Both the position numbers and the translations under genes were made by a program. From Nemophila menziesii (lineage: Eukaryota > Streptophyta > Magnoliopsida > Boraginales > Hydrophyllaceae), in the NCBI GenBank assembly GCA_029959085.1, contig JARWIR010000011.1, positions 10,665,840-10,729,839 on the forward strand: a stretch of DNA of 64,000 nt, in the 5' to 3' direction. This document shows positions 1 through 64,000 of the stretch, piece after piece (the first letter of the stretch is position 1; each line of letters begins with the position of its first letter). The notes under the pieces are model-generated. The model made no database searches. It saw only the letters and a list, made by a program, of their open reading frames with translations, and was not told where the DNA came from.

Positions 1-438
1 TACACAAAAAATATATTCACAATATATCTTTTTCTTTAGTTCAGTTCTAATATTTCTCAACACCTTATCATACAGAGTTTGCTCTTTTGATCTTGTGAAA
101 GGATTTGCCAAGATTATCAACAATACCCTCTAGGGAATTCACCCAATTTATATTTAACAGTCAAAATTTTGACTCTCTTAAAAATGTATCATTCATTAGC
201 TACGTATATAAACATGCAATTTCATATTTTGAGATTTTTTATGTTATTATTTAATTAAGATATTTCAGAAATAACATTTATATATTAAAACACAATTTGT
301 TGTTTTAAATAATATAATAAAATTTAATGTTAAATTTTTAAATAATTTTTTTATTTATATGGTGTACATATTTTTTTAAGGGTCAATGATCCAAAAAATC
401 AAATTAATATTTTACTTGCCCCAAAGAATAATTAATTA

Positions 439-1080
439 ATCTGCTAAGTACGTCTTCTCATCAACATCGTTACCTTTTATTCTTGTTTATCAAGAGTTGT
501 GGATGTTTCCTTATGGGAATTCCAACCCACTTGGAATTAGTAAGTTCAAACTTCTTAATAAGATCTTTGGCTTATTTAGCTTGGTTGAGACAGATCCCAT
601 CTTCCATTTTCTTTATTTTTAGTCTGAGGAAGAAGTTAAATTCTCCAATCATGTGCAATTGGAATTCACTATGCATACTCGTATCAAAATCCTTATAAAA
701 TCGTTATAAACTCTTCATGCATTGCATTTACCAAATGATCATCAAGTAGATCTTATTTGTTATTCTTCGGTCTGAATTTAGACAAGAAAGTACAATGAGA
801 ACACAAATCATTAAGAGTTGAATGTGTTCTTAGCCCTTTACTTGGATCACCAAGTATTAACTTTAGCAAGAGTCCTCTAACATTGTTCCTACTTCTATGA
901 AGTTCTTTGGGAGTTTCATCATTCTTCTCTTTAATAGTTTGATTGTCAGAATATATTTATGGTTATGATATAATAGGTTTTACTTCTTCTTCAAGTTGAT
1001 GGAACTTGGTATATTCAACTTTTATATTTTTTCACTTTCTTTTAAAAGAATTTCCTTCATCAAAATCAACGTGCATGGAT
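439..1080 (-). pseudogene. Ty1-copia pol relic (integrase end + RT with core deleted), unit 1
   Basis: Read on the minus strand from 1,080 down, the frame gives SMHVDFDEGNS, matching the copia integrase C-terminal ES(I/M)HVxFDE motif. It continues through a spacer to ILGDPSKGLRTHSTLNDLC and NAMHEEF, the conserved entry to the RVT_2 domain. The frame then jumps, with stops, to DTSMHSEFQLHMIGEF, NFFLRLKIKKMEDGICLNQAK, AKDLIKKFELTNSK and NDVDEKTYLAD, which are the late RT/thumb motifs. Everything between, including the catalytic YVDD region, is missing, so this is an internal deletion. In-frame stops after NQAK and elsewhere confirm decay. The 71-codon plus-strand ORF at 483-698 is only the antisense of this relic. 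Essentially the same relic occurs in every unit. Confidence 0.9.
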
Positions 1081-1329
1081 TTTTATATAATATTTGTTTG
1101 TTGGTTGTACATTCTAAAATAACATGTAGTGTAATTAACAATTAGTTTTATACAAAAGTTTGATAAATTCTCAATTAGATTTAATGAATAATTAATAATT
1201 GTATTTTTTTTTTAAAATAGAAGGAATTATGTGTTATTAAAGTAACCTAAATATTCAAGTATATTAAAGCATAAATGTCATAATTAAAGTTTTTTATGTG
1301 AATTGTGGATAAACTTATTGTTATAAAAA

Positions 1330-1743
1330 ATGATAGAGTTATTATCATCAAACTCATCATTGTTTCCTAAAATATTTGTAAAAAGTTTTCAAATATTTGG
1401 TTTTTTGTTTGATATAAGAGAGTGTTTGTAATCACGTAAAAAATCATAAGATTTTTAATACCATCGTCTAATTTATCTTAAGATAAACATAAGTTAGATT
1501 TGAACTTTACCTCGTCTTCTTCTTTTTAAGTAGCCATGAAAGAAACTTAGTTGGATACATGCTCTTTGTCATCACTTTGGTTTGAGCTATCATAAACCAA
1601 TGTTGCATTAATGTTTTCATTGGCTTTTTTTTGAAATTTTTTGGGAATTTAGGTTTGATATGACCACTGTTATGATAATGATAGCAAGTAAGCTCATCCT
1701 TTATATAACTCTTATAAGGTTTTCTTGAGACACCATAACTCAT
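1330..1743 (-). pseudogene. Ty1-copia gag relic with broken zinc knuckle, unit 1
   Basis: The minus-strand 78-codon frame (1,743 to 1,507) contains LTCYHYHNSGHIKPKFPK. Copia Gag has CX2CX4HX4C here. The second and fourth ligands are Y and F, so the knuckle cannot bind zinc normally. A lysine-rich tail follows; a one-base slip in the A run (T run on the plus strand) throws the reading out of the ancestral frame, whose continuation (NINATLVYDSSNQSDDKEHV) is still legible in another frame. Downstream, 1,330-1,506 retains the copia gag-protease spacer style (LCLS.DKLDDGIKNL). The ORF is a relic, not a host gene. Confidence 0.85.
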
Positions 1744-2520
1744 AAGCTCTATTTTATTTTGATGTAATACTCACCAATACATACTTATGTCTTGTATAGA
1801 ATTCCTCTTGAACTAATATAATCATTTCACCCAGAATAAAACAATAATACACATATCCTTTTTTCTTTTCTCCTTTTAGTTAAAGATTTTTTTTTTGGAA
1901 CTATTAACAATAAAATTATATTTATAACATTATGTACTACTAAAATCTTTATTTTATAAAAATATATTCAATAAAAAATATTTATTTAATGAACATATAA
2001 TACCCACGACTCCAATTCTACTCTTTACTTCTTAAAATTATATATATATATTAAAATATTTCTATTATACTAAACTAGTTTTGGATACACAAAAAATATA
2101 TTCACAATATATCTTTTTCTTTAGTTCAGTTCTAATATTTCTCAACACCTTATCATACAGAGTTTGCTCTTTTGATCTTGTGAAAGGATTTGCCAAGATT
2201 ATCAACAATACCCTCTATGGAATTCACCCAATTTATATTTAACAGTCAAAATTTTGACTCTCTTAAAAATGTATCATTCATTAGCTACGTATATAAACAT
2301 GCAATTTCATATTTTGAGATTTTTTATGTTATTATTTAATTAAGATATTTCAGAAATAACATTTATATATTAAAACACAATTTGTTGTTTTAAATAATAT
2401 AATAAAATTTAATGTTAAATTTTTAAATAATTTTTTTATTTATATGGTGTACATATTTTTTTAAGGGTCAATGATCCAAAAAATCAAATTAATATTTTAC
2501 TTGCCCCAAAGAATAATTAA
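1744..2520. other. AT-rich leader/LTR-position DNA spanning the unit 1/2 boundary
   Basis: About 770 bp between the gag 5' end of one unit and the pol 3' end of the next. No ORF. It contains a pyrimidine-rich plus-strand tract near 1,859-1,880 (purine-rich on the element strand), a (TA)n run near 2,040, and AT-rich DNA up to the join near 2,520. This is where an LTR should sit if the array is internal-LTR-internal-LTR. I could not find TG...CA ends or a Met-tRNA primer-binding site, so it is not called an LTR. Confidence 0.6.
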
Positions 2521-4171
2521 TTAATCTGCTAAGTACGTCTTCTCATCAACATCGTTACCTTTTATTCTTGTTTATCAAGAGTTGTGGATTTTTCCTTATG
2601 GGAATTCCAACCCACTTGGAATTAGTAAGTTCAAACTTCTTAATAAGATCTTTGGCTTATTTAGCTTGGTTGAGACAGATCCCATCTTCCATTTTCTTTA
2701 TTTTTAGTCTGAGGAAGAAGTTAAATTCTCCAATCATGTGCAATTGGAATTCACTACGCATACTCGTATCAAAATCCTTATAAAATCGTTATAAACTCTT
2801 CATGCATTGCATTGACCAAATGATCATCAAGTAGATCTTATTTGTTATTCTTCGGTCTGAATTTAGACAAGAAAGTACAATGAGAACACAAATCATTAAG
2901 AGTTGAATGTGTTCTTAGCCCTTTACTTGGATCACCAAGTATTAACTTTAGCAAGAGTCCTCTAACATTGTTCCTACTTCTATGAAGTTCTTTGGGAGTT
3001 TCATCATTCTTCTCTTTAATAGTTTGATTGTCAGAATATATTTATGGTTATGATATAATAGGTTTTACTTCTTCTTCAAGTTGATGGAACTTGGTATATT
3101 CAACTTTTATATTTTTTCACTTTCTTTTAAAAGAATTTCCTTCATCAAAATCAACGTGCATGGATTTTTATATAATATTTGTTTGTTGGTTGTACATTCT
3201 AAAATAACATGTAGTGTAATTAACAATTAGTTTTATACAAAAGTTTGATAAATTCTCAATTAGATTTAATGAATAATTAATAATTGTATTTTTTTTTTAA
3301 AATAGAAGGAATTATGTGTTATGAAAGTAACCTAAATATTCAAGTATATTAAAGCATAAATTTCATAATTAAAGTTTTTTATGTGAATTGTGGATAAACT
3401 TATTGTTATAAAAAATGATAGAGTTATTATCATCAAACTCATCATTGTTTCCTAAAATATTTGTAAAAAGTTTTCAAATATTTGGTTTTTTGTTTGATAT
3501 AAGAGAGTGTTTGTAATCACGTAAAAAATCATAAGATTTTTAATACCATCGTCCAATTGATCTTAAGATAAACATAAGTTAGATTTGAACTTTACCTCGT
3601 CTTCTTCTTTTTAAGTAGCCATGAAAGAAACTTAGTTGGATACATGCTCTTTGTCATCACTTTGGTTTGAGCTATCATAAACCAATGTTGCATTAATGTT
3701 TTCATTGGCTTTTTTTTGAAAAGTTTTGGGAATTTAGGTTTGATATGACCACTCTTATGATAATGATAGCAAGTAAGCTCATCCTTTATATAACTCTTAT
3801 AAGGTTTTCTTGAGACACCATAACTCATAAGCTCTATTTTATTTTGATGTAATACTCACCAATACATACTTATGTCTTGTATAGAATTCCTCTTGAACTA
3901 ATATAATCATTTCACCCAGAATAAAACAATAATACACATATCCTTTTTTCTTTTCTCCTTTTAGTTAAAGATTTTTTTTTTTGGAACTATTAACAATAAA
4001 ATTATATTTATAACATTATGTACTACTAAAATCTTTATTTTATAAAAATATATTCAATAAAAAATATTTATTTAATGAACATATAATACCCACGACTCCA
4101 ATTCTACTCATTACTTCTTAAAATTATATATATATATTAAAATATTTCTATTATACTAAACTAGTTTTGGA
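2086..4171 (-). repeat. Array unit 2
   Basis: Pairs with unit 3: both have GTGGATTTTTCC in the pol relic, CTACGCATAC, ATTGACCAAATG, GTTATGAAAGTAACC and CCAATTGATC. Gag relic at 3,592-3,828. Confidence 0.95.
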
Positions 4172-6258
4172 TACACAAAAAATATATTCACAATATATCT
4201 TTTTCTTTAGTTCAGTTCTAATATTTCTCAACACCTTATCATACAGAGTTTGCTCTTTTGATCTTGTGAAAGGATTTGCCAAGATTATCAACAATACCCT
4301 CTAGGGAATTCACCCAATTTATATTTAACAGTCAAAATTTTGACTCTCTTAAAAATGTATCATTCATTAGCTACGTATATAAACATGCAATTTCATATTT
4401 TGAGATTTTTTATGTTATTATTTAATTAAGATATTTCAGAAATAACATTTATATATTAAAACACAATTTGTTGTTTTAAATAATATAATAAAATTTAATG
4501 TTAAATTTTTAAATAATTTTTTTATTTATATGGTGTAAATATTTTTTTAAGGGTCAATGATCCAAAAAATCAAATTAATATTTTACTTGCCCCAAAGAAT
4601 AATTAATTAATCTGCTAAGTACGTCTTCTCATCAACATCGTTACCTTTTATTCTTGTTTATCAAGAGTTGTGGATTTTTCCTTATGGGAATTCCAACCCA
4701 CTTGGAATTAGTAAGTTCAAACTTCTTAATAAGATCTTTGGCTTATTTAGCTTAGTTGAGACAGATCCCATCTTCCATTTTCTTTATTTTTAGTCTGAGG
4801 AAGAAGTTAAATTCTCCAATCATGTGCAATTGGAATTCACTACGCATACTCGTATCAAAATCCTTATAAAATCGTTATAAACTCTTCATGCATTGCATTG
4901 ACCAAATGATCATCAAGTAGATCTTATTTGTTATTCTTCGGTCTGAATTTAGACAAGAAAGTACAATGAGAACACAAATCATTAAGAGTTGAATGTGTTC
5001 TTAGCCCTTTACTTGGATCACCAAGTATTAACTTTAGCAAGAGTCCTCTAACATTGTTCCTACTTCTATGAAGTTCTTTGGGAGTTTCATCATTCTTCTC
5101 TTTAATAGTTTGATTGTCAGAATATATTTATGGTTATGATATAATAGGTTTTACTTCTTCTTCAAGTTGATGGAACTTGGTATATTCAACTTTTATATTT
5201 TTTCACTTTCTTTTAAAAGAATTTCCTTCATCAAAATCAACGTGCATGGATTTTTATATAATATTTGTTTGTTGGTTGTACATTCTAAAATAACATGTAG
5301 TGTAATTAACAATTAGTTTTATACAAAAGTTTGATAAATTCTCAATTAGATTTAATGAATAATTAATAATTGTATTTTTTTTTTTAAAATAGAAGGAATT
5401 ATGTGTTATGAAAGTAACCTAAATATTCAAGTATATTAAAGCATAAATTTCATAATTAAAGTTTTTTATGTGAATTGTGGATAAACTTATTGTTATAAAA
5501 AATGATAGAGTTATTATCATCAAACTCATCATTGTTTCCTAAAATATTTGTAAAAAGTTTTCAAATATTTGGTTTTTTGTTTGATATAAGAGAGTGTTTG
5601 TAATCACGTAAAAAATCATAAGATTTTTAATACCATCGTCCAATTGATCTTAAGATAAACATAAGTTAGATTTGAACTTTACCTCGTCTTCTTCTTTTTA
5701 AGTAGCCATGAAAGAAACTTAGTTGGATACATGCTCTTTGTCATCACTTTGGTTTGAGCTATCATAAACCAATGTTGCATTAATGTTTTCATTGGCTTTT
5801 TTTTGAAAAGTTTTGGGAATTTAGGTTTGATATGACCACTCTTATGATAATGATAGCAAGTAAGCTCATCCTTTATATAACTCTTATAAGGTTTTCTTGA
5901 GACACCATAACTCATAAGCTCTATTTTATTTTGATGTAATACTCACCAATACATACTTATGTCTTGTATAGAATTCCTCTTGAACTAATATAATCATTTC
6001 ACCCAGAATAAAACAATAATACACATATCCTTTTTTCTTTTCTCCTTTTAGTTAAAGATTTTTTTTTTTGGAACTATTAACAATAAAATTATATTTATAA
6101 CATTATGTACTACTAAAATCTTTATTTTATAAAAATATATTCAATAAAAAATATTAATTTAATGAACATATAATACCCACGACTCCAATTCTACTCTTTA
6201 CTTCTTAAAATTATATATATATATTAAAATATTTCTATTATACTAAACTAGTTTTGGA
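4172..6258 (-). repeat. Array unit 3
   Basis: Twin of unit 2. It has an extra stop in the pol relic, where CTTAGTTGAG near 4,751 replaces CTTGGTTGAG, turning the Q of the NQAK motif into a stop. Gag relic at 5,679-5,915. Confidence 0.95.
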
Positions 6259-8342
6259 TACACAAAAAATATATTCACAATATATCTTTTTCTTTAGTTC
6301 AGTTCTAATATTTCTCAACACCTTATCATACAGAGTTTGCTCTTTTGATCTTGTGAAAGGATTTGCAAAGATTATCAACAATACCCTCTAGGGAATTCAC
6401 CCAATTTATATTTAACAGTCAAAATTTTGACTCTCTTAAAAATGTATCATTCATTAGCTACGTATATAAACATGCAATTTCATATTTTAAGTTTTTTTAT
6501 GTTATTATTTAATTAAGATATTTCAGAAATAACATATATATATTAAGACACAATTTGTTGTTTTAAATAATATAATAAAATTTAATGTTAAATTTTTAAA
6601 TAATTTTTTTATTTATATGGTGTACATATTTTTTTAAGGGTCAATGATCCAAAAAATCAAATTAATATTTTACTTGCCCCAAAGAATAATTAATTAATCT
6701 GCTAAGTACGTCTTCTCATCAACATCGTTACCTTTTATTCTTGTTTATCAAGAGTTGTGGATGTTTCCTTATGGGAATTCCAACCCACTTGGAATTAGTA
6801 AGTTCAAACTTCTTAATAAGATCTTTGGATTATTTAGCTTGGTTGAGACAGATCCCATCTTCCATTTTCTTTATTTTTAGTCTGAGGAAGAAGTTAAATT
6901 CTCCAATCATGTGCAATTGGAATTCACTATGCATACTCGTATCAAAATCCTTATAAAATCGTTATAAACTCTTCATGCATTGCATTTACCAAATGATCAT
7001 CAAGTAGATCTTATTTGTTATTCTTCGGTCTGAATTTAGACAAGAAAGTACAATGAGAACATAAATCATTAAGAGTTGAATGTGTTCTTAGCCCTTTACT
7101 TGGATCACCAAGTATTAACTTTAGCAAGAGTCCTCTAACATTGTTCCTACTTCTATGAAGTTCTTTGGGAGTTTCATCATTCTTCTCTTTAATAGTTTGA
7201 TTGTCAGAATATATTTATGGTTATGATATAATAGGTTTTACTTCTTCTTCAAGTTGATGGAACTTGGTATATTCAACTTTTATATTTTTTCACTTTCTTT
7301 TAAAAGAATTTCCTTCATCAAAATCAACGTGCATGGATTTTTATATAATATTTGTTTGTTGGTTGTACATTCTAAAATAACATGTAGTGTAATTAACAAT
7401 TAGTTTTATACAAAAGTTTGATAAATTCTCAATTAGATTTAATGAATAATTAATAATTGTATTTTTTTTTTAAAATAGAAGGAATTATGTGTTATTAAAG
7501 TAACCTAAATATTCAAGTATATTAAAGCATAAATGTCATAATTAAAGTTTTTTATGTGAATTGTGGATAAACTTATTGTTATAAAAAATGATAGAGTTAT
7601 TATCATCAAACTCATCATTGTTTCCTAAAATATTTGTAAAAAGTTTTCAAATATTTGGTTTTTTGTTTGATATAAGAGAGTGTTTGTAATCACGTAAAAA
7701 ATCATAAGATTTTTAATACCATCGTCTAATTGATCTTAAGATAAACATAAGTTAGATTTGAACTTTACCTCGTCTTCTTCTTTTTAAGTAGCCATGAAAG
7801 AAACTTAGTTGGATACATGCTCTTTGTCATCACTTTGGTTTGAGCTATCATAAACCAATGTTGCATTAATGTTTTCATTTGCTTTTTTTTGAAAAGTTTT
7901 GGGAATTTAGGTTTGATATGACCACTCTTATGTTAATGATAGCAAGTAAGCTCATCCTTTATATAACTCTTATAAGGTTTTCTTGAGACACCATAACTCA
8001 TAAGCTCTATTTTATTTTGATGTAATACTCACCAATACATACTTATGTCTTGTATAGAATTCCTCTTGAACTAATATAATCATTTCACTCAGAATAAAAC
8101 AATAATACACATATCCTTTTTTCTTTTCTCCTTTTAGTTAAAGATTTTTTTTTGGAACTATTAACAATAAAATTATATTTATAACATTATGTACTACTAA
8201 AATCTTTATTTTATAAAAATATATTCAATAAAAAATATTTATTTAATGAACATATAATACCCACGACTCCAATTCTACTCTTTACTTCTTAAAATTATAT
8301 ATATATATTAAAATATTTCTATTATACTAAACTAGTTTTGGA
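6259..8342 (-). repeat. Array unit 4
   Basis: The gag relic (about 7,765-8,001) has an additional stop inside the zinc knuckle: TTATGTTAATG near 7,930 replaces TTATGATAATG, changing a tyrosine codon to TAA. The pol relic has a D in place of A in the antisense reading near 6,829. Confidence 0.95.
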
Positions 8343-10428
8343 TACACAAAAAATATATTCACAATATATCTTTTTCTTTAGTTCAGCTCTAATATTTCTC
8401 AACACCTTATCATACAGAGTTTGCTCTTTTGATCTTGTGAAAGGATTTGCCAAGATTATCAACAATACCCTCTAGGGAATTCACCCAATTTATATTTAAC
8501 AGTCAAAATTTTGACTCTCTTAAAAATGTATCATTCATTAGCTACGTATATAAACATGCAATTTCATATTTTGAGTTTTTTTATGTTATTATTTAATTAA
8601 GATATTTCAGAAATAACATTTATATATTAAGACACAATTTGTTGTTTTCAATAATATAATAAAATTTAATGTTAAATTTTTAAATAATTTTTTTATTTAT
8701 ATGGTGTACATATTTTTTTAAGGGTCAATGATCCAAAAAATCAAATTAATATTTTACTTGCCCCAAAGAATAATTAATTAATCTGCTAAGTACGTCTTCT
8801 CATCAACATCGTTACCTTTTATTCTTGTTTATCAAGAGTTGTGGATGTTTCCTTATGGGAATTCCAACCCACTTGGAATTAGTAAGTTCAAACTTCTTAA
8901 TAAGATCTTTGGCTTATTTAGCTTGGTTGAGACAGATCCCATCTTCCATTTTCTTTATTTTTAGTCTGAGGAAGAAGTTAAATTCTCCAATCATGTGCAA
9001 TTGGAATTCACTATGCATACTCGTATCAAAATCCTTATAAAATCGTTATAAACTCTTCATGCATTGCATTTACCAAATGATCATCAAGTAGATCTTATTT
9101 GTTATTCTTCGGTCTGAATTTAGACAAGAAAGTACAATGAGAACACAAATCATTAAGAGTTGAATGTGTTCTTAGCCCTTTACTTGGATCACCAAGTATT
9201 AACTTTAGCAAGAGTCCTCTAACATTGTTCCTACTTCTATGAAGTTCTTTGGGAGTTTCATCATTCTTCTCTTTAATAGTTTGATTGTCAGAATATATTT
9301 ATGGTTATGATATAATATGTTTTACTTCTTCTTCAAGTTGATGGAACTTGGTATATTCAACTTTTATATTTTTTCACTTTCTTTTAAAAGAATTTCCTTC
9401 ATCAAAATCAACGTGCATGGATTTTTATATAATATTTGTTTGTTGGTTGTACATTCTAAAATAACATGTAGTGTAATTAACAATTAGTTTTATACAAAAG
9501 TTTGATAAATTCTCAATTAGATTTAATGAATAATTAATAATTGTATTTTTTTTTTTAAAATAGAAGGAATTATGTGTTATTAAAGTAACCTAAATATTCA
9601 AGTATATTAAAGCATAAATGTCATAATTAAAGTTTTTTATGTGAATTGTGGATAAACTTATTGTTATAAAAATTGATAGAGTTATTATCATCAAACTCAT
9701 CATTGTTTCCTAAAATATTTGTAAAAAGTTTTCAAATATTTGGTTTTTTGTTTGATATAAGAGAGTGTTTGTAATCACGTAAAAAATCATAAGATTTTTA
9801 ATACCATCGTCTAATTGATCTTAAGATAAACATAAGTTAGATTTGAACTTTACCTCGTCTTCTTCTTTTTAAGTAGCCATGAAAGAAACTTAGTTGGATA
9901 CATGCTCTTTGTCATCACTTTGGTTTGAGCTATCATAAACCAATGTTGCATTAATGTTTTCATTGGCTTTTTTTTGAAAAGTTTTGGGAATTTAGGTTTG
10001 ATATGACCACTCTTATGATAATGATAGCAAGTAAGCTCATCCTTTATATAACTCTTATAAGGTTTTCTTGAGACACCATAACTCATAAGCTCTATTTTAT
10101 ATTGATGTAATACTCACCAATACATACTTATGTCTTGTATAGAATTCCTCTTGAACTAATATAATCATTTCACCCAGAATAAAACAATAATACACATATC
10201 CTTTTTTCTTTTCTCCTTTTAGGTAAAGATTTTTTTTTTGGAACTATTAACAATAAAATTATATTTATAACATTATGTACTACTAAAATCTTTATTTTAT
10301 AAAAATATATTCAATAAAAAATATTTATTTAATGAACATATAATACCCACGACTCCAATTCTACTCTTTACTTCTTAAAATTATATATATATATTAAAAT
10401 ATTTCTATTATACTAAACTAGTTTTGGA
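8343..10428 (-). repeat. Array unit 5
   Basis: Near-identical twin of unit 6. Shared private variants: GTTCAGCTCTAAT, TTGTTTTCAATAAT, ATAATATGTTTTAC, AAAAATTGATAGAG, TTTTATATTGATG and TTTAGGTAAAG. Gag relic at 9,850-10,086. Confidence 0.95.
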
Positions 10429-12511
10429 TACACAAAAAATATATTCACAATATATCTTTTTCTTTAGTTCAGCTCTAATATTTCTCAACACCTTATCATA
10501 CAGAGTTTGCTCTTTTGATCTTGTGAAAGGATTTGCCAAGATTATCAACAATACCCTCTAGGGAATTCACCCAATTTATATTTAACAGTCAAAATTTTGA
10601 CTCTCTTAAAAATGTATCATTCATTAGCTACGTATATAAACATGCAATTTCATATTTTGAGTTTTTTTATGTTATTATTTAATTAAGATATTTCAGAAAT
10701 AACATTTATATATTAAGACACAATTTGTTGTTTTCAATAATATAATAAAATTTAATGTTAAATTTTTAAATAATTTTTTTATTTATATGGTGTACATATT
10801 TTTTTAAGGGTCAATGATCCAAAAAATCAAATTAATATTTTACTTGCCCCAAAGAATAATTAATTAATCTGCTAAGTACGTCTTCTCATCAACATCGTTA
10901 CCTTTTATTCTTGTTTATCAAGAGTTGTGGATGTTTCCTTATGGGAATTCCAACCCACTTGGAATTAGTAAGTTCAAACTTCTTAATAAGATCTTTGGCT
11001 TATTTAGCTTGGTTGAGACAGATCCCATCTTCCATTTTCTTTATTTTTAGTCTGAGGAAGAAGTTAAATTCTCCAATCATGTGCAATTGGAATTCACTAT
11101 GCATACTCGTATCAAAATCCTTATAAAATCGTTATAAACTCTTCATGCATTGCATTTACCAAATGATCATCAAGTAGATCTTATTTGTTATTCTTCGGTC
11201 TGAATTTAGACAAGAAAGTACAATGAGAACACAAATCATTAAGAGTTGAATGTGTTCTTAGCCCTTTACTTGGATCACCAAGTATTAACTTTAGCAAGAG
11301 TCCTCTAACATTGTTCCTACTTCTATGAAGTTCTTTGGGAGTTTCATCATTCTTCTCTTTAATAGTTTGATTGTCAGAATATATTTATGGTTATGATATA
11401 ATATGTTTTACTTCTTCTTCAAGTTGATGGAACTTGGTATATTCAACTTTTATATTTTTTCACTTTCTTTTAAAAGAATTTCCTTCATCAAAATCAACGT
11501 GCATGGATTTTTATATAATATTTGTTTGTTGGTTGTACATTCTAAAATAACATGTAGTGTAATTAACAATTAGTTTTATACAAAAGTTTGATAAATTCTC
11601 AATTAGATTTAATGAATAATTAATAATTGTATTTTTTTTTTTAAAATAGAAGGAATTATGTGTTATTAAAGTAACCTAAATATTCAAGTATATTAAAGCA
11701 TAAATGTCATAATTAAAGTTTTTTATGTGAATTGTGGATAAACTTATTGTTATAAAAATTGATAGAGTTATTATCATCAAACTCATCATTGTTTCCTAAA
11801 ATATTTGTAAAAAGTTTTCAAATATTTGGTTTTTTGTTTGATATAAGAGAGTGTTTGTAATCACGTAAAAAATCATAAGATTTTTAATACCATCGTCTAA
11901 TTGATCTTAAGATAAACATAAGTTAGATTTGAACTTTACCTCGTCTTCTTCTTTTTAAGTAGCCATGAAAGAAACTTAGTTGGATACATGCTCTTTGTCA
12001 TCACTTTGGTTTGAGCTATCATAAACCAATGTTGCATTAATGTTTTCATTGGCTTTTTTTTGAAAAGTTTTGGGAATTTAGGTTTGATATGACCACTCTT
12101 ATGATAATGATAGCAAGTAAGCTCATCCTTTATATAACTCTTATAAGGTTTTCTTGAGACACCATAACTCATAAGCTCTATTTTATATTGATGTAATACT
12201 CACCAATACATACTTATGTCTTGTATAGAATTCCTCTTGAACTAATATAATCATTTCACCCAGAATAAAACAATAATACACATATCCTTTTTTCTTTTCT
12301 CCTTTTAGGTAAAGATTTTTTTTTTGGAACTATTAACAATAAAATTATATTTATAACATTATGTACTACTAAAATCTTTATTTTATAAAAATATATTCAA
12401 TAAAAAATATTTATTTAATGAATATATAATACCCACGACTCCAATTCTACTCTTTACTTCTTAAAATTATATATATATTAAAATATTTCTATTATACTAA
12501 ACTAGTTTTGA
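10429..12511 (-). repeat. Array unit 6
   Basis: Twin of unit 5, carrying the same private variants, so one copied the other recently. The difference I noticed is confined to the distal end: GAATATATAATACC and a shorter (TA)n tract near 12,420-12,480. Gag relic at 11,936-12,172. Confidence 0.95.
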
Positions 12512-14596
12512 TACACAAAAAATATATTCACAATATATCTTTTTCTTTAGTTCAGTTCTAATATTTCTCAACACCTTATCATACAGAGTTTGCTCTTTTG
12601 ATCTTTTGAAAGGATTTGCCAAGATTATCAACAATACCCTCTAGGGAATTCACCCAATTTATATTTAACAGTCAAAATTTTGACTCTCTTAAAAATGTAT
12701 CATTCATTAGCTACGTATATAAACATGCAATTTCATATTTTGAGTTTTTTTATGTTATTATTTAATTAAGATATTTCAGAAATAACATTTATATATTAAG
12801 ACACAATTTGTTGTTTTAAATAATATAATAAAATTTAATGTTAAATTTTTAAATACATTTTTTATTTATAAGGTGTACATATTTTTTTAAGGGTCAATGA
12901 TCCAAAAAATCAAATTAATATTTTACTTGCCCCAAAGAATAATTAATTAATCTGCTAAGTACGTCTTCTCATCAACATCGTTACCTTTTATTCTTGTTTA
13001 TCAAGAGTTGTGGATGTTTCCTTATGGGAATTCCAACCCACTTGGAATTAGTAAGTTCAAACTTCTTAATAAGATCTTTGGCTTATTTAGCTTGGTTGAG
13101 ACAGATCCCATCTTCCATTTTCTTTATTTTTAGTCTGAGGAAGAAGTTAAATTCTCCAATCATGTGCAATTGGAATTCACTATGCATACTCGTATCAAAA
13201 TCCTTATAAAATCGTTATAAACTCTTCATGCATTGCATTTACCAAATGATCATCAAGTAGATCTTATTTGTTATTCTTCGGTCTGAATTTAGACAAGAAA
13301 GTACAATGAGAACACAAATCATTAAGAGTTGAATGTGTTCTTAGCCCTTTACTTGGATCACCAAGTATTAACTTTAGCAAGAGTCCTCTAACATTGTTCC
13401 TACTTCTATGAAGTTCTTTGGGAGTTTTATCATTCTTCTCTTTAATAGTTTGATTGTCAGAATATATTTATGGTTATGATATAATAGGTTTTACTTCTTC
13501 TTCAAGTTGATGGAACTTGGTATATTCAACTTTTATATTTTTTCACTTTCTTTTAAAAGAATTTCCTTCATCAAAATCAACGTGCATGGATTTTTATATT
13601 ATATTTGTTTGTTGGTTGTACATTCTAAAATAACATGTAGTGTAATTAACAATTTGTTTTATACAAAAGTTTGATAAATTCTCAATTAGATTTAATGAAT
13701 AATTAATAATTGTATTTTTTTTTTAAAATAGAAGGAATTATGTGTTATTAAAGTAACCTAAATATTCAAGTATATTAAAGCATAAATGTCATAATTAAAG
13801 TTTTTTATGTGAATTGTGGATAAACTTATTGTTATAAAAAATGATAGAGTTATTATCATCAAACTCATCATTGTTTCCTAAAATATTTGTAAAAAGTTTT
13901 CAAATATTTGGTTTTTTGTTTGATATAAGAGAGTGTTTGTAATCACGTAAAAAATCATAAGATTTTTAATACCATCGTCTAATTGATCTTAAAATAAACA
14001 TAAGTTAGATTTGAACTTTACCTCGTCTTCTTCTTTTTAAGTAGCCATGAAAGAAACTTAGTTGGATACATGCTCTTTGTCATCACTTTGGTTTGAGCTA
14101 TCATAAACCAATGTTGCATTAATGTTTTCATTGGCTTTTTTTTGAAAAGTTTTGGGAATTTAGGTTTGATATGACCACTCTTATGATAATGATAGCAAGT
14201 AAGCTCATCCTTTATATAACTCTTATAAGGTTTTCTTGAGACACCATAACTCATAAGCTCTATTTTATTTTGATGTAATACTCACCAATACATACTTATG
14301 TCTTGTATAGAATTCCTCTTGAACTAATATAATCATTTCACCCAGAATAAAACAATAATACACATATCCTTTTTTCTTTTCTCCTTTTAGTTAAAGATTT
14401 TTTTTTTGGAACTATTAACAATAAAATTATATTTATAACATTATGTACTACTAAAATCTTTATTTTATAAAAATATATTCAATAAAAAATATTTATTTAA
14501 TGAACATATAATACCCACGACTCCAATTCTACTCTTTACTTCTTAAAATTATATACATATATTAAAATATTTCTATTATACTAAACTAGTTTTGGA
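12512..14596 (-). repeat. Array unit 7
   Basis: Starts after a one-base loss (TTTTGATAC for TTTTGGATAC). Carries GATCTTTTGAAAGG, AAATACATTTTTT and TTATAAGGTG. Gag relic at 14,018-14,254. Confidence 0.95.
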
Positions 14597-16687
14597 TACA
14601 CAAAAAATATATTCACAATATATCTTTTTCTTTAGTTCAGTTCTAATATTTCTCAACACCTTATCATACAGAGTTTGCTCTTTTGATCTTGTGAAAGGAT
14701 TTGCCAAGATTATCAACAATACCCTCTAGGGAATTCACCCAATTTATATTTAACAGTCAAAATTTTGACTTTCTTAAAAATGTATCATTCATTAGCTACG
14801 TATATAAACATGCAATTTCATATTTTGAGTTTTTTTATGTTATTATTTAATTAAGATATTTCAGAAATAACATTTATATATTAAGACACAATTTGATGTT
14901 TTAAATAATATAATAAAATTTAATGTTAAATTTTTAAATAAATTTTTTATTTATAAGGTGTACATATTTTTTTAAGGGTCAATGATCCAAAAAATCAAAT
15001 TAATATTTTACTTGCCCCAAAAAATAATTAATTAATCTGTTAAGTACGTCTTCTCATCAACATCGTTACCTTTTATTCTTGTTTATCAAGAGTTGTGGAT
15101 GTTTCCTTATGGGAATTCCAACCCACTTGGAATTAGTAAGTTCAAACTTCTTAATAAGATCTTTGGCTTATTTAGCTTGGTTGAGACAGATCCCATCTTC
15201 CATTTTCTTTATTTTTAGTCTGAGGAAGAAGTTAAATTCTCCAATCATGTGCAATTGGAATTCACTATGCATACTCGTATCAAAATCCTTATAAAATCGT
15301 TATAAACTCTTCATGCATTGCATTTACCAAATGATCATCAAGTAGATCTTATTTGTTATTCTTCGGGCTGAATTTAGACAAGAAAGTACAATGAGAACAC
15401 AAATCATTAAGAGTTGAATGTGTTCTTATCCCTTTACTTGGATCACCAAGTATTAACTTTAGCAAGAGTCCTCTAACATTGTTCCTACTTCTATGAAGTT
15501 CTTTGGGAGTTTCATCATTCTTCTCTTTAATAGTTTGATTGTCAGAATATATTTATGGTTATGATATAATAGGTTTTACTTCTTCTTCAAGTTGATGGAA
15601 CTTGGTATATTCAACTTTTATATTTTTTCACTTTCTTTTAAAAGAATTTCCTTCATCAAAATCAACGTGCATGGATTTTTATATAATATTTGTTTGTTGG
15701 TTGTACATTCTAAAATAACATGTAGTGTAATTAACAATTTGTTTTATACAAAAGTTTGATAAATTCTCAATTATATTTAATGAATAATTAATAATTGTAT
15801 TTTTTTTTTTTAAAATAGAAGGAATTATGTGTTATTAAAGTAACCTAAATATTCAAGTATATTAAAGCATAAATGTCATAATTAAATTTTTTTATGTGAA
15901 TTGTGGATAAACTTATTGTTATAAAAAATGATAGAGTTATTATCATCAAACTCATCATTGTTTCCTAAAATATTTGTAAAAAGTTTTCAAATATTTGGTT
16001 TTTTGTTTGATATAAGAGAGTGTTTGTAATCACGTAAAAAATCATAAGATTTTTAATACCATCGTCTAATTGATCTTAAAATAAACATAAGTTAGATTTG
16101 AACTTTACCTCGTCTTCTTCTTTTTAAGTAGCCATGAAAGAAACTTAGTTGGATACATGCTCTTTGTCATCACTTTGGTTTGAGCTATCATCAACCAATG
16201 TTACATTAATGTTTTCAATGGCTTTTTTTTGAAAAGTTTTGGGAATTTAGGTTTGATATGACCACTCTTATGATAATGATAGCAAGTAAGCTCATCCTTT
16301 ATATAACTCTTATAAGGTTTTCCTGAGACACCATAACTCATAAGCTCTATTTTATTTTGATGTAATACTCACCAATACATACTTATGTCTTGTATAGAAT
16401 TCCTCTTGAACTAATATAATCATTTCACCCAGAATAAAACAATAATACACATATCCTTTTTTCTTTTCTCCTTTTAGTTAAAGATTTTTTTTTTGGAACT
16501 ATTAACAATAAAATTATATTTATAACATTATGTACTACTAAAATCTTTATTTTATAAAAATATATTCAATAAAAAATATTTATTTAATGAACATATAATA
16601 CCCACGACTCCAATTCAACTCTTTACTTCTTAAAATTATATATATATATATATTAAAATATTTCTATTATACTAAACTAGTTTTGGA
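14597..16687 (-). repeat. Array unit 8
   Basis: Counterpart of unit 12, 8,346 bp away. Shared variants: GACTTTCTTAAAAATG, CCCCAAAAAATAATT, CTATCATCAACCAATGTTAC and GTTTTCCTGAGAC. The C-to-T change in ATGTTAC stops the shifted gag frame but leaves the ancestral frame open. Confidence 0.95.
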
Positions 16688-18771
16688 TACACAAAAAATA
16701 TATTCACAATATATCTTTTTTTTTAGTTCAGTTCTAATATTTCTCAACTCCTTATCATACAGAGTTTGCTCTTTTGATCTTTTGAAAGGATTTGCCAAGA
16801 TTATCAACAATACCCTCTAGGGAATTCACCCAATTTATATTTAACAGTCAAAATTTTGACTCTCTTAAAAATGTATCATTCATTAGCTACGTATATAAAC
16901 ATGCAATTTCATATTTTGAGTTTTTTTATGTTATTATTTAATTAAGATATTTCAGAAATAACATTTATATATTAAGGCACAATATGTTGTATTAAATAAT
17001 ATAATAAAATTTAATATTAAATTTTTAAATAAATTTTTTATTTAAAAGATGTACATATTTTTTTAAGGGTCAATGATCCAAAAAATCAAATTAATATTTT
17101 ACTTGCCCCAAAGAATAATTAATTAATCTGTTAAGTACGTCTTCTCATCAACATCGTTACCTTTTATTCTTGTTTATCAAGAGTTGTAGATGTTTCCTTA
17201 TGGGAATTCCAACCCACTTGGAATTAGTAAGTTCAAACTTCTTAATAAGATCTTTGGCTTATTTAGCTTGGTTGAGACAGATCCCATCTTCCATTTTCTT
17301 TATTTTTAGTCTGAGGAAGAAGTGAAATTCTCCAATCATGTGCAATTGGAATTTACTATGCATACTCGTATCAAAATCCTTATGAAATTGTTATTAACTC
17401 TTTATGAATTGCATTTACCAAATGATCATCAAGTAGATCTTATTTGTTATTCTTTGGTCTGAATTTAGACAAGAAAGTACAATGAGAACACAAATCATTA
17501 AGAGTTGAATGTGTTCTAGCCCTTTACTTGGATCACCAAGCATTAACTTTAGCAAGAGTCCTCTAACATTGTTCCTACTTCTATGAAGTTCTTTGGGAGT
17601 TTCATCATTCTTCTCTTTAATAGTTTGAATGTCAGAATAAATTTAAGGTTGTGATATAATAGGTTTTACTTCTTCTTCAAGTTGATGGAACTTGGTATAT
17701 TCAATTTTTATATTTTTTCACTTTATTTTAAAAGAATTTCCTTCATCAAAATCAACGTGCATGGATTTTTATATAATATTTGTTTGTTGGTTGTACATTC
17801 TAAAATGACATGTAGTGTAATTAACCATTAGTTTTAGACAAAAGTTTGATAAATTCTCAATTAGATTTAATGAATAATTAATAATTGTATTTTTTTTTTA
17901 AAAATAGAAGGAATTATGTGTTATTAAAGTAACCTAAATATTCAAGTATATTAAAGCATAAATTTCATAATTAAAGTTTTATGTGAATTGTGGATAAACT
18001 TATTGTTATAAAAAATGATAGAGTTATTATCATCAAACTCATCATTGTTTCCTAAAATATTTGTAAAAAGTTTTCAAAAATTTGGTTTTTTGTTTGATAT
18101 AAGAGAGTGTTTGTAATCACGTAAAAAATCATAAGATTTTTAATACCATCGTCTAATTGATCTTAAGATAAACATAAGTTAGATTTGAACTTTACCTCGT
18201 CTTCTTCTTTTTAAGTAGCCATGAAAGAAACTTAGTTGGATACATGCTCTTTGTCATCACTTTGGTTTGAGCTATCATAAACCAATGTTGCATTAATGTT
18301 TTCAATGGTTTTTTTTTGAAAAGTTTTGGGAATTTAGGTTTGATATGACCACTCTTATGATAATGATAGCAAGTAAGCTCATCCTTTATATAACTCTTAT
18401 AAGGTTTTCTTGAGACACCATAACTCATAAGCTCTATTTTATTTTGATGTAATACTCACCAATACATACTTATGTCTTGTATAGAATTCCTCTTGAACTA
18501 ATATAATCATTTCACCCAGAATAAAACAATAATACACATATCCTTTTTTCTTTTCTCCTTTTAGTTAAAGATTTTTTTTTGGAACTATTAACAATAAAAT
18601 TATATTTATAACATTATGTACTACTAAAATCTTTATTTTATAAAAATATATTCAATAAAAAATATTTATTTAATGAACATATAATACCCACGACTCCAAT
18701 TCAACTCTTTACTTCTTAAAATTATATATATATATATTAAAATATTTCTATTATACTAAACTAGTTTTGGA
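16688..18771 (-). repeat. Array unit 9
   Basis: Counterpart of unit 13 (8,344 bp away) and similar to partial unit 18. Diagnostic variants: TTAAGGCACAATATGTTG, AAAAGATGTACAT, GAAGTGAAATTCTCC, GAATGTCAGAATAAATTTAA and TTAACCATTAG. The last two are shared with the older relic near 45.4-45.6 kb. Gag relic at 18,192-18,428. Confidence 0.95.
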
Positions 18772-20857
18772 TACACAAAAAATATATTCACAATATATCT
18801 TTTTCTTTAGTTCAGTTCTAATATTTCTCAACACCTTATCATACAGAGTTTGCTCTTTTGATCTTGTGAAAGGATTTGCCAAGATTATCAACAATACCCT
18901 CTAGGGAATTCACCCAATTTATATTTAACAGTCAAAATTTTGACTCTCTTAAAAATGTATCATTCATTAGCTACGTATATAAACATGCAATTTCATATTT
19001 TGAGTTTTTTTATGTTATTATTTAATTAAGATATTTCTGAAATAACATTTATATATTAAGACACAATTTGTTGTATTAAATAATATAATAAAATTTAATG
19101 TTAAATTTTTAAATAATTTTTTTATTTATATGGTGTACATATTTTTTTAAGGGTCAATGATCCAAAAAATCAAATTAATATTTTACTTGCCCCAAAGAAT
19201 AATTAATTAATCTGCTAAGTACGTCTTCTCATCAACATCGTTACCTTTTATTCTTGTTTATCAAGAGTTGTGGATGTTTCCTTATGGGAATTCCAACCCA
19301 CTTGGAATTAGTAAGTTCAAACTTCTTAATAAGATATTTGGCTTATTTAGCTTGGTTGAGACAGATCCCATCTTCCATTTTCTTTATTTTTAGTCTGAGG
19401 AAGAAGTTAAATTCTCCAATCATGTGCAATTGGAATTCACTATGCATACTCGTATCAAAATCCTTATAAAATCGTTATAAACTCTTCATGCATTGCATTT
19501 ACCAAATGATCATCAAGTAGATCTTATTTGTTATTCTTCGGTCTGAATTTAGACAAGAAAGTACAATGAGAACACAAATCATTAAGAGTTGAATGTGTTC
19601 TAGCCCTTTACTTGGATCACCAAGCATTAACTTTAGCAAGAGTCCTCTAACATTGTTCCTACTTCTATGAAGTTCTTTGGGAGTTTCATCATTCTTCTCT
19701 TTAATAGTTTGATTGTCAGAATATATTTATGGTTATGATATAATATGTTTTACTTCTTCTTCAAGTTGATGGAACTTGGTATATTCAACTTTTATATTTT
19801 TTCACTTTCTTTTAAAAGAATTTCCTTCATCAAAATCAACGTGCATGGATTTTTATATAATATTTGTTTGTTGGTTGTACATTCTAAAATAACATGTAGT
19901 GTAATTAACAATTAGTTTTATACAAAAGTTTGATAAATTCTCAATTAGATTTAATGAATAATTAATAATTGTATTTTTTTTTTTAAAATAGAAGGAATTA
20001 TGTGTTATTAAAGTAACCTAAATATTCAAGTATATTAAAGCATAAATGTCATAATTAAAGTTTTTTATGTGAATTGTGGATAAACTTATTGTTATAAAAA
20101 TTGATAGAGTTATTATCATCAAACTCATCATTGTTTCCTAAAATATTTGTAAAAAGTTTTCAAATATTTGGTTTTTTGTTTGATATAAGAGAGTGTTTGT
20201 AATCACGTAAAAAATCATAAGATTTTTAATACCATCGTCTAATTGATCTTAAGATAAACATAAGTTAGATTTGAACTTTACCTCGTCTTCTTCTTTTTAA
20301 GTAGCCATGAAAGAAACTTAGTTGGATACATGCTCTTTGTCATCACTTTGGTTTGAGCTATCATAAACCAATGTTGCATTAATATTTTCATTGGCTTTTT
20401 TTTGAAAAGTTTTGGGAATTTAGGTTTGATATGACCACTCTTATGATAATGATAGCAAGTAAGCTCATCCTTTATATAACTCTTATAAGGTTTTCTTGAG
20501 ACACCATAACTCATAAGCTCTATTTTATTTTGATGTAATACTCACCAATACATACTTATGTCTTGTATAGAATTCCTCTTGAACTAATATAATCATTTCA
20601 CCCAGAATAAAACAATAATACACATATCCTTTTTTCTTTTCTCCTTTTAGTTAAAGATTTTTTTTTGGAACTATTAACAATAAAATTATATTTATAACAT
20701 TATGTACTACTAAAATCTTTATTTTATAAAAATATATTCAATAAAAAATATTTATTTAATGAACATATAATACCCACGACTCCAATTCAACTCTTTACTT
20801 CTTAAAATTATATATATATATATTAAAATATTTCTATTATACTAAACTAGTTTTGGA
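18772..20857 (-). repeat. Array unit 10
   Basis: Twin of unit 11: both have ATTTCTGAAATAAC, AAGATATTTGGC and TTGTATTAAATAAT. Corresponds in position to unit 14. Gag relic at 20,278-20,514. Confidence 0.95.
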
Positions 20858-22942
20858 TACACAAAAAATATATTCACAATATATCTTTTTCTTTAGTTCA
20901 GTTCTAATATTTCTCAACACCTTATCATACAGAGTTTGCTCTTTTGATCTTGTGAAAGGATTTGCCAAGATTATCAACAATACCCTCTAGGGAATTCACC
21001 CAATTTATATTTAACAGTCAAAATTTTGACTCTCTTAAAAATGTATCATTCATTAGCTACGTATATAAACATGCAATTTCATATTTTGAGTTTTTTTATG
21101 TTATTATTTAATTAAGATATTTCTGAAATAACATTTATATATTAAGACACAATTTGTTGTATTAAATAATATAATAAAATTTAATGTTAAATTTTTAAAT
21201 AATTTTTTTATTTATATGGTGTACATATTTTTTTAAGGGTCAATGATCCAAAAAATCAAATTAATATTTTACTTGCCCCAAAGAATAATTAATTAATCTG
21301 CTAAGTACGTCTTCTCATCAACATCGTTACCTTTTATTCTTGTTTATCAAGAGTTGTGGATGTTTCCTTATGGGAATTCCAACCCACTTGGAATTAGTAA
21401 GTTCAAACTTCTTAATAAGATATTTGGCTTATTTAGCTTGGTTGAGACAGATCCCATCTTCCATTTTCTTTATTTTTAGTCTGAGGAAGAAGTTAAATTC
21501 TCCAATCATGTGCAATTGGAATTCACTATGCATACTCGTATCAAAATCCTTATAAAATCGTTATAAACTCTTCATGCATTGCATTTACCAAATGATCATC
21601 AAGTAGATCTTATTTGTTATTCTTCGGTCTGAATTTAGACAAGAAAGTACAATGAGAACACAAATCATTAAGAGTTGAATGTGTTCTTAGCCCTTTACTT
21701 GGATCACCAAGTATTAACTTTAGCAAGAGTCCTCTAACATTGTTCCTACTTCTATGAAGTTCTTTGGGAGTTTCATCATTCTTCTCTTTAATAGTTTGAT
21801 TGTCAGAATATATTTATGGTTATGATATAATATGTTTTACTTCTTCTTCAAGTTGATGGAACTTGGTATATTCAACTTTTATATTTTTTCACTTTCTTTT
21901 AAAAGAATTTCCTTCATCAAAATCAACGTGCATGGATTTTTATATAATATTTGTTTGTTGGTTGTACATTCTAAAATAACATGTAGTGTAATTAACAATT
22001 AGTTTTATACAAAAGTTTGATAAATTCTCAATTAGATTTAATGAATAATTAATAATTGTATTTTTTTTTTAAAATAGAAGGAATTATGTGTTATTAAAGT
22101 AACCTAAATATTCAAGTATATTAAAGCATAAATGTCATAATTAAAGTTTTTTATGTGAATTGTGGATAAACTTATTGTTATAAAAAATGATAGAGTTATT
22201 ATCATCAAACTCATCATTGTTTCCTAAAATATTTGTAAAAAGTTTTCAAATATTTGGTTTTTTGTTTGATATAAGAGAGTGTTTGTAATCACGTAAAAAA
22301 TCATAAGATTTTTAATACCATCGTCTAATTGATCTTAAAATAAACATAAGTTAGATTTGAACTTTACCTCGTCTTCTTCTTTTTAAGTAGCCATGAAAGA
22401 AACTTAGTTGGATACATGCTCTTTGTCATCACTTTGGTTTGAGCTATCATAAACCAATGTTGCATTAATGTTTTCATTGGCTTTTTTTTGAAAAGTTTTG
22501 GGAATTTAGGTTTGATATGACCACTCTTATGATAATGATAGCAAGTAAGCTCATCCTCTATATAACTCTTATAAGGTTTTCTTGAGACACCATAACTCAT
22601 AAGCTCTATTTTATATTGATGTAATACTCACCAATACATACTTATGTCTTGTATAGAATTCCTCTTGAACTAAGATAATCATTTCACCCAGAATAAAACA
22701 ATAATACACATATCCTTTTTTCTTTTCTCCTTTTAGTTAAAGATTTTTTTTTTGGAACTATTAACAATAAAATTATATTTATAACATTATGTACTACTAA
22801 AATCTTTATTTTATAAAAATATATTCAATAAAAAATATTTATTTAATGAACATATAATACCCACGACTCCAATTCTACTCTTTACTTCTTAAAATTATAT
22901 ATATATATTAAAATATTTCTATTATACTAAACTAGTTTTGGA
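20858..22942 (-). repeat. Array unit 11
   Basis: Twin of unit 10 across its first half; its second half differs. K to E change in the gag relic (22,364-22,600), and TAAGATAATC for TAATATAATC near 22,671. Corresponds in position to unit 15. Confidence 0.95.
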
Positions 22943-25031
22943 TACACAAAAAATATATTCACAATATATCTTTTTCTTTAGTTCAGTTCTAATATTTCTC
23001 AACACCTTATCATACAGAGTTTGCTCTTTTGATCTTGTGAAAGGATTTGCCAAGATTATCAACAATACCCTCTAGGGAATTCACCCAATTTATATTTAAC
23101 AGTCAAAATTTTGACTTTCTTAAAAATGTATCATTCATTAGCTACGTATATAAACATGCAATTTCATATTTTGAGTTTTTTTATGTTATTATTTAATTAA
23201 GATATTTCAGAAATAACATTTATATATTAAGACACAATTTGTTGTTTTAAATAATATAATAAAATTTAATGTTAAATTTTTAAATAAATTTTTTATTTAT
23301 AAGGTGTACATATTTTTTTAAGGGTCAATGATCCAAAAAATCAAATTAATATTTTACTTGCCCCAAAAAATAATTAATTAATCTGCTAAGTACGTCTTCT
23401 CATCAACATCGTTACCTTTTATTCTTGTTTATCAAGAGTTGTGGATGTTTCCTTATGGGAATTCCAACCCACTTGGAATTAGTAAGTTCAAACTTCTTAA
23501 TAAGATCTTTGGCTTATTTAGCTTGGTTGAGACAGATCCCATCTTCCATTTTCTTTATTTTTAGTCTGAGGAAGAAGTTAAATTCTCCAATCATGTGCAA
23601 TTGGAATTCACTATGCATACTCGTATCAAAATCCTTATAAAATCGTTATAAACTCTTCATGCATTGCATTTACCAAATGATCATCAAGTAGATCTTATTT
23701 GTTATTCTTCGGTCTGAATTTAGACAAGAAAGTACAATGAGAACACAAATCATTAAGAGTTGAATGTGTTCTTAGCCCTTTACTTGGATCACCAAGTATT
23801 AACTTTAGCAAGAGTCCTCTAACATTGTTCCTACTTCTATGAAGTTCTTTGGGAGTTTCATCATTCTTCTCTTTAATAGTTTGATTGTCAGAATATATTT
23901 ATGGTTATGATATAATAGGTTTTACTTCTTCTTCAAGTTGATGGAACTTGGTATATTCAACTTTTATATTTTTTCACTTTCTTTTAAAAGAATTTCCTTC
24001 ATCAAAATCAACGTGCATGGATTTTTATATAATATTTGTTTGTTGGTTGTACATTCTAAAATAACATGTAGTGTAATTAACAATTTGTTTTATACAAAAG
24101 TTTGATAAATTCTCAATTAGATTTAATGAATAATTAATAATTGTATTTTTTTTTTTTTAAATAGAAGGAATTATGTGTTATTAAAGTAACCTAAATATTC
24201 AAGTATATTAAAGCATAAATGTCATAATTAAAGTTTTTTATGTGAATTGTGGATAAACTTATTGTTATAAAAAATGATAGAGTTATTATCATCAAACTCA
24301 TCATTGTTTCCTAAAATATTTGTAAAAAGTTTTCAAATATTTGGTTTTTTGTTTGATATAAGAGAGTGTTTGTAATCACGTAAAAAATCATAAGATTTTT
24401 AATACCATCGTCTAATTGATCTTAAAATAAACATAAGTTAGATTTGAACTTTACCTCGTCTTCTTCTTTTTAAGTAGCCATGAAAGAAACTTAGTTGGAT
24501 ACATGCTCTTTGTCATCACTTTGGTTTGAGCTATCATCAACCAATGTTACATTAATGTTTTCAATGGCTTTTTTTTGAAAAGTTTTGGGAATTTAGGTTT
24601 GATATGACCACTCTTATGATAATGATAGCAAGTAAGCTCATCCTTTATATAACTCTTATAAGGTTTTCCTGAGACACCATAACTCATAAGCTCTATTTTA
24701 TTTTGATGTAATACTCACCAATACATACTTATGTCTTGTATAGAATTCCTCTTGAACTAATATAATCATTTCACCCAGAATAAAACAATAATACACATAT
24801 CCTTTTTTCTTTTCTCCTTTTAGTTAAAGATTTTTTTTTTGGAACTATTAACAATAAAATTATATTTATAACATTATGTACTACTAAAATCTTTATTTTA
24901 TAAAAATATATTCAATAAAAAATATTTATTTAATGAACATATAATACCCACGACTCCAATTCAACTCTTTACTTCTTAAAATTATATATATATATATTAA
25001 AATATTTCTATTATACTAAACTAGTTTTGGA
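22943..25031 (-). repeat. Array unit 12
   Basis: Counterpart of unit 8, with the same private changes including ATCAACCAATGTTAC and TTTTCCTGAGAC. The T run near 24,147 is one of the longest in the array. Confidence 0.95.
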
Positions 25032-27111
25032 TACACAAAAAATATATTCACAATATATCTTTTTCTTTAGTTCAGTTCTAATATTTCTCAACTCCTTATC
25101 ATACAGAGTTTGCTCTTTTGATCTTTTGAAAGGATTTGCCAAGATTATCAACAATACCCTCTAGGGAATTCACCCAATTTATATTTAACAGTCAAAATTT
25201 TGACTCTCTTAAAAATGTATCATTCATTAGCTACGTATATAAACATGCAATTTCATATTTTGAGTTTTTTTATGTTATTATTTAATTAAGATATTTCAGA
25301 AATAACATTTATATATTAAGGCACAATATGTTGTATTAAATAATATAATAAAATTTAATATTAAATTTTTAAATAAATTTTTTATTTAAAAGATGTACAT
25401 ATTTTTTTAAGGGTCAATGATCCAAAAAATCAAATTAATATTTTACTTGCCCCAAAGAATAATTAATTAATCTGTTAAGTACGTCTTCTCATCAACATCG
25501 TTACCTTTTATTCTTGTTTATCAAGAGTTGTGGATGTTTCCTTATGGGAATTCCAACCCACTTGGAATTAGTAAGTTCAAACTTCTTAATAAGATCTTTG
25601 GCTTATTTAGCTTGGTTGAGACAGATCCCATCTTCCATTTTCTTTATTTTTAGTCTGAGGAAGAAGTGAAATTCTCCAATCATGTGCAATTGGAATTTAC
25701 TATGCATACTCGTATCAAAATCCTTATGAAATTGTTATTAACTCTTTATGCATTGCATTTACCAAATGATCATCAAGTAGATCTTATTTGTTATTCTTTG
25801 GTCTGAATTTAGACAAGAAAGTACAATGAGAACACAAATCATTAAGAGTTAAATGTGTTCTAGCCCTTTACTTGGATCACCAAGCATTAACTTTAGCAAG
25901 AGTCCTCTAACATTGTTCCTACTTCTATGAAGTTCTTTGGGAGTTTCATCATTCTTCTCTTTAATAGTTTGAATGTCAGAATAAATTTAAGGTTGTGATA
26001 TAATAGGTTTTACTTCTTCTTCAAGTTGATGGAACTTGGTATATTCAATTTTTATATTTTTTCACTTTATTTTAAAAGAATTTCCTTCATCAAAATCAAC
26101 GTGCATGGATTTTTATATAATATTTGTTTGTTGGTTGTACATTCTAAAATGACATGTAGTGTAATTAACCATTAGTTTTAGACAAAAGTTTGATAAATTC
26201 TCAATTAGATTTAATGAATAATTAATAATTGTATTTTTTTTTTAAAAATAGAAGGAATTATGTGTTATTAAAGTAACCTAAATATTCAAGTATATTAAAG
26301 CATAAATTTCATAATTAAAGTTTTATGTGAATTGTGGATAAACTTATTGTTATAAAAAATGATAGAGTTATTATCATCAAACTCATCATTGTTTCCTAAA
26401 ATATTTGTAAAAAGTTTTCAAAAATTTGGTTTTTTGTTTGATATAAGAGAGTGTTTGTAATCATGTAAAAAATCATAAGATTTTTAATACCATCGTCTAA
26501 TTGATCTTAAGATAAACATAAGTTAGATTTGAACTTTACCTCGTCTTCTTCTTTTTAAGTAGCCATGAAAGAAACTTAGTTGGATACATGCTCTTTGTCA
26601 TCACTTTGGTTTGAGCTATCATAAACCAATGTTGCAATAATGTTTTCAATGGTTTTTTTTTGAAAAGTTTTGGGAATTTAGATTTGATATGACCACTCTT
26701 ATGATAATGATAGCAAGTAAGCTCATCCTTTATATAACTCTTATAAGGTTTTCTTGAGACACCATAACTCATAAGCTCTATTTTATTTTGATGTAATACT
26801 CACCAATACATACTTATGTCTTGTATAGAATTCCTCTTGAACTAATATAATCATTTCACCCAGAATAAAAAAATAATACACATATCCTTTTTTCTTTTCT
26901 CCTTTTAGTTAAAGATTTTTTTTTGGAACTATTAACAATAAAATTATATTTATAACATTATGTACTACTAAAATCTTTATTTTATAAAAATATATTCAAT
27001 AAAAAATATTTATTTAATGAACATATAATACCCACGACTCCAATTCAACTCTTTACTTCTTAAAATTATATATATATTAAAATATTTCTATTATACTAAA
27101 CTAGTTTTGGA
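25032..27111 (-). repeat. Array unit 13
   Basis: Counterpart of unit 9, with the same diagnostic set (CAACTCCTTATC, TTAAGGCACAATATG, GAAGTGAAATTC). Gag relic at 26,536-26,772 carries S for P after HIK. Confidence 0.95.
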
Positions 27112-29197
27112 TACACAAAAAATATATTCACAATATATCTTTTTCTTTAGTTCAGTTCTAATATTTCTCAACACCTTATCATACAGAGTTTGCTCTTTTG
27201 ATCTTGTGAAAGGATTTGCCAAGATTATCAACAATACCCTCTAGGGAATTCACCCAATTTATATTTAACAGTCAAAATTTTGACTCTCTTAAAAATGTAT
27301 CATTCATTAGCTACGTATATAAACATGCAATTTCATATTTTGAGTTTTTTTATGTTATTATTTAATTAAGATATTTCAGAAATAACATTTATATATTAAG
27401 ACACAATTTGTTGTATTAAATAATATAATAAAATTTAATGTTAAATTTTTAAATAATTTTTTTATTTATATGGTGTACATATTTTTTTAAGGGTCAATGA
27501 TCCAAAAAATCAAATTAATATTTTACTTGCCCCAAAGAATAATTAATTAATCTGCTAAGTACGTCTTCTCATCAACATCGTTACCTTTTATTCTTGTTTA
27601 TCAAGAGTTGTGGATGTTTCCTTATGGGAATTCCAACCCACTTGGAATTAGTAAGTTCAAACTTCTTAATAAGATATTTGGCTTATTTAGCTTGGTTGAG
27701 ACAGATCCCATCTTCCATTTTCTTTATTTTTAGTCTGAGAAAGAAGTTAAATTCTCCAATCATGTGCAATTGGAATTCACTATGCATACTCGTATCAAAA
27801 TCCTTATAAAATCGTTATAAACTCTTCATGCATTGCATTTACCAAATGATCATCAAGTAGATTTTATTTGTTATTCTTCGGTCTGAATTTAGACAAGAAA
27901 GTACAATGAGAACACAAATCATTAAGAGTTGAATGTGTTCTTAGCCCTTTACTTGGATCACCAAGTATTAACTTTAGCAAGAGTCCTCTAACATTGTTCC
28001 TACTTCTATGAAGTTCTTTGGGAGTTTTATCATTCTTCTCTTTAATAGTTTGATTGTCAGAATATATTTATGGTTATAATATAATAGGTTTTACTTCTTC
28101 TTTAAGTTGATGGAACTTGGTATATTCAACTTCTATATTTTTTCACTTTCTTTTAAAAGAATTTCCTTCATCAAAATCAACGTGCATGGATTTTTATATA
28201 ATATTTTTTGGTTGTACATTCTAAAATAACATGTAGTGTAATTAACAATTAGTTTTATACAAAAGTTTGATAAATTCTCAATTAGATTTAATGAATAATT
28301 AATAATTGTATTTTTTTTTTAAAATAGAAGGAATTATGTGTTATTAAAGTAACCTAAATATTCAATTATATTAAAGCATAAATTTCATAATTAAAGTTTT
28401 TTATGTGAATTGTGGATAAACTTATTGTTATAAAAAATGATAGAGTTATTATCATCAAACTCATCATTGTTTCCTAAAATATTTGTAAAAAGTTTTCAAA
28501 AATTTGGTTTTTTGTTTGATATAAGAGAGTGTTTGTAATCACGTAAAAAATCATAAGATTTTTAATACCATCGTCTAATTGATCTTAAGATAAACATAAG
28601 TTAGATTTGAACTTTACCTCGTCTTCTTCTTTTTAAGTAGCCATGAAAGAAACTTAGTTGGATACATGCTCTTTGTCATCACTTTGATTTGAGCTATCAT
28701 AAACCAATGTTGCATTAATGTTTTCATTGTCTTTTTTTTGAAAAGTTTTGGGAATTTAGGTTTGATATGACCACTCTTATGATAATGATAGCAAGTAAGC
28801 TCATCCTTTATATAACTCTTATAAGGTTTTCTTGAGACACCATAACTCATAAGCTCTGTTTTATTTTGATGTAATACTCACCAATACATACTTATGTCTT
28901 GTATAGAATTCCTCTTGAACTAATATAATCATTTCACCCAGAATAAAACAATAATACACATATCCTTTTTTCTTTTCTCCTTTTAGTTAAAGATTTTTTT
29001 TTGGAACTATTAACAATAAAATTATATTTATAACATTATGTACTACTAAAATCTTTATTTTATAAAAATATATTCAATAAAAAATATTTATTTAATGAAC
29101 ATATAATACCCACGACTCCAATTCTACTCTTTACTTCTTAAAATTATATATATATATATATATTAAAATATTTCTATTATACTAAACTAGTTTTGGA
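27112..29197 (-). repeat. Array unit 14
   Basis: Twin of unit 15: both have CTGAGAAAGAAG, a deletion giving ATATTTTTTGGTTG, CAATTATATTAAAG and AGCTCTGTTTTATT. Gag relic at 28,614-28,850. Confidence 0.95.
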
Positions 29198-31279
29198 TAC
29201 ACAAAAAATATATTCACAATATATCTTTTTCTTTAGTTCAGTTCTAATATTTCTCAACACCTTATCATACAGAGTTTGCTCTTTTGATCTTGTGAAAGGA
29301 TTTGCCAAGATTATCAACAATACCCTCTAGAGAATTCACCCAATTTATATTTAACAGTCAAAATTTTGACTCTCTTAAAAATGTATCATTCATTAGCTAC
29401 GTATATAAACATGCAATTTCATATTTTGAGTTTTTTTATGTTATTATTTAATTAAGATATTTCAGAAATAACATTTATATATTAAGACACAATTTGTTGT
29501 ATTAAATAATATAATAAAATTTAATGTTAAATTTTTAAATAATTTTTTTATTTATATGGTGTACATATTTTTTTAAGGATCAATGATCCAAAAAATCAAA
29601 TTAATATTTTACTTGCCCCAAAGAATAATTAATTAATCTGCTAAGTACGTCTTCTCATCAACATCGTTACCTTTTATTCTTGTTTATCAAGAGTTGTGGA
29701 TGTTTCCTTATGGGAATTCCAACCCACTTGGAATTAGTAAGTTCAAACTTCTTAATAAGATATTTGGCTTATTTAGCTTGGTTGAGACAGATCCCATCTT
29801 CCATTTTCTTTATTTTTAGTCTGAGAAAGAAGTTAAATTCTCCAATCATGTGCAATTGGAATTCACTATGCATACTCGTATCAAAATCCTTATAAAATCG
29901 TTATAAACTCTTCATGCATTGCATTTACCAAATGATCATCAAGTAGATTTTATTTGTTATTCTTCGGTCTGAATTTAGACAAGAAAGTACAATGAGAACA
30001 CAAATCATTAAGAGTTGAATGTGTTCTTAGCCCTTTACTTGGATCACCAAGTATTAACTTTAGCAAGAGTCCTCTAACATTGTTCCTACTTCTATGAAGT
30101 TCTTTGGGAGTTTTATCATTCTTCTCTTTAATAGTTTGATTGTCAGAATATATTTATGGTTATGATATAATAGGTTTTACTTCTTCTTTAAGTTGATGGA
30201 ACTTGGTATATTCAACTTCTATATTTTTTCACTTTCTTTTAAAAGAATTTCCTTCATCAAAATCAACGTGCATGGATTTTTATATAATATTTTTTGGTTG
30301 TACATTCTAAAATAACATGTAGTGTAATTAACAATTAGTTTTATACAAAAGTTTGATAAATTCTCAATTAGATTTAATGAATAATTAATAATTGTATTTT
30401 TTTTTTAAAATTGAAGGAATTATGTGTTATTAAAGTAACCTAAATATTCAATTATATTAAAGCATAAATTTCATAATTAAAGTTTTTTATGTGAATTGTG
30501 GATAAACTTATTGTTATAAAAAATGATAGAGTTATTATCATCAAACTCATCATTGTTTCCTAAAATATTTGTAAAAAGTTTTCAAAAATTTGGTTTTTTG
30601 TTTGATATAAGAGAGTGTTTGTAATCACGTAAAAAATCATAAGATTTTTAATACCATCGTCTAATTGATCTTAAGATAAACATAAGTTAGATTTGAACTT
30701 TACCTCGTCTTCTTCTTTTTAAGTAGCCATGAAAGAAACTTAGTTGGATACATGCTCTTTGTCATCACTTTGGTTTGAGCTATCATAAACCAATGTTGCA
30801 TTAATGTTTTCATTGGCTTTTTTTTGAAAAGTTTTGGGAATTTAGGTTTGATATGACCACTCTTATGATAATGATAGCAAGTAAGCTCATCCTTTATATA
30901 ACTCTTATAAGGTTTTCTTGAGACACCATAACTCATAAGCTCTGTTTTATTTTGATGTAATACTCACCAATACATACTTATGTCTTGTATAGAATTCCTC
31001 TTGAACTAATATAATCATTTCACCCAGAATAAAACAATAATACACATATCCTTTTTTCTTTTCTCCTTTTAGTTAAAGATTTTTTTTTGGAACTATTAAC
31101 AATAAAATTATATTTATAACATTATGTACTACTAAAATCTTTATTTTATAAAAATATATTCAATAAAAAATATTTATTTAATGAACATATAATACCCACG
31201 ACTCCAATTCTACTCTTTACTTCTTAAAATTATATATATATATATTAAAATATTTCTATTATACTAAACTAGTTTTGGA
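29198..31279 (-). repeat. Array unit 15
   Basis: Twin of unit 14, sharing the same deletion and substitutions. Gag relic at 30,700-30,936. Confidence 0.95.
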
Positions 31280-33365
31280 TACACAAAAATTATATTCACA
31301 ATATATCTTTTTCTTTAGTTCAGTTCTAATATTTCTCAACACCTTATCATACAGAGTTTGCTCTTTTGATCTTGTGAAAGGATTTGCCAAGATTATCAAC
31401 AATACCCTCTAGGGAATTCACCCAATTTATATTTAACAGTCAAAATTTTGACTCTCTTAAAAATGTATCATTTATTAGCTACGTATATAAACATGCAATT
31501 TCATATTTTGAGTTTTTTTATGTTATTATTTAATTAAGATATTTCAGAAATAACATTTATATATTAAGACACAATTTGTTGTATTAAATAATATAATAAA
31601 ATTTAATGTTTAATTTTTAAATAATTTTTTTATTTATATGGTGTACATATTTTTTTAAGGGTCAATGATCCAAAAAATCAAATTAATATTTTACTTGCCC
31701 CAAAGAATAATTAATTAATCTGCTAAGTACGTCTCCTCATCAACATCGTTACCTTTTATTCTTGTTTATCAAGAGTTGTGGATGTTTCCTTATGGGAATT
31801 CCAAACCACTTGGAATTAGTAAGTTCAAACTTCTTAATAAGATCTTTGGCTTATTTAGCTTGGTTGAGACGGATCCCATCTTCCATTTTCTTTATTTTTA
31901 GTCTGAGAAAGAAGTTAAATTCTCCAATCATGTGCAATTGGAATTCACTATGCATACTCGTATCAAAATCCTTATAAAATCGTTATAAACTCTTCATGCA
32001 TTGCATTTACCAAATGATCATCACGTAGATCTTATTTGTTATTCTTCGGTCTGAATTTAGACAAGAAAGTAAAATGAGAACACAAATCATTAAGAGTTGA
32101 ATGTGTTCTTAGCCCTTCACTTGGATCACCAAGTATTAACTTTAGCAAGAGTCCTCTAACATTGTTCCTACTTCTATGAAGTTCTTTGGGAGTTTCATCA
32201 TTCTTCTCTTTAATAGTTTGATTGTCAGAATATATTTATGGTTATGATATAATAGGTTTTACTTCTTCTTCAAGTTGATGGAACTTGGTATATTCAACTT
32301 TTATATTTTTTCACTTTCTTTTAAAAGAATTTCCTTCATCAAAATCAACGTGCATGGATTTTTATATTATATTTGTTTGTTGGTTGTACATTCTAAAAAT
32401 AACATGTAGTGTAATTAACAATTAGTTTTATACAAAAGTTTGATAAATTCTCAATTAGATTTAATGAATAATTAATAATTGTATTTTTTTTTTAAAATAG
32501 AAGGAATTATGTGTTATTAAAGTAACCTAAATATTCAAGTATATTAAAGCATAAATGTCATAATTAAAGTTTTTTATGTGAATTGTGGATAAACTTATTG
32601 TTATAAAAAATGATAGAGTTATTATCATCAAACTCATCATTGTTTCCTAAAATATTTGTAAAAAGTTTTCAAATATTTAGTTTTTTGTTTGATATAAGAG
32701 AGTGTTTGTAATCACGTTAAAAATCATAAGATTTTTAATACCATCGTCTAATTGATCTTAAGATAAACATAAGTTAGATTTGAACTTTACCTCGTCTTCT
32801 TCTTTTTAAGTAGCCATGAAAGAAACTTAGTTGGATACATGCTCTTTGTCATCACTTTGGTTTGAGCTATCATAAACCAATGTTGCATTAATGTTTTCAT
32901 TGGCTTTTTTTTTGAAAAGTTTTGGGAATTTAGGTTTGATATGACCACTCTTATGATAATGATAGCAAGTAAGCTCATCCTTTATATAACTCTTATAAGG
33001 TTTTCTTGAGACACCATAACTCATAAGCTCTATTTTATTTTGATGTAATACTCACCAATACATACTTATGTCTTGTATAGAATTCCTCTTGAACTAATAT
33101 AATCATTTCACCCAGAATAAAACAATAATACACATATCCTTTTTTCTTTTCTCCTTTTAGTTAAAGATTTTTTTTTGGAACTATTAACAATAAAATTATA
33201 TTTATAACATTATGTACTACTAAAATCTTTATTTTATAAAAATATATTCAATAAAAAATATTTATTTAATGAACATATAATACCCACGACTCCAATTCTA
33301 CTCTTTACTTCTTAAAATTATATATATATATTAAAATATTTCTATTATACTAAACTAGTTTTGGA
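31280..33365 (-). repeat. Array unit 16
   Basis: Has an extra T in the run at about 32,905-32,913 that shifts the gag relic frame, and ATTCTAAAAATAAC near 32,390. Also carries GATCATCACGTAGATC, shared with unit 17. Confidence 0.95.
32787..33024 (-). pseudogene. Copia gag relic with ancestral frame restored by a 1-bp insertion (unit 16)
   Basis: This copy has nine Ts after GGC where other units have eight. On the minus strand the zinc-knuckle frame therefore runs straight into the ancestral acidic/serine stretch (SSNQSDDKEHV) and stops at 32,827. In other units these two parts lie in different frames. The knuckle ligands are still degraded (C-Y-H-F), so the copy is not functional. A homopolymer sequencing or assembly error would look the same. 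Confidence 0.75.
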
Positions 33366-35435
33366 TACACAAAAAATATATTCACAATATATCTTTTTCT
33401 TTAGTTCAGTTCTAATATTTCTCAACACCTTATCATACAGAGTTTGCTCTTTTGATCTTGTGAAAGGATTTGCCAAGATTATCAACAATACCCTCTACGG
33501 AATTCACCCAATTTATGTCAAAATTTTGACTCTCTTAAAAATGTATCATTCATTAGCTACGTATATAAACATGCAATTTCATATTTTGAGTTTTTTTATG
33601 TTATTATTTAATTAAGATATTTCAGAAATAACATTTATATATTAAGACACAATTTGTTGTTTTAAATAATATAATAAAATTTAATGTTAAATTTTTAAAT
33701 AAATTTTTTATTTATAAGGTGTACATATTTTTTTAAGGGTCAATGATCCAAAAAATCAAATTAATATTTTACTTGCCCCAAACAATAATTAATTAATCTG
33801 CTAAGTACGTCTTCTCATCAACATCGTTACCTTTTATTCTTGTTTATCAAGAGTTGTGGATGTTTCCTTATGGGAATTCCAACCCACTTGGAATTAGTAA
33901 GTTCAAACTTCTTAATAAGATCTTTGGCTTATTTAGCTTGGTTGAGACAGATCCCATCTTCCATTTTCTTTATTTTTAGTCTGAGGAAGAAGTTAAATTC
34001 TCCAATCATGTGCAATTGGAATTCACTATGCATACTCGTATCAAAATCCTTATAAAATCGTTATAAACTCTTCATGCATTGCATTTACCAAATGATCATC
34101 ACGTAGATCTTATTTGTTATTCTTCAGTCTGAATTTAGACAAGAAAGTACAATGAGAACACAAATCATTAAGAGTTGAATGTGTTCTTAGCCCTTTACTT
34201 GGATCACCAAGTATTAACTTTAGCAAGAGTCCTCTAACATTGTTCCTACTTCTATAAAGTTCTTTGGTAGTTTCATCATTCTTCTCTTTAATAGTTTGAT
34301 TGTCAGAATAAATTTAAGGTTATGATATAATAGGTTTTACTTCTTCTTCAAGTTGATGGAACTTGGTATATTCAACTTTTATATTTTTTCACTTTCTTTT
34401 AAAAGAATTTCCTTCATCAAAATCAACATGCATGGATTTTTATATAATATTTGTTTGTTGGTTGTACATTCTAAAATAACATGTAGTGTAATTAACAATT
34501 AGTTTTATACAAAAGTTTGATAAATTCTCAATTAGATTTAATTAATAATTAATAATTGTATTTTTTTTAAATAGAAGGAATTATGTGTTATTGAAGTAAC
34601 CTAAATATTCAAGTATATTAAAGCCTAAATGTCATAATTAAAGTTTTTTATGTGAATTGTGGATAAACTTATTGTTATAAAAAATGATAGAGTTATTATC
34701 ATCAAACTCATCATTGTTTCCTAAAATATTTGTAAAAAGTTTTCAAATATTTGGTTTTTTGTTTGATTTAAGAGAGTGTTCGTAATCACGTACAAAATCA
34801 TAAGATTTTTAATACCATCGTCTAATTGATCTTAAGATAAACATAAGTTAGATTTGAACTTTACCTCGTCTTCTTCTTTTTAAGTAGCCATGAAAGAAAC
34901 TTTGTTGGATACATGCTCTTTGTCATCACTTTGGTTTGAGCTATCATCAACCAATGTTGCATTAATGTTTTCATTGGCTTTTTTTTGAAACGTTTTGGGA
35001 ATTTAGGCTTGATATGACCACTCTTATGATAATGATAGCAAGTAAGCTCATCCTTTATATAACTCTTATTAGGTTTTCTTGAGACACCATAACTCATAAG
35101 CTCTATTTTATTTTGATGTAATACTCACCAATACACACTTATGTCTTGTATAGAATTCCTCTTGAACTAATATAATCATTTCACCCAGAATAAAACAATA
35201 ATACACATATCCTTTTTTCTTTTCTCCTTTTAGTTAAAGATTTTTTTTTTGGAACTATTAACAATAAAATTATATTTATAACATTATGTACTACTAAAAT
35301 CTTTATTTTATAAAAATATATTCAATAAAAAATATTTATTTAATGAACATATAATACCCACGACTCCAATTCTACTCTTTACTTCTTAAAATTATATATA
35401 TTAAAATATTTCTATTATACTAAACTAGTTTTGGA
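33366..35435 (-). repeat. Array unit 17
   Basis: Shortest full unit (2,070 bp). It lacks about 10 bp of the TATATTTAACAGTCAAAA segment near 33,515, which opens a plus-strand frame at 33,361-33,615 with no recognisable product. It has more private substitutions than inner units, as expected near an array edge. Gag relic at 34,861-35,097. Confidence 0.95.
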
Positions 35436-36619
35436 TATACAAAAAATATATTCACAATATATCTTTTTCTTTAGTTCAGTTCTAATATTTCTCAACACCT
35501 TATCATACAGAGTTTGCTCTTTTGATCTTGTGAAAGGATTTGCCAAGATGATCAACAATACCCTCTGGGGAATTCACCAAATTTATATTTAACAGTCAAA
35601 ATTTTGACTCTCTAAAAAATGTATCATTCATTAGCTACGTATATAAACATGCAATTTCATATTTTGAGTTTTTTATGTTATTATTTAATTAAGATATTTC
35701 AGAAATAACATTTATATATTAAGGCACAATATGTTGTTTTAAATAATATAATAAAATTTAATATTAAATTTTTAAATAAATTTTTTATTTAAAAGATGTA
35801 CATATTTTTTTTTAAGGGTCAATGATCCAAAAAATCAAATTAATATTTTACTTGCCCCAAAGAATAATTAATTAATCTGTTAAGTACGTCTTCTCATCAA
35901 CATCGTTACCTTTTATTCTTGTTTATCAAGAGTTGTGGATGTTTCCTTATGGGAATTCCAACCCACTTGGAATTAGTAAGTTCAAACTTCTTAATAAGAT
36001 ATTTGGCTTATTTAGCTTGGTTGAGACAGATCCCATCTTCCATTTTCTTTATTTTTAGTCTGAGGAAGAAGTGAAATTCTCCAATCATGTGCAATTGGAA
36101 TTTACTATGCATACTCGTATCAAAATCCTTATAAAATCGTTATTAACTCTTCATGCATTGCATTTACCAAATGATCATCAAGTAGATCTTATTTGTTATT
36201 CTTTGGTCTGAATTTAGACAAGAAAGTACAATGAGAACACAAATCATTAAGAGTTGAATGTGTTCTAGCCCTTTACTTGGATCACCAAGCATTAACTTTA
36301 GCAAGAGTCCTCTAACATTGTTCCTACTTCTATGAAGTTCTTTGGGAGTTTCATCATTCTTCTCTTTAATAGTTTGAATGTCAGAATAAATTTAAGGTTG
36401 TGATATAATAGGTTTTACTTCTTCTTCAAGTTGATGGAACTTGGTATATTCAATTTTTATATTTTTTCACTTTATTTTAAAAGAATTTCCTTCATCAAAA
36501 TCAACGTGCATGGATTTTTATATAATATTTGTTTGTTGGTTGTACATTCTAAAATGACATGTAGTGTAATTAACCATTAGTTTTATACAAAAGTTTGATA
36601 AATTCTCAATTAGATTTAT
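35436..36619 (-). repeat. Array unit 18 (truncated)
   Basis: The last copy ends at about 36,619, inside the joining DNA beyond the integrase motif, so it has the leader and pol relic but no gag relic. Variants match units 9 and 13 and the older relic at 45 kb (TTAAGGTTGTGATATAAT, AAATGACATG, TTAACCATTAG). Confidence 0.93.
35878..36512 (-). pseudogene. Copia pol relic in terminal unit 18
   Basis: Same motif order as unit 1: the integrase HVDFDE end at about 36,488-36,511, then GDPSKG and the late RT motifs, with the RT core deleted. It sits directly left of block A, as the relic at 44,945-45,528 sits directly left of block B. Confidence 0.85.
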
Positions 36620-36856
36620 AAATTGCTAATTTCCAATGATATGGCTCAACAATTTTAGTACAATAGCAAAAAGAGTATGAAGAACGTACATTTAATAAAA
36701 AAGAAGAACCTGCTATGCTGATATTACCCAACTGAAAACTCTAATGTATATGTTCATTTAAAAAAAAGGTAGAACTATGAATGATATCTAACATATCCAT
36801 TCTAATTAATGAAAAAAAGAGTATTGTTATAATCATAATTTGAAAAATAATTGCAG
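36620..36856. other. Block A-specific 237-bp segment
   Basis: Separates the array edge from block A. It is absent at the equivalent point before block B, where GATAAA runs directly into GTGTAATCGTATG (45,610). No ORF, and I see no clear terminal inverted repeats. It is either an insertion in A or a deletion in B. Confidence 0.6.
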
Positions 36857-36984
36857 AGTAAGTGTAATCTTATGATGTTAGAGGAATTTTTTGTGTATAT
36901 GTTATATAATTTTATTATAGGATTTTTTGTTTGGTGAGATTCTATGAAATTATTTCATGTGTTGACACTACACAGGTGATGATG

Positions 36985-37167
36985 TTCAAGAAGCAAATAT
37001 GCATAGACGCAAAGCTAAGTTATAATCTAGAATTATATTATTTATTTGTGATTTTTGGTATTGTATTTACTATTATTCCTAGTCATTTATGGTTAGTTTT
37101 TGTTTATTATAATATTTTATTGAGATTAATGAAAGCTCGTTATATGTTTTTCTCAATATTGCAATAA
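36985..37167 (+). other. 61-codon ORF shared with block B, unlikely to be a gene
   Basis: The ORF from ATG at about 36,982 is preserved in block B (45,720-45,905) and predicts a hydrophobic middle (LFVIFGIVFTIIPSH). Nearly every base difference between the two copies changes an amino acid; I counted about 17 differences and only one synonymous. That is not the pattern of purifying selection, so the open frame is probably chance in AT-rich DNA. It resembles no family I know. Confidence 0.35.
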
Positions 37168-38370
37168 ACCCGCACAAGAGGATCTTCCTGTCAAAATTTA
37201 TGAAAGTGGTGAGTTTTCTTAATTGATTAAAGATTAATGATTTTTTATCACCACTTATAAAAGTGACAAATCTTCATTATTGTTTAATAACTAATGAATA
37301 AAACATAGTTTTAATCTACTAATTTATTGATATAAGGATATTCTAATTCAGAATTAGTTTTGGAATAATATGTCATTGATGGGATTCCACAACTAATTTT
37401 TTCAAGCACGCTATAACATTAAGTTTCGTATCTCTTATTTTGCATTTATATGGACCAAAGTTTTTAATTAATAGTTTTTCTAAATTTTTTTCTTAATGGG
37501 TATGTATGACTGTTGAAGTATAATTAATCTCTGTTGATCATGTTACACATCATAACCATATGACGGAGTTTTTGTTGCAAATGTAAACTGTTTTGTGTCC
37601 TGAATTTGATACAATTGTATTTTCTTGGGTAAAATACTAAATACCTTATAGTTTGATAAAGAAAATCAAAAAATCCTATAGTTTTAGTTTAGTCAAATAC
37701 ACTCTATGGTTTTTTAAATCGCGATAACTCATGACATCAATCATCTTAGTGACATAATCATAGTGATTATTTTACCCTTTTCAAGATTGATTTATTTACA
37801 TTATTTTCTTTGTAGAGATATGCACAAAATACCATGGAAACTCGAGTATAACTTCTATCAAGCAATTAATTTACCAGGATTTCATTGATTAATTTGGCAT
37901 ATCTTTTAAAATAAAATAAATGTATTCATAAAAAATTCATAACATTAGGGGTAGATAAGTCGGAAAACTAAATAAAATTATAAAATGCACAAATTTTTTG
38001 GATAATGTGTGTAAACTTTGCAGACAAATATTATAAACGTGTGACCTCCCTTGTAAATATGAAAAAACTTTACTATTTCGATAATATAATAAATATAATA
38101 ATGAGATAATTTCTAATTAAGTCCAAAACCCAACAAATCGTGTCTTAAAAATTTTATTCTAAAAGTTTGAATGAACAAGGTCAAAAATAATTTTTTTAAG
38201 TTTATAATATACCTAACATAATCTTATACAATCATAATAACAAAATTAAAGACAAATTAAATGTATACAACTTGAAACGTTTAAAAACAATTAAATTCAA
38301 GCAATATACCTATCTCTTCACCACCGCATTGTCAAATGTAAACAAAAAAATAAGTAATCTCTTCCACTAA
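37168..38370. other. AT-rich non-coding part of block A
   Basis: No convincing ORF. Contains phrases such as AAATACCTTATAGTTTGATAA and TCCTATAGTTTTAGTTTAG, common in decayed plant intergenic repeats, matched by 46,330-46,460 in block B. Confidence 0.5.
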
Positions 38371-38880
38371 GACACTTACCTGCACGAAGAACCTCCGCCA
38401 TTATCGACCATTTGTTCAGGCCACCAAATACAGAGTCGAATAGAATATTTTCTCTCCAAACCTCTCACTTGCACAAGTAATAGCCTCCATGCATGGACCA
38501 TTCTTCTCCATCTTCTGTTTATGCCATTAACAATCAACTGCACAATAGGAATCTGCGCCACTTGTGCAAAACAAAATGAGGCCACTTGTGGACAATTCTC
38601 CAACATTTTCCATCGGGCATGACTATTCCATCAACAATCTGAGTCCACCAAACACAGAGCCCACTTCTGATTTTGCTGACTTGATCACCTATACAAGAAT
38701 CCGCTGCCACGCATGGAGTTTTTTACAGACTTTGGCTTTGCCATTAACAATAGAGCGTCCACTCGTGCAAAAGAATCCGTTGCCACTCTTGTACCATTCT
38801 TGTTCATTGGGCTTGACTATGCCATCAACAATTGAGCCAACCAAACACAGAACACACTTCAAATTTTGTTGCCTATGAGA
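38371..38880. repeat. GC-richer imperfect repeat, ~217-bp period, two copies (block A)
   Basis: A GC-rich island in AT-rich DNA. GCCATTAACAAT occurs at 38,523 and 38,740, each followed by similar text (CTTGTGCAAAA / CTCGTGCAAAA, GACTAT...CCATCAACAAT, CCACCAAACACAGA-type motifs). Block B has three related copies. Short ORFs on both strands (38,376-38,606 minus, 38,564-38,878 plus) are not conserved in block B. Confidence 0.65.
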
Positions 38881-40880
38881 TTAAATTCTTTGCAATATTG
38901 CTTTGTTTTGAAACCTATGCTCTTGAACGATGATCAATAGAAATGAAAATTGAATTTTTCTAAGAAGGACAAATACAGTGATATCAAATACAATGAACAT
39001 TGTCTAATAAAAGGAAGAATGATGTTAATTAGTTGAGTTAGATGTTATTTAAACATATCCAATCCATATGAAGGAAGGGATAAGAACAATATAAAAAAAG
39101 TGGTTCCTCGGCAATATGATGGATAAGACACTAGAGTAATTTTTTTCGTTTGGGTCAACAGAAATAAAGTGACAGTAAAGCACGACAAGAAGGGTTGGTG
39201 AAGCAGATAACAAGGTATTGTTGATCGAGACGTCGCCGTGAAAACTAAGTGCTACAAAAATTCCTTACATCTTACATCTGCAAAGGTAAAAAAAAACTTT
39301 TTTATACCATCCAGTAAGAGTTTGTTACGTTGTTATTGCAAATTAGTTCACATTATTTACCTTTATCTTGTGTAATTTGATTCGATATATTTCTTCAATA
39401 ATTATATTTCTTCTTATTAAGTTACCAACTCTTATGAATATTCTCTTGTAATAAGAAGTTTGGATTTTGAAAAGTTATTGTGATTTAAAAAGAGTTATGT
39501 TTATATCCTTTTTTATTTTTTTGGCTTTTGGAGACTTAAGTAACTCATGAAATATGTTTGTATCCTCTTCAATCGGAAGATAAAAGTTGAAAGGGTGTTG
39601 AAGAAACTTCTAAAGTATTGTTTTTGAATGAGATTCCATTTAACTACTTTATGTAGATGATTATATTTTATCAAAGTTCTCATAGTCTTTAAAGAATTTT
39701 TGTTTCGACTTAGACCCGTCAATGGAGCCCACGAGCCCACTATGATGAAATCGCTTCCAGCCAAGTCCTTACATCCACAAGGAACCACAGCCAGCAAAGG
39801 GGGTTGTTGTAATGGGTTGTTGTAATGTAGTGCTTTTATTATAAAGATGGAGTGTTTTATGATTTCAAGCTGTGGATTTTAAAAAAAAATATTCATTATC
39901 AAAGTTTATCAAATGGGTTGTCACTTAATATAGTAAGGGTATTCCAGACTATAAATATTATAAAAGTGGGCTAACCTGTTGAAGAATTTTTTTTTGGGTT
40001 GTGGACCTTTTGAATTAATCAGCGTATAATAATTTGTTATTTTGGATAAAATAAACTCTTAATACAAGTTCAAGTGCTACTAAGTTAATTATGGGTTTCG
40101 AACGAACAAATATAAAATTACCGAGTGAATCAAATATTTGTTTCCTTATATAATATAACAAGTATACTCCTGAAGTAGCTATATCAAAAATAAAAATTTA
40201 CGAAATATTATGATATTAGTTATCTCATAATTAAAGAAAATAATGAATTATTGATGTAAAAATCATAATTCATGTTTCATTTACTCAATATTATTTCCTA
40301 AAATGATTAGAATTATAATCCCAAAAAAATGAATGTAATCATTTGAAAATGTAAATAAATATTATGACAATATTCGACTTGATAACATCACGTTCTATGG
40401 CTCAAGATGATTCCCGGTAATGGATAAATTGCATTTCTTGTAGTGGGTGTTGTATTTTTCAATCCATCTTAAATGGTTATGGAAACGAACATGGTAGGAC
40501 TAAATTTGATTAAATATTGTATTGTACGGAAAAAAATATTCATTGGAGTGAATAAATTTGCGTTCCCGAAGGACTGGTACGTCTTTAAGTGTTTACTTGA
40601 ATCAACATTGTAGTAATCATAGCAATCTTTGCAGAACTATCCTTTAATTCATTAGTGATATAACTACTGCTAATAAAAATAAATTTCTTACCACATAAGA
40701 TGAATCGTGAAGAATATTATAAAATTAAAAAGCCACAAAATATATCACAAATGACTTGTACTAAGTATTTTTTCTTTGAGTATACTCAGTACTTTAACTT
40801 AGTATGGGACTTATACTCAGTACTTTTACAATTTATTTTAGGTTTATGGAGGTTAGTGTTGCCATTTCTTTTCAAAATTA
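38881..40880. other. Non-coding middle of block A
   Basis: About 2 kb with no recognisable gene. Collinear with 47,820-49,800. Relative to block B it lacks about 100 bp after the CACAAGGAACC near 39,776, where B carries extra CCACTTGTGG-type text. The ORF at 39,513-39,797 minus is interrupted in B. Confidence 0.5.
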
Positions 40881-40887
40881 ATTTTGG

Positions 40888-41660
40888 CTATTTACATAGA
40901 TAAATCATGAAACCATATTGAAGTTGTTTATGATATTTAAAATCACCCACAGCGTGATCATCGGGTTCACTATAGGTAAAAGTGTGTAGATCAAATTTGG
41001 AAAAAGGAAATCTAGAAGAGGAAAATATATTTGACGCTCTCACAAAAATGATTTTAGAGAAAGTTAGATTAACAAAGGGATAAAGCAATAACCACCCTTC
41101 TCTTGATGAGTAACTTGGCTTCCCAATGATTAATCAAAGTATTTTTCTCTTTGTGTTAACTTTAAACAATTCCTTTAAGATCATTTCAATTTCCAAAAGA
41201 AAGGAATTTTATTTGACAATGACAGAGTTATTATCCTCAAGATCATCATTGTTTCTTAAATAAATTTGTAAAAAGTTTTCAAATATTTTATTTTTTGTTT
41301 GATTTAAGAAAGTTTTTGTAATTACGTAAAAAATCCATACGATAATTTAATACCATCATCTAATTGATCTTGAGATAAACATAATTCAGAGTTGGATTTT
41401 ACCTCATCTTCTTTTTCTTTTTATGTAGCCATGAAAGAAACATAGTTGGCTACATTATCTTTATCATCACTTTGGTTTGAGCTATCATCAATCCATGTTG
41501 CATTAATTCTTTCATTGGTTTTTCTTTGAGAAGTTTGGGGAATTAAGGGTAGAGATGACAACTCTTATGATAATGATATCAAGTAAGCTCATCCCTCTTA
41601 TATCTCTTATAAGGTTTGCTTGAGGCACCAAAATCTGTATATCTTTTGTGTCTCATAAGC
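40888..41660 (-). pseudogene. Older Ty1-copia gag relic and spacer, block A
   Basis: On the minus strand from 41,630 the degraded frame reads like the array gag relic (KPYKRYKRDELT, then a YHYHKSCH knuckle with a stop at the first cysteine, then LLKEKPMKELMQH). It continues to 41,218 and into a 66-codon frame (41,088-40,888) that resembles copia gag-protease spacer text and is shared with block B. Multiple stops. It diverges clearly from the array copies, so it is an older relative rather than an escaped unit. Confidence 0.7.
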
Positions 41661-42470
41661 TCTATTTATTTGATGTAATACCTACCAATACACACTTATG
41701 TATTGTATAGAACTCCTCTTAACCTAATAAAATACTTTTACCCAGAATAAAACAATAATACACACATAATTTTTTTCTTTTCTCCTTTTAGTAAAACATT
41801 TTGTTTTTGGAATTATTACAAATAAAATTATATTTATAACATTATGTACTACTAAAATCTTCATTTTATAAAAATATATTCAATGCATATTTGTTATTTA
41901 ATAAAAATATAAACCCACATCTCTAATTATACTCATTACATTTTAAAATTATATATATGTATATTAAAATCTTTATATTATACTAAACTAGTTTCAGATA
42001 TATAAAAAATATTCTCTCCATATATCTTTCTCTTAAGTTCAGTAATAATATTTCTTAACACCTTATCATCACGAGTTTGCTCTTTTGATCTAGAAGAGGT
42101 AATGGATTTGATAAGATTATCACCAATACCCTATTGTGAATTTACCTAGTTTTTTTGTCTTTTGTCAAAACTCTGTTTAGACAAGAAAAAATTTATATTT
42201 AACGTTTGACACTCTTAAAAAATGTTACCTTCATTAACTACGTATATAAATATATAATTTCATATTTTATTTTTTAAAATTTTTATTATCTTATTAAGAT
42301 ATTTAAAAAATAACATTGATATTTTAAAACACAATTTTTTTAAAATAATATAATAAATTTTAATATCAATTTTTTTAAATAACTTTTTTATTCATAAGGT
42401 GTACATGACCCAAAAAATCAAATTAATATTTTACTTGCCCCAAAGAATAATAAATTAATTAGTTAGGTAA
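41661..42470. other. AT-rich leader of the older copia relic, block A
   Basis: Matches the array leader piece, including GTGTACATGACCCAAAAAATC against the array's GTGTACAT...ATCCAAAAAATC. Similarity to the array stops at about 42,465, just after the AATTAATTA near the array's leader-pol join. No ORF. Confidence 0.65.
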
Positions 42471-43796
42471 AGATTACTTCTTTAACTTCTCTATTACATT
42501 TAATCAAATACTAGTAAAAAACCACCACCTCCTACCGTCCGTCCCAACCCATCAATACCCACAAATGTAAAGCTCTAAATCAAAATTGTCAACCATGTCA
42601 ATTTGGATGAACTTCCCAATGTAATATCCATCATTCTCGTTTATTTTCCATTGCTCACCTTTTCCAAATATTATTCCAATCCCAACCCATTGTTGAGGCT
42701 CAAGTCTCACCTCGTCTTATTTCACCTACGACCACCCGTTTTCTTGCTTAACATCGTTATTAAATCATATGATAAATGCAGATGATTAAACAGCGTAACA
42801 ACCCTATTTAACTAGATGCTTGAGAGAGATGGTAGGTCATGGAATGTAGTTATAACATCAGTTTGGTAGATATTCATTTGTATGTTCCTAATGAATGGGT
42901 AAACAATATTGAATGTTAATTAGCATGATACAATTTTGCCTTAATGTCTAGTGGGTAATTGAAGTGAAATTTTAATCTACATAAACATTCAAACATGAAA
43001 TCATCTTTATTTAAAATTTAATGTTAATCGTTGTCTTAACATTAGTGGGTAATTGAAGTTTCATGACTTAAACTTGGGTTTTTTTCTTTCTTTGCATAAA
43101 TTCAACAATTGGAGAATTTTTTGAATTATAAGAAACCTGACTTCGAAAAATTGAGCGGATGCTAATTTTGTGAGAAAAACTGTCAGATGGGATCAATCCC
43201 ATCAACAAACATTATTCGGTGTAACAAAAATTAATAATTTTGCCTTAAAATTTTTGTGTTCTTGACTTTCTGTATGAGTATTCTAAATATATCTTTGTTT
43301 TGAGTTTGATTGTTTATTTTTTTTAGTGGTAATTTTCTTTTGCCTATATTCAGGTTCAATATATGTATTAATACAGTTTTATAGCTATCAACTTGATAAA
43401 GGAAGATATTTCTTGAAGTAATCATAATTCCACGCCTACAATAATAATAACGACGTCTAGATTCGAGATAAAATTATGTTTATATTTTATGGCTGATGAT
43501 TTCATAATTATATCATATGACAAAATTCTAATTGATTTTTAAATGTATATATCTTACTTTGTGTTCTTAAGTTACTGTTTTATATGGACTAAACTCCAAA
43601 TTTCAAAAATTAAGCGTGTTGATAACTTGTTTGATATTAGTACTATAGTAGCATGAGATTTTTGTAGCATAGATATTTCAATGTCTAGTTTATCTAATTT
43701 GGGTAACAATATTTAAGGGACTTTTATTGCAGACTTAAGTGTTACAACTCCTATTGCGATCATAAACATGATTGTGGTTGTTGCAGATGATACAAA
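42471..43796. other. Non-coding DNA between copia relic and foldback, block A
   Basis: No gene seen. Contains about 300 bp (near 42,918-43,212) and about 340 bp (near 43,528-43,868) with no counterpart in block B. Short ORFs at 42,603-42,785 and 43,231-43,425 are not conserved convincingly. Confidence 0.5.
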
Positions 43797-43800
43797 TAAT

Positions 43801-44592
43801 TTCATCAACTGTCTAAATCCTATCAACATACTTAATCCCATCAATTATATAAGTCCTATCAACTGTCCAAACCCTATCAATATTCTAAATCCCATCAACA
43901 ATCTAATTTTCATCAGCTATCTAAATTTCATCAAAAGACTAAATCCCATCGGGTATATTATCTCTCTGTATCTGATCAACTGTTTAAATCCATAATCATT
44001 CTAAATTTTTCCATAAACATTATTAAAATCCCATCAAAGTGTCTTAGTCCCATCATTTGTTTAAATTCTGAAATCTCATCAACTACCTAAATCCCATCAA
44101 CTGCCGAAATTCCATCAATAGTCCAAATCTCACCAACATTCGAAATTCCACGTCTTATGGATCAATAATGTTGATGGGATTTAGACAATGTTGATGGAGT
44201 TTATACAGTTGATAGGGTTTAGAATGTTAGTAAGATCTGGAAGGTTTGTGGAATTTATACTTTTGTGAGATTTAGTTAGATGTGATTTAGACATATAATG
44301 GTGGAAGGTTTGTGGAATTTAGACTTTTGTGAGATTTAGTTAGATGTGATTTAGACAGATAATGATGGAATTTTTGGTATTTAGTCTATGATTGGATTTA
44401 TCTAGATAAGAGTTAGAATGGTGATTGGATGAATAGTTGATGAGATTTAGGCTGATGGGATTTAGATATTTGATGAGACTTATATCATTGATGGATTTAA
44501 ATATGTTGATGGAAGTTAATCTTTTAATGAGATTTAGGCAGACATGGGATTTAAACATTTAATGTGATTTAGACTTTTAATTGGATTTAGAC
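43801..44592. repeat. Foldback minisatellite (long inverted repeat of 18-bp subrepeats), block A
   Basis: The left arm (43,801-44,150) is built of degenerate 18-bp units of the type ATCAACTACCTAAATCCC; the clearest run is 44,077-44,148. The right arm (44,170-44,592) carries the complementary text (GTTGATGGGATTTAGACAAT and variants). The arms meet around ACGTCTTATGGATCAATAAT. Such DNA can fold into a long imperfect hairpin. Foldback-type transposons have long inverted repeats with internal subrepeats, so this may be one, but I found no target-site duplication. The NPIN-repeat ORFs (43,768-43,995 plus; 44,340-44,558 minus) are by-products of the 18-bp period. Confidence 0.8.
44239..44366 (+). 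repeat. 64-bp perfect-phase tandem duplication inside the foldback right arm
   Basis: GGAAGGTTTGTGGAATTTA begins at 44,239 and again at 44,303. The two 64-bp copies differ at only a few bases. Block B has one copy (near 52,767), so the duplication arose in A after the blocks separated. Confidence 0.85.
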
Positions 44593-44672
44593 CGTCTTAG
44601 AATGTTGGTGTGTATGTGAAAGCATGAAACATATCATATAGTGGAAGAAACAATGGAAACCAATAAATGTCT

Positions 44673-44944
44673 GAGACTCAAACTACCATTTTATCTTTGC
44701 ATTTGAAAAAAGTGAGATGAATATAAATTAATTAATTATATAAATAACCAAATTACTTATAATATTTAATTATTTAAAAAACATCGAATTTTATGAAAAA
44801 TACAGATAACAAAGACTGACATATAGAAAGTGAAGCTTATCGATCAAACGTAAACCTTTATCAATAAAACCACTTATAAAGGAATTTTTTACATACATTT
44901 AAAATAGTTTAAAATACATGTAATATGGAAAATTTAGTAGTATA
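44673..44944. other. AT-rich spacer between block A and the older pol relic
   Basis: No ORF or repeat recognised. Confidence 0.5.
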
Positions 44945-45528
44945 CGCGTAGTTTCTAATCTAGTTGCGGAAGAAAATGTATCATCAAAATGAATACCTTA
45001 CTCTTGGATATACGCTTGAGAAAAAAGTCGAGGTTTGTTTCTAGTTATGGTATTTGAATAATCAAGCTTTTTACAAAGTACCCATCATGTTCCAATGAAA
45101 GTATTATCAATAGGTTTTTCAACAAGATTCTAAATATTTATTTTTTCAAATTGATATAACTCTTCATGCATTGCATTTACCAAATGATCATTAAGTAAAT
45201 CTTATTTGTTATTCTTCGGTTTGAATTTAGACAAGAAAGTACAATGAAAACACAAATCATTAAGAGTTGAATGTGTTCTTTGCCCTTTACTTGGATCACC
45301 AAGTATTATCTTTAGCGAGAGTCCTCTTACATTCTTCCTACTTCTAAGAAGTTCCTTGGGAGTTTCATCATTCATCTCTTCAATAATTTGAGTATGACGA
45401 TAAATTTAAGGTTATGATATAATAGGTTTTACTTCTTTTTCAAGTTGATGGAACGTGGTACATTTAACTTTTTAATTTTTTCACTTACTTTTAAAAGGAT
45501 TTCCTTCATCACGATCAACGGGCATGGA
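44945..45528 (-). pseudogene. Older Ty1-copia integrase-end/RT relic before block B
   Basis: Minus-strand reading starts at the integrase end (45,528; HVDxDE-like, degraded) and passes GDPSKG, STLNDLC and NAMHEEL. Unlike the array units it then continues into the RT N-terminal motifs: QFEK, FIGT.WV, ITRNKPRLFSQAY, GIHFDDTFSSATRLETTRI, which correspond to the RVT_2 lines (I)GTKWV, ITRNKARLVAQGY and (I)DFDETFAPVARLEAIRI. It is cut at 44,945, before the catalytic motif, and holds several stops. It supplies part of the segment deleted from the array units, showing that both descend from a fuller element. Confidence 0.88.
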
Positions 45529-45719
45529 TTTTTATATAATATTTGTTTGTTGGTTGCACATTCTAAATTGACATGTAGTGTAATTAACCATTAGTTTTGT
45601 ACAAAAGTTCGATAAAGTGTAATCGTATGATGTTAGAGGAATTTTTCGTGTTTATGTTATATAATTTTATTACTGGGTTTTTTTAGTGAGATTCTATAAA
45701 ATTATAATATGTGTTGATA

Positions 45720-45905
45720 ATGTTCAAGAAGCAAATATGCGTAGACGCAAAGCTAAGTTATACTATAGAAATAAATTATTTATTTGTGATTTTTGGTATT
45801 ATATTTACTACTATTCCTAGTCATTTTTGGTTAATTTTTGTTTGTTTTAATATTTTATTGATACTAATGAAAGCTATTTATATGTGTTTCTCAATATTTC
45901 AATAA
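45720..45905 (+). other. ORF counterpart of the block A 61-codon ORF
   Basis: Same length as the copy at 36,985-37,167, about 15 amino-acid differences, almost all base changes non-synonymous. Judged not a gene. Confidence 0.3.
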
Positions 45906-47040
45906 ACCCGCACAAGAGGATCTTCCTGTCAAAATTTATAAAAGTGGTGAGTTTTTTTAATTGATTAAAGATTAATGACTCTTTATCACCACTTATAAAA
46001 GTTACAAATCTTCATAATTGATTAGTTACTAATGAATAAAACATAGTTTTAATCTTCTAATTTATTGATATAAGGATATTCTAATTTAGAATTAGTTTTG
46101 GAATTATATGTCATTGATGGGATTCCACAACTAATTTTTTAAAGCAAGCTATAACATTATGTTTCATATCTCTTATTTTGCATTTATATGGACCAAACTT
46201 TTTAATTAATAGTTTTTCTAAATTGTTTTATTAATGGGTCTGTAAGACTGTTGAAGTATAATTAATCTACGTTGATCATGTTGCACATAATAACCATATG
46301 ACGGAGTTTCATGTTTCAAATGTAAACTGATTTGTGTCCTGAATTTGATACAATTTTATTTTCTTGGGTAAAATACCAAATACCTTATAGTTTGATAAAA
46401 AAATCAAAAAATCCTATAGTTTTCGTTTAGTCAAATACACTATGTGGTTTTTTAAATCGGGATAACTCATAACATCAATCATCTTAGTGACATAATTGTA
46501 GTGATTATATTGACCTTTTGCTAGATTGATTAATTTAAACTATTTTCTTTATGGAGATATGCACAAAATACCATGGAAACTCGAGTATAACTTCTATCAA
46601 GTAATTAATTAACCAGAAGTTTGTTGATTAATTTGTCATATCTTTAAATAATAAAACAATTGTATTCATAAAAAATGCATAACATTAGGAGTAGATAAGT
46701 TGGAAAACTAATAAAATTATAAAATGCACAAATTCTTTGGATAATGTGTGTAAACTTTGCAGACAAATGTTTTAAACGTGTGGCCTCCCTTGTTAATATG
46801 AAAAAATCTCAACTATTTGGACAATATAATAAATATAATAATGAGATAATTCTAATTAAGTCCAAAACCCAAATAAATCATGTCTTAAAAAGTTCATTCT
46901 GGATGTTTGAGTGAACAAGGTCAAAAGTAATCTTCTAAGCTTATAATATACGTAATATAACATTATACAATCATAATAATAAAAATAAAGACAAATAAAA
47001 GTATACAACTTGAAACGTTGAAAAACAATGAAATTAAAAA
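45906..47040. other. AT-rich non-coding part of block B
   Basis: Collinear with 37,168-38,310. No gene seen. Confidence 0.5.
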
Positions 47041-47049
47041 CATATACTT

Positions 47050-47820
47050 GTCTCTTCACCACCGCATATTCAAATGCAAACACAAAAAGAAATAAGAATT
47101 CTCTTCCACCAAGACGCTTACCTGCACAAAGAACCGCCACCATTCTCCACCATCTTCAACAATCGAACCCAAACCATTCTCCACCATCCTCGACAATCAA
47201 GTCCACCAAACACAAAGCCCAATAGAATATTTTCTCTTCAAGCCTCTCACATGCACAATTAATCTCCACGCATGGACCATTCTTCTCCATATTTGTGCTT
47301 AGTTATGCCATTAACAATCAACTGCACAATAGGAATCTCCTCGACTCGTGCAAAAAAAACTGCCGCCATTCTCCACCATTTTCAGTACTATTCCATCAAC
47401 AATTGACCCTTCTCACCTGCAGAAGACATGGTTTTCACAGGGCTTGTTTATGCCATAAACAATAGAGCACATAATAAGAATCGCCGCCACTAGTACAATA
47501 GAAACCGTCGCCACTCATGTATCATTCTTATTCATCGGGCTTGACTATGCCATCAACAATTGAGCCCACCAAACAGATACTTTTAATTTTGCTGACCCGC
47601 TCACCTAAACAAGAAGCCACACATGGACCACTCTCCACTTTTTTTCACAAGACTTGGCTCTGCCATAAAAAATAGAGCGCACAATAAGAATCGCCGCCAC
47701 TTATGCAAAGAAATTGTCACCAATCTTGTATCATTCTTCTTCATTTTCTATTGAGCTTGACTATGCCATCAACAATTGAGCCCACCAAACACATATCCCA
47801 CTTCCAATTTTGCTAACTTA
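47050..47820. repeat. GC-richer imperfect repeat, three copies (block B)
   Basis: GCCAT(A/T)AACAAT anchors lie at 47,307, 47,452 and 47,662. The last two define a 210-bp unit repeated in tandem; the first copy is shortened. Shared text: ATAAGAATCGCCGCCACT, GACTATGCCATCAACAATTG and AGCCCACCAAACA. Block A has two copies. Small ORFs here (47,028-47,262 plus; 46,856-47,143 minus) overlap one another and are not conserved. Confidence 0.7.
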
Positions 47821-49800
47821 TGCGATTCAATTCTTTGCAATATTGCTTTGTTTTGAAACCTCTATTCTTGGACAATAGAAACGAAAATTGCCTTTTTCTA
47901 AGAAGGACCAATACAGTAATATTAAACACAATGAACACTGTCAAATAAAAGGAAGAAAGGTGTTGATTAGTAGAGTTAGATTTTATTGAAACATATCCAA
48001 TCCATATGAAAGAAGGGATACGAACAATAGAAAAACAAGTGGTTCCTTGGCAATATGATGGATAAGACAATAGAGTAATTTTTTTTCTTTTGGGTCAACA
48101 GAAATAAAGAGACAGTAAAGCACGGCAAGAAGGGACGGTAAAGCAGGTAACAAGGTATTGCTGATCGAGACGTCGTTGTGAAAAGTAAGTGTTACGAAAA
48201 TTCCTTACATCTTACATTTGGAAAGGTAAAAAAAAGATTTGTAATACCATCCAGTAAGAGATTGTTACGTTGTTACTGCAAATGATTTCACATTATTTAC
48301 CTTTATCTTGTGCAATTTGATTCGATATATTTCTTCAATAATTATATTTCTTCGTATTAAGTTACCAACTCTTATGAATATTCTCTTGTATAAGAAATTT
48401 GGATTTTAAAAAGATATTGTGATTTAAAAACGAGTTATGTTTGTATCCATTTCTACTTTTTTGGCTTTTGGATATTTAAGTAACTCATGAAATGTGTTTG
48501 TATCCTCTTCGTTTGGAAGCAAAAAGTTGAGAGGGTGCTGAAAAAACTTTTGAAGTATTGTTTTTGAATGAGTTTCTATTTAATTACTTTATGTAGATGA
48601 TTTTATTTTATCAAAATTCTCATAGTCTTCAAAGAATGTTTGTTTCGATTTAGATTCGTCAATAGAGCCCACGAGCCCACTATGATGAAATCTCTTCCAC
48701 CCACGTCCTCAAATGCACAAGGAACCGCTGCCACTTGTGGATCACTCTCCACCATCTTCAATTGGGACTGACTATTCCATCAATTGGGCTATTGAACGCC
48801 CCTTAATGACAGCTTTTTGGAGACAGTGGCCGAAGAAAAGGGGGTTGATGTAATGGGCTGTTGTAATGTAGATGGAGTGTTTTATGATTTTCAGATGTCG
48901 ATTAAAAAAATTAAATTCCTTAATCAAAGTTGTTCAAATAGGCTGTCACTTAACATAGTAAGGGTATTTCATACTATAAATATAATAAAAATGGGAATAG
49001 CTGTTGAAAAAGTTTTTTTTGGTTGTGAACCTTTTGAATTAATCACCCTATAATAATTTGTTATTTTGGATAAAAGAAACTCTTAATACAAGTTCGAGTG
49101 CTACTAAGTTAATTATGGGTTTCGAACTAACAAATATAAAATTACCGAGTGAATCATATATTTGTCTCCTTATATAATATCACAAGTATACTCGTGAAGC
49201 TATATCAAAAATAAAAATTTACAAAGTAATATGATATTATTTTTCTCATAATTAAAGAAAATAATGAATTATTGATGTAAAAATCAAAATTCGCGTGTCA
49301 TTTACTCAATACTATTCCCTAAAGTGATTAGAATTATAATCCCAAAAAATGAATGTAATCATTTAAAAATGTAAATAAATATTATGATGACAATATTCGA
49401 CTTGATAACATCAAGTTTTATGGCTCAAGATAATTCCCGGTAATGGATAAATTGCATTTCTTGTAGTGGGTGCTGTATTTTTCAATCCTTCTTAAATGGA
49501 TATCGAAACGAACATGGTAGGACTAAATTTGATTAAATATTGTATTCTCTGGAAAGAAATATTCATTAGAGGGAATAAAACTGCATTTCCTGAAGGACTA
49601 ACACGTCTTTCAGTATGTACTTGAATCAACATGGTAGTGATCATAGCTACAATTGAGGTTGCGACCGTTGTAGAATTATCCTTTAGTTCATTCGTGATAT
49701 AACTATTGATAACAAAATTAAATTTTTTACCACATAAAATTAAAAAGCCACAAAATATATCACAAATGACTTGTACTTAGTATTTTTTTTCTTTGTGTGG
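47821..49800. other. Non-coding middle of block B
   Basis: Collinear with 38,881-40,770. It holds about 100 bp of CCACTTGTGG / CTCTCCACCATCTTC text near 48,725-48,830 that is absent from A. ORFs at 47,813-48,070 (minus) and 48,817-49,053 (plus) have no recognisable product and are broken in block A. Confidence 0.5.
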
Positions 49801-49809
49801 TACTCGTAC

Positions 49810-50690
49810 TTAGTACTTTAACTGAGTATGGGACTTATACTCAGTACTTTTACAATTTATTTTAGGTTTATGGGGGTTAGTCTTGCCATTTCTCTTTACA
49901 GTTAATTTTGGCCATTTACTTATATAAATCATGGAACCATATTCAAGTTGTTTATGATATTTACAATCACCAACATCGTGATCATCAGATTCACTATAGG
50001 TACGAGTGTTTAGATCAAATTTGGAAAAAGGAAATCTAGAAGAGGAAAATATATTTGAACCTCTCACAAAAGTGATTTTAGAGGAATTTAGATTAACAAA
50101 GGGATAAAACATAAACCACCCTTCTCTTGACTAGTAACCTGGCTTCCCAACAATAAATCATAATATTTTTTTCTTTGTGTAAACTGTAAACAATTCCTTC
50201 TAGATCTTTTCATTTTCAAAATGAAAGGAATTTTATTTGACAAAGACAGAGTTATTATCCTCAAGCTCATCATTGTTTCTTAAAAATTTGTAAAAAGTTT
50301 TCAAATATTTTATTTTTTGTTTGATTTAAGAAAGTGTTTGTAATCACGTAAAAAATCATACACTAATTTAATACCATCATCGAATTGATCTTGAGATAAC
50401 ATAATTTAGAGTTGGATTTTATCTCATCTTCTTTTACTCTTTAAGTAGCCATGAAAGAAACATAGTTGAGCACATGATCTTTATCATCACTTTGGTTTGA
50501 GCTATAATCAATCCATCTTGCATTAATTCTTTCATTGGCTTTTCTTTGAGAAGTTTGGGGAATTTAGGGTAGAGATGACAATTTCTATGATAATGATAGC
50601 AAGTAAGCTCATCCTTCTTATATCTCTTATAAGGTTTTTTTTGAGGCACCACAATCTTTATATCTTTTGTGTCTCATAAGTTATATTTAT
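49810..50690 (-). pseudogene. Older Ty1-copia gag relic and spacer, block B
   Basis: A 72-codon minus-strand frame (50,652-50,434) holds LTCYHYHRNCHLYPKFPK, the same degraded knuckle as the array with R-N-C-H in the middle, then LLKEKPMKELMQDG. Further frames at 50,273-50,088 and 50,112-49,810 continue as a charged spacer with copia-like text and a second cysteine/histidine stretch (CKYHKQLEYG). Better preserved than block A, where the first knuckle cysteine is a stop. I infer gag to pre-protease identity from order and style. Integrase and protease are not found beyond it. Confidence 0.7.
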
Positions 50691-51500
50691 TTGATATAAT
50701 ACCCACCAATACACACTTATGTCTTGAATAGAATTCCTCTTAACCTAATATATTACGTTCACCTAGAATAAAACGATAATACACATATCATTTTTTCTTT
50801 TCTCCTTTTAGTAAAAGATTTTTTTTCGAATTATTACCAATAAAATTATATTTATAAAATTATGTACTACTAAAATCTTCATTTTAAAAAAATATATGCA
50901 ATGTATATTTTTTATTTAATAAATATATAATACCCACATCTCTAATTAAAATCATTACCTTTTAAAATTGTATATATATTAAAATATTTATATTATACTA
51001 AACTAGTTCCAGATTTACAAAAAATATTTTCTCCATATATCTATCTCTTAAGTTCTTTAGTAATATTTCTCAACACCTTGTCATCACGAGTTTGCTCTTT
51101 TGATCTTGAGGAAGATGTAATAGATTTGATTAGATGATCACCAATACACTATTGCGAATTTAACAAGTAGTTTTGTCTTTGTCAAAACTCTTTTTAAACA
51201 AGAAAAAATTTATATATTTAACGGTAAAATTTTTTGACACTCTTAAAAAATATTACCTTCATTAACTATGTATTTAAATATGTAATTTCGGATTTTATTA
51301 ATTTTTTAAATTTTTTATTATTTAATTAAGATAATTAAGAAATAACATTTATATTTTAAGAAATAATTTTTTTAAAAATAATTTAATAAATTTTAATATC
51401 AATTTTTTCAAATAATTATTTTATTTATAAAGTGTACATGACCCAAAATATCAAATTAATATTTTACTTGCCCCAAAAAATAATAAATTAATCAGATAGG
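50691..51500. other. AT-rich leader of the older copia relic, block B
   Basis: Matches 41,661-42,470 and the array leader. No ORF; no TG/CA ends or primer-binding site identified. Confidence 0.6.
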
Positions 51501-52344
51501 TAAAGATTATTTATTCACCCTCTCTATTACATATCAATTACTACTACAATATCTTCCAAGCCTAAAATTTGAAAAATCTCAAATCATGATTTAGGCCATC
51601 AATCTCAACTACAAAACCACCACCACCTACCGGCCCAAACTGTCAAAACCCACAGATGTTAAAGCTCTAAATCAAAATTCTCAACCACAACAATTTGGAT
51701 GAAAGCCATATCTATCTTTCACGGTTTATTTTCCCTCGCTCATCTTTTCCAAATATGCTCCCAATCCCAAGACATTGTTGAGGCTCAACTCTCACCTCGT
51801 CTTATTTCACATGCTACCACATGTTTTCTTGCTAAACATAGTTATTGAAACATATGATAAATACAGATGCTTAAACGACGTAGCAACCCTATTTAACTAA
51901 TGCTTGAGAGAGATGGTGGGTCATGGAATGCCGTTATTACACCAGTTTTGGTAGATATTCATCTGTATGTTGCTAATGAATGGGAATACAATATTGAATG
52001 TTAATTCGTATAATAACAATATTGAATGTTATTCGTTGTAACAAAAATTAACAATTTTGTCTTAATAATTTTGTGTTCTTGACTTTCTGTGTGAGTACTC
52101 TCAATATATCTTTTTTTGGAGTTTGATTGTTTATTTTTGTTAGTGTTTATTTCCTTTTGCCTATATTTAGGTTCAATATATGTATTCATACAGTTTTATA
52201 GCTATCAACTTGATAAAGGCAGAGCTTTCTTGAAGTAATCATAATTCCACGCCTGTAATAATAATAATGGGGTCTAGATCCGAGATAAAATTATGTTTTT
52301 ATTTTATGGCTGATGATTTCATAATTATATCCTATGACAAAATT
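51501..52344. other. Non-coding DNA before the block B foldback
   Basis: Collinear with block A but shortened by deletions at about 52,017 and 52,346. No gene seen. Confidence 0.5.
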
Positions 52345-53063
52345 GTAAACCTATCAATATTCTAAATCCTATCAACAATCTAATTTTCATCAACTATTTA
52401 AATTATATAAAAAGACTAAATCCCATCGAGTATATTATCTCTCTAAATCTGATCAACTGTTTAAATCCGTCATTATTCTAAATTCTTCCATAAACATTAT
52501 TAATCCCATATGGCTTGTAAATCCCATCAGAAGTTTTAGTACCATCATTTTTCTAAATTCTGACTAAATTACACCAACTGTCAAAATCTCATAAACTACC
52601 TAAATCCTATCAATTGTCCAAATCCCACCAACATTCAAAATTTACTCAATTGTCTAAATCCAGCGTCTGTCTTACGGGATCAATAATGTTGATTGGATTT
52701 AGACAATGTTGATAGAGTTTATATAGTTGATAGGATTTAGAATGTTGGTGAGATTTGAAAGGTTGATGGAATTTAGACTTTTGTGAGATTTAGTTAGATG
52801 TGATTTAGACAAATAATGGTTGGATTTTTGGTATTTATTTTATGATAGGATTTATGTAGATAGGAGTTATAATGGTGATTGGATGAACCGTTGATGAGAT
52901 TTAGGCTGATGAGATTTAGATATTTGATGAGACTTATACTGTTGATGGGTTTAAGTCTGTTGATGGAATTTAATCTTTTGATGAGATTTAGGCAGTCATG
53001 GGATTTAAATATTTAATGTGATTTAGTCTTTTAATGGGATTTATACCGTCGATGAGATTTAGC
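52345..53063. repeat. Foldback minisatellite, block B
   Basis: Left arm 52,345 to about 52,666 (ATCCTATCAACAATCTAA, TAAATCCCATCG and similar 18-bp variants). Right arm 52,688-53,063 (GTTGATTGGATTTAGACAAT and variants). The centre resembles that of block A. The left arm is truncated relative to A by the deletion at about 52,346. Confidence 0.78.
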
Positions 53064-53133
53064 ATGTTCGTGTGTATGAGGAAGCATGAAACTTATCATA
53101 TAGTGGAAGAAACAATGGAAACCAATAAATGTC

Positions 53134-55190
53134 TAGGCCCAAACTAACATTTTAGCTTATCTATCAAACTTAACAAACATAAAGTGAAAAATTGATTTTT
53201 TACCATTTACATATAATTTAGAGAATCTTGAGGGGATAAGTGGCACAATATTCAATTAGAGGTTGGTATGTAGATGTGTTTGAAGAAGCTGAGTTTGAGT
53301 TTGTATTTGAAAAGACGCTTAATTGAAGAAAAAAATAGCTTTTAATTGCACGTCTGATCCATCTTTTATGTGAAATGGATTTAATAAGACTCCTTAATAC
53401 ATATCATCAGGATTTCCCCTCAAAGTTACAGGTAAATGTCAAAAATCAACTCCATTTATATATTAAGCATCATCAAATTCTCGAATCATACACCAATGAT
53501 AAAATAATTTCATGGACAATCAGATTATATAAAAATTTGATTATGAAATACAATTTTAACAATCACCTAATTCACAAGGCTTTTGTTTCTTTTTAGGATG
53601 GTGCTAACAACAGATTTGTTTAATGGATCATTGAAAAGCTCGAAATTATTGAAGACCTAAACTATTCGACCATTCTGGACACCGATGACATATTCTAAGA
53701 GTCTAGGAAGTGCAAATGTTAGCATACTATTATGAAGGAGGAAGAGGAGGGGCCATGTCATATTAGTTGAAAAAAATGTCATATTTATTCCTTATTTATT
53801 GTTAAAACCTTAAATTTTCGTTTCCTCAATAGTTTGAAACCCTTTATTATAGTATTTATTTTGTTCTTTTTATTTCTAAGTGGCCTTTATCTCCTCTTCT
53901 TTGAATTCTTTCTTGCCCATATTTTATTTAAGATTCCATGTGAACAGTCTTTAGCCAATCATATTATAGAATAACTCTAATCTTAGAAGATGATCATGAA
54001 ATTTTAATCAAGATATCATACACAAGTTATTTTCTTAAAATTATTGCATTACTTTATATCTTTATTTTGTCATTAGGCATTCTAAGATTTAATTGCTCAG
54101 ACCATTATGTTTTAATCAAGATATCATACACAGAAATAACTTATGTTTTTCATTGTTGTTCTTTCAATGAGTAATGAGTATTTTACTTTTTAAAAATTGA
54201 TTCATTATACAGTTATGATTCTTATACATAATAAGTTCGTTTGCGATTTCCCATTTCCAGGTTTTAAATTTCTATTAAGTTAGTTTTATCGAACTCTAAT
54301 TAAATGAATTTTGTTTTATAAATTAAGTAAATGAAGCATTCTTGTTTTACAATGCTAACCTCCCTATGTATATTTAATGATTATATATATATATATATAT
54401 ATATACTTGAATTCAAATTGGCTAGATATTGTATTGATATTTGTTTATTTAGTTTAAGATCTGCATTGAGTGTTTGTTTCTTTTCTAATTTTTCTTCATT
54501 TTTTATGCTAAGATATAATATGATGAATCTGGATTGTGATAGTTCTTAAGATCCGCCTTGTCTGTCATGCTAAATTTTTGAAATAAACTACATTACTTTC
54601 TTTATTTGAAAATAAAGCACAATTAAAATTTACTGGTATATATAGTACGAGATCAATGTCCTAGAGATTAAATAGAAGAGGAAATTGATTTTTGAAATTT
54701 AATAGATTATGTTAGTGTGAAATAATGTGAGGTTTTACAAATAATGTATTGTTGACAAATGATTTGAAAAGATTTAATGTTGTGAATAGTGTAAAGGAGA
54801 AATTGTTAAGAGGTAAATGATAAATACACCATGGTATGACAAAAGGTCGAAACTACCCACTATGGTCTAAGTTTATTTAATACATACACATATACCTATA
54901 GTACAATATATGTATAATATAGGGATCTATCATGCATTTTTTCATAATAATGATTTTTTTAGACCTGTACAATACTTATCTCTAATGTACTCATGTATTA
55001 GAATTTGTAATAGAAAATAAGTTTATGTATATATGTTTTTTACAAGTTATTACCTTTTGATAGATCTCCTCTTGTCAATCTCCTTTTATATGAGAATTAG
55101 AGTCTAAAGAGGGTATATACAATTATTAGCTTACTATATATATGAAGTTGAAGTAACAAAGAGAGCTGGAGGAACATATATACATGAAAG
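53134..55190. other. Intergenic DNA right of block B
   Basis: No gene I can support. A 73-codon ORF (53,375-53,596) has no recognisable motif and its flanks carry stops. A (TA)n microsatellite lies within. Confidence 0.5.
54382..54405. repeat. (TA)n microsatellite
   Basis: An uninterrupted run of TA dinucleotides, 24 bases. Confidence 0.95.
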
Positions 55191-55194
55191 TAAA

Positions 55195-55424
55195 CAAATT
55201 AATTGTAAAGATTTGACGAAACAACACTTTTCATCCTTTTCTGTTGTGGGTCCAATTGAAAGTCTTGATGACAACCATGCTACTGTGAGTTGCCAAAACT
55301 ATGTGTTTGGTCAGCCTGTGGGCCGCATGAATTTGCAGGAGCAAAACCGAAACCGTTCGGCATGCTTGATATTGTCTACAATCCTCATTCAGCGTTACAG
55401 CTTGATTGGAGCCATGTAGAGGCG
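55195..55424 (-). other. GC-richer tail downstream of the KIX fragment, possible decayed coding or 3' UTR
   Basis: This stretch is visibly less AT-rich than its surroundings. One minus frame has MPNGFGFAPANSCGPQADQT, then, after a stop, a short LDPQQKRM stretch. Such Q/N/P/S-rich text would fit a MED15-type tail, but it is out of frame with exon 3 and interrupted. I infer either a 3' UTR or frameshifted former coding sequence. ORFs on both strands here (55,213-55,419 and 55,231-55,431) are not recognisable. Confidence 0.35.
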
Positions 55425-55829
55425 CTAACACTTGCTCTCTTTCGGGTGAACTTGTGATGGCCCTTCGTTAAAACCTATATATAAAAAATTAGAGTAAAAA
55501 GATAATTATTATTCATATAAGAAAAAAGGAAGCTAAATGCAGTTAAATCACCTATCATTCTCGCCTTGTGGCCTATACTTTTGAGCTTGGATGAAATTTT
55601 TTGCAAATAATCTGTCTGCAAGCAATTATATTTTTAAAAAAAAAATTAAAAACAAGTAAACATACTCATTACTAAAAACTAAAAGTAACTATTATTTCAT
55701 ATTTACCCTACTTGTTGCATCGCTGTAGCAGTTATCTTCAAATCTCATGACAAGTTTTTCAAGTACATTGGGTACTCTATTTGGATTAAAAACAATTCGA
55801 AAGGTCTCAAGTATGTATCTGTCAAACAT
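55425..55829 (-). CDS. Spliced KIX-domain gene fragment, MED15-like
   Basis: Three minus-strand exons join in frame. Exon 1 is 55,829-55,707 (ATG start, donor AGG/GTAAAT); exon 2 is 55,615-55,552 (acceptor TTGCAG, donor ATAG/GTGATT); exon 3 is 55,474-55,425 (acceptor TATATAG, stop TAG). The lengths 123 + 64 + 50 give exactly 79 codons with stop. Residues about 9-65 read as the plant Mediator MED15 KIX domain: YILETFRIVF, then VLEKLVMRFEDNCYSDATSR joined to TDYLQKISSKLKSI, matching the family pattern I-ETL...L-K-A-RFEE--Y-AATS-SDYL-KIS-KM. KIX domains form a three-helix bundle that binds transcription-factor activation domains in the nucleus. The first-helix DWR-QL segment is missing and the protein ends soon after the domain, whereas MED15 is much longer with Gln-rich tails. 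It may be a truncated duplicate or a pseudogene. An alternative exon 1 start is the acceptor at 55,819/55,818 with an upstream exon I could not find. Confidence 0.62.
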
Positions 55830-56519
55830 TTAAATATGTCATATTAATTTGAGAAAATATACAAAAGTGTTTTCAACAAGTTACCTAATGATCCGACTCA
55901 ATTGTAAAACTGACCTACGGCTAAACAAACAAGCAAAACAAATATACTCTCAACTTTTCTATCATAAGTAAACACAAGTGTAGATGCGGTTGTATTTTAA
56001 CGAGTTATTATTATTTTTCAAATAAATATTATTTTTATATAAAGTAAAAGTTATTCATCTGGATCACCTCCGAGCTGCAGAAGTTTTAAATTGTAATTGA
56101 GTGGTTTTAAGGTAAAAAAGATTCATGTTTATAAAAAATTTGTTTAGATCAACTTGGTACAAGATAAAAAATTACTAAGGTTTCAAAATTTACTATTTAT
56201 TGAAATTAAAAACTAAAATTATTGATCTTACAATAGTAATTTATTTAAGTAGCTTGAACAAAATTTAAAGAGATACATGAACATTAAACCACACAATCAA
56301 GAGATGAGAGTGGGAACTTTGCTTCTATAATAAAGGAATGAAACGACGCGTTACATAATAAATCCGATTTCTATAATATCTAGTTTTTTATTTGATCATT
56401 CATCCTTTGGTATATTGCAAATTGTAGTTATGAAAAAATATTGAGTATTTCTCTTTTTTATTTTAGAAAAAGAACACTTAAATCCTATATTTTTGAATAG
56501 TTGACACTAACCATGTGTA
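55830..56519. other. Intergenic DNA between KIX fragment and truncated copia element
   Basis: AT-rich. No exon encoding the missing N-terminal KIX helix could be assigned. Confidence 0.5.
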
Positions 56520-57205
56520 AAAGAAAAGTTTTCACGATCTAAGGAACCTTGTATTATGATTGGTGCAAGATCTTATGCCTTTTCTATGAGTAATAGGAAT
56601 ATTAAGGTCCTGAAAATCATAAGACTTTGGACATAAAGAAGAATCTGAGTTACTTTATATAGTCAGGGTTGAATCTCTACTCTCTAGTTGTGGTTGTTGC
56701 TCCACATCTTGTCGTTTATGTCTCCTTCTATTGACAAGTAAATCTTTGTTTTTCTCCAGTTTTAAATCTATTTTTTCTTTATCATTGGATTTTTCATTAG
56801 TAGAGCCGATAACTTCATTTTAAGGATACAATTCTTCATTAGGAATATAATATTGGGATAGAGTGATTGTTTCTGGATAAGAGTCAGAAGGCATTGGTAG
56901 AAGAGCAAATTTTTTCAAAAAACTTTCTTCATCCACTTGATTTTGATTCTCCCCCTAAAGAAAAGTTTTGGGGGAAAATTATGGATCTTCAAAAAAAGTA
57001 AAATCCATACTCACATAAAAGCGGTTCGCTATAGGATCAAACACTTATACCCATTTTGAGTGGACGAATATCCAAGAAATACGCATTTACAGGCTCAAGG
57101 ATCAAGTTTGTTACGATTATGACTATGAATATGAACAAATACTACACAACCATACACTAAAGGTCCGAGAGTATTGTAAAATTAGACATGAGGGTAGAAA
57201 TCTAA
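56520..57205 (-). pseudogene. Copia integrase C-terminal part and pre-RT linker
   Basis: Minus frames show ACKCVFLGYSSTQNGYKC (family: KCVFLGYSxxQKGYKC), then MWVWILLFLKIHNFP-type decay of the SMDVTFFEDQ line. Near 56,590 comes LNIPITHRKGIRSCTNHN, the conserved LPIALRKGTRSCT entry to copia RT. The frame stops after RFLRS near 56,530, and I cannot follow RT further. Confidence 0.8.
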
Positions 57206-57438
57206 GGTGTCATTTGTTTTTTAAGTAATAAGTGCTGAATGCTGAATGAACAGCTGAACATAACTTATTCTATTAAGAGATAGTGTCTGAATGATTCAGA
57301 CTTAGTTTAAAATCTTAATGAAACAAACCAGTTAAGAGTCATTCAGATCTGAATTGGTTAGGAAAAACAAACAGTCTGATTGATCTAGTGTCTTAATGAA
57401 CCAGATTCAGATCTCATTAAGTACAAACAAACAATCCC
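57206..57438. mobile_element. Tourist/PIF-Harbinger-like MITE nested in the copia integrase
   Basis: A 233-bp insert flanked by TAA on both sides (57,203-57,205 and 57,439-57,441). Its ends are imperfect inverted repeats: GGTGTCATTTGTTTTTTAAG on the left; the reverse complement of the right end is GGGATTGTTTGTTTGTACTT. Removing it rejoins the integrase text (AYLINCMPSR ... QFKKPLNIL on one side, LPSCLILQYSRTFSVWLC on the other). No coding capacity. The 3-bp TAA duplication and G-rich ends fit PIF/Harbinger MITEs; the superfamily call is inferred. Confidence 0.72.
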
Positions 57439-57441
57439 TAA

Positions 57442-57958
57442 GAGAATATTAAGAGGTTTCTTAAACTGACATAGCCGAGATGGCATACAATTTATGAGAT
57501 AGGCTGTAGTGACAATAGCGTCTCCCCAATTTTTTTAAGAACTCCCGTAGTAAACATAATTGCCCGAGGTACCTTTAGGTGATGTCTATTCTTTCTTTGC
57601 AACACCGTTGTGTTGGGGTGTGTCAACACATTTTGATTGATGAATAATACCCTTTTCCATAAGAAACTTCCCAAATATTAGAATTAAAGTACTCATTTCC
57701 ATTATAAGTTCTTATGGCCTGAATTTTAGCATGAAATTGAGTTTCTATCATCGCATAGAACCTCTGAAACATCACAGCAGTTTCTGATTTCTCCTTCAAA
57801 AGATATACCCAACAATTACGAGTATGATCATCAATAAATGTGATAAACCACCGACTACCAGTTATATTATTTACTACTCTTGATGGCCCCCAAATGTCAC
57901 TATGTATGAGGTAAAATGATTTAGATTGTTTGTGTGGTTTAGAAGGAAAAAAGAACAA
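57442..57958 (-). pseudogene. Copia integrase core, catalytically inactivated
   Basis: The 111-codon frame (57,958-57,623) begins FFPSKPHKQSKSFYLIHSDI, giving the first catalytic Asp at residue 21, then TGSRWFITFIDDHTRNCWVY. At residue 85, 64 residues on, the second catalytic Asp is Tyr (RTYNGNEYF; family RTDNGxEY). After a frameshift the overlapping frame (57,674-57,492) has VLQRKNRHHLKVPRAIMFTT, where the family has (A)ERKNR, so the third acidic residue is Gln. Two of the three DDE residues are therefore lost. The text then continues as GDAIVTTAYLINCMPSR in another frame. The enzyme would have inserted element cDNA into chromosomes. Confidence 0.88.
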
Positions 57959-58199
57959 TGATGTTTGGCAAGTTTAAAAATTTCACATTGAAAAACATAA
58001 GGGTTTTTATTTTAAAAAATAATGTATATAACTTACTCAAATATATGAAATTAGGATGTCCCAATCTATAGTTCCATAACATTATTTCATCTTTACCAAA
58101 GAGAGAAAATAGACCACTTGAAATTTGTTTTTGTCTAATCAAGGGAAGATTTCCTTCAAAGTAGTGGAGTTGATCAACCCCTCTACAACTGCCAATCAT
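57939..58199 (-). pseudogene. Copia GAG_pre-integrase domain
   Basis: The minus frame reads MIGSCRGVDQLHYFEGNLP, then KDEIMLWNYRLGHPNFIYLSKL, the family's MLWHxRLGHP(S)xxYLxxL zinc-binding N-terminal region of integrase. The HxxxxH part is partly kept (the LGHP histidine), but the CxxC pair that should follow is replaced (FFNVKFLNL), so zinc binding is lost. Confidence 0.85.
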
Positions 58200-58673
58200 A
58201 TGTCCTGAACTAATATTTTGAAATACGCATCGAGATTAAGTAATTTAGCTACACAATTTGAGTCTCGAGTGAGTTTGCTAATGGACAAGGGGTTACATGA
58301 TAACTTTGAAACATGAAGGACAAATTGTAGAGATAGATTCCTAGAAAGAACAATAGAACCTTTACCCGAGACTGGAGAGAACGACCCGTCTGCCATACAA
58401 ACTCTGAGATCACCAAGACAAGTTGTGTAAGATGAATAAACGAGAAAGACTCTTCATGTGAGCACTAGTGATTTGATCAATTATCCATAATTCGTTATCT
58501 AAAGAAGTATGTAAAGTGGAAGAAAAGTCACATTTTTTAACAAGAGAATTAGCCAAAGAGGAGTTAGTAATAAATTCGGATAAATTTAATAACCTGTATA
58601 GATGCTCTAATTGTTCCTTGCTCAATTGAGGTGTTTTCGAGGTATTAGATAGACTATGAGTAGTTACTTCCAT
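58196..58673 (-). pseudogene. Copia gag end and aspartic protease
   Basis: The first frame (58,673-58,410) has LSKEQLEHLYRLLNLSEF and ITNSSLANS, matching the copia spacer LTKEQLxxLxxLL, then LWIIDQITSAHM where the active site should be LWIxDSGAxxHM. The catalytic D is present but the D-(S/T)-G signature is not. The next frame (58,396-58,196) has MADGSFSPVSGKGSI and LQFVLHVSKLSCNPLSISKL, the conserved flap and C-terminal protease text (IADGSxxPIxGxG, LxxVLHVPxLxxNLLSISKL). The protease would have cut Gag-Pol; here it is dead. Confidence 0.87.
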
Positions 58674-58854
58674 ACTTTTTTAATATTCATCGAAAGGAGT
58701 GAATAATTCAAAAGTTTCATGTATATACATAATGAAAAATAAACCGACAATGAAGATTGGTATAATTTTTTTTTTTTAAAATACCAAAAACAATGTGTAT
58801 ATCGGCAATTAAGGCCATGATAAAAAAATCAAGAATAATTATTTAAAACCTTAA
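58674..58854. other. Element leader where gag should be
   Basis: About 180 bp with no gag text, so most of gag has been deleted between the primer-binding site and the protease spacer. Confidence 0.5.
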
Positions 58855-58866
58855 CCTCTGCTACCA
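58855..58866 (-). other. Primer-binding site (Met-tRNA type, one mismatch in the core)
   Basis: On the minus strand CA/TGGTAGCAGAGG follows the LTR end. Plant copia elements typically carry TGGTATCAGAGC here. It fixes the LTR boundary at 58,867. Confidence 0.7.
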
Positions 58867-59088
58867 TGAAAAAATTCGAATAACTTTATTGAATGATAAT
58901 AATTTCTTACATAGTAACCCTATGTTTATAGGATACACATGAATAACTTGGAAAACAAGTTTCCATGTGTAGGAAAATAATTAGAAAATTTTTTTTATAG
59001 AAAAAAATAACTTTAAAACTAATATATTCTAATATATAATATAACATATAATATTTAAAAAAATTATTAATTAAGGTACATTTCAACA
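58867..59088 (-). repeat. Candidate 5' LTR of the truncated copia element
   Basis: The 3' side is set by the primer-binding site. The text before it (CCTATAAACATAGG, then ATGTAAGAAATTATTATCATT and CAATAAAGTTATTC) is typical of copia R/U5 regions. The 5' end is proposed at TGTTGAAATG (59,088), giving 222 bp with TG...CA ends. No 3' LTR is left to confirm it, so the outer end is uncertain. Confidence 0.5.
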
Positions 59089-59269
59089 CAATTGGTAAAA
59101 TCACAAGTGGCAGAGATTGGATTGAACAAAAAGATTGATGTCTACTTAAAGTAAATAACGTTATTGATGTAGAATCGTGGAGAATCCGTTTATGGTATGA
59201 TAGAAACAATCCTTTTAAGGATTCCAGTGATCTCATCAATGCAAACTATGGTGTTAAGGATGCCAGTAA
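59089..59269. other. Short intergenic stretch left of repeat C
   Basis: Nothing recognised. Confidence 0.4.
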
Positions 59270-60610
59270 CCTCTACAACTGAACAATGACGGTTTGTGTT
59301 ACAGCAAGGAATCAAATATAGTAACATAAACACTATGTAAATAACCCAAATAGTTATATTTTATTGATTATAAATGAGAAAGATCCCAATCCAAAAATAA
59401 TCCATCAGATCAGACACAGGTCAGATTATCCAACAATCTAGGATAATGTACAAATTTATTGCACAATATTAACGTATAATGACAGAAATTTTGTAAAAGT
59501 TGAATAAATTTATGTAACATGATTGCTACGAATCAAACACTGCATTTAGTATTATATCTGCATTGATAACGTTAAATTAAAAATATGAAAAAAATTAACA
59601 AAGTTCCACAGAAGATAAATTAAAATCTGCATTAAAAATGCAATATTCCATTCTTTATAAACACGATATTGTATTCACTACAAAAAATGGTTGCACTAAC
59701 TTTTTTTACTTAATTGCAGTGCAGGTCCTTCTATTATATAAGAATATTCCTATAGATCCTATTTCAACTCTTGTTGAGTTAATTGGACAAGAGGTCCTAT
59801 ATTAAACTTTTGAGTCAATTGCATGATAGATTTCTATATTATGAAAAAATTGCAACTAGTGGTCCTTATATAAATATTTTGTAACCGATATCCCGATTTT
59901 ATTAGTCTATCGCTCTGCTACGATTAATCTGGGTCATAGTGGGGCTCAGCTGCACCGACTAGGGAACAAGCCACCTGAGAAGTAGCTTGGTACGAATAGG
60001 CCCAAAAAGCAACCGATTTAGACTTCAACTTTTTGAAATTTTTAATGTACCTATTGAGTGGTTAAACATCTATAGGTATGTGAAAATAAAAAAATTTAGT
60101 AAGTGAATATGAATAATAAGCTATTCTTTAATAATTAGGCCTCCTAAGATTATCCTATCTGTTCGGCAAATTTTTTTATATCTGCAAACAAAAAATAAAA
60201 AACTCTTCTTATAAAAGATCCAATGTTAAATATTACAAAATTACATAGATATGATTTATTTTTGCTAAGAAAATTATAACATAACGAGAAAAAGTCCCAA
60301 AAACTTTCTAGGTAGAATCCAAAATCTTACAACTTTAACTAAACATTATAAAGAAACAATCTACACCTTTTTTCTCAAAATTATCATTTTAACTAAACTT
60401 TAATCCACCATTAATCATCAATGTAGTACACTAAGTTTGTGCAAACATAGTAAAATTAGCTTACCCAATAGCTTTCAGAAGTTCCTGGATAAACCTTTTA
60501 CAAACCAAAAAAAAAAAAAGAATTGAAATATATAAATAAAATTTATACATACATGATATACAATGGAAAATACCAGTTTAGTAGGGACTTTAGAGTACTA
60601 AACTGGTCAT
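59270..60610 (+). repeat. Dispersed repeat copy C
   Basis: Direct, diverged copy of 61,920-63,650. Shared text: GGTTTGTGTTACA, CATAAACACTATGTAAATAA, CCACAGAAG, GAGAAGTAGC, AGTTCCTGGATAAAC / AGCTCCTGGATAAAC and TACATACATGATAT. It contains short degenerate motifs of the type AATTGCA...GGTCC..TATATTA repeated three times near 59,710-59,880, and a GC-richer patch at 59,935-60,000. No coding sequence seen; family unknown. Confidence 0.7.
60572..60607. other. 12-bp perfect inverted repeat (hairpin), 12-bp loop
   Basis: ACCAGTTTAGTA at 60,572-60,583 and its exact complement TACTAAACTGGT at 60,596-60,607. A third CCAGTTTAGTAG occurs at about 60,724. Function unknown; possibly the end of a small element. 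Confidence 0.8.
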
Positions 60611-60814
60611 TTTCCTTCTACTACTTTTAATACATATACAGGGGTGGAGCCCAATTTTACTTTTTGAGGTAATTGTAGTATAGGTCCATATATTATAAAA
60701 AATTGCATTGTGAGTCCCTATACCAGTTTAGTAGCGGTAAATGATAGGTGTTTCCTTTCTTTCTTATCACGAACACATTCTTATTGAATAAGCTTATAAA
60801 AGTGTACTTCTTAG

Positions 60815-60996
60815 CCATCGTCAAGTCTGAAGGATTGGATCTCGAATATTTCGAACCAATTGAAGAGGAGAAAGTTCAATTGCTCAAGAATGACATGATG
60901 ACGGTTGTAGAAGTGTTTGGGTCCTCTTTTATGGAATATATTGCCAGAAAAAGGATGCGAGACATGATGGATATCGACAACACAGTAAAAAAATAA
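60815..60996 (+). CDS. Exon-like ORF, product unknown
   Basis: The open frame after a good splice-acceptor context (GTGTACTTCTTAG/CC) encodes about 60 residues ending VKK and a stop. Composition is acidic and gene-like (EGLDLEYFEPIEEEKVQLLK, then FMEYIARKRMRDMMDI), with richer GC and codon variety than the flanking DNA. An upstream ATG at 60,748 is possible but adds a low-complexity F/L-rich leader. I do not recognise the family. It could be a terminal exon captured from a host gene; no companion exon was found. It lies between repeat copies C and D. Confidence 0.35.
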
Positions 60997-61919
60997 AATA
61001 TGGAATGTAAAGTTAGGAAGTAACCCAATGGATGGATAATTTTCAAATATTACAGAGATGAAAATTGGAAGCTCATACATTCTAAAGGTCTGTTGTATTA
61101 TTCGTATCGAAAGATGATCTTATTATTCGAAATAACCAACTTCTTTAATTTTGAAAACTCTGAAATTTCTAATATTCCAACCTGAATAGTTATTCGTAAT
61201 CTTTTGGAACAAGTTCGAACGAGGTTGAGCATTTCTAAGATAGCCTCTTAAGTGGGTAAACCTTTAAAAAAATGATGAGATTATTAAGGTAGTTGAGGAT
61301 ATATATTTTTCTCGAATTCTCATTGAATTGAATTTGAGTAATTTAAGAAAGGAAACGGTAAAGTTATTCACACCAAGAGGGAAGTAATACAATTTGAAAA
61401 TGGAATTTGAAAGTATAATAGTTAGTTGTCGTAAATGTAAAGAGATTGGTCTTATGTAAATGTGGTTAATTAAGGGGAGAGATGATTTCAATCAAAACCG
61501 GGGCTACATTTATGCTGCAGAATAGAATCAGAAACGAGTTAGCTGGGAAAATCAGCCTATAGGTAAACTCATAAGCTGTGGGAAGATGTTCTGAGTCATG
61601 AAACCTGATGGAACCAAGAAATAGGAACTGGAACATCATAATTACAGCTGCTTGCGACTTTCTTGTAATAGCTCAACTTCACCGAATCTGAAATGTAAAG
61701 GAATAAAAACTTGCTTAATGCTGCTACTACAGCTAGTTTGCGAGTTACTGAAAATACAGAAGATTGTCACTTAGGCAGTATAACAGCTCGTGAGCTGAAT
61801 ACTAGTAACTACACCAACAATCTCACGCAGAAATAGTGCATCCATGTGTCTTCTGAGCCTAGAGTTGCCACCCGAATAACAATAATTGATTATGAGATTA
61901 GAGCTCTTAATGATTTCAG
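60997..61919. other. Intergenic DNA between the exon-like ORF and repeat D
   Basis: No supported gene. The minus ORF at 61,264-61,491 has no motif. The stretch 61,500-61,880 is GC-richer than its surroundings (CAGCTCGTGAGCTG, GAGTTGCCACCCG) but not open. Confidence 0.45.
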
Positions 61920-63650
61920 TAATCGCTCCGGTTTAACAATGAAGGTTTGTGTTACAACAATGAATTAAATATAGTGACATAAACACTATGTAAATAACCC
62001 ACACCGCTTTACTTTGATACTGTCATGTAATCCTATCTTATGTAAATAAATTCACTTTATTCTTTACTTGTGACAACAATTGAAGGAAATAATATCATAT
62101 TCATAATGAATGAGACCGAAATAATACATCTTATCTGTATGTTCGAACCCCACACCCAACATAGGCCGGATTGTCAAACTTTCATGAAGAATGAACAAAA
62201 TATTGAACAAAGAATTCATATCAAACACACACATATATATAGCAGAGAATGAAGGAAATCAGTTCCCAATAACATTTATGATGGCTTTTGTCATTGCAAA
62301 AAATGGTAGAAAATTTTGTAAAAATTGTATTAATTTCTGAAGTATAATTGTTACAGATCAAACACATCATTTAGCCGTATATCTGAGGGGTAATCTTAAA
62401 TAAAGGAGATGAAAAATAAAAACAAATTTCCACAGAAGGGAGATTAAGATCTACATTAAATAATGCACGTTCCCCATTTACTATAAACACCATAATCCCT
62501 TCACTGTGAATAATGAAAGTACCAAGTTTTCTTTAGTTAATTGAAATACGTGTCTTTATATTATGCAAAATAATTTCTATAAGACCCTATTTTATTCTTT
62601 TTGAGTTGATTGGACAAAAGTCCCCTCTATTAAATTTTAAAGTTAATTGCATTATAGGAACTATATTGTGAAATGAATTGCACTAAAGGTCCATATACTA
62701 TTATTTTGAGGTCCTACTATATTATCCATTGGGCCTTAGCAGACCAGTGTGTGCTAGAAACCTAGGCTGACTGATGAGTCCACTCTGTCTCAGCCGCACC
62801 ACCTAGAGAGTAAGTCACCTGAGAAGTAGCCTGACATGGGAAAAGGCTCAAGAGTCAATCGATTCGGACTTCCAATTTTTTAATGGTTTTAGTGTCCTCT
62901 TTTAATAGTTAAACATGTAAACACATTTAATATTTTCATTGTAATATGTGAATATGAATAAACTATCAAATCAGTAAGCTAATAAATTTTTTATATCCTC
63001 AATAAAGAAAAGAACTTTTCAAGGTTCAAGATTCAAATCTCGTTACTAAAAATAAAGTCTTCAACAAATACGATATTTTTTGTAAAAACAAATTATTTTT
63101 GTCAAAGTCTTCAACTCATGATTTATTTAGAGATGATAAAGTTGTAATGCAAAAGATAGATTACGAATAAATCAATAACGTCACTTGCTTGTATGCAAAA
63201 CTTATATATTATAGTAATAGTGGATTCAGATACGTTTTCTATATTTGTTCGTGTTCTTATACAATTAAAATGACAAGTTTAAAAGATCACGAAGGAGAAT
63301 ATTGGAATGTGAAAGTTACTTGTTGTCATAGGCTCTATAAGCCCAATATACATCCACAAAAAATGTTTATACCATAACCAAAAAAGGGGATAACATAACA
63401 TCACACCTATCTCAGTTTCAAAATCTACAACAATTTAGAGTTTAACCAAACATTATAAAAAGTCTACACCTTTTACCTTAAATTACAATTATACCAAAAT
63501 TTAATAAATGTTAATCTATATAATACACAGAGTAGCAGCAAACATAGTAAATAGTTTAATCTCGTTTCAGTAGCTCCTGGATAAACATTTTACAAACCAT
63601 TTTATAATATTTAAAATATTATAAATGAAGTACATACATGATATGATTAC
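61920..63650 (+). repeat. Dispersed repeat copy D
   Basis: Longer partner of copy C, same orientation, about 2.65 kb downstream at the shared CATAAACACTATGTAAATAA. Indels account for its extra length. Small ORFs (62,070-62,252, 63,189-63,377) lack recognisable products and are not shared with C. Confidence 0.7.
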
Positions 63651-64000
63651 TGGGTTTAGCACATAGAGTCCAAGGAGTTCTATGGCCCCTCTGACTTTAA
63701 AAAATAATAATGAATCTATTAAAAAATTAGGGAAAATTCCTGAAATGGTTCTTGAACTATAGGCTAGTATCAATTTTGGCCCTCAAACTTTTAAACTTAC
63801 CCATGTATTTCTCTAACTTCACGTTTTCCTTCTATTTCTACAACTTGGAATCAAAATGGTTGAATTATTTAGTCTATCATCTGGTTTAATGGGTGAGGTT
63901 ACATGAAAATCTGTTATTTTCCATTTTTATCAGTATTTTCTCAAATATTTTATGTGAAACCGGAATTTGACATTATTAAGTTATTTTATTTAAGGATAAA
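63651..64000. other. Intergenic tail
   Basis: Contains CCTGAAATGGTTCTTGAACT and TTTTGGCCCTCAAACTTTTA, phrases common in plant intergenic repeat DNA. No gene. Confidence 0.4.

What the first reader, a model, noticed from the sequence alone, without database searches (positions are those of the whole stretch)
1..36619. Retrotransposon relic amplified into a satellite-like 2.085-kb tandem array
At least 17.5 head-to-tail copies of a unit made of two broken Ty1-copia pieces and an LTR-position segment. Every copy carries the same RT-core deletion, so the element died first and was amplified as DNA afterwards. This looks like the birth of a long-unit satellite from a retrotransposon.
Basis: partly seen in the sequence, partly recalled or inferred. 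Interest (0 to 1): 0.8.

Follow-up and report, generated by a model that had tools for sequence, protein, structure and literature searches.

The report
Dead retrotransposon scraps amplified in tandem
Scraps of what looks like a long-dead plant jumping gene were copied head to tail at least 17.5 times, most likely on the spot beside an older duplicated stretch of DNA that is still there to compare, an instance of a known way in which new satellite DNA arises.

Summary
Window 1-36618 holds 17 full copies and one 1184-bp copy of a ~2085-bp unit, head to tail, open at the window's left edge. All 18 copies share the join read as an RT-core deletion, so it came before the amplification. The Ty1-copia identity is likely but thin: a weak RVT_2 match (6 of 6 copies scanned) plus residues recalled as copia-like. 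The 'LTR-position' segment has no support as an LTR. To the right lies an older ~9-kb direct duplication (10.7% substitutions) with diverged single copies of the unit's pieces. The last array copy sits where block 1 should carry the counterpart of a block-2 piece, so the array most likely grew in place. Ancestral bases concentrate in the last two copies and in two mosaic copies inside. Close copies are mostly neighbours, and one block recurs four units on, as unequal exchange or conversion predicts. It is a new member of a known kind (maize CRM4TR). Genome-wide spread, species and chromosome position could not be tested.

The parts
1..36618 (.). Tandem array: 17 full copies and one 1184-bp copy of a ~2085-bp unit, open at the left window edge
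2085..4169 (.). Copy 2, used as reference for unit positions 1-2085
2660..2788 (-). RT thumb scrap of copy 2 (unit 576-704), RVT_2 profile positions 182-220 of 244
   Evidence: E 0.0094, below the curated cut-off; the piece was found by pattern in 18 of 18 copies, 6 of which were scanned
2783..3268 (-). Segment B (unit 699-1184), read as pol linker / RT start; unit 699-1168 is homologous to window 45148-45616
   Evidence: homology; coding identity from residues recalled as typical of plant copia, no Pfam hit
3269..3413 (.). 145-bp segment (unit 1185-1329) that begins at the inferred tandem joint 1184|1185; no match right of the array
   Evidence: (segment 1169-1329 searched)
3595..3855 (-). 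Open piece read as a gag scrap with a degenerate zinc knuckle (second and third Cys replaced) and acidic tail, unit 1511-1771
   Evidence: pattern found in 16 of 17 full copies, not in copy 4; motif recalled, no Pfam hit
35435..36618 (.). Last array copy (c18), ends at unit 1184; its B segment occupies the place of B in block 1
36134..44697 (.). Block 1 of an older ~9-kb direct duplication
45148..53158 (.). Block 2 of the same duplication, 10.7% substitutions from block 1
41218..42469 (.). X1: diverged single counterpart of unit 1330-2083 plus 1 to about 441-451
50242..51502 (.). X2: the block-2 counterpart of X1
45148..45616 (-). B2: block-2 counterpart of unit 699-1168
44830..45147 (-). Stretch contiguous with B2 that I read as the RT N-terminal region and that the array unit lacks
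   Evidence: translation; residues recalled as typical of copia RT, no Pfam hit for its short pieces

Best explanation
A decayed Ty1-copia-like locus, presumably in a plant, was first duplicated as ~9-kb blocks. A ~2.085-kb stretch at the left end of these blocks was later duplicated head to tail and expanded by unequal exchange and/or gene conversion between copies. The amplified stretch runs, in + orientation, from unit 1185 through segment X (gag scrap and AT-rich part) and the RT thumb to the end of segment B at unit 1184, so 1184|1185 is the tandem joint. The array is non-coding DNA amplified as DNA. Shown: the array, the shared join, the old blocks, the collinearity of the last copy with block 2, neighbour similarity, the block repeated at a four-unit offset, and mosaic copies 9 and 13. 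Inferred: copia identity of most scraps, local origin and polarity of growth, the tandem joint, the exchange mechanism and the order of the founding deletions.
For: (1) All 18 copies share the join near unit 699. (2) The right edge is collinear with the older duplication: c18's segment B matches B2 at 91%, and after 259 bp that block 2 lacks (the first ~18 still unit sequence) comes sequence matching what follows B2. The B divergence (8.8%) lies within the range along the block alignment (6.6-19.5% per 500-column bin, the last two bins, at the unaligned end, left out). (3) c18's homology to the unit stops at 1184 and runs into that flank. (4) Of 91 polarised variable sites, the majority base is derived at 13; there the ancestral base is kept by c18 at 7 of 9, c09 and c13 at 7 of 13 each, c17 at 6 of 13, and by each of the other 14 copies at 2 of 13 or fewer. 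(5) Of 6 mutual nearest pairs among the 17 full copies, 4 are adjacent (20,000 shuffles, P 0.0031); the other two (8-12, 9-13) share an offset of four units. (6) c09 and c13 differ from the majority mainly in their first two thirds, where they share 19 of 25 diagnostic sites with c18.
Against: The left edge lies outside the window, so growth in place is seen at one end only; an amplified circle recombined into B would look the same there. Unit 1169-1329 and the RT thumb have no counterpart right of the array, so the founding arrangement is not fully seen. Copy 2's X is further from X1 and X2 (12.7% and 14.6%) than these are from each other (8.8%), so it was not simply copied from X1: a third, older copy, or faster change. 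c09 and c13 also carry many derived bases (24 and 27 of 91, with c14 at 24 the highest), so they are an old separate lineage rather than simply ancestral. Private changes do not rise significantly along the array (Spearman 0.36, P 0.15), although the last two full copies have the most (12 and 17). The RVT_2 match is weak: among 74 block pieces an unrelated family reached E 0.015.
Confidence: 0.7

Rival explanations
1. LTR-sharing tandem: the unit is one LTR plus a deleted internal region, multiplied by unequal recombination between LTRs.
For: The scraps follow one another in the natural order on the minus strand around a non-coding segment; a 2025 review describes ectopic recombination between LTRs giving tandem elements that share one LTR (PMC12628747, passages).
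Against: The 12-base initiator-tRNA motif with up to 2 mismatches was sought from window 33365 on (copies 17 and 18 and all to the right); its 3 hits all lie beyond 56890. The array's right edge lies inside segment B, not at an end of the AT-rich segment. Not tested: other tRNA primers; TG...CA ends were only looked at by eye.
Confidence: 0.1
2. Rolling-circle amplification of an extrachromosomal circle, put back into the locus by homologous recombination.
For: Copy length is tight (2070-2091 bp) and most pairs differ by about 1-2%; recombination at the resident B would also give a collinear right edge.
Against: Relationships follow position (neighbour pairs, four-unit offset) and old variants survive at the edge and inside. 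Later exchange could, however, overwrite a star-like start.
Confidence: 0.15
3. Assembly artefact: the copy number is wrong or the array is partly false.
For: No reads could be examined; c05 and c06 differ by a single substitution.
Against: Copies carry their own substitutions and indels (83 columns with a minor state in two or more full copies, plus private ones), and the mosaic and block patterns would be odd products of an assembler.
Confidence: 0.05

Closest known systems
CRM4TR (and CRM1TR) of maize, Sharma et al. 2013, PMC3648361
   Same: Tandem arrays of long monomers (CRM4TR ~1370 nt) made wholly of retrotransposon sequence, local, with recombinant monomers (CRM1TR); the authors propose deletions first and growth by gene conversion, without excluding unequal exchange or rolling circles (abstract, passages and Discussion read).
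   Different: CRM is Ty3/gypsy; its monomers come from LTR-UTR and are 95-98% like a full element (CRM4TR). Here the scraps are read as Ty1-copia coding pieces, already decayed, with an older duplicated locus beside the array.
Potato long-monomer centromeric satellites and the Sobo 4.7-kb satellite
   Same: Kilobase monomers with retrotransposon-related sequence; Sobo is one ~360-kb pericentromeric locus.
   Different: Seen here only as summarised in PMC3648361. Sobo resembles gypsy LTRs; chromosome position is known there and unknown here.
Ogre-derived satellites of Lathyrus sativus, Vondrak et al. 2019, PMC7004042
   Same: Satellites that arise from retrotransposon sequence and expand at some loci (abstract and Discussion read).
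   Different: They start from short repeats already tandem in the 3' UTR; here a 2-kb stretch was made tandem.
'Transposon graveyard' hypothesis for composite satellite monomers, PMC12628747 (2025)
   Same: Degraded scraps in a rearranged locus become a monomer; this locus fits that scenario (passages and section 5 of the paper read).
   Different: The authors stress scraps of several element types; here the recognised scraps look like one copia-type element.

Membership tests
Retrotransposon-derived tandem repeat (CRM4TR kind) | Head-to-tail array | tested here: met
Retrotransposon-derived tandem repeat (CRM4TR kind) | Unit made of retrotransposon sequence | tested here: inconclusive
   Weak RVT_2 match in 6 of 6 copies scanned and in 1 of 55 pieces of copy 2; gag and linker rest on recalled motifs; no intact parent could be searched for.
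Retrotransposon-derived tandem repeat (CRM4TR kind) | Amplified as DNA, not by transposition | tested here: inconclusive
   No protease, integrase or RNase H match in 55 pieces of copy 2, the join is shared by 18 of 18 copies and the right edge is collinear with the old locus; copies elsewhere could not be looked for.
Retrotransposon-derived tandem repeat (CRM4TR kind) | Signs of exchange or conversion between copies | tested here: met
   Mosaic c09 and c13, four-unit-offset block, neighbour pairs
Satellite DNA in the strict sense | Long, homogenised array | tested here: met
   At least 36.6 kb; pairwise substitutions 0.0-2.6% among the 17 full copies, up to 3.3% with c18
Satellite DNA in the strict sense | Abundant in the genome; heterochromatic, centromeric or subtelomeric | not testable with these tools
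   The genome search did not complete
Intact Ty1-copia element | LTRs, primer-binding site, gag-PR-INT-RT-RH in order | tested here: not met
   Apart from the RVT_2 piece no such domain was matched in 55 pieces of copy 2; no initiator-tRNA primer-binding site in copies 17 and 18. At most derived from copia.

The most novel reading that the evidence does not exclude
The locus catches a satellite being born from a 'transposon graveyard' with the graveyard still in place: 9-kb blocks were duplicated first, then a 2.085-kb unit was multiplied, then a multi-unit block was repeated at a four-unit offset, each step younger than the last, with the likely founder copy c18 still at the edge.
Probability: 0.35. 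Interest if true: 0.6.

Novelty: new member of a known kind. Interest (0 to 1): 0.4.

Why it matters
How new satellites start is usually inferred from finished arrays whose founding locus is gone. Here the array, its most likely founder copy and an older diverged duplicate of the same locus lie within 54 kb, so the order of events, the tandem joint and the polarity of growth can be read from sequence and tested in relatives or other accessions. The process itself is already described in other plants.

Tried and rejected
LTR reading of the AT-rich segment: the initiator-tRNA primer-binding motif gave nothing in copies 17 and 18 beyond 10-base matches with two mismatches. Matches of unit 443-698 and 1169-1329 right of the array: none (nhmmer, filters off, best E 3.2 and 8.4). 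Homologues of the linker and gag scraps: no candidates; no retrotransposon Pfam family for either. Domain control: 55 pieces of copy 2 gave RVT_2 (one piece, E 0.0094) and CydS (E 0.056) only; 74 minus-strand pieces of 44700-53300 gave six unrelated families at E 0.015-0.096 and no retrotransposon family. Weak hits (phage MS2 lysis, Uso1, MFS) were taken as chance. Rfam and tRNA scans: nothing. Plasmid collection: no match. A trend of private changes towards the right edge is not significant. A methylation-like excess of C-to-T changes was not seen: 58 transitions to 77 transversions, although CG is depleted (11 seen, 33 expected). Eight paper searches, two of them for a copia-derived case, gave no copia-derived long-monomer precedent that I recognised from the listings; that is not proof of absence.

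Full report
What is there. The first 36.6 kb of the window is one tandem array. With window 2085-4169 as the reference unit, blastn finds 16 other full copies (97.4-99.7% identical) and an 18th ending at unit position 1184 (97.0%), all in one orientation. The 17 full copies are 2070-2091 bp long. The array is already running at base 1, so its true size is unknown. Its G+C content is 24-26%, against 26-33% to the right.

What the unit is made of. On the minus strand the unit carries scraps that I read, in the natural order of a Ty1-copia element, as a gag zinc knuckle with an acidic tail (unit 1771-1511; second and third Cys replaced), the linker before RT (unit ~1168-699) and the RT thumb (from unit ~704 down to ~443). 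Only the thumb has profile support: RVT_2 positions 182-220 of 244 match in 6 of 6 copies scanned, out of 18 (E 0.002-0.014, 15.4-18.2 bits against a cut-off of 31.6). That is weak. Scanning 55 stop-to-stop pieces of copy 2 gave RVT_2 once (E 0.0094) and one unrelated family (E 0.056), and 74 minus-strand pieces of the second block gave six unrelated families at E 0.015-0.096. The match counts because the family had been named beforehand and because it stands in order with the other scraps. The gag and linker readings rest on residues that I recall as typical of plant copia elements; no retrotransposon Pfam family matched them and the homologue searches were empty.

The deletion. The thumb starts at RVT_2 position 182 directly after the linker, so roughly the first 180 residues of that domain are missing. 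Block 2 runs without a break from the counterpart of the linker (B2) into what I read as the RT N-terminal half (44830-45147), which the array lacks. All 18 copies show the same join. No protease, integrase, RNase H or gag family was matched in copy 2; short scraps could escape that scan. The AT-rich segment called 'LTR-position' has no initiator-tRNA primer-binding-site match in copies 17 and 18, and I do not call it an LTR.

The context that changes the reading. Right of the array is a direct duplication with ~9.0 kb spacing, 36134-44697 and 45148-53158, in collinear pieces of 77-91% identity, with 10.7% substitutions over 7050 aligned sites. Each block holds one diverged counterpart of unit segment X, at 41218-42469 and 50242-51502, and block 2 begins with B2, the counterpart of unit 699-1168. 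In block 1 the place of B2 is held by the array's last copy, c18. Its B segment aligns to B2 with 8.8% substitutions, like the rest of the block; after 259 bp that block 2 lacks (the first ~18 still unit sequence), block sequence follows. c18 leaves the unit at position 1184 and runs straight into this flank. So c18 looks like the resident piece, and 1184|1185 like the joint made by tandem duplication. The array most likely arose at this spot from the left end of an already duplicated, already decayed locus. This is inference from one edge; the other lies outside the window.

How it grew. Pairwise substitution differences among the 17 full copies range from 0.0 to 2.6%, and up to 3.3% with c18. 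Six pairs of copies are mutual nearest neighbours; four of the six are adjacent (20,000 shuffles, P 0.0031). The other two, c08-c12 and c09-c13, share an offset of four units, and the similarity runs on into the first third of c10-c14: a repeated block, perhaps an incipient higher-order repeat. Copies c09 and c13 look like mosaics: they differ from the majority mainly over their first two thirds, and share with c18 19 of the 25 diagnostic sites in its span (27 in all). With B2, X1 and X2 as outgroups 91 variable sites could be polarised; in 78 the majority base is ancestral, in 13 derived. At those 13 the ancestral base survives in c18 (7 of 9), c09 and c13 (7 of 13 each) and c17 (6 of 13), and in each of the other 14 copies at 2 of 13 or fewer. 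That is what one expects if the right end is old and the bulk descends from a derived unit.

Results against a simple story. c09 and c13 also carry many derived bases (24 and 27 of 91), so they are an old separate lineage, not simply ancestral. Private changes are highest in the last two full copies (12 and 17), but the trend along the array is not significant (P 0.15). Copy 2's X is more distant from X1 and X2 (12.7%, 14.6%) than they are from each other (8.8%), so it was not simply copied from X1. Unit 1169-1329 and the RT thumb have no counterpart right of the array. Transitions do not exceed transversions among array variants (58 to 77), which I would not expect of methylated repeats and cannot explain. 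An extrachromosomal circle recombined into B cannot be excluded.

Comparison with what is known. The nearest case that I read is maize CRM4TR/CRM1TR (PMC3648361: abstract, passages, Discussion): long units wholly of retrotransposon sequence, local arrays, recombinant monomers, deletions first and conversion or exchange later. Its Discussion also summarises potato centromeric satellites with 979-bp to 5.4-kb monomers, the 4.7-kb Sobo repeat and rye E3900. Vondrak et al. (PMC7004042: abstract and Discussion) show satellites expanding from Ogre repeats. A 2025 review (PMC12628747: passages and section 5) says that gag or pol parts can become satellites and proposes that degraded 'graveyard' loci yield composite monomers. 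The present locus fits that proposal and adds a preserved older duplicate beside the array. I file it as a new member of a known kind.

Limits. The genome search tool did not complete, so species, copies elsewhere and chromosome position are unknown. A plant host is inferred from the copia remains; the one named homologue of a second copia relic in the window is from Linum perenne, which does not identify the species.

Noticed in passing
43798-44595 and 52338-53062: An imperfect inverted-repeat minisatellite of ~18-bp units (left half one strand, right half the other) in both 9-kb blocks, resembling subterminal repeats or a fold-back element.
   Followed up: no
57623-58453: A second copia relic on the minus strand: rve (E 2.5e-06), gag-pre-integrase and Pol_BBD matches; 54 homologues of the rve piece at 48-71% identity.
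   Followed up: partly
59254-60559 and 61907-63644: A third direct duplication at ~2.65-3.1 kb spacing, 69-84% identical in three pieces; the window holds tandem duplications of several sizes and ages.
   Followed up: no
1-36618: Low transition/transversion ratio among array variants (58:77) together with CG depletion (11 seen, 33 expected).
   Followed up: partly
36601-36859: 259 bp at the array-block 1 boundary that block 2 lacks: lost from block 2 or gained in block 1.
   Followed up: partly
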